Source: Anisus vortex (Eukaryota; Mollusca; Gastropoda; Planorbidae). Taken from it: a stretch of DNA of 64,000 nucleotides. Each line of letters starts with the position of its first letter. The stretch's first letter is position 1. The notes beneath the pieces were generated by a model that did not search any database, was not told the DNA's origin, and was given only the letters and a program-made list of their open reading frames with translations. The stretch covers positions 3,899,024-3,963,023 of the forward strand of contig OX421497.1 in assembly GCA_949126835.1 (NCBI GenBank), read 5' to 3'. The position numbers and the translations under genes were made by a program. This document shows positions 1 through 64,000 of this stretch, in pieces.

Positions 1-272
1 GCTAACACTATTTAGTCTTAGATATTGTGTTTCTTTTTTTTTCTCCAAATACCAACTATGGCTTGCGATAAAAACAACATCAAACCAAATGTCGGCTCAT
101 CGTTTAGATGTGCGCTACTGTTTGATGTGCATCAAGTGCGTCAGGGATTTGTCTTTTCCGACCTGTGACTTGTGACATTGCGGTGGGGGGGGGGTGGAAT
201 CGAAATCCGGTTTTAAACCGATTTATAGAACCGAAAACCGGTTTTGAAAACAAACCGGTTTTAACAACCTTA
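1..272 (-). mobile_element. hAT element fragment of the CCGG-rich (TAGGGATG) family
   Basis: The bases are the reverse complement of parts of the element at 28633-29516. They share the stretch with ATCAAACCAAATGTCGGCTC and the AACCGGTTTT-rich terminal region. The central part of that longer copy is missing, and the outer terminal repeat near 265-272 is mutated. The left end lies outside the window. It is non-coding here. Confidence 0.7.
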
Positions 273-587
273 GTTTAAAACTAACAATTTGCGTTTGGAC
301 GCAAGGCAAGAGTTTTTTCCCTTTATTACTTTAATTACAATGAATGCAGGGTTGCTATTTTTCTGTCTTTTAGGTCAGCAGAGTTTATATCTCCATTACC
401 ACTTTTGATGCTGATGTTCTGCAGGAAACTTTAGCTCATTTGTAGAATGAAATATTGATATGCAATTAATATGTAGATCAATGGAGTCTAAAGAATTTTT
501 TTTTATAATCGAACATTTGTCTGCGAGCCAGATGCAGCCATCAATAGAGCCACATCTGGCTTGCGAGCCATAGGTTTCCGACCCCTG
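273..587. mobile_element. hAT MITE, truncated (GCGAGCC family)
   Basis: It ends in TTTCCGACCCCTG, and its body (GAACATTTGTCTGCGAGCC, then GAGCCACATCTGGC) matches the complete MITEs at 39737-40086 and 32537-32916. The left terminus is missing and abuts the fragment at 1-272. Confidence 0.7.
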
Positions 588-960
588 TTTTATAGTAATG
601 TACATGTATCTACAGTATGTACATGCAGTATACAGGTACAAATGTTTATCAATAAAACAGTAAAAGTAAAGTATCCCGTCAGAGCAAATTGGTTCATATG
701 GCCGTTGAAGCAGTTTCCGTGGCCATGGCATACTAGGTGATTTTGTGGCCAGCACTATGCACAGCCACCTTTACTTTACCGAGCCGCAAAGTAGCGAGGG
801 TTCGCTGTAGTAAAATTGTGTGCATTGGTATTGTTCTCTACCACAATACATGGTTTGAAAACACACCTGTATGGCGATTCCACAAATGGTATTCTAAATA
901 ATTTAAGTACAAAATATGTCTCATTACACATCAAACATGTAAAGGTCGTTTCTTGTGGCT
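588..960 (-). mobile_element. Tigger/pogo-like MITE interrupted by a SINE
   Basis: The stretches 590-662 and 780-960 match, in reverse, the MITE at 5028-5367: an internal TGTACATACTGTAG-like block, then the terminus GCGAGGGTTCGCTGTA. Between them sits a SINE-A tail (about 664-779) with CACTATGCACAGCCACCTTT and a CTTTACTTTAC end. The SINE therefore inserted into an older DNA element. No gene is seen in 1-1166. Confidence 0.6.
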
Positions 961-1166
961 GCATCCTTTCATGTTTGTTTTTTTAACTTTCACTATCAAA
1001 ATATGTCACACGCATGCAATTACAGGCATTGCGTTTCTTTACTTTGAAAATTAGTATAGATTTTCATAAGTACAAAACTGCAACAAACACATAAACACAA
1101 AGCACAAACTTAACACACAACTAATTTCAAAGATCGACACATATATTCTAGTCATAAATCATGTTC

Positions 1167-1183
1167 TTTATTTGTGGTTTTAT
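1167..1183 (-). terminator. two candidate polyadenylation signals of gene A
   Basis: On the minus strand two AATAAA hexamers occur at 1178-1183 and 1167-1172, about 130-150 bases past the gene A stop codon at 1316. Position and exact hexamers fit a 3' end signal; use is inferred. Confidence 0.5.
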
Positions 1184-1194
1184 TTCATTGAGGT

Positions 1195-1345
1195 TCCCCA
1201 TCAGGTGGACTCCCGGGTTAGATTCAGCTGGACTCCCGGGTTAGATTCAGGTGGACTCCCAGGTTAGATTCAGGTGGACTCCCAGGTTAGATTCAGGTGG
1301 ACTCCCAGGTTAGATTCAGGTGGACTCCCAGGTCAGATTCAACGG
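1195..1345. repeat. 23-bp minisatellite overlapping the gene A stop codon
   Basis: About six copies of a 23-bp unit containing GGTGGACTCCCAGGTTAGAT. The unit nearest gene A supplies its last codons and the TGA stop at 1316-1318. Confidence 0.85.
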
Positions 1346-1547
1346 CATCCCAGCGCCGTCGTCAATGCCGTGAGTCAGGGCAAGCACGGAGGAGATCCGT
1401 CGGTCGTTGCTCAGCGTCGGCTTCCTCTGGCTGGTGTCCATGCTGGTCCTGGAGGAGCTGTCGGCGAAGCAGGCGTCGGTCGGGCTCGGGGGCTGCGACT
1501 TGAGCCCGTCAGCCTTGGACTTTCGGTACACGGTCGCCTGGGCGATT
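1316..1547 (-). CDS. gene A exon 8: cytoplasmic tail
   Basis: Acceptor TTCCCCTAG joins at phase 2 to exon 7 and completes Val363. The tail begins with basic residues (VYRKSK), consistent with a stop-transfer sequence, and is rich in Ser, Thr and Pro with no recognised domain. It ends WEST followed by TGA inside the 23-bp minisatellite. An upstream open stretch to 1633 is intron read-through. Confidence 0.72.
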
Positions 1548-4500
1548 CTAGGGGAACAATCGAAGAGTGTATGTGTGTGAGACTGAGCTGTAGTTAATGA
1601 TCCGAGCTTCGTAGTCTTTCGGCGAGGGCACATGATTATTGGATAAATATTGTCCTGTTAGATGTTCTCAGATAATATTGCCATTTAACATAGATTCTTA
1701 GATAACTATTGCCCTTTAAGATAGATTCTTAAATAACTATTGCCTTTTAAGATAGATTCTTAGATAACTATTGCCCTATAATATAGATTCTTAGATAACT
1801 ATTGCCTTTTAAGATAGATTCTTAGATAACTATTGCCCTTTAAGATAGATTCTTAGATAACTATTGCCCTTTTATATAGATTCTTAGATAACTATTGCCC
1901 TTTAAGATAGATTCTTAGATAACTATTGCCATGTGAAAAAAAATAACTTAAATAACTATTGCCATGTGAAAAAAAATAACTTAAATAACTATTGCCATGT
2001 GAGAAAAAATAACTTAAATAACTATTGCCCTGTGAGAAAAATTATCAGATAACTATTGCCCTGTGAGATACATTGTGTGTGCTAGGGTGGCTGGGCTTTA
2101 CGGCGAGCCAAACATTTATCTGTGACCACACAACGATAGAAAAATACAAACTTACACACTGAGAATGGCTGCACTGACCAGCATAACAAGGGAAATGCCC
2201 ACAATAATGGTTGCCATGGACGCGTCGCTCATAGCTGTTCAAGATGGAAATCTTTGTTAAATAAAAGCCTATGGATCTATCATTAGTTGACCAAAAAAAA
2301 AAAAGCAACAAATATTTTGTTCCATACGGTAAGATCATTTATCGAGACCGGGTTACAAATAAACAAGTTTTTCGTTTAAAGAAAATGCACCCACTTTCGA
2401 CGTCGGTCAGCGAACGCCGCCTAAAATTAGCCGGCCACATAATCCGCTAGCCTGATCATCGGCTGACCCAGATGGCGGCCGCCCAATGGACGACGCGGAC
2501 AAGGGGCGACCTAAAAACAACATGGCGTACAACCATCGCCGATGACCTCCTATCTGTTGACGTAAATTGGGACGACATCAATGCCGTTACAGCAGCGGCT
2601 ACGGACAGAGCCCCACTGGAGAAGTCTCATTGCCCGATGCGCCGAACGGCGCGGGAGGGTCTAAGTCTAGGTAAAAGTTTACAGGTAAGTGTAGAAGAGG
2701 TCACTAGTCTAGTTTCATTTGCATATTTTAGATCTTGGAAAAATATTTTGGCGAATGTTGTTTTTTTTTTAAACAGGACGTAAGCATCAGATATTTGGAA
2801 ACACAGTGACGCTTCTGTAAACAGAAACTTCTAGCACAGGGATCGGCAACCTTTACATATGAGTGTGCCAAAGCAGGATTTCTAAATCTTTCAGCGTGCC
2901 AACAACAACCCAAATAGTCATTCTGCTCTAGCACTCAATTTCTTGTAGAAGTGACATGATTTGCCTTTTCGGGTGTCTTCCGCGTGCCATTGAAAATAGC
3001 TCGGCGTGCACGCGTTCCGTAGGTTGCTGACCCCTGTTCTAGCACATACGCATGTCAGCGAAAGACTACTAGAATGACCGTAAAACAAAATACCCTTTGA
3101 TACCAAATTGATCATAGGGCTGGTGAAGCAGCGTTCACCAGTTTATGTGGCCATACTAATGTCAGGTACCCATCAGAGCTGCGTAGGCTCATGGACACCC
3201 TCTAGTCCCGGGAAGAAATCCTAGCCTTCGCTAGGATTCGAGCCCAGAACCTTCGGAACGCCGGTCTTACGCGCTGCCGGCTCGGCCACCTATAATGTAA
3301 TTAGGCCACTTTAGATACTGAGCATATTACTAAAAACATATTTTATTCAGAATGTCCCTCTAGATTCGCTAGCCACTCGGAAATTCTGGTACAAAAAACT
3401 GTCAAGTGGCGGCAGACATTTTTAAAGGTCAGCACAGTGTAATATAATTATAAATTATAATATATATATTTTTTTTTTTTCAGTCGGAAGCTGCCAACTA
3501 TTAAGCAGCAAATAAAGTAAAGCCCCCGTCGGGCCGTGTTGATCCATAGGTCCGATGAAGCAGCGTTCACCAGTTTCTGTGGCCACGGCATACTAGGTGA
3601 TTGTGTGGCCAGCACTATGCATAGCCGCCTTTACTTTACCCCAACTAAGGTCAGGTACCCATCAGTATAAGTATAAGTATAAGTATAAGTACCATTCTCG
3701 GCTTTCGTTAGTCGAGATTTGTCTCGTATAAAAGTCGTATCGGTGCAGCCCGAGACGTCCACGAGGCGGTCCTCCGTGGAGACGTTCCCGCTGCTGTTGC
3801 TCCCGGCACACACGCTGCACTGCTCGCTCATCACCTGGTCGCCGTAGTAGCCCGGCGGGCACCTGAGGCACTGCTTCTTCTCCCTGGACAAGTAGTGTCC
3901 CTTGGAGCAGCCACCTTTGGGAACATTTAAATCACATGAAATCGTAAGGAAAATAGTACCACCAGTTATATAAAAAAGAGTATATCGTCGGGCCATTTTC
4001 GATCCATGGGGTCGGGGAAGCAGCGTTCACCAGTTTCTGTTCCCCCGGGATACAAGGAAATTGTGTGGTCGGCACAATGTCCATCCGCCTTTACTTTACC
4101 CCTATCTTAAAATTAGGTACCCTTCAGAGCTGGGCAGACTCAGGGGAGCACCCTACAGACCTGTTAAATCCTAGCGTTCACCAGGATTCGAACCCAGGAC
4201 CTTCGGTACGCCAGTCGAACGCGCTGCCACCTTTCCCCCATATAAAATAATGTTTTGCGCCCTTCGTTTATCTGTGGTTATGAATCTTGTCTTAGCATTT
4301 CGAGAAAGTGTTTTAAATGATGTGTAAGTTATCGATTTTACTCAAACGATTTGACCAAACTGATCATAGGTCTGATGAAGCAGCCTTCACCAGTTTCTGT
4401 GGCCTCGGCATACTAGGGGATGTGTGGCCAGAACTATGCACAGCCACCTTTACTTTACCCCAACAAATGTCAGGTACCCATCAGAGCTGGGTAATTAATC

Positions 4501-7500
4501 CGGGACAAAATCCTAGCCTCTACTAGGATTCGAACCCAGAACCCTCGGATCGCCAGTCTAACGCGCTGGCGCTCGGCCACCTTGCCTCCTATTTCAAGGT
4601 TTAATACAGTAAAAAAAAAACAATAAAAAATTTTTTAAAAAAAAACAGGGACTTACGGCAGATCATGCCCCGTTTAAGGTCCAAGACGTACGTGGTCCCG
4701 TTTCGGCAGCCAGCGTCCACAATGCAATCTATGCCGGAGTCGCTGGGCAAGCCCAGCTCTTGCGCCACGGCCACGCGCAGCTTGCGTGCCTGGCGCTCCG
4801 TCAGCTCCGCCTCCAGCTCAAAGGAGAAATCCGCCGTAAGCTTCAGATAGAGCTGTGAGGGTGGGGAGAGGGGGGCGGAAGCAGGGGCGTGGTGGGGGGC
4901 GCGTGGGGGAGATTTGTCGAGATGTGAACTATGAACACATGACAATTACCATATGTACTTTATAACCTATGTAGTCCAGCATTGAACAGTTATAAAAGGT
5001 AAATTATATTACAAGTTATAAATATTACAGTGAACCCTCGCTACTTCGCGGTTGGACATTCGCGGATTCACGACTTCGCGGAATTTCTTTTCATTACATT
5101 ATATTGGGAAAATATATTGCGGATTTTATGTGCACCTACTGTTTCATTGATAAACAGTTGTATCTGTCGACTACTGTATGTACATACTGTAGATATATGT
5201 ACATTACTGTGAAGGTCGGTTTGTTAACAGTACGTAAAGGGAGGGTTTTACAAGATCCGAATACACGAGAAATAAATACTGTAAATATGGTGTCCCTACT
5301 TCACGGATTTTCAGCTATCGCGCACGGTCTCGGGACCTATCTACCGCGATAAACGAGGGTTCACGGTTCAATGTACATACACTAGTATTTATGCCCGTCA
5401 AAATGATGGGGAAACGATCGACTGCAATATGCTTTGTTAAAATAATAAAAACAATCAAAAAGGTCAACAACAACAAATAAGAAAATATAAACAATAAAAT
5501 AAAAGCTTTCGTAGCAAGGGAAATCCCATTGAGGAGCAGACAATGCATAATTTGAAAGCATTTTGAAAGGGACATAGCTCTGAATATTTTTTTTCATGGC
5601 ACTCATGTTTACAACCTTAACATAACTAGCAATACGTTTATATAAAAAATAAAAAAGGGATTAGGGATTATATAACATTTGGAATATATAACGTACAGAA
5701 AATAGAACATACAGAATATAGAACATACAGAATATTATAGATCATACATAACATATAACATACACAATATAGAACATACATAATATATAGCATACAGAAT
5801 ATAGAACGTACAAAATATAGAAAGAACAGAATATAGAACTTACAGAATATAAAAAGTACAGAATATATGACATACAGAATATAGAACATACATAATATAA
5901 AAAGTACAGAATATATAACATACATAATTTAAGCATACCGAATATAGAACATACAGAATATAGAACATACAGAATATAGAACATACAGAATATAGAACAT
6001 ACAGAATATAGAACATACAGAATATAGAACATACAGAATATGGAACATACAGAATATAGAACATACAGAATATAGAGCATACAGAATATAGAACATACAG
6101 AATATAGAACTTACAGAATAAAGAACATACAGAATATAGAACACAGAATATAGAAAATACAGAATATAGGACATACAGAATATAGGACACACAGACTCTA
6201 AAACTTACAGAATATAGGACATGCAGAATAAAGGACATACAGAATATAGAACATACAGAATATAGGACATGCAGAATAAAGGACATACAGAATATAGAAC
6301 ATACAGAATATAGAACATACAGAATGTAGGAGATACAACGACAAACTGTTCGAAGAATGTGATCAGTAGTAAAGTTAATTGTGTCTTCCTACTTACAATG
6401 GGAAACTCCCTGCGATCATTAACTAGCTGACCATTGGGCAGTAGGTCCGAAAGACCGGTTTGTTCCAAGCTCTTGGCATCGCAGATCATCGCGGCATCTT
6501 CAACGTGGCATGACGCTAACAAGTTCAACAGTTCACATATTCTGAAACAGACAACCCGTGTGCTACTTATGGATGTAGGGGGCACATCCGGCCGACCGTA
6601 CCATTTTATCCGGGAAGCGAGCGAATCATGTGAAACGACGAGCTGATAAGCTTCCTCAATGTAGCAGATAGCTGAACGAAAAGACTTCACCAATTTAGGT
6701 ATAAAAAATGCAAGATGGAATTCAGGAATGTAGTCAAAAGACACAATAATTGAAAAAAATTGGAGTTTAATAAAAAAAATAAAAAAAATAACAGAAAGTT
6801 AAATGACCTATAAACGAAAGTGTGTCATTGTTTTAATTGACCTACTTGGAAAAGTCTAGAGATTTTCCCGAGGCAAACACAATTTTGATCTTCGACTGTA
6901 TGGACACGATTCTTACACTCTTGCAGTCTGTCTTCATGTTGACCACAAGGGCCATGCTAATATTGTCCGGGTGTAGCAGAACTGTTAAATGATGCTGGGA
7001 ATTAGCATTTGCACGCATGCACATATACACATACACAGTATACACATATACATACATAAACACATTTTATAGTGATTGAGTGGGAGAGAGAGAGACAAAG
7101 AGAGATAGATAGGTAGTTATAGATAGATTAAGATATGTGGATAGATAATAGATAGACAGACAACCATGCAGACAGATATGTTAAGAATAAGTTACATTTT
7201 TTTCCCAATGTGGGAAGGGTAAGGCGTGATATCGTTGTCACACCATACTTGGAGATTCTATGAATCTAACAAATAATCATGGGCCCCGATATCCCCGTGA
7301 AGTTGTTTCACGTAGGTTCGTAAGGACCAATAGAAACGAACCATTTTTAAGACCTTGTGGTTTCGAGACCATACGTGGGCAGTCCCATTATAAGAGTCGT
7401 ACCGAACGGTCATCTGTATCATCACTAGCCTATCATTGTGTCATGGTATATTTTAGCAGTGTAAAAGTTCTTTACCTGTTTGGGTTAAACTTTTATTATT

Positions 7501-8936
7501 ATATCTATATTACTCAAGAGTTTTTGAATGATTTAGCTGAAAGTTACATTGTGATGGAAAAGGCGTTCCAGCAGTACTCTAGCAATAACAAAGTGGATAT
7601 ACCCCCCCCCCCCTAGATAAATCGAACCTTCTGTGCTCCGGCACGTAACAGATAGAGAAAAAGATAGATAGAGTTTTTGTATCAGCCGATTGTGTGCGCA
7701 GAGTGTAGGTTGAGTATGTGATATAAATACTGACAAGAACTCAACATTATATCGCTTTTGACAAATATATGACAGGAGTAAGGAAAGTCGTTACATACTA
7801 CCCAATACACCTGAAAACAAGTTTTATTACATTAGTCATTTGAATAAAAGAATAATTGTTCGGTTCTCCAAAGTCTCAGTAATTATGCCTATGGGAGCGT
7901 AGAAGTCATTTAAGACAGCGTTATTGGATTCGCACGGAAAAAAAGAACATATAAGCTCTAAAAATAGAGCAAGCGGTCCATCTCAGTATAATCTTTGGTT
8001 TTAGCTAGTCATTAGCGTTACGACAATATTTGTCACCCACATAAAAATTAAGGATAGCGAAGCTAAAAGATGTATAGTGCGTACATTTTAAATTATTTAG
8101 ATATATTGGGAATGTGCGTTCATGTGCGCATGAATAGGGATGTACCATTGCGCAACAAAAAAAAAAAGAGTGTTTAAAAACAGTTAAAAACTTTTTTTTT
8201 TGTGGGTTTTGGCAAAGGGATGTGTTTCAAAATTTCAGAGAATGTTTGGCAGGAAATAACGTCTATGAGCCAAGTCATAGATAGATAGGATGGCGGGAAG
8301 GACTTATATAAAGTCGGTTATCAGAAAGATTTGAGAAGTAAATATAAAGGTTTTTTTTTTGAAGACATAATGGAAGAAACCCACTTGATCTCAATAGTTT
8401 GAGGGGCGTAGTGTTGGGTGGGGGCGGGCATAATTGAAATCTTGACTGATTGACAGTGTCGGTTGCTGAGCCACCCCCACCCCCTACCCGTTAATGATAT
8501 CTTCTTGAGTCCCACATATCCAAGAAAAAGAGCGCCAAAACTTTGCAGATCATTTTTTTTTTACGCTGTGGATCCACAGAAGGTGGGCGTGATGGTGGGA
8601 GTCAGTGACAGTGTAATGGCGATATACCTATTAGCCAAACGAGTAGCATACCGAAAATCAGCTTTAAAAATAAAAAGCTACAAGGTAATTATGACAACAC
8701 CAAAAACAACAGCGAAAATCCGAACAACCGAAAATAGTCGGACAAATTTCATCGTGTCATCGTGAACACAAAAATAACAGAACACTTTTTTTAAACACAT
8801 AAATTAACGATGATGGAAACTAAATGACTTTGTGAAGATGCCATTAATGTAAGCTTATTTAGATAGATATATAGATAGATAGATAGCTAGCTAGATAGAC
8901 AAATGAATAGATAGATGCATAGATACATAGATAGAT

Positions 8937-9006
<70 letters not shown>

Positions 9007-9703
9007 GGATAGATAGATGGATAGATAGATAGATAGATAGATAGATGGATGGATGGATGGATGGATGGATGGATGGATGGATGGATGGATGGATGGATGG
9101 ATGGATGGATGGATGGATGGATGGATGGATGGATGGATGGATGGATGGATGGATGGATGGATGGATGGATGGATGGATGGATGGATGGATGGATGGATGG
9201 ATGGATGGATGGATGGATGGATGGATGGATGGATGGATGGATGGATGGATGGATGGATGGATGGATGGATGGATGGATGGATGGATGGATGGATGGATGG
9301 ATGGATGGATGGATGGATGGATGGATGGATGGATGGATGGATGGATGGATGGATGGATGGATGGATGGATGGATGGATGGATGGATGGATGGATGGATGG
9401 ATGGATGGATGGATGGATGGATGGATGGATGGATGGATGGATGGATGGATGGATGGATGGATGGATGGATGGATGGATGGATGGATGGATGGATGGATGG
9501 ATGGATGGATGGATGGATGGATGGATGGATGGATGGATGGATGGATGGATGGATGGATGGATGGATGGATGGATGGATGGATGGATGGATGGATGGATGG
9601 ATGGATGGATGGATGGATGGATGGATGGATGGATGGATGGATGGATGGATGGATGGATGGATGGATGGATGGATGGATGGATGGATGGATGGATGGATGG
9701 ATG

Positions 9704-9734
<31 letters not shown>

Positions 9735-11164
9735 GGATAGATAGATGAGTGATTGATACACAGATACATTGATAGTCTCAATAAAGTATAATCTACAGAT
9801 AAACTTAACAATTGCAATCTGGAATATAATCTGGCGTCCATTTCTTTTCTTGCACATTGCAACGATAACTGCCCAAATGCGCCACGTCCAGCGCATAGTC
9901 AAACTGTCCAGAACACTCAATGTGCACAGAGATAGTTGATGTCCAGTTCTGTTTAAGGTCCTTCATGACATCTATCAAGGCGTCTGTCTCACACGGATGC
10001 CCTGGGAATAGAATTCATTGACCATAACTTATCTTATCATTGTGTAAGCAAGGGGTCGGCAACCAATGGAACTCGTTCCAAGTCGTCTGGCACGCACAGC
10101 GCTTTTTTAACGGCACGCAAAAGATTCTCAAAGTAGGCAATTAAAGTATTTTCTACATGAAATTCATATCTAGAGCAAGATGACTTTTAGGCTATTTAGC
10201 GCGCTACATGAATTATAAATTCTACTATTATCAAACAGTCGCAGGCTATTGTTGTGTCTTTGATTTCTATTACTTTGTTTTTGTGTTTGTGTCTTTGATT
10301 TCAATTGTTGTATCTTTGTATTTGTATCTTTGATTTCAATTGTTGTATCTTTGTATTTGTGTGTATATGTATGTATTTTGTTGATTTTAACCCCAAATCT
10401 GACCAATATATATATATAAAGTCCTATGTATAATTTGTTTACATCTTGGTTATGTAAACAAAACATCAGGCTTTGTGGGGAGAGAACTTTTACTGATTTA
10501 TTAAGAACGTAAAACTAAAATATTGTCTCACGTTGATTAACTCTATAATAAACTATGGGAACCATTGGCTAAAGAATGAGAATTTTTTACGAATTCAGAA
10601 AAGTGCTGCACGGTTCATTGTTAAATTTGTTTTCCTGGTTTATTCATGTAACCCATTCCATGTCCGGATGCCACTCGGGAAGAAATAGTAGTTATATGCA
10701 TTTGTTCTCGCCTAAGGGATAAGGAAAGTGTTACAACAGATTGTTATTGTGTTGTATTTCTAAATTATTAGAGTTTGATGCCTGATGTACTGTTACTACT
10801 TTACTTTTGACCCTTCTGTCTTCTAGTGTTTCTTGGTTTAGTGATTTAACTATTGGCATTATTCTTGTCAGCTGTGAATATTCACTAGTAATGAGCCTTG
10901 CAGCTCTATTCTGAATTCGTCCAAATTTTTTAGCAATCTATTACAATACTCAAATTAACTAAAAGGAGTTCCGTCACTTAAAACAAAGTGTTCCGTGGAG
11001 AATATCAGAGTCTTCAGTTGAGAACCATTGATTTCAGAGTACCTACCTCGTAAGTCTATGAACCCCAGCACCTGTTTAGACACCAGACTCCAAGTCAGCC
11101 AGTACAAGATAAACGATGTGGAAAAACTAGGAACGGTGCAATGTTCAACAAAACTTGTCAACAT
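1316..11164 (-). CDS. gene A: SVEP1-like single-pass receptor (sushi + ephrin-receptor-like module), 8 exons
   Basis: Spliced minus-strand gene; exons 11164-11047, 10001-9810, 6981-6846, 6541-6397, 4852-4657, 3914-3693, 2234-2156 and 1547-1316. They sum to 1320 nt (439 aa plus stop), with every AG/GT boundary in frame and phases 1,1,2,0,1,1,2. Domain order: signal peptide (about 1-35); sushi/CCP (cysteines 43, 69, 87, 102; Trp94); a two-part middle region (104-262) with scattered cysteines; a GCC2_GCC3/ephrin-receptor-like module (263 onward, CxxGHYL then CxxCPPGYY); transmembrane helix (about 343-365); and a 74-residue Ser/Thr-rich cytoplasmic tail. The sushi, middle, GCC2_GCC3 order resembles SVEP1-type extracellular proteins. 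Type I membrane topology is inferred and the ligand is unknown. Its paralogue is gene B, head to head at 14078. The start was chosen because the ATG at 11164 begins a hydrophobic leader ending in the same DLR junction as gene B. Confidence 0.82.
1650..2075. repeat. 31-32-bp minisatellite in gene A intron 7
   Basis: A dozen or so units built on ATAACTATTGCC. The first eight or so carry AGATTCTTAG; the later ones carry AAAAAATAACTTAA, so two variant blocks are present. Confidence 0.85.
2156..2234 (-). CDS. gene A exon 7: transmembrane helix
   Basis: 79-nt exon between a CAG acceptor and a GTAAGT donor, phase 1 in and phase 2 out. It encodes about 25 residues that are almost wholly hydrophobic ([19 protein letters not shown]), a good single-pass membrane segment. 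The long open frame in another phase here has no other support. Confidence 0.75.
2395..2670 (+). pseudogene. LINE reverse-transcriptase C-terminal fragment
   Basis: Translation gives [11 protein letters not shown], a stop, then a tail with [10 protein letters not shown] and CPMRR, the usual end of non-LTR retrotransposon polyproteins (LGHVIR then GRPKTTWR then CPMRR). It has an in-frame stop and is a dead copy in gene A intron 6. Confidence 0.65.
2837..3036. mobile_element. hAT MITE (Buster-type), 200 bp, TSD TTCTAGCA
   Basis: Termini CAGGGATCGGCAACC and GGTTGCTGACCCCTG form an inverted repeat. An exact 8-bp direct repeat TTCTAGCA flanks it at 2829-2836 and 3037-3044. Non-autonomous. Confidence 0.9.
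3112..3293 (-). mobile_element. SINE-A copy (tRNA-derived), internally deleted
   Basis: Same family as the complete SINE at 42514-42748 in reverse, running from GAAGCAGCGTTCACCAG to the tRNA-like head GCGCTGCCGGCTCGGCCACC. The central CATAGTGCTGGCC block is lost. Confidence 0.75.
3520..3668 (-). mobile_element. SINE-A fragment next to the gene A exon 6 donor
   Basis: The 3' half of SINE-A in reverse (GTCGGGCCGTGTTGATCC to CAGGTACCCATCAG). It ends about 25 nt inside the intron from the exon 6 donor at 3692, separated from it by a short TATAAG tandem. Confidence 0.75.
3693..3914 (-). CDS. gene A exon 6: ephrin-receptor-like (GCC2_GCC3) module
   Basis: 222-nt exon, phase 1 at both ends. Reads GCSKGHYLS, then [10 protein letters not shown], then CSVC, the cysteine pattern of the Tyr-kinase ephrin A/B receptor-like family. 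Over the 38-residue core I count 24 identities with gene B exon 6. Two N-x-S/T sequons (NSS, NVS) follow. Confidence 0.85.
3975..4240 (-). mobile_element. SINE-A copy in gene A intron 5
   Basis: Nearly full-length reverse copy from GTCGGGCC to the tRNA-like head at about 4235. With the next copy it makes up most of the 742-bp intron between exons 5 and 6. Confidence 0.8.
4340..4590 (-). mobile_element. second SINE-A copy in gene A intron 5
   Basis: Same family and orientation as 3975-4240; the head reads GCGCTGGCGCTCGGCCACC in the forward strand. Some internal deletion around 4485-4500. Confidence 0.8.
5028..5367. mobile_element. Tigger/pogo-like MITE
   Basis: Termini CAGTGAACCCTCGCTACTTC and, inverted, CGTGAACCCTCGTTTATCGC are characteristic of Tigger/pogo non-autonomous elements. 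About 340 bp, in gene A intron 4. A reverse-orientation fragment lies at 588-960. Confidence 0.75.
5380..5600. repeat. dispersed repeat, unclassified
   Basis: ACTAGTATTTATGCCCGTCA followed by a GACGG/GATGG and GAAACGA block resembles 46525-46600. No terminal repeats or coding could be assigned. Confidence 0.4.
5690..6330. repeat. 16-bp minisatellite (ATAGAACATACAGAAT)n
   Basis: About 40 units of ATAGAACATACAGAAT with 15-bp and substituted variants. It fills gene A intron 4 right up to about 65 nt from exon 4. The Cys/Tyr/Ile-rich frames on the minus strand are read-through of the repeat and not genes. Confidence 0.95.
7890..8000. mobile_element. fragment of the AAAGACTATAATAA MITE
   Basis: GGAGCGTAGAAGTCATTTAA through AGAGCAAGCGGTCCATCT matches the right half of the MITE at 11623-11923. 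No host gene is seen between gene A exons 3 and 2 (6982-9809); the 118-codon plus frame at 7260 has no recognisable domain. Confidence 0.65.
8866..9745. repeat. tetranucleotide array (GATA)n-(GGAT)n-(GATA)n
   Basis: A core of about 660 bp of uninterrupted GGAT (about 9044-9706) is flanked on both sides by GATA runs. It sits in gene A intron 2, within about 65 bp of the sushi exon. The HPSI and MDGW frames on both strands are artefacts of the period of four. Confidence 0.98.
9810..10001 (-). CDS. gene A exon 2: sushi/CCP module
   Basis: 192-nt exon, phase 1 in and out, acceptor TTCCCAG and donor GTTAAG. Four cysteines spaced 26, 18 and 15 residues, plus the Trp of [10 protein letters not shown], define a sushi module. 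The spacing is identical to gene B exon 2. It lies in a different frame from the long repeat frame that runs across it. Confidence 0.88.
10040..10260. mobile_element. hAT MITE remnant
   Basis: AAGGGGTCGGCAACC, then GGCACGC blocks and a body resembling 22230-22446 (ACATGAATTATAAATTCTAC). The right terminus is not recognisable. Confidence 0.6.
10560..10940. pseudogene. mosaic of LINE fragments
   Basis: On the plus strand 10580-10620 reads a LINE-like [12 protein letters not shown]. The stretch 10850-10925 carries the same block in reverse (TAATGAGCCTTGCAGCTC, as at 32440 and 34220). Several diverged pieces are joined, and no intact frame remains. Confidence 0.5.
11047..11164 (-). CDS. gene A exon 1: signal peptide
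   Basis: 39 codons plus one base, donor GTAGGT. The hydrophobic leader ([13 protein letters not shown]) ends IDLR; gene B exon 1 ends TDLR at the same phase, which supports both starts. The promoter lies in the 2.9-kb gap shared with gene B. Confidence 0.72.
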
Positions 11165-11622
11165 CTTCCAGGTTGAAAATAGCCCTTGAACTTTGAACTT
11201 CTTTTAAATTCCAAGATTGATTATACACTAAATATTTAACAACTACTATTTAAAATCGTTTTCCTTGTAATCATCATTGCAATGTTTGTTATAAAAACAA
11301 AAATTCGGTCATTTTATCGCGGAATATCCTTTTTATTTTCAAAGGAGTATCCTTTCATTAAAAGTCCAGTGTAGTATCGCTATAATCTGGCTTGTTTCTG
11401 GTGCGTAAAAAAAAATATTTAAAGAATAAAGAAAACACATTTAACAAAAAATACACATGCAATGGCGAAATATGATGTGAAACTTGAATTCGATTTTTTT
11501 GCAGAGAAATGTGTCCACGATGAGAGGTCGCGTTAAGAATGGACCCAGGTCGAAATCCTAAGTACCTGGTTTATGGAAAGCGGAAAACTGTTTGATGGGC
11601 AAGACTAAAGGCGGCGTCAAAT

Positions 11623-11923
11623 CAAAGACTATAATAAGATGGACCGATTGCTTTGATATTTCTGCTATTTGATGACTCGAATGACTTCCTTTCGGAATTC
11701 CCGATTCTCATTTTTGTACTGTGCACTTCCGTTTTATTTAATTGCCATGATTTTCTCAATGAAAATTTTTAAATTAAAATCGAAAGTTAAATACAGCGGA
11801 AACATTTAGGCAAACGTAGGAGCGTAGAAGTCATTTAAGACATCGTTATTGGATGCGCACGGAAAAAAAACATATTTGCTCTAAAAATAGAGCAAGCGGT
11901 CCATCTTATTATTATAGTCTTTG
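11623..11923. mobile_element. MITE with 30-bp inverted termini
   Basis: Left end CAAAGACTATAATAAGATGG and the reverse complement of the right end agree through GATGGACCG and TTGCT. 301 bp, between the two receptor genes. Partial copies at 7890-8000 and 52940-53380. Confidence 0.75.
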
Positions 11924-12169
11924 AGCAGACAATAGCAGTGATGGGGTTCTACGTTAAGCACAAAGGAGATTGGGAGAAATATCTGAAAGAAAATAGAGAC
12001 GAAAGTTTTAAAAATTTTCCACACAATCAAAAAGTCTTATCTTACATGATTAAGACGCTCCTGCTATAAAGAATATTATTGCGTCCTACGCACATTTCTA
12101 ATAATTCACAACAGTTTTAATTTTAGACTAGATGAGTTTAAAAAATATATTACAAATCTAATTTATAAT

Positions 12170-12480
12170 AATGGTCATTTTTTTTTAATAGCGCTTAAAT
12201 CCATGCTAATAAATTAAGCATGCTTAGTGCGCTCTTGGTGTGAATAGCGGTGGCAGTTGTATTGGTTTGTAAGGCACACAGCCACTAGCCAAAGAGAAAG
12301 GTCTTTAAGCTCTTTAAGCTCTTTTTAAAAGACTCTTTTGTCTCAGATTCTATCAGTGTATGAGGTAAACTTTTCCATAAAGAAGGCGCCACAGATTCAA
12401 ATGAACGAACTCCTAGACACTTCTTTATGTGTCCAGCCACACTGGGAGGTTTAAGGAGTGATTGCGATGAAGTGCGCATG
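12170..12480 (-). pseudogene. LINE reverse-transcriptase C-terminal fragment
   Basis: The minus strand encodes GVRSFESVAPSLWKSLPHTL followed by SFKKSLKSLKTFLF, the standard end of CR1/jockey-type polyproteins. It lies in the shared upstream region of genes A and B. Confidence 0.75.
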
Positions 12481-13129
12481 CCCCTAGATGGCGCATGCTT
12501 TGATATAAGCTCTCGAAGATAGGAAGGAGTAGCCTAGTGCCGTTTACGCATCCGTACGTAAGGAGCACAATTTTGTGGTTTATTCGCTTTATCACCGGGA
12601 GTCAGTGGCGATCCCTTAGAGTTGGGGAGATATGATCTTGCCTCCTCACCCCAGCAACCTTTTTAGCCTACCAAATTATATATCCATGTTCTTGCTTGTT
12701 TTGTTACTCAATATTAAATTGCTTACGCTATGACCGTTGGAAGCGCTAAACAAATAGAGTTCTAATTAGTATATGTTCTCTCTTCATTATCTGCACAGAT
12801 CAGTGCTTTAAGATAAGTGTTCTACTTCTATATGTCAGTGTTGAACGCTTTTATGACGTCATATCCGTTCAGTCGATTCCGGTTGAAAGTCTTCGGAAAA
12901 GAACAATATTTGCGGTATCTCTTTTCAGCTAATCTGCTTTCTGTTGGAGTCAACTTTGTCAAAGCGTAGGTTTAAAGGTTGGTTGACCGTTAACTTGGTA
13001 AAGACTTCTTTGTGAAAACATACAGTAGATTCTATATTGTATACTCACAATCATGTTTGTTTTCTGAAATTTTAGTCATGCAAAGAAAGCGTACAGTTAG
13101 AATAAAAAGTAGATATACTGTAATAATTT

Positions 13130-13560
13130 AAATTTTATATTAAAGACGCTCCTTCTATAAAGAAGATTATTGCGTCCAAAATTTATCCGTGGTCTGAGTC
13201 TAGTCCTGCATTTCTATTAGAATTTTAAATGATGTTAAGTTAATGGTTTTCCTGGTTTGTACAGGCAACCCATTCCATGCCTGGAGGCCCGTCGAAAAGA
13301 AAAAGTACTTTTATGCATTTGTTCTCGCATAAGGGATAAAGAAAATGTTTTTGTCTATATGTTAGTCTGAGCGTTGTATCAGATTGTTTTTGTGTTGTTT
13401 TTTTTCTAAATTAGAGTTGAATGTACCAATCAGCTTATAATACCAAGATGTTCCGATACTTCTATCTTATTGATGTTCTGGCTGGTGGTACAGCTCTCAA
13501 GTAATCCTTAAGAAAACATTATTTAAAATGTGGGATGAAAAAAATCAGAAAAGAGCTGTC
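13130..13560. repeat. LINE-derived dispersed repeat
   Basis: GACGCTCCTTCTATAAAGAA and CAACCCATTCCATGCCTGGA blocks recur at 10630-10760, 12050 and 31480-31690, where one reads AWNGLP. No open frame. The rest of the gap between genes A and B (11165-14077) shows no other gene. Confidence 0.5.
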
Positions 13561-14077
13561 AAACTCATAATAATGAAAGATTCACAATTTTATCTAGTGT
13601 GACTGCGAGAAACTTTATCTTGTGACTGTATGAGAGTGTGACTGTCCGTGTGACTTTGAGTGACAGTGTTTGGGTCACTGTTCCTGCTTGACTTTGAGTG
13701 ACTGTTTCTTGTGGTTGTGTTTGGGTGATGGTTTCTTGTGAGTGTGGTTTGTGTGAGAATTTTTTAGTGTGCGTGTGTATTTGAGCGTATTTCTTTGTTG
13801 TCTGTATTTGTGTCCTTGTGACTTTGTGTATATGCATTACTCTGCTTGAATGCTTCCGTGTGTGTGTATCTGTCTAAGAACCTTTTTTCAATGTGTATTT
13901 CTATGTTGGAAACAGGTGACGATAAAGACAACAGATCACATCTAGCACTCACGTTTGAAATTTGCGGCACTCGGTAGAGTTATTCAGACTCGGCGACAGG
14001 CTCGATCATTGAAAGCCAGTTGCTTGTGTACATCAGCGACTGCAGCTCTACGCTGTATCCACGGACTCTACATCATC

Positions 14078-14192
14078 ATGCTGCTGAAATACATGGCTAC
14101 GCGTGCACCTTTCACCATCTGCCAGCTGTCGGCTGTTCGAATCTTCTTCATCTGTCTAGTTTCAGCTGTCACAGCTTACACCGACTTAAGGA
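14078..14192 (+). CDS. gene B exon 1: signal peptide
   Basis: 38 codons plus one base, strong donor GTAAGTGAGG. I chose MLLKYMATRA because it places the hydrophobic core FFICLVSAV near the N-terminus. An in-frame ATG at 13955 would add 41 unremarkable residues, and Met6 is an alternative. Confidence 0.7.
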
Positions 14193-15778
14193 GTAAGTGA
14201 GGCTATACTGCTAGACATCGTGTGTAGTCGTAAAGTAATCCGCGGTCAGGGAGTAATCGGAGATTGTGTGGCTAGCACAACGCCCAGTCGCCTTTAGAGT
14301 TGTACTGCTAGACATCGTGTGTAGAAGTAAAGTAATCCGTGGTCACGGAGTAATTGGATATTGTGTGGCCAGCACAATGCCCAGTCGCCTTAACTTTTCC
14401 CCAATTGATGGGACCCGGAGAAAAAAATGCATAGTCTTCACTAGGATTCGAATCCGGGACCTTCAATGCTCAAGCCGAAAACGTTGGACCACCGTGCCCC
14501 CAAGACTTAGTGGCCTTAAGTTTCCCCTGCTTTTAGTTTGTGTTGTTTTAATTCTTAATTTAGCCATTATATGTTTGTTATTAGATCAACTAGTTGGCTG
14601 GTTAGCCTTTGGTTGGTTGCTAGCTAACTAGAGTTATATTATGTTAATAAGTTAGCTTGTTTAGTTATGGTTAGTTATAGTTAGCCTAGTTAGCTAGTCA
14701 GTCATAATCAAACCGTTCGATTTATCTTATCACTTTTACGCTGATGACACGCAACTGTACGATCATGCGGTCCCTCTTGAGGCCCCCCGACTCGCTGCAA
14801 AGGTCAGTTGTGCAATCGCCGATGTCTATTCGTGGTCGGGGAGAAACGGGCTTAAAATGAATGAGGAAAAGACAGAGATAATCAGAATTGGATCCAAGAG
14901 TAATTTGGCCAGATTAACTGGTCTAGAATCTATCACTGTGATAAACTGTCAAGTGCCATTTGTTAACAAAGTGAGGAATCTTGGTGTTTTATTGGATCCC
15001 ACGCTGTCTTTTGACCTGCATATTTCTCAAATGTGCAGAGGTCTATATCTACAGTTGCGTAGACTCGGCCAAATACGACCCTATTTGTCCAATGATTCTG
15101 CAAAGACACTGGCAGTCGCTCTGATACTTTCGCGTATCGACTATTGTAACGCCCTGCTAGCCGGCCTGCCCGATGACAAAATCGCCAGGCTACAGCGAAT
15201 ACAGAACAGTACTGCGCGTTTGGTTATGTGCAGGTCTAAAAGAGACTCGGGAACTGCCCTTCTACGCTTGCTCCACTGGCTCCCCGTGAAAGCCAGAATT
15301 GAGTATAAAGTGGCGCTACTTTGCCATCAGTGCATTTTTAATAGCAAGTTTCCGTCCTATCTCAAGACACTAATCACACCTTATGCCCCGCAAAGAACAC
15401 TTCGTTCTGCAAACTCATCGCTTCTGGAAGAGCCCCGTTTCTCTCTGACGACCGTTGGCCTTAGAGCCTTCTCCGTATCCGGTCCGAAGGTGTGGAATCA
15501 ACTTCCCATTCAATTGAGGCGAACAAGCTCTACTGTTACTTTCAAACAGAACTTAAAAACTCATTATTTCAATATTTACCTTAGATAACATTTAACATGC
15601 TTTAGAAACTTACTGTCTTATTTATGGGTTGGGTCGGTTATACTACATTTATTTGTGTTTTGTCTTTTTTAATCATCAATTTAGCTCTGTCACCTGGCCT
15701 AGGGTAATATTCGTATTCTTAGTTGTATGTTAAACGCGCTCTGAGCTTACATTATGTTTGTTGGCAGCGCTATACAAA

Positions 15779-15815
<37 letters not shown>

Positions 15816-18800
15816 ATGGCTAGTTATGTATAGTTTGCAAGTTGGTAAGTTAGTTATGGTCATTAAGATGGCTAGTTGTTTATAGTTTGCAGGTTGGCTA
15901 GTTAGTTATGGTCAGTAAGATGGCTAGTTAGTTATGGTCAGTAAGATGGCTAGTTAGTTATGGTCAGTAAGATGGCTAGTTAGTTATGGTCAGTAAGATG
16001 GCTAGTTAGTTATGGTCAGTAAGATGGCTAGTTATTTATGGTCAGTAAGATGGCTAGTTAGTTATGGTCAGTAAGATGGCTAGTTAGTTATGGTCAGTAA
16101 GATGGCTAGTTAGTTACCATTACTTTGTCCATTAGCTAGCTGGTTACTTCTTTTGTTGGCTTATTTAGTTAAGTATGTTGTTGCTTGGGCGGTTTGCTTA
16201 GTTACTGATTTATTTAGTTTGTTTTCCACTTGTTTGATGGTTAGATAGTTAGTTAATTAGTTATCTAGTTACTATAATATAATAATAAAAAAATGACATT
16301 TGTATAGCGCTGCCAACATGCATAATGCAAGCTCAGAGCGCATAAAGCCCCACTAATTATTCTACTAGCCCCATCCTTCAATCTACAACATGCCTGCCGT
16401 TACTTCCAGATCAATCCTGCATGTCACCCTCAACCCAGTACCTTCTGCCCGGGGGTCGCGCGCGCTGGTCGGGCGTGATTCAAGTGTCGCTCACCTGTCA
16501 CCTGGGCTACGACCAGCCTCTCAACTCGCCGCCGATGGGCATCTTCACGTGCAGGCCCGACGGGGGCCCCTGGGATCCCGACTATATCCCTGACTGCAAC
16601 CGTGAGTACATCTTACATTTCTCCCTGTCTATTCTTCTGTTCTCTTACAAATTGTGACGACTAGAAGGAAAGATTTATGTTGGGCCATGATGGGGGCCAC
16701 GAGAAAGAAAGATTTATGTTGGGCCATGATGGGGGCCACGAGAAAGAAAGATTTATGTTGGGCCATGATGGGGGCCACGAGAAAGAAAGATTTATGTTGG
16801 GCCATGATGGGGGCACGAGAAAGAAAGATTTATGTTGGGCCATGATGGGGGCCACGAGAAAGAAAGATTTATGTTGGGCCATGATGGGGGCCACGAGAAA
16901 GAAAGATTTATGTTGGGCCATGATGGGGGCCACGAGAAAGAAAGATTTATGTTGGGCCATGATGGGGGCCACGAGAAAGAAAGATTTATGTTGGGCCATG
17001 ATGGGGGCCACGAGAAAGAAAGATTTATGTTGGGCCATGATGGGGGCCACGAGAAAGAAAGATTTATGTTGGGCCATGATGGGGGCCACGAGAAAGAAAG
17101 ATTTATGTTGGGCCATGATGGGGCCACGAGAAAGAAAGATTTATGTTGGGCCATGATGGGGCCACGAGAAAGAAAGATTTATGTTGGGCCATGATGGGGC
17201 CACGAGAAAGAAAGATTTATGTTGGGCCATGATGGGGCCACGAGAAAGAAAGATTTATGTTGGGCCATGATGGGGCCACGAGAAAGAAAGATTTATGTTG
17301 GGCCATGATGGGGCCACGAGAAAGAAAGATTTATGTTGGGCCATGATGGGGCCACGAGAAAGAAAGATTTATGTTGGGCCATGATGGGGCCACGAGAAAG
17401 AAAGATTTATGTTGGGCCATGATGGGGCCACGAGAAAGAAAGATTTATGTTGGGCCATGATGGGGCCACGAGAAAGAAAGATTTATGTTGGGCCATGATG
17501 GGGCCACGAGAAAGAAAGATTTATGTTGGGCCATGATGGGGCCACGAGAAAGAAAGATTTATGTTGGGCCATGATGGGGCCACGAGAAAGAAAGATTTAC
17601 GTTGGGCCATGATGGGGGCCGATGTAATACAGCTTTTTACTTTTGGGACACCAAAAAAATTACATTTTAATAAAAATGTCAGTAAAGTTATATTAGGGGT
17701 TAGGCAACCTGCGGCACGCTTGCCAGACCTGGCATGCATAGCGATTTTTATTAGTAGGCGGAAGAGCATCTATAAAAAAAAGGCAATTCTAGTCTTTCCT
17801 ACAAGAAATTGATTTCTAGAGCAGGATAACTATTAAGTTTTCGGCTCGCTGAATGAATTAGAAATCCTTCTTTGGCACACTATTGTAAAGAAAAGAGATT
17901 GCAGACCTCTGAACTATATAATAAAATACAGGGTGTGTATATATGAGCGTGAGCCTAGACGCGTTTGCGCTGCGTTCAAGATATTGACAACATTTTTTCC
18001 TTGAGGATTTTTTAAAGAGATTTATTTTTTAAGCAAAAAGACTTACCATCTAAAGCAAAGTTCGGTCGCCATTCTTAGGGTGGATGATGGTCACAAGATG
18101 TGATGTTTAGAACTGATAAGACTTTGTTGGCCAAATAAATTGTGATGAAATTAAATATTCACCCAGGGTTAGGTCCTAGGAGAGGTCGGAGGTTACCAAA
18201 CTGTCCACTACAGTAACATTCCTATTTTATCATATTTTATGGTCAGACTTGTGGTATTACTTCGCTGTTCAATACAGCCTAATAAGCCTTATTAAAAAGA
18301 TAAGTAAAGTATCACGTCGGACCAAACTGACCATAGGGCCGGTGAAGCAGCGTTCACCCGTTTCTGTGGCCACGTCATACTAGGGGATTGTGTGGCCAGC
18401 GCAATGCCCAGTAAACTTTACTTTACCCCCAACATCAGAGCTGGGTTGACTCAGGGGACACCCTCAAGTCCCGGAGAAAAAGAAAACCCTAGCCTGCACC
18501 AAGATTCGAACCCAGGACCAGTCGAACGCGTGCCCCGTACAGCCTTATTACCATATAGACATTTGGTGCCCTGGTTTTGTCTTTCACCGTTGTTTATATC
18601 CAAGTCATTTTAGCCTATCCGTTGAATTAAAGAAGACAAAAATGTACGAGTTTTATGTCTCAAAAAAAAAATATTTTGAATTTATTAACTTTCCAGCACC
18701 AAAAAAAAATCTCAGTTGGCAACAATGTTAGCATTTTAAAGCCAGAACACCGCAGTAGGCAATCGCATACGTTTTAAATGTTGCTACCAATCTTGGTTTT

Positions 18801-21800
18801 ATTTTATTTGTTTTGTTTCTCAATATTTTACTCAAATTTATGTTGCATTTTATTTTTCCCCCTTTTTTTAAAGCAATCATTCGACCAGAAAACATTTCTA
18901 TCAACTTAACACTAGACGTAAGTAAGACCTGCGCTACTCTGGGTGCTGCGACCCTCTCGGAAAACAAGAAGACGATCACTTTCTCTGAAGGGAAATCCAT
19001 CAACATTTCAAAGTTAAAGACATTTTAGTTTTTTTTTTTTGTTGTTTTTTTTAATACAAATATTTGTTCCATAGAAAAATTATTTGTTTAAATACACAAA
19101 AAATCTAAATATTTTGGCCGCAACTTAATTTATAAAAAAATATTTTAATATGTATTTTCTAAGCCAGTGTTTCCTATAAGTTTTGGCAACGAAATCTTAA
19201 AACTGTCTTTTTTTAGCGAACCCCCCCAAAAAAAGACTAAACATTATTACAGAATGCTCTCTTTCTTTTCTTATAAGTTTACAGACGTTCCTTCTAGATA
19301 GAAGATTATTACGTCCACTAGGCCCAAAACTCCTGCAGGGCGACAGGGATCTGTCAGTGGCAGGGCTAGAACCCGCGACCTGTCAGTTGGTTTTTGGTTG
19401 ACAGTCCGGTGAACTAACCGCTGGACCAGCCGGCTTCGAGTGGAATTCGTGCATGAAATGGGTTGCCTGGAGAAACCAGCAAAAAGCATATGAACAACGC
19501 ATGAGAATCACTGTTCTACTTTATACAACTGAAACTTTGACAAGCCCTTGTCAGATATGAAAATTTGAATATGAATGTAAACTGAATGTAGGAATTATAT
19601 ACAGTTTATGTGGGCACGGCGTCCGCGCGTTCGGCTGGCGTACCGAAGGTCTTGGGTTCTAATCCATGTGCAGGCTAGGATTTTTCCCGGGTCTGGCGGG
19701 TGTCCCTGCGTCTACACAGCTCTGACGGGTACCTGACCTTAGTTGGGGTAACGGCGGCTGTGCATAGTGCTGGTCGCACAATCACCTTTTTATGCAGTGG
19801 CCACAGAAACTGGTGAACTCTGCTTAGCCGGCCTTAACTTGTTTACTTTGAAAATGTTTACATTCGTTTCTTACATGCAGTTCCTGCAAACTGTTACAGT
19901 CAAAGAAAGATTGCACATTTACGAAAGTTACGATGCCTTGCAAAGAACCTGATTTTAAAGTAAGTAAAACATTTCAATTCATTGTGTTTACAATCTATGA
20001 TTGAATAAACGAACATTTGTGGAAAGTGTTTTCTGGAAATAACATGGGGATGAAATAGTCACCTCCCTCGTGTTGAGATGAATGACTGCAGTCATTCCAC
20101 CAAGGTGCACAGGATTAACTTATCGCCATTAAATACACAAAGTTTTACGCAAATATTCTTTTAGTATTCCGTGAAAAATAATTGGTTAATTCATTAATAC
20201 ATGTTCTATATTTAGAATACATTGGTATAATGCTTCCCTTTTTATTAATATTTTTTTAATGTGGAAATATTGAGAGATAATAAATTCCATTCAAGTATCA
20301 GCAGTTATTAGAAAATAAGGAAAACACATGTAGATGTATATTTTACAAATTTTTTCATGCATGGCATTAATCTCAAAGGGGAAAAAATGTTATTAAAGAT
20401 TCATAGAGGTGTTTTTAGTGGGGGGGGGGGGGGGGAGAACTGGACCGTCAGATGACTAAAGGGTCAAGATTACATTTTTAGTAACAGTTTCTTTTTAAAA
20501 CCGACAATAAAATGAAACTATGTATAAGGTAGATAGAAATGTACAAGTACAATCAAAGACATGTATAATGTCATCGGGGTTGTTTCTTTTGTATTTTTCA
20601 TATTGCTTGTTTATATGTTTACATTTATGTCTCCTCTATAGACTCCTAGACTGTTTAACATATCTGAATGAAAGTTAAATATATAATTTGGAAACGTTCT
20701 CTAAAAGAATTTAGTTGTATTACACGAACTATACTTCTTAATTTGTTAATTTAATTTTGAAACAAACGTATTACTAATTATGTTAATGATATTAACTGGA
20801 ACGCCATTAGTAAAATATCCGGAGTGATGTCCCTTCATATAATGCTTTTCAAATTTACGTGTTGTTTGGTCCTTCCGGGTTTTCACCTTAGTTGGAAAAC
20901 TTTTTTTTTATTGTTTCTTAATTATGCGCTCGGGTTTGCATTATGTTTGTTGGCAGCGCTACACAAATGATATTATTATTATTATTATTATTAATTAAGA
21001 TAGTTTAATACAAGTTCTGATTGCGATAATCTGTTACAAGTGTCTTTAGACTGCCGGAAGAGCTGACAAGTCAAGAACAACTTCCTGCCTACGTCTACTC
21101 CCGACAGCGCCCGTGACACTGTGTTGTTGTTTCTTTCAGCTGCGTGTGACCTTGACATTGGCATACACAGACCTGGTGAACGCCGTGCTGGTGGCCAACG
21201 GCACGGATGGCCTTCTTGAGGACGTGGCCGAGCAGCTCCAGATCCCAGCAAGCAGCTCGGGCAACGGGGCCACCGCCGAGGGAGAAGGGTGCTCGACGGG
21301 GACCGCCGGGGCGTTCGACAAAACGCTGGGCGCCGTTTGCAGTACGTTCACTCCATCCCTAACCATGTTGGCAGAATAATATTGAATGTTATTCACCTGT
21401 ACATGGTTGTGTGTGTGTGTGTGAGTAGTGGGGAAGTAGTGAATCTGGGTGTGTGAGTTAGTGTGTAGGTATGTGGGGAGAGCTCTTTCTGTATGCTCTT
21501 CACCTGCTTGGATCACAAAATTAGAATAAACAAAAATTACATACTAGACTACAACTCTAAACAGCAATGTTGGTCTAAAACTTCAATCTCGGCTCTAATG
21601 TTAGACCAATATTAAGCCAATATTATTGCTGTTAGGGAATATACCTAACAAATGACTTGGCCATTGATATTGCAAGGGTGTGCAAAGGATTCCTAGTTTT
21701 ATTTATGGTCATTGAATGAAATCATCTATACACAGTTGCAATGTGTTTCTTTCTGTGCATGAAAATGATGTAAATAATAAACATTGTTTTCAGAAGGTTG

Positions 21801-23596
21801 TATATTATAATTCTTCTGAGATTGCGACTTTCTACAGTAAATTAAAGTACCCGTCGGACCAAATTGATCCATTAGGCCGGTGAAGCAGCGTTCACCAGTT
21901 TCTGTGGCCACTGCATACGAGGGGATGTGTCGCCAGCACAATGCCCAGCCGCCTGTACTTTACTACAACTAACTAATCAGAGCTGGATAGACTCAGGGAC
22001 ACCCTCGAGTTAAGGGGGGGGGGGGAGATCCTAGCCTTCACCAGGATTCGAACCCAGGACCTTTGGTATACCACTGCACCCCCATGACTTTGTACAGTAT
22101 TTCATTTTTGGTTATCCTATTCGTGTTAGCTAGCAAACAGTTGTTTCTGATGTGGCTTGGTAGATGGAGAACAGGGAAACCCGTTGAGGTTCTGCATCAA
22201 GGTTCTGCGAAAGCCTAGATATCATAATACAGGGATCGGCAACCTATGGCACGCGTGCCAGACTTTTGACGATTTTCGATGGCACGCAGAAGACCCCCTC
22301 CCACCCCACACACACAAGCAATTGAAGTTTCTTCTACAAGAAATTAAAATCTGCAGCAGGTTCACTTTCAGACTGTTGGCTCCCTGGATGAATTATAAAT
22401 CCTACTTCGGCACACTATTACCAAAAAGTTGCCGACCTCAATGTAGTCATAATAGACCTACCTTGTTTTTAAGTTTATAAAGAAAAGTTTATTATGTTAG
22501 AGAAATATAATAATACAAAAATCCCTGTGTGTGTTTTTGATATCATGGCTGTATCCGTTCCCAGGGGGTTGCTCGCTGGGCCACTACCTGTCTACCGTCG
22601 GCCGCACTTGTCTGCCCTGCCCGCCCGGGTACTTCGCCGACTCGCCCATGAGTGAACGCTGCCTGGTCTGCCCGGGGATGCCCAAGGAAGAAGACCTCGA
22701 GGCGTGGCAACAGATCAAGGAAAAGGCCGCGGAAAGGGGCACCGACATCTCCACGTGCCCTATGCCGATCATGAGGCCCAGTAAGATGGCGAATAGCACT
22801 ATAGGTACGTGAAGCAAAGCGTTTGTTTATAAACAAAAACTCAAGAGGCTATTCGCACATTGAGCTACAGTAGACGTACCACACCTAAAAAGAAAACAAC
22901 TAATCGTCGACGCCGGTATTCTTCCGTCTACAAGAAAGGACGGGTTTCTGAACATGGTAGTTAAGCTGAACAATCTAACCATTCAGTGGCCAGCCTTTCT
23001 TTGTGAACAATCCAAGCCTTGTGTGGCAAGTCTCTCTCTCTTGGTGAACAGTCCAAGCCTTGAGTGGCAACTCTCGCTTGGTGAACAATCCAAGCCTTGA
23101 GTGGCAACTCTCTCTTGGTGAACAATCCAAGCCTTGAGTGGCAACTCTCTCTTGGTGAACAGTCCAAGCCTTGAGTGGCAAGTCTCTCTCTCTTGGTGAA
23201 CAGTCCAAGCCTTGAGTGGCAACTCTCGCTTGGTGAACAATCCAAGCCTTGAGTGGCAACTCTCTCTTGGTGAACAGTCCAAGCCTTGAGTGGCAACTCT
23301 CTCTTGGTGAACAGTCCAAGCCTTGAGTGGCAACTCTCTCTTGGTGAACAGTCCAAGCCTTGAGTGGCAACTCTCTCTTGGTGAACAGTCCAAGCCTTGA
23401 GTGGCAACTCTCGCTTGGTGAATAGTCCAAGCCTTGAGTGGCAACTCTTGCTTGGTGAACAGTCCAAGCCTTGAGTGGCAACTCTCTCTTGGTGAACAGT
23501 CCAAGCCTTGAGTGGCAACTCTCTCTTGGTAAACAGTCCAAGCCTTGAGTAGCAACTCTCTCTCTCTCTTGGTGAACAGTCCAAGCCTTGAGTGGC

Positions 23597-23633
<37 letters not shown>

Positions 23634-24215
23634 TGAACAGTCCAAGCCTTGAGTGGCAACTCTCTCTCTCTCTTGGTGAACAGTCCAAGCCTTGTGTGGC
23701 AAGTCTCTCTCTCTCTTGGTGAACAGTCCAAGCCTTGTGTGGCAAGTTACTCTCTCTCTTGGTGAACAGTCCAAGCCTTGAGTGGCATCTCTCTCTCTCT
23801 CTCTTGGTGAACAGTCCAAGCCTTGAGTGGCATCTCTCTCTCTCTCTTGGTGAACAGTCCAAGCCTTGAGTGGCAACTCTCTCTTGGTGAACAGTCCAAG
23901 CCTTGAGTGGCAACTCTCTCTTGGTGAACGGTCCAAGCCTTGAGTGGCAACTCTCTCTTGGTGAACAGTCCAAGCTTTGAGTGGCAACTCTCTCTTGGTG
24001 AACAATCCAAGCCTTGAGTGGCAACTCTCTCTTGGTGAACAGTCCAAGCCTTGAGTGGCAACTCTCTCTTGGTGAACAGTCCAAGCCTTGAGTGGCAACT
24101 CTCTCTTGGTGAGCAGTCCAAGCCTTGAGTGGCAAGTCTCTCTCTTGGTGAACAGTCCAAGCCTTGAGTGGCAACTCTCTCTCTCTCTTGGTGAGCAGTC
24201 CAAGCCTTGAGCGGC

Positions 24216-24260
<45 letters not shown>

Positions 24261-24702
24261 TGAGCAGTCCAAGCCTTGATTGGCAACTCTCTCTCTCTCT
24301 CTCTTGATGAGCAGTCCAAGCCTTGAGTGGCAACTCTCTCTCTCTCTCTTGGTGAGCAGTCCAAGCCTTGAGTGGCAACTCTCTCTTGGTGAGCAGTCCA
24401 AGCCTTGAGTGGCAACTCTCTCTCTCTCTCTCTTGGTGAACAGTCCAAGCCTTGAGTGGCAACTCTCTCTTGGTGAACAGTCCAAGCCTTGAGTGGCAAC
24501 TCTCTCTCTCTTGGTGAGCAGTCCAAGCCTTGAGTGGCATCTCTCTCTCTCTTGGTGAACAGTCCAAGCCTTGAGTGGCAACTCTCTCTTGGTGAACAGT
24601 TAAAGCCTTGAGTGGCAACTCTCTCTCTCTCTTGATGAGCAGTCCAAGCCTTGAGTGGCAACTCTCTCTCTCTCTTGGTGAACAGTCCAAGCCTTGAGTG
24701 GC

Positions 24703-24745
<43 letters not shown>

Positions 24746-25286
24746 TGAACAGTCCAAGCCTTGTGTGGCAAGTCTCTCTCTCTCTTGGTGAACAGTCCAA
24801 GCCTTGTGTGGCAAGTTACTCTCTCTCTTGGTGAACAGTCCAAGCCTTGAGTGGCATCTCTCTCTCTCTCTCTCTTGGTGAACAGTCCAAGCCTTGAGTG
24901 GCATCTCTCTCTCTCTTGGTGAGCAGTCCAAGCCTTGAGTGGCAACTCTCTCACTCTCTTGGTGAACAGTCCAAGCCTTGAGTGGCAACTCTCTCTTGGT
25001 GAACGGTCCAAGCCTTGAGTGGCAACTCTCTCTTGGTGAACAGTCCAAGCTTTGAGTGGCAACTCTCTCTTGGTGAACAATCCAAGCCTTGAGTGGCAAC
25101 TCTCTCTTGGTGAACAGTCCAAGCCTTGAGTGGCAACTCTCTCTTGGTGAACAGTCCAAGCCTTGAGTGGCAACTCTCTCTTGGTGAGCAGTCCAAGCCT
25201 TGAGTGGCAAGTCTCTCTCTTGGTGAACAGTCCAAGCCTTGAGTGGCAACTCTCTCTCTTGGTGAGCAGTCCAAGCCTTGAGTGGC

Positions 25287-25321
<35 letters not shown>

Positions 25322-25757
25322 TGAGCAGTCCAAGCCTTGAGTGGCAACTCTCTCTCTCTCTCTTGATGAGCAGTCCAAGCCTTGAGTGGCAACTCTCTCT
25401 CTCTCTTGGTGAGCAGTCCAAGCCTTGAGTGGCAACTCTCTCTTGGTGAGCAGTCCAAGCCTTGAGTGGCAACTCTCTCTCTCTCTCTTGGTGAACAGTC
25501 CAAGCCTTGAGTGGCAACTCTCTCTTGGTGAACAGTCCAAGCCTTGAGTGGCAACTCTCTCTCTCTTGGTGAGCAGTCCAAGCCTTGAGTGGCATCTCTC
25601 TCTCTCTTGGTGAACAGTCCAAGCCTTGAGTGGCAACTCTCTCTTGGTGAACAGTTAAAGCCTTGAGTGGCAACTCTCTCTCTCTCTTGATGAGCAGTCC
25701 AAGCCTTGAGTGGCAACTCTCTCTCTCTCTTGGTGAACAGTCCAAGCCTTGAGTGGC

Positions 25758-25826
<69 letters not shown>

Positions 25827-26651
25827 TGAGCAGTCCAAGCCTTGAGTGGCAACTCTCTCTCTCTCTTGGTGAGCAGTCCAAGCCTTGAGTGGCAACTCTC
25901 TCACTCTCTTGGTGAGCAGTCCAAGCCTTGAGTGGCAACTCTCTCTCTCTTGGTGAGCAGTCCAAGCCTTGAGTGGCAACTCTCTCTTGGTGAACAGTCC
26001 AAGCCTTGAGTGGCAACTCTCTCTTGGTGAACAGTCCAAGCCTTGAGTGGCAACTCTCTCTTGGTGAACAGTCCAAGCCTTGAGTGGCAACTCTCTCTTG
26101 GTGAACAGTCCAAGCCTTGAGTGGCAACTCTCTTTCTCTCTTGGTGAACAGTCCAAACGGCGCGGTGCTATCAGAGAAGGGGCACACAAAGCAGAGGAAT
26201 GCAGGATATTAGAGTTGTCCGAAATAAAAGGGAAAGATTGACAATATGGCAGAAAACTTTTACACACGAAATGCAAGAAAGACTGGCCACTGAATCTATA
26301 GATACACACATTAATCTATCTTTTTACTAATCTTATAAATCTATCTATCAATCTATCTTTCTATTTATATATATATATACATCTATTAAATAATTAATCT
26401 ATCTATCAATTTATTTGTCTGCCTATCTTTTTCTTTCTTTCTCAATCAATCTATCCATCTACCTAGCTAGCCTATTTATCCAGCCACTTATCTACCCATC
26501 TGTTTTATCCCCCCCCCCCTCTATTGCTTTAGCTGTTGGGCAAGCTATGAATGGAGGCTGCTGGATGGAGGCCAAGGTCACTCTGACGCTCACGCTAGGC
26601 TGTTTGTTGTCGGTGATAATCTCACACGTGAACGAACACATTCAAGCGTGA
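14078..26651 (+). CDS. gene B: SVEP1-like secreted or membrane-anchored protein, 7 exons
   Basis: Spliced plus-strand paralogue of gene A. Exons 14078-14192, 16410-16601, 18874-19012, 19881-19959, 21140-21341, 22565-22804 and 26533-26651 total 1086 nt (361 aa plus stop), with phases 1,1,2,0,1,1 as in gene A. Order: signal peptide (hydrophobic FFICLVSAVTA), sushi (cysteines 42, 68, 86, 101; Trp93), middle region, and GCC2_GCC3 module (GCSLGHYLS then CLPCPPGYFAD). The last exon gives a hydrophobic stretch (338-353) and eight more residues, with no cytoplasmic domain. Exon 4 is only 79 nt against 145 in gene A and was found by phase and acceptor. The exon 3 donor (GTTAAA) is weak. The C-terminus may be a GPI-type or short membrane anchor, or a tail exon may have been lost or missed. 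Function is unknown. Confidence 0.8.
14210..14510 (-). mobile_element. SINE-A copy with partial internal duplication
   Basis: TGTGTGGCCAGCACAATGCC appears twice in related form (14263 and 14354), followed by ACTAGGATTCGAATCCGGGA and a degenerate tRNA-like head. In gene B intron 1. Confidence 0.7.
14720..15815 (+). pseudogene. CR1-like LINE, 3' half, with (ATT)n tail
   Basis: It reads FYADDTQLY (reverse-transcriptase active-site motif) at about 14735-14760. An open frame to 15588 follows with SRIDYCNALLAGLP, LHWLPVKARIEYK and PKVWNQLP. The 3' end is GTTTGTTGGCAGCGCTATAC followed by ATT repeats at 15780-15812. Upstream coding is absent, so it is 5'-truncated, but the last 243 codons of the C-terminal part are uninterrupted. 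Gene B intron 1. Confidence 0.9.
15845..16120. repeat. 26-bp minisatellite
   Basis: About nine units of GGCTAGTTAGTTATGGTCAG plus TAAGAT. Flanking TTAG/CTAG-rich DNA (14590-14700, 16120-16270) is related low-complexity sequence. Confidence 0.9.
16262..16350 (-). mobile_element. LINE 3' end, solo
   Basis: In reverse, the same GCGCTCTGAGC and TTGGCAGCGCTATACAAAT end with a short ATT tail as the LINE at 14720-15815. It lies 60 bp upstream of gene B exon 2. Confidence 0.75.
16410..16601 (+). CDS. gene B exon 2: sushi/CCP module
   Basis: 192 nt, the same length and phase as gene A exon 2. Cysteines spaced 26, 18 and 15, with the shared ending [12 protein letters not shown]-rich compared with the flanking introns. 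Donor GTGAGT. Confidence 0.87.
16660..17617. repeat. 39/38-bp minisatellite in gene B intron 2
   Basis: About 24 units containing GATTTATGTTGGGCCATGAT. Units up to about 17115 have GGGGGCC and are mostly 39 bp, which keeps frames open on both strands. Units from about 17120 have one G fewer and are 38 bp. The frames of 120-159 codons are artefacts. Confidence 0.97.
17697..17912. mobile_element. hAT MITE remnant
   Basis: GGGTTAGGCAACC, GGCACGC and a body with GAATTAGAAATCCT matching 22230-22446, ending near GCAGACCTCTG. Both termini are mutated. Confidence 0.6.
18295..18540 (-). mobile_element. SINE-A copy
   Basis: Reverse copy from CACGTCGGACCAAACTGACC to the degenerate head GAACGCGTGCCCC. 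In gene B intron 2. Confidence 0.75.
18874..19012 (+). CDS. gene B exon 3: middle region
   Basis: 139 nt against 136 in gene A. Shared features: PxNIS near the start, a cysteine after about 14 residues, and GKS-x-x-x-SK at the end. The donor is GTTAAA. Reading past it gives a stop six codons later, but exon 4 then fits at the correct phase. Confidence 0.68.
19264..19440 (-). mobile_element. SINE-B copy (tRNA-derived)
   Basis: In reverse it begins GCCGGCTGGTCCAGCGGTTA (A-box-like) and has GCGGGTTCTAGCCC (B-box-like). It ends in GGAACGTCTGTAAACTTATA. Same family as 53168-53336 and 54372-54550. Confidence 0.75.
19613..19850 (+). mobile_element. SINE-A copy ending 30 bp before gene B exon 4
   Basis: Forward copy, head GTGGGCACGGCGTCCGCGCG, then GTTCTAATCC, CATAGTGCTGGTCG and a truncated tail. 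The acceptor of exon 4 is at 19880, so the SINE forms most of the upstream intron boundary. Confidence 0.8.
19881..19959 (+). CDS. gene B exon 4: short middle-region exon
   Basis: Follows CATGCAG, ends at GTAAGT, phase 2 in and phase 0 out exactly as gene A exon 4. It encodes NSCKLLQSKKDC, then MPC, matching the C-x-LL, C and M-x-C spacing of the gene A exon. It is 22 codons shorter than in gene A. It has no ATG-initiated frame of its own. Confidence 0.65.
20880..20995 (+). mobile_element. LINE 3' end, solo
   Basis: GTTTGTTGGCAGCGCTACAC followed by ATT repeats matches the 3' end of 14720-15815. The rest of gene B intron 4 (19960-21139) shows only AT-rich sequence. Confidence 0.7.
21140..21341 (+). 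CDS. gene B exon 5: middle region
   Basis: 202 nt, acceptor TTTCAG, donor GTACGT, phase 0 to 1 like gene A exon 5. It encodes a segment that begins LRVTLTLAYT, contains two cysteines and ends GAVC. Little residue identity with gene A beyond the cysteines and the beta-strand-like start. Confidence 0.75.
21840..22090 (-). mobile_element. SINE-A copy
   Basis: Reverse copy, CCCGTCGGACCAAATTGATC to CACCAGGATTCGAACCCAGG, with a poly-G run near 22015. In gene B intron 5. Confidence 0.78.
22230..22446. mobile_element. hAT MITE, TSD TCATAATA
   Basis: Starts CAGGGATCGGCAACC and runs to a mutated GCCGACCTCAATGTAG. An 8-bp direct repeat TCATAATA lies at 22222-22229 and 22447-22454. It ends 118 bp before gene B exon 6. 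Confidence 0.7.
22565..22804 (+). CDS. gene B exon 6: ephrin-receptor-like (GCC2_GCC3) module
   Basis: 240 nt, phase 1 at both ends, donor GTACGT. GCSLGHYLS, CLPCPPGYFA, MSERC and VCPG form the conserved cysteine core. A charged, probably helical linker follows and then a last cysteine and an N-x-S/T site. GC-rich. Confidence 0.86.
22980..26155. repeat. 37-bp minisatellite with variable CT runs, 3.2 kb
   Basis: Unit CAAGCCTTGAGTGGCAACTC plus TCTCTTGGTGAACAGTC, with CT expansions up to about 70 bp and AACAGTC/AGCAGTC variants. All three minus-strand frames lack stops, which yields a 1070-codon open frame that is not a gene. A higher-order duplication of about 1.06 kb is visible. It fills gene B intron 6. 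Confidence 0.98.
26300..26500. repeat. CTAT/CATC-rich low-complexity DNA
   Basis: Imperfect ATCTATCTATC and TTTCTTTCT runs just before gene B exon 7. Confidence 0.8.
26533..26651 (+). CDS. gene B exon 7: hydrophobic C-terminus
   Basis: Acceptor TTGCTTTAG, phase 1, then AVGQAMNGGCWMEAK, a hydrophobic VTLTLTLGCLLSVIIS and a short polar end before TGA. It aligns in position with gene A exon 7, which starts AM and carries the membrane helix, but lacks that exon's phase-2 GTAAGT donor. ATTAAA at about 26811 is a possible polyadenylation signal. Confidence 0.65.
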
Positions 26652-28352
26652 CACAACACATCCCAACCCTTCTCTCTTTATATTCCGCGGTAAACCGCAG
26701 ACTAACATTCAGAGTGCGCATGTCTCGTTTCGAAATGGTTTTACCGGAAATACCCGTGTTCGATAATTAGAACAAAAAACCGTTTTCGAGTGAGAGGCCT
26801 ATAGGTCCCATTAAAATTTGTTTATGCATTAAATGCATAAAAAATTGTTAGAATCTACAACAGTTATACATTTGTTAGACATTTTTCATAGCCTTATTTT
26901 TGGTCTAAATGTGTTAAACATTTGCTATAGGCTTCATTTTTAAAAAATTAATTATTTATATATTTGTTAAACAATCTTTAGCCATTTCTTGGCCGGTTCT
27001 GATTAGTTTATGTACTTCAATCCTAGTGTTGGGCTCGGCCATATGGCGAGACAGCTCCTCTTCTTTCGTTTTGGGGATATTGGCCGACAGCCAATGGGAA
27101 TAGATTTTTGCATGTGTTATCTAACAAGGTAACATCCACTTTGAAAGTCCGGTCAGGCCCGAACTGCTTGTCCAGCAGTCAGGTCCTTCCAACCTTCGTT
27201 TACTTTCATATATCTCGTGGTTGGGAGTTTTCAAATCTGTAGAAATACTAAGCTTCTTTTGGGGGATTTATGATTAGAGCCTCCATTATTGAATTCATGG
27301 GAGCTATATAGGCCTCGGGGCCGCTCAATTTTAGATGACGAGTCCCTCCTCCGAATCTTTGTTTCTATCCCAAAGGAGACCATTGCCATGGTCATTCACA
27401 ATGGGATTTAAATATTTGTTACACAATTGTTAAACTTTTGTAAGACATTCGTTTTTGTCATTTGTTATAAATCAAATTTACATTATTTGTTATACAAATT
27501 GTAAATGATTTTTTCATAGTTGGTTTATAGCCTTACTTACGAATGTAGAACATTAAAAAATATAATGTAACTATTTAAAAAGCCTAGCGCTATCTCCTTA
27601 CATTACACGGCGGCTGTAGAAAACATGACAGAAACGTATACAAGTACATACAGACATAGATCTAGATATAGATATACATGCAGACATTTTGTTCTTTATG
27701 TAAACACGGAATTTCCTAATCCATCTTAAAACGAGCGCGTGCATTCTGCAATGTTCTGTAAAGATAATTAAACATGTTGTTGTTTTCTTTAATGTTGTTA
27801 ATTATTATTGTTTGTTAATTTCTTCGTTCGTAAAGGTTGTTTTTAATAATAACTGTTACCAGGTATAAATTGGCTGAGAAAGATATTTGTGACCGCTTGG
27901 AAAGCTAGCAGACGATAAGTTCTACGATTTTTTAACATGCTATTTAACTTCCTTGCGGCCATATTGGATCATAATTTGTATTAACATTTTCATCACCGCC
28001 AATATTTTTAAGGCCCGTTTAACACGAATTCTAGATGTACAGCATTATTAACATTATTTTTATGTGCGCTTACTTGTCAATTTTCCGTTTCCAAAAAAAA
28101 AGTTTGTTTAGTTCAATTTATTAAATTTTAGAGGCTTTTATATTTAAAAAAACAAAAACAACGACGGGCATTTTAAAAAGTGTGCCAATGCAGCCATTTC
28201 CGGTAACCATTTCAAAATGAAATCAAACATTTCGTATCACCTACCTAAAGAGGCTATGGTTTCCGAGCCCATTTCGAATGATGATGGTAGCCTATGTTCA
28301 TCCCAGCTGCCCCCCCCCCTAATAGATTAAACAACCAAAGTAGATACAAGAC
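26652..28352. other. intergenic, no gene seen
   Basis: AT-rich sequence. A GC-richer block at about 27030-27400 looks like an old repeat but could not be assigned. No splice-supported coding or RNA gene was found. Confidence 0.6.
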
Positions 28353-28563
28353 CAAGGGTCGGAAACCTTTCTGATAACAATGTGCCAAAGTAGGATTTCT
28401 AATTCATTCGGCGTGCCAACAGTCTAAGAGTCACCCTGCTCTAGCACTCAATTTATTTTAGAAAATACTTCTTTTTTTTTATTTTGAAGGCCGCTTCCAC
28501 GTGCCATTGAAAATCCATCGGCGTGCCAAGTCTGGCACGCGTGCCATGGGTTGCCGACCCTTG
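28353..28563. mobile_element. hAT MITE (Buster-type), 211 bp
   Basis: Termini CAAGGGTCGGAAACC and GGTTGCCGACCCTTG. Flanked by TACAAGAC and TACTAGAC, a 7/8 target duplication. Body shared with 2837-3036. Confidence 0.85.
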
Positions 28564-28632
28564 TACTAGACTAGTGTTCTGGAAAGTCCAGGCGATTCTA
28601 TTGTGATTTACTTTCCCCCTCTTGATTACAAG

Positions 28633-29516
28633 TAGGGATGGTAAAACCGGTTTGTTGTCAAAACCGGTTTTCGGTTATTTAAAACCGGTTTAAAACCGGA
28701 TTTCGATTCCCCCCCCCCCCCCCCCCCGCAATGTTGCAAGTCACAGGCCAAAAAAGACAAATGTGCGTAGTTTTGTGTGAATACATTATGATTTTGTACA
28801 ATTTACCATAACATTCTTTAGAACTAAAAAAAAATATGGGCTAATTGATTAAAACCGATAATAGCTTTCAATAGTGATAATTTGTGCACCGTGGACTTAG
28901 ACTTGTAAAATAATGTATTGAATAGGATCACGTAGCGCCAATCAAAGACAAAAGAATGTGTATTTAATGCTGTCGTTAATAATAAAGCACAGACGCGGTG
29001 TCTAGCCAAATTGTTCAAGGCCACAGGACAAAACTACTTTGCGTCTCTCCAATCTCCATTGCGTACATCAAAGAGTCGTCGTCGGCATCCGTCCGTCTCG
29101 AGAGACGATGGTGTAGCTTCATGGGTGAGGTATCCAACTGTACCGCCGAGAATGGCTGTGTAGGCCAACCCTGCCGTACTTGAGGCACATCAAAGAGTAG
29201 CGCACATCTAAAAGATGAGCCAACATTTGGTTTGATGTTGTTTTTATCGCAAAGCCATAGTAGGTATTTGGAGAAAAAAAAGAAACACAATATCTAAGAC
29301 TAAATGGTGTTAGCAAGGCATTTCAAGAATTGTTTTGCGTGAATCCAACATTATTTTTTTTAAAATATTTCCATCAGAACCAATAAAAAAAATAATAAAG
29401 GGTGTGCTACTTGACTACCTTCCAACCAACAAACCGAAATCCGGTTTCAAAATTCAAAACCGGTTTTCAGATTCAAAACCGGAATCCGGTATTCCGGTTT
29501 TCATTTAACATCCCTA
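28633..29516. mobile_element. hAT element (Ac-type TSD), 884 bp, non-autonomous
   Basis: Termini TAGGGATGGTAAAACCGG and, inverted, TAGGGATGTTAAATG, with CCGGTTTT-rich subterminal repeats. Exact 8-bp duplication ATTACAAG at 28625-28632 and 29517-29524. No transposase. Contains an inserted retroposon at 29077-29186. Confidence 0.88.
29077..29186. mobile_element. 110-bp short retroposon inside the hAT element
   Basis: A segment with GGCATCCGTCCGTCTCGAGA is flanked by an exact 12-bp direct repeat ACATCAAAGAGT (29065-29076 and 29187-29198). It is absent from the related copy at 1-272. Its class is not identified. Confidence 0.7.
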
Positions 29517-29524
29517 ATTACAAG

Positions 29525-30385
29525 ATTACAAGAAAAAAATTCAGAGACTATGTAATGGTAATGATATCCAACGGTTAATCGTGCTCCAATTATTTCCCCT
29601 TTCTTACAGGTTTCACACAGGCTCGGGACCGGCCCAAGGGAAGCAATTAAAGAAATGAATGCTAGACGCGTGGAACTCAGAAGTTACCGCCCTTATCTAT
29701 TTTTTCAATGGAATTTAATAAAATAATATATATTATATAAATTAATTGATTTCAATGTTTTTTGTTGTTGTTATTTTTTAGTTTGTTTTGAGGAGGAAGA
29801 AAAAGGAGGAGGATTAATTTGAAATGCTATGAGGGTGTAGTTTCATGGTTTTAGTGGATGTGCATAGGACGCAATAATCTTAAGGGGAGCTTCTGTAATG
29901 TATAACATACCGGGTAAGATATTTAACTTTTTTTTTTTCTGTCCTTAAAAATAACTTCACTTTTGTGACAACCAGCGTAATCGTCAGAAATCTAATTGAC
30001 CAAATTACCGTCATCCCATCGAGCTGAATCGGGGGCACATAGACTCGTTGCCCGTTTCAATACCTACTATCAAATTTCCAGACCCAATTCCCTTACCCAT
30101 CCCCAACCACCTAGCATCTTTTATTTTTCCCTTGCATTTTTTAAGGAGGGAAATAATGGGGACAAAAGTTTTGTGGATAAATTCAAACTTTTTGGCTAGA
30201 AATTAAAAAAAAAGGCAAACAAAACTGCACATAACTGATTTATTTGAAAACCTTAATTTTGTTCCTGTGTTGATAGAGATAGATTATGGGTAAGTCATTA
30301 ATATAAATTAGAAATAGTAGAACAGTTCCTTGTGGAACTCCTGAGTTTACAGTTATTAGTGATGATTAAGAGACATTGATTATTA
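29525..30385. other. intergenic, no gene seen
   Basis: AT-rich, with a GAGGAGGAAGAAAAAGGAGG purine run near 29790. Nothing codes convincingly. Confidence 0.6.
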
Positions 30386-30960
30386 TTAATAATAATAATA
30401 ATTCTTATATAGCGCATATCCCGTTGATGACAGTTCTATGCGCTGACGACAGTTACATAATACAGGCAACGAACAACAGACAAAAATGTATATATGTACA
30501 TGTGAATACTGCTACTAGAATATGTGAGTTTTCAGCCGGCTCCTGGAGGTGTTGAAGCTAGGGCTCTGGTGACGCTGTAGTGGGAGGGGATTCCAGGCGG
30601 ACGGGCCCGCATAGGAGAATGCACGTTGGCCAGCGGACACTATCTTCGCACGAGGAAGTATAAGAGTTAGTGTGTCAGAAGCCGAGCGGAGTGGGCGGGA
30701 TTGGGTGTAGAGCTTAAGACAGGAGCGAAGGTATTCCGGGGCAGAGTCATTCAGGCACTTGTAGCAGAGAGAAGCCAGCTTGTAGGAGATCCAGTGGTTA
30801 ATGGGTAGCCAATGCAGAGATCGGAGCAGAGGAGTGATATGAGTTGACTTCTTCTTTTTCTTAAGGACCAGTCGGACACCACAGATCTGAACACATTGAA
30901 GGCCGTGAAGGGAGGAGGCCGAGAGGCCAGCCAAGAGCGAATTGCAATAATCCAAGCGGG
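30385..30960 (-). pseudogene. CR1-like LINE, 3' end with (AAT)n tail
   Basis: The minus strand encodes MDYCNSLLAGLS, SLHWLPINHWISYK and PSAWNPLPL, the C-terminal reverse-transcriptase region, to 30515. It then reaches GCGCTATATAAGAATT and an ATT microsatellite at 30385-30405. The 3' sequence differs from the 14720 LINE, so it is a second family. Confidence 0.85.
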
Positions 30961-31065
30961 AGAAGAGGAGAGGATGTATTACAGGCTGTTCTCTACCGAT
31001 AAGAAAGTCTTGATATAAAAAACAGATTTTCCAAAAAATTTAAGTTTTTTTGAGGGGTAAATTAG

Positions 31066-31170
31066 TCCCAGATATACACATACAGATATACACATACAGA
31101 TATACACATACAGATATACACATACAGATATACACATACAGATATACACATACAGATATACACATACAGC
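31066..31170. repeat. 14-bp minisatellite (CAGATATACACATA)n
   Basis: About seven perfect units. Confidence 0.95.
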
Positions 31171-31389
31171 GAGGGACCGTCCATAACTGATGTCTCCCAA
31201 TTGTAGCCGATATTTACTCCCCTCCTCCCATCGTCACAAATTGTCGAAATAAGTCATACCCCTTTTCAATATCACGTCACAAAACTCTGCCCCCCCCCCC
31301 CCACTCTACAACAAAGAAAACAAATAACAACAGCAGCCCCCGCCCCATTCCCACGCCAAGGGCAAAAAGTAAAGTAGTAATAATACATG

Positions 31390-31690
31390 CATTTAAGTCT
31401 TATTTTGAAATACAACACAATAACAATCTGTTACAATGTTCAGATAAACATAAAGACAAAAAAACACTTTTCATATCCCTTACGCGAAAACAAATGCAGA
31501 TAAGTACTCTTTCTTCCCGAGTGGCATCCGAGCATGGAATGGGTTGCCCGAACAAACCAAGAAAGAAAACCAGTAACATTAACATCATTTAAAACACTAA
31601 TAGAAATGCAGGACTAGACCCAAACCACGGATGAGCGTAGGACGCAATAATCGTCTTTATAAAAAGGACCCTCTGTAATGTATAAGATAA
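31390..31690 (+). pseudogene. LINE C-terminal fragment
   Basis: Around 31510-31610 the plus strand reads FFPSGIRAWNGLPEQT, then TSFKTLIEMQD, the end of a LINE polyprotein with frame breaks. It is followed by GACGCAATAATCGTCTTTAT, a motif that recurs (inverted) at 12050 and 13145. Confidence 0.65.
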
Positions 31691-33240
31691 GAAGATAAAG
31701 GAATCTCCATCCCACAATATATTTTATTACAAATCAACTCCATGTTCCAACTTGATCTATTATGTTATTTATATATTGAATTACCATCGCCAAGTATGTT
31801 TCATTGTAAAATAAAGGCGCCTGGGGTCACGTAATGTACGTCACATAATTGATCTTTTAGCGCCAGACCCAGCTTTAGTGTTGACGAAAAATTAAAGACA
31901 ATAACTAACAGACACATAATAATATAATGTTACAGCAGTCGCAGAACTGGCAATAGTTTTTATGATCATTTGATGATTTTATTTAGTTATTTAGGTCATA
32001 CGTATGGACCCTTCAGAAAATATTTTCAAGTCTTGAAAAAGTTTGGTAAACGTGGTACACTGATTGGGTTTTAAATCTATATATTGGTATACAGTAAAGC
32101 TATTTAAGGGGTTTGAGTATTTGTTTTCTAAGTTGATTAACATTGTAAAATATTTAAGTTATTTAAAAATCTCAATTAAAATGTACCGTATAAGTTATAT
32201 CAAAGAAAATCGTAAAGTTATTGCACATTAAAAAAAATAAAAATAAAAATATATAAACTCCTTCAGCCTGGAAATAGAATGTAAATTACCTCCTCCTGAA
32301 TATCGTATTCAAATTTCATTACCTCCCCTGATTTATAAATTTTGTAATCACTTTAGGGATACTTTTGGTAGCTGCTTTACACTAAAGAATCTTCAAAAAG
32401 CTTAAGTGTTTATGTAAATTAGTTGTGAATAGTCGCTAGTAATGAGTCTTGCAGCTCTTTTCTGAATTCGTTCAAGTATTTTCTTTCGTTCTTTAGATGA
32501 TGGGTCCCATATTCTAAGTAGGCTCTTGGTCTAGCTCAGGGGTCGGGAACCTATGGCTCGCGAGCCAGATGTGGCTCTATTGATGGCTGCATCTGGCTCG
32601 CAGACAAACTTTCGATTATAAAAAAAGGTTTCTTTAGACTCCTTTGATTAAGCTTAATTGCATATCAATATTTCATTCTACAAATGAGCTAAAGTCTACT
32701 GCTGCTCAGCATCAGAAGTGGTCAAGGAGAAAAACTCCGCTGATTTTAAAGACAGAAAAATAGCAACCCTGCAGTCATTGTAATTCAAGGGAAATAACTC
32801 TTGCACACATTTACTTAAATTGTTAGTATTAAACATAATGTATGGCTCTCGCAGAATTACTTTTCAAAATGTATGGTGTCCATGGCTCTCTCAGACAAAA
32901 AGCTTCCCGACTCCTGGTCTAGCTTATGTTATGTAGCATTTCCGTTATATAAACATTAAAGTTTTGTTTGATATTTTTATTACTTCATGATCATTCCATG
33001 ATAAATTGTCTGTTATTATTATTTCTGAGTACACATATTTTTTAGTTAATTGTTTTCCATGAATGTAAGATAAGATAAGATAAATAGTTTGTATTTTATG
33101 TTTTCTTTTTTCTTGACAACTCATTAACCACTGAGCTATATTATAGCTCAGTGTCATTAATGTTTGACACTTTTCTGGATGGAAAGCACTGATCTATAAA
33201 AATAATGGATTAGGCACGGAAGTAGCATTCTTCACTATAT
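31690..33240 (-). pseudogene. LINE copy 1, split by a hAT MITE
   Basis: Minus-strand coding remnants include ITDNLSWNDHEVIK and NKTLMFI (about 32945-33040) and, beyond the insert, a block encoding RIQKRAARLI-like residues (about 32440-32490). It shares a long diverged alignment with 33400-36860. Confidence 0.65.
32537..32916. mobile_element. hAT MITE (GCGAGCC family), 380 bp, TSD GTCTAGCT
   Basis: Starts CAGGGGTCGGGAACC and ends GCTTCCCGACTCCTG. Exact 8-bp duplication GTCTAGCT at 32529-32536 and 32917-32924. Inverted relative to the copy at 39737. Confidence 0.92.
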
Positions 33241-33399
33241 ATCTATACATCATTGGTGGAAAGTCATATTTCAATATTGATTAACATTTTTCGAAATTCA
33301 CAACTCATAGAGGTCTTTTTTGTAAGAATTGAGAATATTTTTCTGTCTTTTTTTTTCCCTAAATATTATTATTATTTTCTCAAAATAATCTTGTTTCTA

Positions 33400-36300
33400 T
33401 TCCCGTATTTCTCCATATTAAGGCTCTTATGCTTAATGTTCCAGCTTGCTCTACTATGTTATTTATATATTTCTTATTACCATCGCCAGGTATTTTTCAT
33501 TGTAAAATAAAGGCCCGAGGTTTTGTTATTTAAGTCCCATATTGATCTTTTGGCACCAGACCCAGCTATAAGCTAGTGTTGACGACGAAAAAAAAAGGCA
33601 ATAACAGAGTCCAAACGCAAGACAGTCACAGAAATCAGAGAATTGGTTGAAATTTACATTTTAGACTATTTTAAGGAAACAGATCATTTTAAATCTTCAC
33701 ATTATAATTGGTTATTTAGGTCTTACGTACGACCCTTCATAAATTATTTTCCAAGTCTGAAAAAGTCTGGAAAAGTCTGAAATTGTAACGTGTGAATAAG
33801 GGTTTGAAATCTATATGGTGTTATACAATTAAGTAATATAAGGGTTTAAACATTTGTTTATTAATTTCATAAATGATTTTTAAAATATTAAAGTATTTCA
33901 AAAATCTCAATAAAAATATACCTTTACTGTAAATAGTGTTTTATAAAAATTTTAAAAATATTGCAAATTCTAAAAAATAATTAAAAATATAAATACACGA
34001 TCCGTCTGAAGAAGAAATGTATATTAGCTCCCCTGAATATCCTATTTATATTTCATATTCTCCCTTGTTTGCTCGTAAAAAAATATTATTTCATTATCTC
34101 CCCTGATTTTGTTTCATTTAATTATTTTGTTATAAAATCGGAGTAAGTTTGATAGCTGCTTTACATTGAAGAATATTTTTAAAACTTTTAATATTTATGT
34201 AAATCAGTTGTGACCATTCAGTAGCATGGAACCATATAGCTTTTTTCTGAATTTGTTCTTTTTTTATTTTACTTCACGGGTCCCATATAGTAGATGCATA
34301 TTCTAGTACAGGGGTAGGCAACCTTTTGATAGCGGCGTGCCAAAGTAGGATTTCTAACTCACTCGGCGTGCCAACAGCCAAACAGTCAACCTCTGCTATA
34401 TTTATTATTTTTAAACAATAATTATTAAATGTATGTAGCATGAAAATAAAAGGCGCTTTACTAAGAAGCCATACAAAAGCCAACACCGAATTACAGCAAT
34501 TACGTAATATAATGCTCGTATACATAGGCTTAAGCTGTTGTTTATTTAAAGTTAAAACAAATAAATTTGTTCTCAAATTAGTTTGTGTGCTTATTTAAAG
34601 AAGATAAAAAAAAACATTTCAATGCAATTTGTCTGTATCAATTAATGTGAGCCTTGACTAAGCTTCAAAAGTTTTAATGTATGAGAAAATCTTTTATGAG
34701 AAAATCTGTTTACAAGTGTAAGTTGAGCCAATAGATGAAAGTAAAACAAATGAAACGTATTTCAAACAAATGAACGGTTTAAGTATAGCTGACGACCTCT
34801 CTAAGCAGCTTTCTTTAAGATTTGTTTGCAATTCGGCAAATTTTGATGTCCAAATATCGGGTGTTTTAAATTCAATTTGCTGCATTTCAAAAATACTTCT
34901 ACCAGAAAACTCCACTTTGATTGCTTCAATCTACTTCTTAAATTCATCTATCTGTAATGTATATAGAACTGAATGAGCTTTAACATTGAGGAAGTACTTA
35001 AATGTTTTAGAGTTAATATCAAGGATAAATATGTCCAGTTTCAATCCAAATTCTTTCCAATAAAAATGAGTAACCAAACAGTTCAAGAATTGTTAGACCC
35101 TGTCCTTGTAAACGCAAGTTCAACTCATTTAAATGAGTCGTTATGTCAATATGTCTGTCAAAAACATCAGCTTCGTCAGACATTTTCATCAATCAATTTC
35201 GAAAAATTTTGTTTCGTCAAGAAACATCTTAACTGCTTCCAGACACGAAGCGAATATATTCAACACTTCACCTTGAATAAGCCAGTTGAAACTGCTGTAC
35301 AACAGAAGATCTCTATATTCACTTTCAATTTCTTGTAGTAAAGATTTGAATTGTCGGTGAATCAACGAAGAGTGGGAAACTATAAAGTGGACTATTTTAA
35401 CAACAGTTTCCATTACGGAGCGCAAGTCTAAGTTAGAGATCATTGCACACAAACTTTCATGGTGTAGGCCTATAATGCAATGGAAGCTTAACAGTAGACG
35501 CCCAATGTTGTTTACAAGAAAATTGACAAATCTTTTTTGTTTGCCAACCATCGCAGCAGCATTTTTGTCCTTTTCGGCCATTTTATGGGCACTTAGACTT
35601 GATATATCGCCGCAAAATATAACATTTTAAATAATTGTAAAAGTTGTCTAGGCCTATATATAGGCCTACAGATATGATGAAATTATAATAATTTGAAGGC
35701 TATCCTCTTGTTAAGATAAAAAAAACTTACATATCAAATCGGAAATCGATCAAGGTTGTTGTTTATTTTAATTTGTTTTTGGGGCGGGGGGGGGAGTTTT
35801 TATTTCAGTGGCACACTATTTTTTTACGTTAAATTGTAAGAGATACTTTATAATAACATTATTGGAATCGCGGAAAACAATTCAGTTAATGGTTTGCAGA
35901 TTGTCCTTGCGATATCATACAAACAAAACCAACCCAAATGTAGAGTAGTCGGCATATTCTTTTGATGTACGCACAGGAGACACAAAGACTAGTTTTAACC
36001 GCTAAAACTGAACGCTTTAGAACAGGCAAACGATTTAATAAAATGGCTGTGCTTTGATTTATTTAAAAGGAATAGTACTTCTTTTTAATTAAATTATATT
36101 CAGAGTCTGAACAGCGAGAGCTAATGAAAAAAAAAATGATATGGCACGCAGAAGCCATTAAAAAACTTTTTTTTTCAGGAGTCCTCCGCGTGCCATTGAA
36201 AAGGGTTCCGCGTGCCAGACCCGTAGGTTGCCGACCCCTGTTCTAGTATAGTATAGGTTTAACTAATGTTAGATAGCATTTTAGTTCTTGTCTAGATTTT

Positions 36301-36860
36301 GTTTAAATCTTAAAAGTTTAATTTTTTATGACTTCATGGTGATTTCATAATAATTAATCTTGTTTTATTACTTCTGAATTCTGTGTACAGGTACTTCATA
36401 TCTTTAGTTGAATTAAAAGTTTTCCATAAATGAAATGAGGGTCGTTTTTAGTCATTGTTTTTTTCTTGATAGCCCACTCTTAAAATTTTGAACTTTTTCT
36501 GGTTAGAAAGACATACTCCCACTATATGCACATTTTAAGTTATTCATAAAAGTCTTTTTGTAAGATTTCAGTATCCTTCTCTGTCTTTTTTTCCACTATA
36601 TAATATTTCTACATGATTACTGCGGAGATGCTCGTTCGACAACATATAATATTGGACAGGGCTGCAGTTGAATCAACTATTGACAACCGCTCAAATAGGC
36701 AAAAATGGAGAAAGTTGACTATTGGGGTGTCCATTCGCTGCCCACAATGACCACAACAATCAAGGGATTGATGATGATAACTGCAAATAACCTTTCTTTT
36801 GTTCCTGTATTTTTGTATTAATGTTTTTAGGTAAATCATTTATGTAGAAATAACCCCCTT
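33400..36860 (-). pseudogene. LINE copy 2, split by a 1.9-kb hAT element
   Basis: The minus strand shows VLEYASTIWDP, a standard LINE motif, immediately beside the hAT insertion. Blocks collinear with copy 1 occur on both sides (the TTGATCTTTTGG and GGTCTTACGTACGACCC regions, then TTTTATGACTTCATGGTG). It has many stops. Confidence 0.65.
34309..36240 (-). mobile_element. hAT element with degenerate transposase, 1932 bp, TSD TTCTAGTA
   Basis: Termini CAGGGGTAGGCAACC and GGTTGCCGACCCCTG. Exact TTCTAGTA duplication at 34301-34308 and 36241-36248. The minus strand keeps transposase-like segments: a 130-codon frame at 35581-35189 with MVGKQK, FHCIIGLHHESLCA and SLLQEIESEYRDLL, and frame-shifted C-terminal pieces at 34915-34694. 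The residues resemble GTF2IRD2/ZBED-type hAT transposases. It has frameshifts and stops, so it is inactive. Confidence 0.9.
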
Positions 36861-36983
36861 CAAAGTGATTTGTACTTTGGTAATTATATTTTCCAGTAAG
36901 TTTTTCAAAATTATATATTTGTAGTTTTCAGATGTCAATATTTAAAACACATAAATACAGATGTTTGTTACCTCCACTTTTAT

Positions 36984-37752
36984 TTCCAAGTTATAATATG
37001 CATTCAAGTACCCTAGAATACTTCAAACATAAATATAGCATACACAACAACAATTCCAAGTTATAATATGCATTCAAGTACCCTAGAATACTTCAAACAT
37101 AAATATAGCATACACAACAACAATTCCAAGTTATAATATGCATTCAAGTACCCTAGAATACTTCAAACATAAATATAGCATACACAACAACAATTCCAAG
37201 TTATAATATGCATTCAAGTACCCTAGAATACTTCAAACATAAATATAGCATACACAACAACAATTCCAAGTTATAATATGCATTCAAGTACCCTAGAATA
37301 CTTCAAACATAAATATAGCATACACAACAACAATTCCAAGTTATAATATGCATTCAAGTACCCTAGAATACTTCAAACATAAATATAGCATACACAACAA
37401 CAATTCCAAGTTATAATATGCATTCAAGTACGCTAGAATACTTCAAACATAAATATAGCATACACAACAACAATTCCAAGTTATAATATGCATTCAAGTA
37501 CCCTAGAATACTTCAAACATAAATATAGCATACACAACAACAATTCCAAGTTATAATATGCATTCAAGTACCCTAGAATACTTCAAACATAAATATAGCA
37601 TACACAACAACAATTCCAAGTTATAATATGCATTCAAGTACGCTAGAATACTTCAAACATAAATACAGCATCCACAACAACAATTCCAGGTTATAATATG
37701 CATTCAAGTACCCTAGAATACTTCAAACATAAATACAGCATCCACAACAATA
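36984..37752. repeat. 70-bp satellite, 11 tandem copies
   Basis: Exact 70-bp period (CCAAGTTATAATATGCATTC through TACACAACAACAATT). Copies are nearly identical. A CCCTAG to CGCTAG variant recurs three units apart (37431 and 37641), and the last two units share ATACAGCATCCAC. Confidence 0.97.
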
Positions 37753-38364
37753 ATGAAAAGCAAACGGCCCAAAAATTGTGCTGATGACTGACTAAAGTCT
37801 GAAGGTAAAAGTGTGCTATGCATCCTGGTGAACTAGTGACAAATGTAAATAACAATGTGAATTATTATATTGTATGACGTATGTAAGTATCACATTGTAT
37901 TGTTGTAACCACAAAGTGTGTTAAAGATTGAAAGAAATGCAAGGTCCAAAAACTAACTCATGCACTTTTATGCTAAATACTTTGTAAACAATACAACTGG
38001 ATTCTTTAAACTGTCTTAATCCATTTATATTTCCTTTGATATGTCAATTAGCTAATGTCTTGATATATATATTATATATATATAATTATAATTGGATATA
38101 AAACAAAAAACTAATTCTGACACAAGATGTCATTGATGTGAATTTTGGATTTTAAGTTGTAACTCATCATTAGTAAATATCTTCAATAAATATATATATG
38201 TTGGTAACATAAAATGCTTAATAACAAATATCTATATACAGTTTTCAAATTTGAGATCATGTGAAAAAAATACTACTAAGTATAAATGCAGTGATGCAGT
38301 AAAATTGATAAAGTTAAAAAAGGTTAATAATTTCTAAAATGTTGCTTAGTGTCTGTATTTAATA
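37753..38364. other. intergenic, no gene seen
   Basis: AT-rich, with a short ATATATAT palindromic run near 38065-38085. No coding support. Confidence 0.55.
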
Positions 38365-38825
38365 TACCGTATATACTCGCGTATAAGTCGCACCGGTGGA
38401 TAAGTCGCACCGGTTGATAAGTCGCACCGGTGGATAAGTCGCACCGGTGGATAAGTCGCACCCCTAGTTGAAGATTATTTTTCTTATATGTTGTCATTGA
38501 CCCGCGTATAAGTCGCACCATGACTTTCAGGGGTTACACTGCCTTTTAACTTTGAAAAACCTAAAATATTTGTCAATTTCAGTTACATAAAGGTAGTATA
38601 TTTACACCTACGAAAGTTTTCTTAATGTAAAATGTAGGCCTACACATATCCTAGTAATTCTACATCACTACAATCAAATAAACGGGTTATGTAGGAAACT
38701 GTATGACAGAGTAGTGATGTTTTTCGGACTTTTCAAAAATAGTGTCGGCTGTATAAGTCGCACCCCTACCTTTTGTCGAAATTTTCGGTAAATAAAGTGC
38801 GACTTATACGCGAGTATATACGGTA
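38365..38825. mobile_element. MITE with TACCGTATATACTCGCG termini
   Basis: Perfect inverted termini TACCGTATATACTCGCGTAT, continuing into AAGTCGCAC. 461 bp. Four or five tandem units GGATAAGTCGCACCGGT sit beside the left end. The flanks suggest a short TA-containing duplication. The superfamily is not assigned. Confidence 0.85.
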
Positions 38826-39736
38826 ATATACAAGTCAGTCAGGAACATCAATTAGACGTTATCTTAATGCAGGCCACACTATCTTGTATAAAATTAAGGA
38901 CATGTTGGCTGAACTTATTTAACAAACACACACACACAAAGAATTGACCCTCAGGGTTTTGGCTCAGTAGAAGTGAAATCAATACAGTTGTAAAAAGTCA
39001 GGAATTGAAATAAACAAACATGAATTTTACATAATGGAGCCAAAAAAAACTGTCTCTCCTATATATATATATAAATATTTTTATACAAATGTAAAAGTTT
39101 CAAAAATATTGGATTTCCTAATATATATAAACTTTGTCAATTAAATATAGTACAAAGCAAAGACAGATTAACAGATCAAATCTGTTGACATCTTATGAAA
39201 CAGCATTTCTAACAAAAACATAACATGTATTGTATAGATTTTATGCACTTTTGACATTTATAGTATAACTGGTATACCTTTTCTAGATAATATTAGAGTC
39301 AAACCAATAAGCTTTCTACCTTTATTGTACAACTTTTGTAGTGCACTTGCATAAACCATTCATGAAAAAAAAAAACCACATCAATACCATTGTAAACCTA
39401 TATTTATAAAACACAACACAAAAACATGAAAGACAAAATGCAACACTTTATCCAATAAATTCACTCACTCGCAGCATTCTCCTGTTGACTACAGTGACAT
39501 CTTCATGTTTAAACACAAATCTGAAATATGCTCACCACTACATGCATTCACGCACACACATCAATCAACGAGTTTTAAATATATGGCAGATTTCAGTTCT
39601 GTACACAAATTGTAAGTTTGAAGTTGAAGCATTTGTGTTTCTTTTAGCAACAACAAAAAAATTATGGGTTTTGGAGGAGAGGGTCTAAGGCACAAAAAGA
39701 TACAATAAATGAAAAAAGGTATACAATAAATTAGGG

Positions 39737-40086
39737 CAGGGGTCGGGAACCTTTTTTTCCGAGAGAGCCATAGACACCACATATTTTGAAAAAATAATTC
39801 TGCGAGAGCCATACATTATGTTTTAAACTAAAAATTCTAGTAAATGTGTGCATTTTGTGTAATTTCAACACTAAAAGTACAATAATTATGTCTCTGAATT
39901 CTTCTGATGCTGAGCTGCAGTAGACTTTAGCTCATTTGTAGAATGAAATATTGATATGCATTTAATATGTAGATCAAAAAGTATTTAAAAAAACATTTGT
40001 TTAATAATCGAACATTTGTCTGCGAGCCAGATGCAGCCATCAAAAGAGCCACATCTAACTTGCGAGCCATGGGTTCCCGACTCCTG
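39737..40086. mobile_element. hAT MITE (GCGAGCC family), 350 bp, TSD AATTAGGG
   Basis: CAGGGGTCGGGAACC to GGTTCCCGACTCCTG. Exact 8-bp duplication AATTAGGG at 39729-39736 and 40087-40094. Confidence 0.92.
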
Positions 40087-40519
40087 AATTAGGGCATTCA
40101 TATCTTTTTTTTTTACAACTTAACAAAATAATTTATGAATACATAATAGCAAGCAAATATATTTTAGACACCTGAGTGAATATCAACTAAATTTTGTTTT
40201 AAATATTTAATGGCCAGGCATAAGAAACAAATGAAAAAAGTCATCAGATGTATGTCAATAATCAGAACATACAAAATCATGTCGAATAAACAGCAACTTA
40301 TCATTTATGCAGAAAAAAACCTACTGCTTGATGAAAGACAAAGTATTGACACATGATAATATATGTGTGTGTGTAATCTGCATTGTCTTGACTAGAAGTG
40401 AATCATCAATTATAGTAAGAGTCCTAAAAGCACATAACATACATTGGAGCAAAAAAGGGTAGTCCATTTTATTAGTGCACTGCATCTTACAATTATGCAT
40501 ACAACCGCTCAGTTACTGG

Positions 40520-40760
40520 CATGAAAACCAGTTCCTAAGAACTAGTGAAGCAGAGTTCACCAGCTTCCATGCCCAGGACATACATATAACCCTGCACAAG
40601 AGCTCGGTGGCCATTGACTTTCCCCCCCCCCCCCCCCAAACATCAGAGATGTGTAAACTCAACTCCATCCTGGGAAAAACCCTGTCTTTAACCTGGTCTT
40701 TGACCAGAAACCTTTGAAATGGGAATCTTGACCATGCTGCCACTAGACCAACTGCACCTC
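40520..40760 (-). mobile_element. diverged SINE-A copy
   Basis: AGTGAAGCAGAGTTCACCAG, a damaged middle with a C run at 40621-40637, then GACCAGAAACCTTTGAAATG. It matches SINE-A in order but is much more diverged. Confidence 0.55.
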
Positions 40761-40881
40761 ACCACTGACCGGTGGTGACCACTTATTGACAAAATACTAA
40801 ACAGGTTGAGAACTGAAACTAAATCTTGAAAAAAATAAACTGGCAGAAAATAAGTTTTTAGTTTTCATTTACATTAGTTCA

Positions 40882-40961
40882 TTAACCCTTACAGTCCCGG
40901 GCGCGTATATAGCGGGACTGAAGATCATAGATAGAAAGTAGGTCGTTACAGGAAGGGTTAA
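40882..40961. mobile_element. 80-bp TTAA mini-MITE (piggyBac-like)
   Basis: TTAACCCTTACAG at one end and GGAAGGGTTAA at the other. Inside is the hairpin CAGTCCC-GGGACTG around CGCGTATATAG. TTAA at both edges fits piggyBac-type target duplication. A second copy of identical length is at 53651-53730. Confidence 0.75.
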
Positions 40962-41829
40962 GAACTGTTCCCTAACAGTCCCTAACAGAAAATTCAGTAA
41001 TTGACGTTGCTACACCAAAAGTATTCAAGGAAAAGTATTTATCCCTGGTTTTTACTCCTCTTTCATCCATCTACATGCTTAAATGCCAACAATAATTACA
41101 CAAAAGCAGAGCGTAACTTTTGCAGATCAATTTGATTATAGTGATGAAGAATGAAAACAAAATCTGTATAAGTAGCACCAAAAAAACATTTCAAGTCGAA
41201 ATACGACTCAAGGCGACATGACAAATAAATATACCGTAGAAATAAATGCACAGAGTTTGCATAGATTGATCAAGGAAATAAATGTGCAGTGCTGCATAGC
41301 ATAATCAAAAGCGCAAATTCACGACATCAACAGAACTAAACTAGAATACAAATACAGTGTATACTGGCTGGAGACCGAAAAATATTTATAAACAAATCTG
41401 TGATATAAAAAGATATGTGTGTATCCACAGGGGAATGAAGTGTCATGTCATTACACAAATAAATACATATGCCAATATCATCAACACACACACAAACTGG
41501 TACGTCTAGACTTTTATAAGTTAAAAGTTTTGCACATTTTCTACTTTTAACTCATGGAATGTGAAATGTTTACATAGTCAAAGCAGCTTATGCAGCTCCC
41601 TTAGCTTTCTTTAGGGAGCCAGAAAACCAAGGAAAAAACTAAACTCTGAAACTCAAACTGGCTGATTAAATTTAAATGAAACAAATTCATCAAACAAAGC
41701 CAAAAGACTTTACATTTGTCCAGCAATACAAAGTTCAGTCAATAAATAAAGAGAAAACCACATGACTCCTACTGCAAGCTGGTGCTGCAATAATAGGATG
41801 CCACACATGTAGGCAGCTCACTGGCTGCT

Positions 41830-44800
41830 TCAGAGCATGCCCTCAAAGTTCTGCTCAAACAGGTCGGGGTAGGACTTCTGGAACTGCTTGAGCCTGTGCT
41901 TCTTGTCCTTCAGCGAGATGGCCGTGTCGTCCAGGACGGAGTTCATCAGCTCCACCAGGGACAGCTCGGTGCAGTCCTTGCTCTGCCTCTTGTATTCCTC
42001 CGCAGAGACTCTGTTGCAGAAACTGGATTCTGTCAATGGATCAATTTAACAAAACATTATTTCTTTATTTATTCAAAACAAATATCCCAAACAGGTATAA
42101 TACACTTCTATTCTAAATTGTAAATACTTTTCTCTTGAAATTGTTTCCACAGTGAAAATTAAATATCAATTAGGTACATACTATTTTTTTATCTAATTTT
42201 ATGAAATATACTATTATAAAATTACTATTCAAAAATTAAAAAAAAAAATTCCTAAAGATATAATTGTTAACAATAGTGGAATGTCAGACACACACCACAA
42301 AAAAAAGTAAATTTTAACCTCAATTTAATTTTTTTTAAACACTTTGGCTGGGCCATTGCCTATCTCCAACAAAGAGAGAGAAATGGGAAATTTGAGTTCC
42401 ACTGGCAAAAAATGCTTTGTCTCTTTTTTAAAACTCAAAATTAGTTATTCTCACTGAAAATAAGAACATTTTTTTTTATTAAATACTGATCTTTAGTACT
42501 CTAATATAATAGAGGGGCACGGTAGCCGAGCGGCAGCGCGTTCGACTGGCGAGCCGAAGGTCCCGGGTTCGAATCTTGGTGCAGGCTAGGATTTTTTCCT
42601 GGGTCTGGAGGGTGTCCCTGAGTCTACTGAGTCCCTGTGCATAGTGCTGGCCACACAATCACCTAGTATGCCGTGGCCACAGATACTGGTGAACGCTGCT
42701 TCATCGGACCTATGGATCAATTCGGTCCGACGGGTACTTTACTTACTACTAATATAATAGACAGAAAAAACTGAGGCGTTTCTCAGAAGATGCTGAATTT
42801 TGACAAAGAGTCGATTTCTGCAAAATCACCTTTCAATGACTTTTAACCTTTATCAAGTGGACTACTAATCATTCACAAACTGGGTTTCTACGAACCACAG
42901 TCCGGTCCAAACCTAACCTGCATAAATAAAATACTTTGGTTGAGATTACACATCAGTCCAACGTAGAGAAATAAAAACATATAATTTGGCTTATTGGATC
43001 CTAATTACCACAGTCCAGCATGGGCTTCCCAGTCTTCAGCTGGTACAGCTTGATGGCCACCTTCTGCCTGACCAGCCGGGGGACAGTCATCATCTTGTCC
43101 ACATTGTTCACCATGAACTGGACCAGCTTCTGCACCACGTTGGAGGCCAGCAGCTTGTGCTGGAAGATGCAGTTGGTGAGGAGACCAAGGATCACCATCT
43201 CATTGGATTCCTGCAAGTTGGCAGCAAGACAGATTGACACAATTAGTTTCACCTGACACATCTATTTACTGGGATCTTAATCTAAAAATCATTTGTAAAA
43301 ATTCTCAAACTTTTCACAAACTGTTAAAAAATATCATGACCCAATAAATACCATTATAGATTATACAAGCTAAATTGCCCGGCGTTGCCCGGGTAAAAAA
43401 AAAACAGGGCTGTATAAGGTGAAGATAACAAATGTATAAACTACACTTAAAAGAAAGCTATAAATCGTATATTTAAATTATTATTTTTTTACTGAATACT
43501 TTTAGGAAAGTAAATAAATATTGTAATCGGGTAAAAAATTAGGCAAGTATTTTTATTTAACAAAATCTAAAATTGCCTGTAGATTTACAATGTCTTTTGT
43601 TTTTAAAAGTTTGAAAAAAAAAATTGTTGAAAAAAAAAGTTTAGTCTAAGTGGAGAATCAAACCCGGGTAGCCCGTATAGCAGTCCGCTACGTTTACCAC
43701 TGAGCTATCGAAGACACATGTCCGATGTGAAAAATTATTAAGACAGTATATAGGGTTAGGTCTAAATAGGTCAGTGACACAAAATCACGTGATTTCAAAT
43801 TGACCAATGGGGATCCGTATGGGGACAAACAGTCTCATTTTATATATATAGATCTAACATGTTTTAATGTTAACTTTTGCATGTGGGTATTTTTTTTTTT
43901 AAACATTTATAGAGGATGATTTTAGCACTCTTAGAATTCAAAGATGCAGACCATACATTTTCTTTAAAAAAAGCGAGGACTCCTTTATAAGAGATAAAGT
44001 TGTTACGGTTTTTACTGCAAAATTAATAATTTCCATGATGCTTTGTTCATTTTTAATCAAAACTACAACCAGTCAAAAGTTTTCAAAATGTTCCCTGGAC
44101 TTGAAAAAAAAAGTCAGTTTTAACAAATTTTCATATCATCTGCATGAACCGTGATGTATGTAACCCTAGTCGTAAGTGTACGTACAAACATCATAATTAG
44201 TCAAATCAAAAAAATCTAGGGAAGTACACCAAACCGTACACCTAAGATATACAGTTACAGAGTGACCAACAGATCAACTGGACTTGAACCATTACTAAAC
44301 AAACACTCACCTGAGGGTCTAGGCGAATGGACGTATCCGTAGCGACTGACCTCATGAACTTGAGAAGCCTGTAAAGTTCTTCTCTGGCAACCACGGGCAA
44401 CAGGATCATGTACAGCTGTAGAGCACTCAATGCTAAATCATTCAGAGATAATAGAGTTGATTTTGCTTTACCCAACATACAAATAGCATCTTAAAAACAT
44501 TTAAAAGGGATTCCTATTTTCAATACATCTTCAAATCATCCATACCCTAAGTTAAGACTGAATGAAACCTAATATTTCAATAAAAAAATTCTTATAGAAG
44601 TGTACAGTAGCATGCTAATTTTAAAAAGTCGTACATTCTTTCACACCAAGTAGGCCCCTGAATCTAGTAAAGCAGCATTCTACAGTGCCTGTGGCCAAAG
44701 CATACAAAGGTGATTGTGTGGCCAGCACAATGCCTAAGAGCCTTTACCTCTTTACCTTCCACCCCAACTAAAGTCATGTACCCATCAGTGTTGAGTAGAC

Positions 44801-47800
44801 TCAGTGAGTGACATGCTCCCAAAACCCTAACTATTAACCCAAATTCAAACCAGAACCCGAGGAATGGAAATCAACAGGCAGCCGCTGGCCCATAGTGCCC
44901 AACAGGTACTTTTCTTAATGCAGGTAAGGGGAACGGTGGCAGCGCATTTGGCTGACATACGGTAGGTCCTGGGTTCAAATCCTGGTGAAGGCTAAGATTT
45001 TTTCCCCAAGTCTGAAGGGTCTCCCTGAGTCTACCCAGCTCTGATGGGTACCTGACTTTAGAGTAAAGTAAAGGCAGCTAGGCATTGTGCTGGCTACACA
45101 ATCCTCGAGATTGCCATGGCCACAGAAACTGGTGAACACTGCTTCACTAGCCTAATGAAGGTCCAGTGGTCCAAATGGGATTCTTTACTTTTTTTTACTT
45201 AACATAAATACAGATAATTATTGTCAATAAATTTATTTCTAAAAATAAATACTATGGCACATTCACTGTAATATAACAAATCAGAGACAATGGCCACTAA
45301 CTTATTTTGTTTTTAGAGGAAAAAAAATCCATTACCATTTTCATAATTGTCAGCCAAGACTAAGTTCAGAATAGCAATGTGAAGTTCCAAGTACTTCTGC
45401 GGGAGGAGGCACTGGCTTTGACTGGTGAAATGTTTAACAATGATATCCTTGGCCCACAGCTTAGCCTCAATGCCTCTACGCCTGAATACTGGCTCGCTCA
45501 GCAAATTTAAAGCTGCGGAAGAGGAAAATACAGGAAATACAAGAAAGATACTGGTTAATTTTTTTTTCTCTTTCTAACACGCTCACCGACTCCAGGGTTT
45601 TTTACTTTATAAATTCCCAAACTTTTCCCAAGCTTTCACAAACAAATGTTTATCAGAAAAATTGAAATTTTCTTCTGTTTACTGGCAGTACTAAGTCAAG
45701 CAATGGAATGTTTATCTTTTGGTTTACAATCACTTTTTGTAAGTCAATTGTTTGTATTTTCTTTTAAATGATAAAATGAAGACAAGTCTGTTATGTACAT
45801 TGATAAAATTTAGCCTGTATAGGCCCTTTCAGGAGAAAGGCGAGAGGCGGAGGAAAGGGAGATTGCGCCACTGTCCCTTAAGGATGGAAGGATGCCATAT
45901 ATGCCTTTCTTAATGAATCAGATCTGCAAAATGTGTAGATTTGCATTGCATGCACTTGAAAAACCCAGACTGTTGGCAGAATGTCAGCCCAGAAAAACTA
46001 AAAACAGTCTGTGTCAAAAGTCAAAAGCTTGTGTAATGCAACTTTTTTTTTAATTTAAAAAATGTCAAACATTTTCAGATGACAAGCCTTTTTTCCTGGC
46101 TAAAATGCCTGGTTTTCACTGCCATGAATATAAAAAAAAATCCCAGTCTAGATCCTGGTTTTCCAGGGTTTGTGAGAGCCCTGCTGTCAAAGAAATATTT
46201 TGATTAATTACCTTTAGGTAGGAATTCAATACATTCCATGGCAGTCTTAAGTAACGGGTCAGAGGGTGTGTTGACAGTGCTTGGGGTCAAGGGAAGGTGC
46301 CAGCTGCGAGCGATGAGGTTAGAGATGATCAGGTGGTCTCTGTGTATCTGCTGCCGGGACCTTTTGTCCTCACTGAGGATGCCATCCAGGAAGGTCAGCT
46401 CCACTAACGTCAGGAGCTGGGTCAAAGCCACCTCCCTCCAGACTTCTTCAATAACTGACAGACAAATACAATTTTAAATGGCAAATAAAACGCACACAGT
46501 TAAAAAGAAGAAAATATATATATACTAGCGGTTATGCCTGTCAAAATGACGGAGAAACGAATGATTACAATGTGTTTTGTTTAAAGAGAAAAAAAAAAAA
46601 CTAACACTATTACAATAAAAACTGTAGTGAGAATGTATCTTTCGGTATTTAGTTTTTGTTCCTTTTTTTATTAAACGCATTTCAAGGGTAGATCCTTCTG
46701 AAATGACGCTCAGTTTAGAACTTTAACACACGGTGATTAGTAATAAGTCTAAGTTTATTTTAAAAATAAATTAACGAATTAAGCAATATTGCTGATAAAA
46801 TAAACATTTATTTGGAGGATGTTTCCAATTTATACATTGAACTAATGTGCTGAACGATCAAACGGCCCATATAGCGAACAAACATATAAATAAATTAATT
46901 TACAAACATATATATAAACCAACTCACGGTAATTATGTATATTATTGATTTGTATTTCAATAAACGTAAAAAAAAAATGTTTTGCTAAATCCAGACTTTT
47001 TACCAAAGTCCTAACCACTGCTATTGGTGTAAGCACCTAACAAGACACTGAGGTGAGTGAGGGAATATTATTAAGTGAGCAAGCTGTACACATGAGAGCA
47101 AAGGCCACATTTGCCGCTGCTACTGGATTTGTACTTAAACTCGCAAATGGTACATTCTAATAGGCCTACTCTGTACTCTGTGGAAATTGTATACTCTTGT
47201 CAGGACCATTTTACAATGTGATACAAGGACAGTTAAAATTTAGCATTGAATTTTCTCTTTATCTCAAATGAAGACCATCAAAGTTAGAGCAACCATCTAC
47301 CAAAATTCTTCCAAATCTGACAGAAAGATACCAATTCAAAATGATAATATGATACTGATACTAGAACAGCTAAACTAAACTTGTCTTCAAAAGGTTTTCT
47401 TTATCTTTATTTCAAAAACTTTCAAAGTGCGATCTTTACTTTATATGTTGTTGTTTATTACCCCCACACACACACACACACACAATCATTGAAGAAACAT
47501 TATGTTTAGTCAATGTTATGGAATGAATATGGTTTAATGTCTTCCGCATAAAAAAAACAAAATAAGTTTCTAACCTTCAGAACTTAAGGCTTTTTGCTTC
47601 CCTGGCGTTTGAAGAAGATCAAAGTGCTGGGAATTCTGGAGTTCTCTAAAAGGTTTCTTAAGTTCAGGAGCGTCAGGTTCCTCACAAGGTTCAAAACTTT
47701 CTCTAGAAAGTCTGGTTCAATATTAAAACTATCATTATTGTATCAACTACAGTTTTCAGTTGTTTTTTTTCTTCATTTATTTATTTAATACAGAACAATG

Positions 47801-50425
47801 TTTTTGTTTGTTTTTACATTTCTTTATTTGTTTAATGATTTAGCTATTTGATTTAAAATGTGACGGAAATTATCAGCCAAATATTTAATTAGTTGGTAGG
47901 AAAAAAAAACGCTTTGCCTAATTAATTACTTGTTAATGAAAAGAAGATATGGAAAATCAATTTGAAACCCTGACCTCACTATGTCAGATGCTTGAGTTAA
48001 GTTCTGAACATCTTCATCCTCTGCAACATCATCCTCTACACTGTCGGCATGCTCGCCGATGAACTGGTAGAGCTTGCTGCTGCTGTCTTCAAACATCGGA
48101 GCTTTCTCCGGGTCAGGTTTCTCCGTGGCAGAATGGAAAACTTTCCTGTGTATCAGCATCTGACAAACCTGCAGAGATCAAATTTTCTTCTATACTTTAG
48201 GGTTACTGGTTCACAAAATTTTTCTAAGTGAATAGGATTTGGTGTTTTTTTTTGTGCTATTTCCTCTTGCGAAATATGATAAGAATGTGACTTACAATAT
48301 AGTTTGTGTTTTTTGTTTTTTTAACTTTTATTTTTTTTATGTACGGGGAGCTAACATTCAAATTTATTGCGTTCGTAGGAGTGACGTCAGGCCCCCAATG
48401 TAAACACTAGAATTTATTGAAAATAGTCTGTTGCACTTCCTAAGACACTAATCAATAGCTCCAAGTGAAAAATTTTCAGTTGTTAATTTTTTTGAACCCA
48501 GCTACCCCAAAGAATTAGCAAACTTTCTTAAAGCAATTAAATACCCACTCTTCACTTTCCCACCAATTTTAATTTACAGTAACTTAAATGTATAGACTTT
48601 TACGATTCTTACGACAAATATAAAATTAAAAGTTAAAGGTCAGACTGAGGTGGGAAGGCCATACGGAACAAAATTTCACCAGGCAGGGGCTCTAGTATAG
48701 TCCTACCCAGACCAAGACTAAAGTCCTATCTGGAGGGGGGACTTACAAACAGACACAGAGATTCAGAAATAGAAACAGGTGAGTAAACATGTATTTGATA
48801 TTGTGCCAAAGAAACGGATGGGTAAACATGTATTTGATATTGTGCCAAAGAAACGGACGGGTAAACATGTACAGGATATTGTGCCAAAGAAACGGATGGG
48901 TAAACATGTATATGATATTTACTATTTTAAACAGTAAAGGTGGTTAGCATTATCTAAACTGTTCAATAAAGAAAATGAAACATTGACACATATATCAACC
49001 CTCTATTTCAGTTTGCTTAAATGACCCATTTTGATACTTTATAATTCGATACTTAGGACCACAGCCTCAATGTCTCCCATTAGTAATTTAATTTGTTTCC
49101 ATTTCTTCAAATTGCTAACAGTATGAAATAGAGGTAAGCTTTACTTTAACAGCCTTTTCCCTGGACAGATCTGCGGAGAACATGTCTTTGTCGTTGAGTA
49201 GGAAATGGAGCACAACATCCACAGCATCAGTGCCAGTGAAGCAGTTTTCTATGTGCCGCATTTTGTAGCGCCTTTTCTTCAGCTCTACTTTAGACTTAAA
49301 GTGCTCTATTAAGTCATTCCAGATTTTTGTAGCACGAAAAGGCCCTGCATTTAGAAATATATATTTTTCATTTTCAAGTAGAAAATTATTAATTGAATTA
49401 GGCTACTGATGCACAGAAATATTCATCAAAAAAATCAGTTAAATAGAGATTCTTTATAACTTTTCTTGCAATGATATTGATCTAATATTTTAAAAATACC
49501 CAATTATAAGTTTTAGCTGACAATAAATTATAGATAATCGGAAATCTGCATCTAAAACTTTCATGATTTCTAAAGGGCCAAACTGAGACCTTCAGCCTAC
49601 CATAAATAAAAATAGTTGTAGGTATACATTTTCATAAATAATTAAACAAGGGTTGCCAAAGGTGTAGCCTACAAATATTTTTTGTATATTATATTTTTAT
49701 TGCATTCACATTATAATCATTATTTACCTTGCCTTTCAGACTATTTCAGACCATTCATTATTCATTTTCATCCACTGAAAACTCTAATATTAAATCTTTT
49801 GGTATTTATTCAATCTAACCTACTTGAGTGAGGTTGGAGTTTACCAGCCACAGGACTTAAACACCATCATTCACTTTTAACTATTCTGATAGATTATCAC
49901 TATGTAAACTATGAGTCTATGTCTATGTAGAGAGTAGGCCTACTATTTACTATTGTTATTGTCATTGAACTATTTTATGACTTCGACTTCGGACTTCTTC
50001 TTTGTAGCTACACTACTACTACTACTCTAGCCTCGGCCTACTCATACTGTGATACTGTGCAGAAGAATATTGCGTCTTACACAAAATTGAGCCCTTGGGA
50101 GTCTTGTATTTTGATTAGGATTTTAAATTGTTAGATCTAGGCCTACATAACTTAATGCTACATTACATTTTACATTGTAACTGAGTCATAGTCATTGACA
50201 TTGTTAGGTTGTTGGTGTGTTCTGAATCATTCAGTCAGAATGACCCTGAAAAATACTGAGTGCAGGACGGAGAAAAAGACAGCTTAACGTTTCAAAAGAC
50301 GAAATTCACCAGTCATTTTTAACATATTTACCAATAGGACCTTTTGATTCCCGGAAAGGAATAGCTCTTTCGAATTGGCCTGTTTGTGGTGATTGGACTG
50401 CCATGGGATTAAAACCACTTGCCAT
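41830..50425 (-). CDS. DEPDC7: DEP domain-containing protein 7, complete, 9 exons
   Basis: Exons 50425-50332, 49344-49145, 48168-47975, 47702-47575, 46454-46212, 45512-45336, 44432-44311, 43210-43009 and 42029-41830 join in frame to 1560 nt (519 aa plus stop), close to the roughly 510 residues of vertebrate DEPDC7. The DEP domain spans about 32-135 (WNDLIEHFKSKVELKKRRYK, NCFTGTDAVDVV, VCQMLIHRKVF, FEDSSSKLYQF). The C-terminal half keeps family landmarks: VIEEVW, AMECIEFLP, REELYRLLKFM, and the ending KKHRLKQFQKSYPDLFEQNF. DEP domains commonly act in membrane association or signalling; the precise role of DEPDC7 is poorly defined. It is divergent from MRPL44. The exon 3 donor is ambiguous (GTGAGG at 47979 or GTCAGG at 47974); only the latter keeps frame with exon 4. 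Exon 4 is the least conserved. Confidence 0.93.
42514..42748 (+). mobile_element. complete SINE-A with 13-bp TSD
   Basis: tRNA-derived head GGCACGGTAGCCGAGCGGCA (A box) and GGGTTCGAATC (B box). A body with CATAGTGCTGGCCACACAAT follows, then a tail ending GACGGGTACTTTACTTA. Exact duplication CTAATATAATAGA at 42501-42513 and 42749-42761 marks a young retroposition into DEPDC7 intron 8. This is the reference copy for the family here. Confidence 0.93.
43375..43860. mobile_element. dispersed repeat with GCCCGGCGTTGCCCGGG and a tRNA-like block
   Basis: Begins AGCTAAATTGCCCGGCGTTG and ends near CATTTTATATATATAGATCT, a layout I associate with non-autonomous invertebrate repeats. A tRNA-like segment is inside (43644-43715). 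DEPDC7 intron 7. Confidence 0.5.
43644..43715 (-). other. tRNA-like sequence (pseudogene or SINE head)
   Basis: 72 bases in reverse with ATAGCTCAGTGGTAAACG (A box) and CCGGGTTTGATTC (B box). The acceptor arm pairs at only about 5 of 7 positions and the anticodon arm is poor, so not a functional tRNA. Confidence 0.5.
44645..44910 (-). mobile_element. SINE-A copy, divergent
   Basis: Reverse copy with GATTGTGTGGCCAGCACAAT. It lies back to back with the forward copy at 44937-45190. Confidence 0.75.
44937..45190 (+). mobile_element. SINE-A copy
   Basis: GGGAACGGTGGCAGCGCATT head, GGGTTCAAATCC B box, GGCATTGTGCTGGC body and CTTTACTTTTTTTT tail. DEPDC7 intron 6. Confidence 0.8.
46525..46760. repeat. 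dispersed repeat related to 5380-5600
   Basis: ACTAGCGGTTATGCCTGTCA, then AAATGACGGAGAAACGA, matching 5383-5430. DEPDC7 intron 4. Class unknown. Confidence 0.4.
48240..48560. mobile_element. fragment related to the element at 57512-58922
   Basis: TTTTTTTGTGCTATTTC and GTGACGTCA blocks, followed by AAAATTTTCAGTTG, are in the same order as at 58030-58310. DEPDC7 intron 2. Confidence 0.5.
48783..48916. repeat. 39-bp tandem repeat, 3.4 copies
   Basis: Period 39 (GTAAACATG at 48783, 48822, 48861 and 48900) with few substitutions. Confidence 0.9.
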
Positions 50426-50778
50426 TTCATAGAACAAAGTGTGGAAGACTACTTGCAATTTGCAATGTTTTGAATGAACCTCCTCGGAAAATTGGCCAGA
50501 TTTTTTTTTACTTTCATCAGATAATAATCAGACTCAGATTGCTGAGATAACCAATAATTTTTTTTACGATACTTTTAATTTATTTCTTAGCAAAATATTG
50601 TAATCAGCAATTTCTTAATATTTCTTTCTTTAATTTATTTTTCAAACGTTATTGAAAATTCTATTTAATAAGAGTTTGCCAGATGTGTTTTTCTTTCGAA
50701 GCTACCCGTGACCTGTGAAATTATTTACGACTTACGGTGAAAGATACAAAAAGATCCCCCATATTATATCCTTTTCAG

Positions 50779-52700
50779 CAGAGGTCGGCAACCTTTTGCT
50801 AACAGTGTAGGGCAGGGGTCGGCAACCTTTTGAGACGGAAGAGCCAAAAGTTACAATTTACAAAATTTTCCAGTTTTTAAAGAGCCACTAACATTTTTGT
50901 TTCAATATTATGGTATTTGATTTGATTTAGTTTTCAAATCCGGTAATTGCATTTGAAGCGAACCAGCGTCAATTCCAAATGGCTTAATGTTGATCTCATA
51001 TTTGTGTTGAGGGGATTTACTATGAACGCCAGAGTTTTTGCATTTGTTTTGAATTGCTCAAATATCTCAGCGAATCCATCCTTGCAGCTTTACATTTAAC
51101 TCATTAAGTTCATTGTGGTATCCCTCATGAAGTTGAATTTTTGCAGCCTTCTTCTTTCAATTCGGGATGGACAATGTTTTTTTTTTATTGAATAATGTTT
51201 TTATTTCACTCAAGCAAGAAGCAAAATGTTTCAATACGTTACCCCTAGTAAGCCATCGCACTTTATTGTGCAGAAGTAGGTCAGAATACTGGCTTTCTAT
51301 TTCTTCAAAAAATTCCTTAAACTGGTAGAGTGCTTTTGCCAAAATGCTGTTAATGATCTAAATTACCAAGTTCATAATCGCAATTATTTCGGCCGGAAAT
51401 GTATGTGCACAAAGCTCCTTTTGATGAACTATGCAGTGAAATGTTTAAAATTTATGGTTTATTTTTTAAAGAAGAAACGTTTTTACCCCTTTATGTATTC
51501 CTTTTATATTTCCGGCTCCACCAATTGCTATGGAAACGATTTTATTTATATCGATTTCACAGTCTTCCAGGCATTTTTGCACAGTTATTGCTATATCTTC
51601 TCCACGAATTTGCCCTGAGGGCGGCAGCAATCCTAGAAAATCTTATTTTGGACCTTGGGACGACATAGATCTATACCTGACGAAAAGGTTAACTTGTGCC
51701 GTGTCTTTTATGTCACAAGACTCATTCATAGAAAGTGATAAAGCAGAAGGCAGTTGAATGTCTTCCACTTACATATGTGTTACATTTGAAGACATTTTAG
51801 CAGCTCTATCTTGTACTGTTTTAGCAGATAATGGCAAGTCTTTGATTTTCTTCATGATTTCTGTTTTGTTTTTGAAATCACGAAACAGTTCTTCAGCTCC
51901 ACGTATAAAACAATATTTTACATATTCATCCCTCTTTTTGCAATTTGTAGTGATTTTTCAAATCTTGCCAGATTTAAATTATTTGAAGATTGCGCCAGTT
52001 ACTTAGCATAGATTTCGACTGTTGTTTTTGTTTTTGAAGCTCTTTAACAGCTTTTTTACGTGAGTCACCGGTTGGATATTTAACAGCAAATCGGGTATGT
52101 TTAGTAGTGAAGTGTCTCTACAAATTTGACTTCTTGTGTGCAAGTTTTTCTTGGCAAATGAGACAAGTCGGAAGTCCATCTGTGTTGCATATGAACGCAA
52201 ACGACTCCGTCCAATCTTGAAACAACCAGAAAGTGTTGTTTCTCGCAAGCGATTAAATTAACACACACGCAACCGTGCTCCGAGGAAGACTGACTGAAGA
52301 CTAAACACTAGGCCTACCGTCCGCTGGGTTGCTGGCTGGGTGGTAGTAGTGACTATGTATAGTGGCTGTCAGCTGTCCGTCTACTCTCTACTCCACCTAC
52401 TCTCACTGTTCTCCCTTGAGTGTTTTTATCCTGTTTGCAGTATATTATTGTATTTTTTTTTTGGCAGCATAATATATTTTTATTAGTTTTGAAAATAAAA
52501 TAATATACCGTATGCCTATTTATTAATATTTGCGCATGGAACTGGAGAGCCGCATCTTGACATCGAAAGAGCCGCATGCGGCTCGCGAGCCGCAGGTTGC
52601 CGACCCCTGGTGTAGGGCCTACAAAACTATGATTTCTAAATCATTCAACGTGCCAACAGCCTTAAAGTCAACCAGCTCTATTATACTGTTTTAAAATTAT
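50779..52700. mobile_element. outer hAT copy containing the 1.8-kb hAT insertion
   Basis: CAGAGGTCGGCAACCTTTTG precedes the inner element. The sequence resumes after it as ATGATTTCTAAATCATTC, then CGTGCCAACAGCC, as in the left end of 34309. So one hAT is nested in another; the right end is unclear. Confidence 0.65.
50813..52609 (-). mobile_element. hAT element with decayed GTF2IRD2-like transposase, 1797 bp, TSD GTGTAGGG
   Basis: CAGGGGTCGGCAACC to GGTTGCCGACCCCTG with an exact GTGTAGGG duplication (50805-50812 and 52610-52617). Minus-strand remnants in order: N-terminal RLVSFAKKNLHTRSQICRDT (52248-52003); [18 protein letters not shown] and SGQIRGEDI (about 51740-51590); IVHQKELCA (about 51420); then FFEEIESQYSDLLLHNKVRW (51342-51157). 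Stops and frameshifts break it. Confidence 0.92.
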
Positions 52701-52939
52701 TTTTATAGGACAATTAATTAAACTCCGTAGCAAGACCAAGGACAAAAGCAAAAGAGATTATTTATATTTAATACAAAATTAACGTACGTAGTGGTTGTGA
52801 TTTTCATCCTTTTTATTTGCATTAATATCAAAATAGCCTACAATATTTTATTACTGAACTTTCACATGTTGTCTTAACATTCTCATTTGTTAGTCAAGAA
52901 GTAGGATCTAGCACCTGCTAATATTAATTATTTGATCTC

Positions 52940-53380
52940 AGTTTAACCAAAGACTATAATAAATTTAAGATGGACCGCATCCTTTAATATTTCTGCTATT
53001 TGATGACTCGAATGACTTCTTTTCGGAATTCCTGATTCCCTTTTGCACTGTATACTTTCATTTTAATTAATCAATATGATTTTCACAATTAAAAATTAAA
53101 AACGAAAGTTGTATACAGCTGAAACATTTAGGCAAACGTAGAGGAGCGTCAATTAAGTCAATTAAGACAGCGTTCTTATCTTATAAGTTTACAGACGTTC
53201 CTTCTAGATAGACGATTATTACGTCCACTAGGCCCAAAACTCCTGCAGAACGTCGGTGGCAGGGATGGAACCCGCGACGCGTCAGTTGGTTTTTGGTTGA
53301 CAGTCCAGTGAACTAACCACTGGGCCAGCCGGCTTCAACGTTATTGGATGCGCACGGAAAAATAACGTATAAGTATAATA
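52940..53380. mobile_element. AAAGACTATAATAA MITE split by SINE-B
   Basis: The left half (CAAAGACTATAATAA, GATGGACCGC, GATGACTCGAATGACTTC) matches 11623-11923. The sequence is interrupted at GACAGCGTT by SINE-B and resumes at CGTTATTGGATGCGCACGG. Confidence 0.75.
53168..53336 (-). mobile_element. SINE-B copy inside a MITE
   Basis: TTACAGACGTTCCTTCTAGA to GGGCCAGCCGGCTTC; head in reverse as in 19264-19440. Short GCGTT/ACGTT repeat at its edges. Confidence 0.78.
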
Positions 53381-53650
53381 TAAAAACAAATTTAAGAATT
53401 TATTATTTTCATTCGTAAGCTCATTTCACTGTTGTTAACCAGCTGTATTATATTGCCTTCTGACGTCCAGGGTTGCATGGGACCTAAGCACAACAATCAA
53501 TTATTTTTTTATAATTATTAAATTTAATATAACAAAATTAATTGGCGCCTAACGTCCGATTAATCGGACCGAATCCGGAATCGGTAAAAAAAGAGGGACG
53601 AAAATCCGGAATCGGAAATCGGCAGAAAAATGACAATCGGTTATGCCCTA

Positions 53651-53730
53651 TTAACCCTTACAGTCCCGGGCGCGTATATAGCGGGACTGAAGGTATGCAT
53701 GGGAAAGTAGGTCGGTACGGGAAGGGTTAA
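53651..53730. mobile_element. 80-bp TTAA mini-MITE (second copy)
   Basis: Same length and hairpin as 40882-40961, with a handful of differences in the right half. TTAA at both edges. Confidence 0.75.
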
Positions 53731-53739
53731 ATAGCCCTC

Positions 53740-54210
53740 AGCACCAAAATCAGGCTGATGCGCTCACTGGTCCTCTCCATTTTCTTATATGCTTGTGAGT
53801 CATGGACAATAACAGCTGAGCTGGAAAAGAAGATAAACGCCATGAAGACGAGATGCTTCAGGAACCTGCTCGGTATCTGCTATAAAGACCACATCTGAAT
53901 GAACAGATACGAAAAAGAATACATCAGGAAGTTGGAAAATATGGAGACCTGCTGGCCACAGTCAAGAAAAAAAAACTGGAATGGTATGGCCATGTCACCA
54001 GAACCAACGGACTTGCAAAGACCATACTGCAGGGTACCACAAGAGGAGGCAGAAAGATAGGAATACAAAAGAAACGATGGGAGGATAATATTAGGGAATG
54101 GACATGAACAAATCTGTGCGACGCATTGCGAACGGCTGGGAGACGGGAGGAATGGAGGAGGCTGGTGTACATGTCATCTGTGGCGCCCAAACAGACTACG
54201 GGATATGTAG
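53740..54210 (+). pseudogene. LINE reverse-transcriptase C-terminal fragment
   Basis: Reads MRSLVLSIFLYACESWTI and LEKKINAMKTRCFRNLLGI, then frame-shifted remains of KLEWYGHVTR, RGGRKIG and KRWEDNIREW-type motifs. A widespread LINE family end; dead. Confidence 0.85.
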
Positions 54211-54325
54211 ATGTAGGCCCGAAATTCCTGCAGGGCGGCAGGGATCGGTCGGCGGCAGGGCTAGAACCCGGGCTGTAGTGGTTGACAACCCGGCCGGTGA
54301 CCTAATATTAAACCGCAAGACCAGC
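54205..54325 (-). mobile_element. SINE-B fragment
   Basis: GTAGGCCCGAAATTCCTGCA to GACCAGCTGG, a diverged partial copy directly after the LINE end. Confidence 0.6.
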
Positions 54326-54371
54326 TGGATAATTGTTCCAGTTTTTTTTTTGCATTTAAAATTAATTTAAA

Positions 54372-54550
54372 TGTTTTTATCTTATAAGTTTACAGACGTT
54401 CCTTCTAGATAGAAGATTGTTACGTCCACTAGGCCCTAAACTCCTGCAGGGCGACAGGGATCCGTCGGTGGCAGGGCTAGAACCCGCGACCTGTCAGCTT
54501 AGTGTTTGGTTGACAGTCCGGTGAACTAACCGCTGGACCAGCCGGCTTCT
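54372..54550 (-). mobile_element. SINE-B copy
   Basis: CTTATAAGTTTACAGACGTT to CGCTGGACCAGCCGGCTTC, near full length and very close to 19264-19440. Confidence 0.8.
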
Positions 54551-54807
54551 TTCCTATGTAAGTTATGATCACGTTCTATAACTTTTTTCATTATGTTTCT
54601 TTATTATATTTTTTCTGTATTAATTTATTAGATCTAGATATTACTTCTATGAATAGTTTAAAATAATGTAGGCCTTTTGATGTAGGCTGCTCATGTAACA
54701 TTTTTTCTTTGATAATGTATATAGCCCAGTGCATGGGAATCACTCTGTGCACTGGACAATATATAAAATATTACCGGAAGTTTTCGAATGTTGCAAAGAA
54801 AAACAAA

Positions 54808-57800
54808 ATGTCAGCTTCTATAGTACGATCTTGTGCTTTTGCACATATGACATTGACGTCGTTGCGGGCATCTGCTGCCTTTATATGTCAGGGTTAGTTG
54901 GAGCGCATTAGCTATAATGAAATTTAGATGCGCATTGGAATTTTTCACTCTTTGAAACCACAATATCAATAACTAAAACTGACTAACTATGATTCTATGT
55001 TCATAGGATAGGCCTAGTGAAAGTAAAACTTAAAAGTAGTTTTTTTTTAAAAGTAGAAGTTTACAAGTAGGCCTATTCCTGTCGGATCCAAATGATCCAT
55101 AGCCATAGCATAATACCCCATATATTGCCCATAAACCAGTATAGCAGTTTCTGTAGCCACAACATACTAAAACAGGAGTGATAGGAGATTGTGTGGCCAG
55201 CGCAATCATTTAAGGCTGGTTTCACAATAAGAATTTCAGGAGTTCCCATTTTTTACGTTTTTTTTATAAAAAATAATGTTAAGCTATAGTATAGTATTAT
55301 ATGTCATTTTAAAGCCTAAAAGCCCAGAAATCCAAATATGACACTTATATAAATAAAGTCAGCTGATATTTCAATATTTTATAATTAATCATTTAAAAAT
55401 CGGGAAATTCCCTCTATCAAAAAGTTCCTGGGGCTACAAAATGAGTTGGACTAAACATCATCAAACTAGCATTAAAACACACAATATTGTTGAAATTGAT
55501 ACTTTTATGACAAATTAACTCACAAAACGTAAATATATCAGTGTTTGTGTTGTGTTTTATTATTATTTTTACAATAAAACGTGATTTCGCACTCGGGCAT
55601 CATAAAGTCTAGAACTACCGAAGTCGCCGCCATTTTGAAAAAAACGTGGCTTTATTGGACGTAAAAAAAGCGTGTGTGTTAAAAGCGAAAAAAGGATTTT
55701 TAACGTTTAAACCACAATAGTTTGCGTAAATTTAGTTTAAAACTATAAATAATAGTATTTTGTTGCCGTAGATAGTACACAAATAGTCGGAAATCGGAAA
55801 ATAAATGTGTAAATAGTGTTTTAGAAAATACTTTTTCGACATCGATCGAACGTTCCAAAAAGCACGCGTTACCCACCGATAGGAGTTAAAAAATAAAAAA
55901 AATAAAAATCCTCTTTTTACGAACTCAAAAAGTGCATCAAATGGAATTTTTAAGCTATCTGATCGGATTTACGTTATAAAATTCGCACGTGTGCATTTAA
56001 GTTGACCGTAATCTCGAATCTTGTTTTGACAGCGAACGTTATCTTTGCTAGTCCGAAGCCTTTTTTGTACCAAACGATTTTCATTTATTTACTAATAAAA
56101 TGAATTCTTCGGCTAAATATTTAAAACAAACTTTGTTTTTATGAAAAGAATTAAATTTCTGGTTAAAATTAAAAGAGTTTTACGAAATTACATAGATAAA
56201 TCTTATTTTAGATCTAGATTTAGACTTAGTCTCGGCGGCAGAAAAAATTCACAGATAGGCCGTAAAAATTAGGGCTTTTTAAAACAAGTTTTTTTCAAAA
56301 GATAAACATTTTTTTGTGCTTCTAATGGTGGCCTAGGGAAAATTAACATGTTTATGAATGTTGAACATTAAAAAAACGTTATATTTCGGCTTTATTTATT
56401 CCTGGTAAGTGATTTTCAAATGTATAAAAAAAATCGGGAAATGGGATCGGTATGTAACGTTGGAGGGTGTTTAAATTAATATAAACAACACAAAAATATA
56501 ATTAAAACATACAATACTGATGCAGCTGATACTTTATGGACATATAAACACATACAAGTAAAAAAAACAGCATTTTGTATCAACAATTTTTATTTTTTAA
56601 ATAAACAATAAATCTCCATCATTTGGTGGCCATTTTGTGAAACCTGCCTTAACGGAGTAGTTATCCGCACGGTTTTGGTCGTGAGGATAACGCTCGGCAT
56701 TATCCACCGGCGCATGCGCATAATGCCTCATAATAGTTTATCTTTCCCTATTTCTTTAATTACTACTGGTGCAGTAGTTAGTACTGCGTTCTAGCAACCA
56801 GGGTAACGCAGGTTCTACCCCAGCATCAGTTCCCCTTTTTTTTCTTCTTTTTATATTTAATAAAATTTTAGTCAAAAGAGATAATCATTTGTCATTGTCA
56901 ACCAGAAAATACAATAGCTGACTCCTAAATGATACTTTTTCTTGTATAATAAATAAATGGTATCATAGCGACAATAGTGTTGTGCGCGAATGTCTATTGT
57001 GCTTTCAGAGTACAAATGGTTCTTTATATTGTTTTAAGTAGGCTATATTGAAAGACAAAATTTATGTACCGTAATCAAGTCAAATTTCCATTTGTTTGGA
57101 TCGATAAAGTAATCTTATCTTATGATTAATTCAAACAAAAAGGTTATTTAGCTTGACTCTTAACTCTTAGGTCTTAATCACAATTAGAAATTGATGTTAG
57201 TTTTAGAATTATAGCCTATTGATGTAGCTATTGTTAGGGTTAGGCCAAGACCACCGTAAGTATTTACGATGGTCTTGGTTAGGCCCGGTTAGGGCTAGGA
57301 ATATGATCCTAAATAATAGCCTATAGGCCTAAAAGTTAATATAAGTATAGCCTAACTCTCACAATTTTTTTGAAAATTTGTGTCTGTTGATAACGCTCGG
57401 CATTATAGATAAGCCAACCATGAGGATAACGTTCGGCGCTATTCTCACGACCGCACGGCCAAAACCGTGCGGATAACGCTTCCCATCATTTAATGCCCAA
57501 CGACTATTATGGCTATACTTTGTTTGGTTTAACTGCCTCACGGAGTTTTTCTAAGTGCCATGTATCAATTTAAAGATCTTTTTGTCCTGAATACAAAAAT
57601 CGAGGTTTCATTGAGCGGTTCCATTTGTGTGATTTCTTTTTAATATTGAAAATTTGGTAATTTTGCATGTTTTATTAAATATTGTTACTTCTCTTGAGCA
57701 CTTTGTGTTATAAATTAAAATTGTGTTACGTCCCTTTGATTTGTTTATTTATTTTTTTATTTTATCCCATAATATCAAACACACTGACACATTCCATGTA

Positions 57801-60800
57801 CCACATGCTTCTCTCTCGGACCAGCTTTTTTCCCCTAAATATGTTAGTTTTTTTTCAGTAGGCTTTAGTTCTGGGTTAAGTACTTGGACAGGGAGAGCTT
57901 TGTAGTTTTTTTATTTGGCTATACATAGCCAACCTGGCCATATCTTGGGGCAGGAAGTGTAGGCTATAGGAGAAAGCATGCTAGAGACAGCTGTCCAGAT
58001 GTTGTGATATAGGCAATACGATTTTGTTTGTTTTGTTTTTTTGTGCTATTTCTTATTAAATATGGTAAGAGTAATTTTATTTTTTTATTGCTTCTAAGGA
58101 ATTCTGACTGAAAATTTTGGTACAAGAAGCTATTGTTAGTGTCTTAATTAAGAAGCGCGGCGGACAATGTATTAGTATTGTGTTTGATCGGCCTGTGACG
58201 TCACAAGGCTATTGTAAACACAATACAAATTATAAATAAAAAAAAAATAAAAATATTTTTTCCATTTTAATAGTATGCCGCTTTTTTAAGCGAAAAAATT
58301 TTCAGTTGGAATTTCTTAGAACCCTACCTTTCGTGAGGCAGGAGTGCCGAAGTTTTACCACTAATATTTATTATAAAAATCTAAGGAAGCGGTCCTTGTC
58401 CTTTAACATGTCTCTAAATTTACAGTAACTCCACCGGCAGTCAGAACACACGTTAATCGAATCAAAACTGTCAACAGATGCAGAGACAGCTCCTGTATAC
58501 TCCATTGCTAGAGCAAAAGTGACCGGTACAGACCGCGTCTTACCTTGACTGTTGTTATAGCACGGGCGGTCTGCGTATCGGCCTATTGGCCGCCCATGCG
58601 ATAGGGCATTTTGGGATCAAAGAAATAAAAATTTTCTACAAATAAATAAATACAAGGGGACGCAACAAAGTTTTTTTTCTTCAAAACATAATTTCCAAAA
58701 GAGGTAACTGATGTTAAATTGACAACACACAGTTTCAATAGGAAGCAACATTTTTTAATTTAAAAAAATTAAAATTTTCAACATTTCACACTTTTTTTTT
58801 TATAAATTTCAGAAATGGTACCGCTCAATAAAACCTCGATTTTCGTATTCAGGACAAAAAGATCTTTAAAGTAATTATATTACTTAGAAAAATTCCGGGA
58901 GCCAGTTAAACCAAAGTATAGCTTTTTTTAAATAAAATTATAAAGTTCTGGGCGAGGGCCAATTGTGTAAACACAACAATAATCTTCTGTTTAGAAGTAT
59001 TGACAGTAACATACAAGCATTATAATACATTTTAAGAGAAAGGTTTGTTTAAATTTAATATATTTTATGTATGCACAGGGGGGCTTTTGACTAATTACAG
59101 CACAAACCTATTTTTCTTGTTTCATTATAATTGTACTCTTTTTACTTTTTTTAAAAAAACTATGAATACTTTATATATTGTTATATTGAACTCCATAATG
59201 TTCACTGTCTATTTTTTAGTGCCCAAAAGAAATTATGATCAATACCGCATGAAATATCTGAGAGAAATGTACCAAAGAAGACTTGAAGTTGGTCCCGAAA
59301 AAGAAAGGCGCAGATCTGAATGGATAAACTGGTAAAGATAGTAAAGAATAAAGAAGTAGTTACTACTAAGTCAAACATCAGAGTATATATTATTTTAAAC
59401 TAAGGGGAAAAAAAGAATTTAAATAGAGATTTGATGTCATACATTAACATGTTACACATGACTTGCTTGACGTATTACCTTAAATTCCTTGTGACTTATT
59501 ACCTTATATTCCTTGTGACTTATTATTTTAAATTCCTTGTGACTTATTATTTTAAATTCCTTGTGACTTATTACCTTAAATTCCTTGTGACTTATTACCT
59601 TAAATTCCTTGTGAAACAAAGGGCCTCGCATGGTCACATGGTCACTTCTAAATATAATCATTTATTTTCATTCAATAAGTTAAAGACATTTTAATTATTT
59701 AAATTAAATAGACAATCCTTTTTGCATGAGAAAACCATATAGACCACGTTCAACTAGAGTTATGCAACATTTTTTTTTCATGGGCCACATTTTAAATCAC
59801 ATTGAAAACTTTTGATTTTAATGTTAAATACATTTACCCAAATATGTTGAATAATATTAGTTAAACCATTCATACCGGAATCTATTCCAAACGTATATAA
59901 ATGACTTAATAGAATTCATACATTTTTAATATTTGGAATTATAAAAAAATATACAGAAAAACTTTGAAAAAATATTTATTCAACAAGAGCTCAAGTGCTG
60001 AAGAAAGAATGGGATCACATTTTATTAATTTAAAAAAAGCCTTTTAAAAAGTCTTTAATCAACACCAAACATCAACATTTTGGTTATAATTGTTATTATA
60101 TCAAAGGACAAAATCAGCATTCTAAAAAGGGTTGCACTCAGTTAAATAAAAACCAACATACTTTATTTTATTTTTTTTAGGAATTATGACACAGAAATAT
60201 TTGCATTTGGGAAGCGTCTTGGTGAGGAGTTTAATGAAGCCACGATCAAGCAAGCCTTTATTAACAAGTAAGTTGTATTGATAATTGGGACAATATTTGT
60301 ATTGCACATTTTTATTTAAATTATTCTTTTAAAGTTTAAAATATGTTATTCCTAACGTCAACTAATGCAATTATTTTTGTGGCTACTATAAATTCATAAA
60401 AGAGACAATAATTTACATCACGGATTCAAGTAATACCAAAATGAGTACAGGTGAAATTTTTAAAGCAAGTACTTTGCCATTTCTTTTGAAATGTGTGATT
60501 TCATATTTTTTATGTTAGGATTGTTACAGTTTAATATGATCATTGTAAATATCCATTTGATAGTAATGATAATAAAAAGTTAGGGTGTTTGATTTCATAT
60601 TAACTGTGGCCTAATTTTTGTAAATTGCAGATGTTTGTGTCACTGGTACAACTTTGCTTATTATGGTTGTAGTAATAAAGACAACACACACCCTGTTAGA
60701 ATTTTTCTCTAAATTGTCTCCTTTTTTTTTTAAGCTCTTATGTTGAGAAAGAGAGAAAGAAGAGAGAAGAACTCGGCCTTGACCTTAAAGAGATCGTTTT

Positions 60801-61818
60801 TAATTTGCAGGATAACTCTGAACTGGCAGAGAAAGGTGAGCCAGAGTTGTGTTTCCCAAATCATTTAAATTTATATGCTACCAAATTTTGTTTCATTTTA
60901 CAAGACTGGTCATGATTTGAACACTTTCATTTTCCTTGACTTATCTACTATCCTAAAAACTTAACGACGCTCTGACATGCGTACTCGCTTGGGGGCAGGA
61001 CAAATTTAAAGCCTTCTTTCCTATTTGTATTTTACTGAAGGCATTGTGGTTTTTTTAATGTTATTATAGTTGTTTTGACTAAGTTTGTCTAGGAACTGAG
61101 GGGCTTGTTTCCTTAGCGTGACTCATTTATCATTCTGGTTAGATCTCCCCTGTGTATGGGACACTTGTCTCAGGGAAATAAAATAAACTGTCCTGCACTC
61201 ACGCGGATGCTTGCATCCCAAGACTCCTGTAGATTTGGGGACTGCTCTTGTCCTCAGGGCCTTCCAAAAATGCAGACAGAACAGGCTAAGATGGTGGGAC
61301 TAACAACGCAGGATTTCACGGGGAAAGTCCTTGTACAAATGGTGGTTAGGAAGGCCTACCACTTGGCAAACGTAAAGTATGGCCTTGTTTTGTTGAAGTT
61401 TAGGACACCAAGAGAGGACTCTCAGCCTCAGTCAGTGGGAATTCAAGTCTCTGAAGACCTGATCTGATATTTTTACTTAAAAGTTATTTTAGTAAATTAA
61501 TGTTTAGAGTGGCTATATTCAACATCTTATTAGTTCAAAACTGAATCAATGTCATTATGAGATTATTTTTTTCAAAACTTTCATAGAAAGAAAATTAAAT
61601 AAATTATATTTTTTTTTACCTAAAATTTTTTTTTTTTCAAATTTAAGTTAAACCGGGATTGTATTTTTATTTCTACTTTCTCTTTGTCAGATTATCAAAA
61701 TATGTTTTGATTTGTGTTGTTTTTTCTATTCTCTTGTCCCAGGTTCTGAAATGTTAAGTAATTATGTGAAAGTTTACTTGAGGAACATGTATCCATATTT
61801 CTTTGAGGAAGGCATCTG
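54808..61818 (+). CDS. MRPL44: mitochondrial ribosomal protein L44, 5' five exons (continues past window)
   Basis: Exons 54808-54892, 59220-59331, 60181-60267, 60735-60835 and 61743-61818 give 153 codons plus 2 nt, all junctions in frame (phases 1,2,2,1,2). Exon 1 encodes a short Arg/Ser/Ala-rich start (MSASIVRSCAF) fitting a mitochondrial targeting peptide. It has a GTTAGT donor 4.3 kb from exon 2. The rest matches MRPL44, a large mitoribosomal subunit protein with an RNase III-like fold: WNYDTEIFAFGKRL, FINNSYVEKERKKREELGL, FNLQDNSELAEKG, YPYFFEEGI. The dsRNA-binding part and the remainder of the RNase III-like region must lie beyond 64000, as no further exon was found in 61819-64000. Exon 1 is the least certain: it rests on phase, targeting-like composition and position. 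Confidence 0.88.
55075..55209 (-). mobile_element. SINE-A fragment cut by a TTAA element
   Basis: CTGTCGGATCCAAATGATCC to GATTGTGTGGCCAGCGCAAT; the remainder is replaced by the element that starts at 55210. Confidence 0.6.
55210..56652. mobile_element. TTAA-flanked inverted-repeat element, 1443 bp
   Basis: TTAAGGCTGGTTTCACAA at one end and, inverted, TTAAGGCAGGTTTCACAA at the other; TTAA at both edges. No transposase frame. piggyBac-like by target only. MRPL44 intron 1. Confidence 0.72.
56660..57477. mobile_element. inverted-repeat element with GTTATCCGCACGG termini, 818 bp
   Basis: GTTATCCGCACGGTTTTGG is repeated inverted at 57459-57477. Further inner copies of GAGGATAACGCTCGGC are present. 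It holds a tRNA-like block (56765-56830) and a near-perfect hairpin CCAAGACCACCGTAA at 57246-57279. Confidence 0.75.
56765..56830 (+). other. tRNA-like block followed by T-run
   Basis: TGGTGCAGTAGTTAG (A-box-like) and GGTTCTACCCC (B-box-like). ACTGGTG can pair with CATCAGT as a 7-bp acceptor stem, and a T8 run follows. The anticodon arm is not canonical, so a SINE-type pol III head is likelier than a tRNA gene. Confidence 0.4.
57512..58922. mobile_element. long-inverted-repeat element, 1411 bp
   Basis: About 120 bp at each end are inverted copies (CTATACTTTG, GGTTTAACTG, AAAGATCTTTTTGTCCTGAA, TTGAGCGGT). No coding. A related fragment lies in DEPDC7 intron 2 (48240-48560). Confidence 0.8.
59478..59612. 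repeat. 24-bp tandem repeat, 5.5 copies
   Basis: TTAAATTCCTTGTGACTTAT plus TACC/TATT, 24-bp period, in MRPL44 intron 2. Confidence 0.93.
61150..61470 (+). other. unassigned 103-codon open frame in MRPL44 intron 4
   Basis: A less AT-rich island with an open frame (MGHLSQGNKI to VSEDLI). I do not recognise it. It may be a decayed repeat. No splice sites place it in MRPL44. Confidence 0.3.
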
Positions 61819-61884
61819 GTAAATATACTACTAAATATTTCAAAATTTTCACTAAATTTTAAAAGGAGTGGAACTATGTAGGAA

Positions 61885-62035
61885 ATAAAAAGAACCATTC
61901 GGACCAAATTTATCATGGGGCCGGTAAAGCAGCGTTCACCGGTTTCTGTGTCCACAGCATACTAGGGCAGGGGTCGCCAATCTAAGGCACGCCTACCAGA
62001 CTTTTTTTTATTATATTGAATGAGTTGAACTGTGG
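61885..62035 (-). mobile_element. SINE-A fragment joined to a hAT end
   Basis: GGCCGGTAAAGCAGCGTTCA to CACAGCATACTAGG is SINE-A in reverse. It is followed at once by CAGGGGTCGCCAATCT and GGCACGCCTACCAGAC, a hAT left terminus without a visible right end. Confidence 0.6.
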
Positions 62036-62484
62036 AAGTCAATGTTCCTGAACGATAGTGAATATTTCAGTGCGTTGAACTTGGACGGGGTCAAACAGCA
62101 CTTGAACTGTTAGACCACTGGAATGGATTTGCATTGAAACTGGTCATATCTTGCAGTGAATTCAAGTTCAAAACACTTAACTATATGTACTTCCCTAATT
62201 TATGGCATCACTATCACTAGTCTTTAGAATCAAATTTGGAAACTCGATTTTAATAAAAGGGAGATAATAAACCCGTTTTCTTTGCGCTAATATTTCTAAT
62301 ATGTTTCATATTTGTTTTTTATAAAAGAATAAATGGTTTACAATTTACAACTTTAAAATTATCAAACTGTAAAAGATAGTTGAAAATTCTATAAATATAA
62401 TATGACAAAAGAATGTATAATATGTACATTCTTAAACATTACATTAACTACCCAGTTTGTATGATTACTATGTATCTATACCAC

Positions 62485-63586
62485 TTAACTCATTCGCTAC
62501 AATAGGGTTTTCCACATTTAGACATGACCCCAGTTGACCACTCAACTTTTTGGTTAAAGGGGTGTCTTAAAATTAACTAAAAGTGCTATTACTTTTGATA
62601 TTTTATCCATGTATTATACATTAAAATAAATGGCAATAATAGCACAACATTAATGTCTGTGTTTTAAGTAGAAATAAATTAAGTTTTAGTAGCAAGGTCA
62701 GATTATGTAATAATGTGGAAACACAATACAAGTAAACAATAACTGAAAAACTTGAACTCACTAGCACTTTGTTTGTTTATTAAATATAATATCTACACAC
62801 AAACATATTATTATTAAAATATATCTTATTCTAGATGTACAGAAGAAAGAATTTTTAAGAAATATTAAATAGTTTTTTTTTAAATAATTTTTGTTTACGG
62901 TCTATGAAAGTAACACAAATATTTTTTTCTCCATTATTTATGATGACTCTAAGATATAACAACCCAAATCAGTCAAATAGTCATTATGTTGATAAAATAC
63001 AAATGTCTTGAGTTCACTATTTGTTTATCACACAGTTTTTAAATAAATAAGGTCTAATTTGGCTTGTTTTTGTGAAGTTGACGGACTGGTCCCAGGTCGT
63101 TGATCAACTGGGGGTAACGCCCCCCCCCCATTTTTATCACAACTTGACTCATTGTTTGTATCTACTTATATTCAGTGATACTCGTCATATAGCCTTTCAA
63201 AAACTGTGTAATCATCATGTAACATTTATTTATTTACTTCAATGTCTTCATCTAGAGTTTTATTATTAGTTCATCTAACTAAGCCTCAAACATCTAAAGC
63301 CTTCTTCACCCGAACTCTGTAGGTGGTGACTCTTTACTCAATACATTTACTTACAAATACAATAAAACTATTATCCAGAGTAACTAGCGACTAAAACCAC
63401 TTAAAATAGTGAGCTATTTATATAAAGAATGGAAGTAAATAGAAAATAAGCGTTTAAAAACTTGTATTTGAAAAGAAATTTAAAAAAAATATAGAGCTAA
63501 CTATACTGGCCTTTCCCACAGGCCGCTGGGCTAAACGTGGAAACCTATCGGCCTTTCCCACAGGCCGCTGGTAGCAAAAGAGTTAA
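62485..63586. mobile_element. TTAA-flanked inverted-repeat element, 1102 bp
   Basis: Left TTAACTCATTCGCTAC; right, inverted, TTAACTCTTTTGCTAC. The two then re-align through ATAGGTTTCCAC and TTTAG after a 22-bp extra block (with GGCCTGTGGGAAAGGCC) on the right only. That block occurs twice near 63510 and 63552. No transposase. Confidence 0.75.
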
Positions 63587-64000
63587 GGACAGTAGCTTGA
63601 CTATAGTTATTGACAAGTCTTAAGGTGTATGCATGCAAGGTCATGTGCAAAACTTATTCGATCATTTTCTTCAAAACAATGTCTGTGTGCTACTTTACTG
63701 GTTGTACTCAAATTTTTTGGGGACTAAAATTTATTTAATTTCCAATAGATGTTTACAAAACAAAACAATGTATTGTGAAAGTCAGAAGTGAAAAATCACC
63801 TTTTTAAAATATCAAACTTATTGCTTAATGCAAAATAATTTTTGTTTTTCGTTTTTATGAATTTACGAATTTTGTTTTTTCAATAACCAAGAAAACGCAA
63901 CTCTTGACCCATTTATTTTGTAAACAAATAAAAATTTTACCTCACGCGACTAACACTTGAGTATTAATTATCGCCTGTTCACTTTTGATGTTAAAAACGG
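63587..64000. other. MRPL44 intron, nothing further seen
   Basis: AT-rich; no exon with acceptable splice sites continuing MRPL44 was found. Confidence 0.5.

What the first reader, a model, noticed from the sequence alone, without database searches (positions are those of the whole stretch)
1316..26651. Head-to-head pair of diverged SVEP1-like receptor paralogues with asymmetric C-termini
Genes A (minus) and B (plus) start 2.9 kb apart. Exon order and intron phase agree at all six shared junctions, sushi exons are both 192 nt with identical cysteine spacing, and both sushi modules end [10 protein letters not shown]. Gene A adds a transmembrane helix and 74-residue cytoplasmic tail; gene B ends after a hydrophobic stretch. 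A receptor paired with a tail-less partner under a shared upstream region would allow co-expression of a signalling and a decoy or anchored form. The duplication and architecture are seen; the signalling/decoy idea is inference.
Basis: partly seen in the sequence, partly recalled or inferred. Interest (0 to 1): 0.78.

Follow-up and report, generated by a model that had tools for sequence, protein, structure and literature searches.

The report
Paired snail receptor genes, unequal tails
A mollusc genome, probably a snail's, carries two back-to-back genes for related cell-surface proteins; one has a conserved inner tail that could signal, the other seems to lack it, and whether they work as a pair is unknown.

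Summary
I rebuilt both genes: A, minus strand, 8 exons, 439 aa; B, plus strand, 7 exons, 361 aa. All six shared junctions agree in phase, and A and B match at E=2e-45. GC3 is 0.68 and 0.69, with no CDS nucleotide match at E<=1, so the duplication is old. Two copies were found in the 863-Mb genome. One relative each came from Biomphalaria and Bulinus (A-like) and Physella (B-like); they support 7 of A's 8 exons.

'SVEP1-like' is not supported: besides one degenerate sushi-pattern exon, only an Ephrin_rec_like module is recognised. A is best read as a single-pass receptor with a constrained tail (KSxPPSPxxAC, in 4 of 4 tailed proteins). B keeps the ectodomain, has a weaker hydrophobic segment, lacks the donor site A uses, and no tail-like exon was found in the window or 50 kb either side. 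The B-like Physella protein has the tail, so B's lack is probably a derived loss, not an old decoy design. Co-expression, signalling and decoy function are untested.

The parts
11047..11164 (-). Gene A exon 1: start codon and signal peptide, phase 1 out
   Evidence: motif GFIDLRG shared with P0002; tblastn with P0002 only E 0.14
9810..10001 (-). Gene A exon 2: 192-nt sushi-pattern module
   Evidence: tblastn with P0002 56% identity, E 2e-20
6846..6981 (-). Gene A exon 3 (region X)
   Evidence: tblastn with P0002, E 5e-7
6397..6541 (-). Gene A exon 4 (region X2, three cysteines spaced as in B)
   Evidence: tblastn with P0002, E 5e-5
4657..4852 (-). Gene A exon 5 (region Y)
   Evidence: tblastn with P0002, E 1e-12
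3693..3914 (-). Gene A exon 6: Ephrin_rec_like cysteine-rich module
   Evidence: Pfam PF07699 E 2.8e-4, 21.1 bits, just under the 23.1 cut-off
2156..2234 (-). Gene A exon 7: transmembrane helix
   Evidence: hydropathy 2.81; 20/27 identical to P0002; tblastn with P0003, E 0.006
1316..1547 (-). Gene A exon 8: cytoplasmic tail and stop
   Evidence: 48/71 identical to P0002, 44/72 to P0003; one match in the genome, itself
11165..14077 (.). Region between the two start codons; at least 971 of 2913 bp are dispersed-repeat or LINE debris
14078..14192 (+). Gene B exon 1: start codon and signal peptide, phase 1 out
16410..16601 (+). Gene B exon 2: 192-nt sushi-pattern module
   Evidence: 32/64 identical to Physella P0001
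18874..19012 (+). Gene B exon 3 (region X)
   Evidence: tblastn with P0003, E 0.002
19881..19959 (+). Gene B exon 4 (region X2; lacks about 22 residues present in A)
   Evidence: no row from any of the three relatives
21140..21341 (+). Gene B exon 5 (region Y)
   Evidence: no row from any of the three relatives
22565..22804 (+). Gene B exon 6: Ephrin_rec_like module
   Evidence: Pfam PF07699 26.2 bits, above cut-off 23.1; tblastn with P0001, E 7e-14
26533..26651 (+). Gene B exon 7: weaker hydrophobic stretch, then stop; no donor at the position A uses
   Evidence: no tail found

Best explanation
A and B are the only two copies found in this genome of a small cell-surface protein family seen so far in pulmonate snails (grouping recalled). 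Shown: two intact gene models from an old inverted duplication; A has a predicted single membrane helix and a conserved tail; B keeps the ectodomain and has no recognisable tail. Inferred: A binds something outside through its cysteine-rich ectodomain and passes a signal through the tail, most likely by partner binding or Ser-Pro phosphorylation at KSxPPSPxxAC, since the tail has no recognised enzyme domain. B lost its tail later, when the splice donor after the hydrophobic exon decayed and translation ran on to a nearby stop; it is now a short-tailed or shed surface protein with its own job, not a dedicated decoy for A.
For: Relatives match 6 of A's 8 exons at E<1e-4 (P0002), the helix exon at E 0.006 (P0003), exon 1 only at 0.14; the tail at E 1e-25 (P0002) and 3e-22 (P0003). 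Tail identity exceeds ectodomain identity for A v Biomphalaria (48/71 v 129/293, Fisher p=5e-4) and A v Bulinus (44/72 v 111/292, p=5e-4). A+Biomphalaria+Bulinus form a group with 95/95 support, apart from B and Physella. The tail motif is in 4 of 4 tailed proteins, including B-like Physella. A uses GT|GTAAGT; B reads GT|GAACGA at the matching place. A four-tail profile finds A (E 2.6e-41) in open segments of 15 aa or more of the window plus 100 kb of flank; next hit E 0.69. Two copies found genome-wide.
Against: No expression or functional data. Biomphalaria v Bulinus do not show the tail/ectodomain contrast (33/71 v 121/290, p=0.50). Counting residues invariant in A, Biomphalaria and Bulinus, the tail (33 of 76) is little above the cysteine-rich module (28 of 74) and below the helix (13 of 27). 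The Physella protein has the tail but no strong hydrophobic segment (maximum 1.11), and A's signal peptide is the weakest of the five (1.46). B's place beside Physella rests mainly on the sushi exon (50%); over the whole ectodomain B v Physella (91/270) is only just above B v A (85/273), and the tree has very long branches there. The tail matches no Pfam family credibly.
Confidence: 0.6

Rival explanations
1. Signalling receptor plus co-expressed decoy or anchored partner, driven from one shared bidirectional control region.
For: Head-to-head order, 2914 bp between start codons, same ectodomain plan, tail only on A.
Against: Gap is wide and about a third repeat debris; the B-like Physella protein has the tail; the three searches found one A-like protein each in Biomphalaria and Bulinus and one B-like in Physella, so the pair may not be kept, though the search is limited; A and B ectodomains are only 31% identical, so they need not share a ligand.
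Confidence: 0.1
2. B is mis-modelled: its true last exons differ (another splice form, or a tail exon more than 50 kb beyond the window or lost by assembly error near the 3.2-kb minisatellite between its last two exons), so there is no real asymmetry.
For: The Physella B-like record is called isoform X1 and has a tail; a long tandem array lies at 22998-26156; no relative's protein matched the last B exon in tblastn.
Against: No tail-like exon in the rest of the window or 50 kb either side; the A tail query finds a single match genome-wide, though a much diverged tail could be missed and the Physella tail query of the genome did not complete.
Confidence: 0.2
3. B is a decaying or non-functional copy.
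For: Weaker hydrophobic segment, no tail, shorter X2 exon.
Against: Seven exons open, acceptor AG and donor GT at every junction, GC3 0.69, Ephrin_rec_like module above Pfam cut-off.
Confidence: 0.1

Closest known systems
Uncharacterised proteins: Bulinus truncatus Btru_055935 (P0003) and P0002, an 'ephrin type A/B receptor-like domain-containing protein' (taxon cut at 'Biomp' in the listing, read as Biomphalaria)
   Same: Same ectodomain plan, transmembrane helix and tail as A
   Different: No function known; gene neighbourhood not visible here
Physella acuta LOC131945236 isoform X1 (P0001)
   Same: B-like ectodomain, A-like tail motif
   Different: No strong hydrophobic helix in this isoform
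[quoted passage not shown] passages seen)
   Same: Snail single-pass proteins; A, like the GRC ones, has more than 50 residues on each side of the helix
   Different: Four of seven GRC genes carry fibronectin III; PTC2 genes are reported without known domains; those are clusters, here two copies were found. Sequence relation not tested
SVEP1
   Same: Sushi-type pattern and Ephrin_rec_like module occur together (SVEP1 layout recalled)
   Different: No vWA, HYR, EGF, pentraxin or sushi array found; A has a membrane helix
Eph and TNF receptor cysteine-rich regions
   Same: Ephrin_rec_like/TNFR-type cysteine pattern; weak fold matches to EphA2 and 4-1BB
   Different: No kinase or other catalytic domain found; model poor, fold matches not significant

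Membership tests
SVEP1 | vWA, HYR, EGF, pentraxin and many sushi repeats (recalled) | tested here: not met
   Pfam scans of A, B and 3 relatives list none of these; one laminin/attractin EGF match in B is below cut-off
Sushi/CCP domain | Pfam Sushi PF00084 match | tested here: not met
   0 of 5 sushi exons match at E<=10, though filters drop most weak matches; profile finds no sushi chain among 5 PDB matches
Sushi/CCP domain | Four cysteines, Trp before the last, single phase 1-1 exon (recalled) | tested here: met
   5 of 5 keep C, C, C, W, C without gaps; 192-nt 1-1 exon in A and B
Ephrin_rec_like (PF07699) | Pfam match above cut-off | tested here: met
   B 26.2 bits (cut-off 23.1); A 21.1 bits, E 2.8e-4, below cut-off; 5 of 5 match at E<=1
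Eph receptor kinase | Ephrin-binding domain and intracellular kinase | tested here: not met
   Neither listed by Pfam; A tail about 75 aa
Snail TM1 receptors of GRC/PTC2 type | Single-pass, helix displaced from the ends (over 50 residues each side in GRC) | tested here: met
   A meets it; B does not (9 residues after the hydrophobic stretch)
Snail TM1 receptors of GRC/PTC2 type | Sequence homology to GRC or PTC2 genes, hyperdiverse alleles | not testable with these tools
   No GRC/PTC2 sequences or population data at hand

The most novel reading that the evidence does not exclude
In this snail lineage B was converted, by loss of a splice donor, into a tail-less surface or shed form that competes with or modulates the tailed receptor A next door.
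Probability: 0.08. Interest if true: 0.55.

Novelty: new member of a known kind. Interest (0 to 1): 0.32.

Why it matters
It points to a small snail gene family with a diverging outer part and a held inner tail, a plan often seen in recognition receptors (recalled). The tail motif gives a handle for finding partners. If A proves to act on snail blood cells it would add a candidate to the single-pass proteins already linked to parasite resistance; nothing here shows that.

Tried and rejected
SVEP1 label: rejected on domain content. More copies nearby: no further match in the rest of the window; in 50 kb on either side the best was E 0.57. Hidden B tail: searched by pairwise alignment, by profile and, with A's tail, genome-wide: none. 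GPI anchor for B: considered; nine mostly polar residues follow the hydrophobic stretch, which is unusual for that signal (recalled); not excluded. Structure: P0002 aligned with P0003 and P0001 gave mean pLDDT 43; Foldseek had no match at E<=0.001; not used as evidence. Bacterial-type promoter scan of the gap: not suited to an animal, 10 found against 9.2 in shuffles. Papers: passages of four snail papers were seen by term search; 'ephrin' and 'sushi' were asked for in the last two (PMC11426442, PMC12297450) and do not occur there; they were not asked for in the first two. No paper of the library holds LOC131945236 or Btru_055935, and none holds three of 'ephrin type A', 'receptor-like domain', 'Biomphalaria', 'snail'. 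Other paper searches gave listings only. The long table was cut by the tool and seen in part. The first exon join was off by one base at two exon ends and was replaced. The third protein search scored only the 7995 candidates sharing most words.

Full report
Check. I rebuilt both genes from splice sites, reading frames and phase. Gene A (minus) has exons 11047-11164, 9810-10001, 6846-6981, 6397-6541, 4657-4852, 3693-3914, 2156-2234 and 1316-1547. Gene B (plus) has exons 14078-14192, 16410-16601, 18874-19012, 19881-19959, 21140-21341, 22565-22804 and 26533-26651. Both frames are open to their stop; every junction has AG and GT; phases are 1,1,2,0,1,1 in both. The start codons are 2914 bp apart.

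Chance. A and B align at E=2e-45, with a score of 372 against at most 67 in 300 shuffles. GC3 is 0.68 and 0.69. The coding sequences show no nucleotide match at E<=1, so the duplication is old; the DNA matches between the two gene regions in that call lie outside the exons and look like dispersed repeats.

Relatives. Three protein searches gave three relatives in all: Physella acuta P0001, P0002 (taxon cut at 'Biomp', read as Biomphalaria) and Bulinus truncatus P0003. tblastn against the window: P0002 lands on 6 of A's 8 exons at E<1e-4 and weakly on exon 1 (E 0.14); it gave no row for the helix exon, where P0003 matches at E 0.006. For B the relatives give rows on the sushi, X and cysteine-rich exons only. 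Identities by region: A v Biomphalaria ectodomain 129/293, helix 20/27, tail 48/71; A v Bulinus 111/292, 16/27, 44/72. Tail above ectodomain is significant in both (Fisher p=5e-4 each), not for Biomphalaria v Bulinus (p=0.50). Residues invariant in all three: tail 33 of 76, cysteine-rich module 28 of 74, helix 13 of 27, X2 8 of 49, so the contrast is moderate. B is closest to Physella in the sushi exon (32/64) but not clearly elsewhere. The tree groups A with Biomphalaria and Bulinus (95/95) and leaves B and Physella on very long branches.

Copies. The own genome is 863 Mb in 159 contigs. Protein B finds its own seven exons, two A exons and six weak matches (E 4e-4 and above) elsewhere to the cysteine-rich module. 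Protein A without its tail finds its own seven exons, two B exons and seven weak matches (E 0.09 and above). A's tail finds only itself. The tool warns that only best candidates are scored, so 'two copies' means two found.

Domains. Pfam finds Ephrin_rec_like in both, above cut-off in B and just below in A; related cysteine-rich families (NCD3G, TNFR_c6, TNFR_ELAPOR1_6th) match weakly. Sushi is not recognised in any of 5 exons, though the cysteine and tryptophan pattern is kept. X, X2 and Y match nothing credible. A sushi array with a 2376-aa open frame sits on contig C2 and would be a better SVEP1-type candidate.

C-termini. The best 19-aa hydrophobic mean after residue 200 is 2.81 in A, 2.71 Biomphalaria, 2.57 Bulinus, 1.70 B, 1.11 Physella. 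In A the helix exon ends GT|GTAAGT; in B the matching place reads GT|GAACGA and translation stops after six more codons. No tail-like sequence was found in the rest of the window or within 50 kb on either side. The tailed proteins share K-S-x-P-P-S-P-x-[DE]-A-C-[FY] in 4 of 4 cases. Physella, B-like outside, has this tail, so the simplest history is a tailed ancestor and a loss in this lineage's B. Physella's isoform lacks a strong helix, which I cannot explain; it may be one of several splice forms.

Mechanism. Best reading: A is a membrane receptor whose ectodomain diverges while helix and tail are held, as expected if the tail binds a conserved partner. No catalytic domain was recognised, so signalling would go through bound proteins. 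This is inference. B keeps the outer part and the leader but has neither the tail nor a strong anchor. The decoy idea is possible but has no direct support, and the tail in Physella counts against it as an old design. The gap between the genes holds at least 971 of 2913 bp of repeat or LINE debris (intervals, summed), which does not favour a compact shared promoter but does not exclude one.

Known systems. Snail single-pass proteins in the GRC and PTC2 regions are tied to schistosome resistance (passages of PMC4361660 and PMC7494358). A shares their general plan; I could not test sequence relation. Parasite recognition by A is speculation.

Verdict. A sound observation of two intact gene models; the label and the pairing idea go beyond the evidence. 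Modest interest.

Noticed in passing
window 22998-26156: Long tandem array (unit about 37 bp, mixed with CT runs) in the last intron of gene B; it holds an open frame of 1077 aa on the minus strand, probably chance.
   Followed up: no
window 1201-1341: 23-bp tandem repeat that overlaps the end of gene A: its last residues and stop codon lie in the repeat; P0002 and P0003 end four residues earlier.
   Followed up: partly
window 14698-15585: 296-aa open frame resembling a reverse transcriptase (RVT_1 E 0.0066, below cut-off) inside intron 1 of gene B; related fragment near 12288-12533 in the gap.
   Followed up: partly
window 47932-48177 and 49118-49402, minus: Two neighbouring pieces that match successive parts of the DEP domain profile (E 0.007 and 2e-7, each below cut-off): probably exons of another gene.
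   Followed up: partly
P0001 (Physella acuta): Isoform X1 has the conserved tail but no strong hydrophobic helix.
   Followed up: partly
window 8860-9775, 16663-17617, 36984-37754: Large arrays of 4-bp, 38-bp and 70-bp units.
   Followed up: no
G000:C2:1840621-1847607: Sushi array with a 2376-aa open frame, possibly the true SVEP1-type gene of this genome.
   Followed up: no
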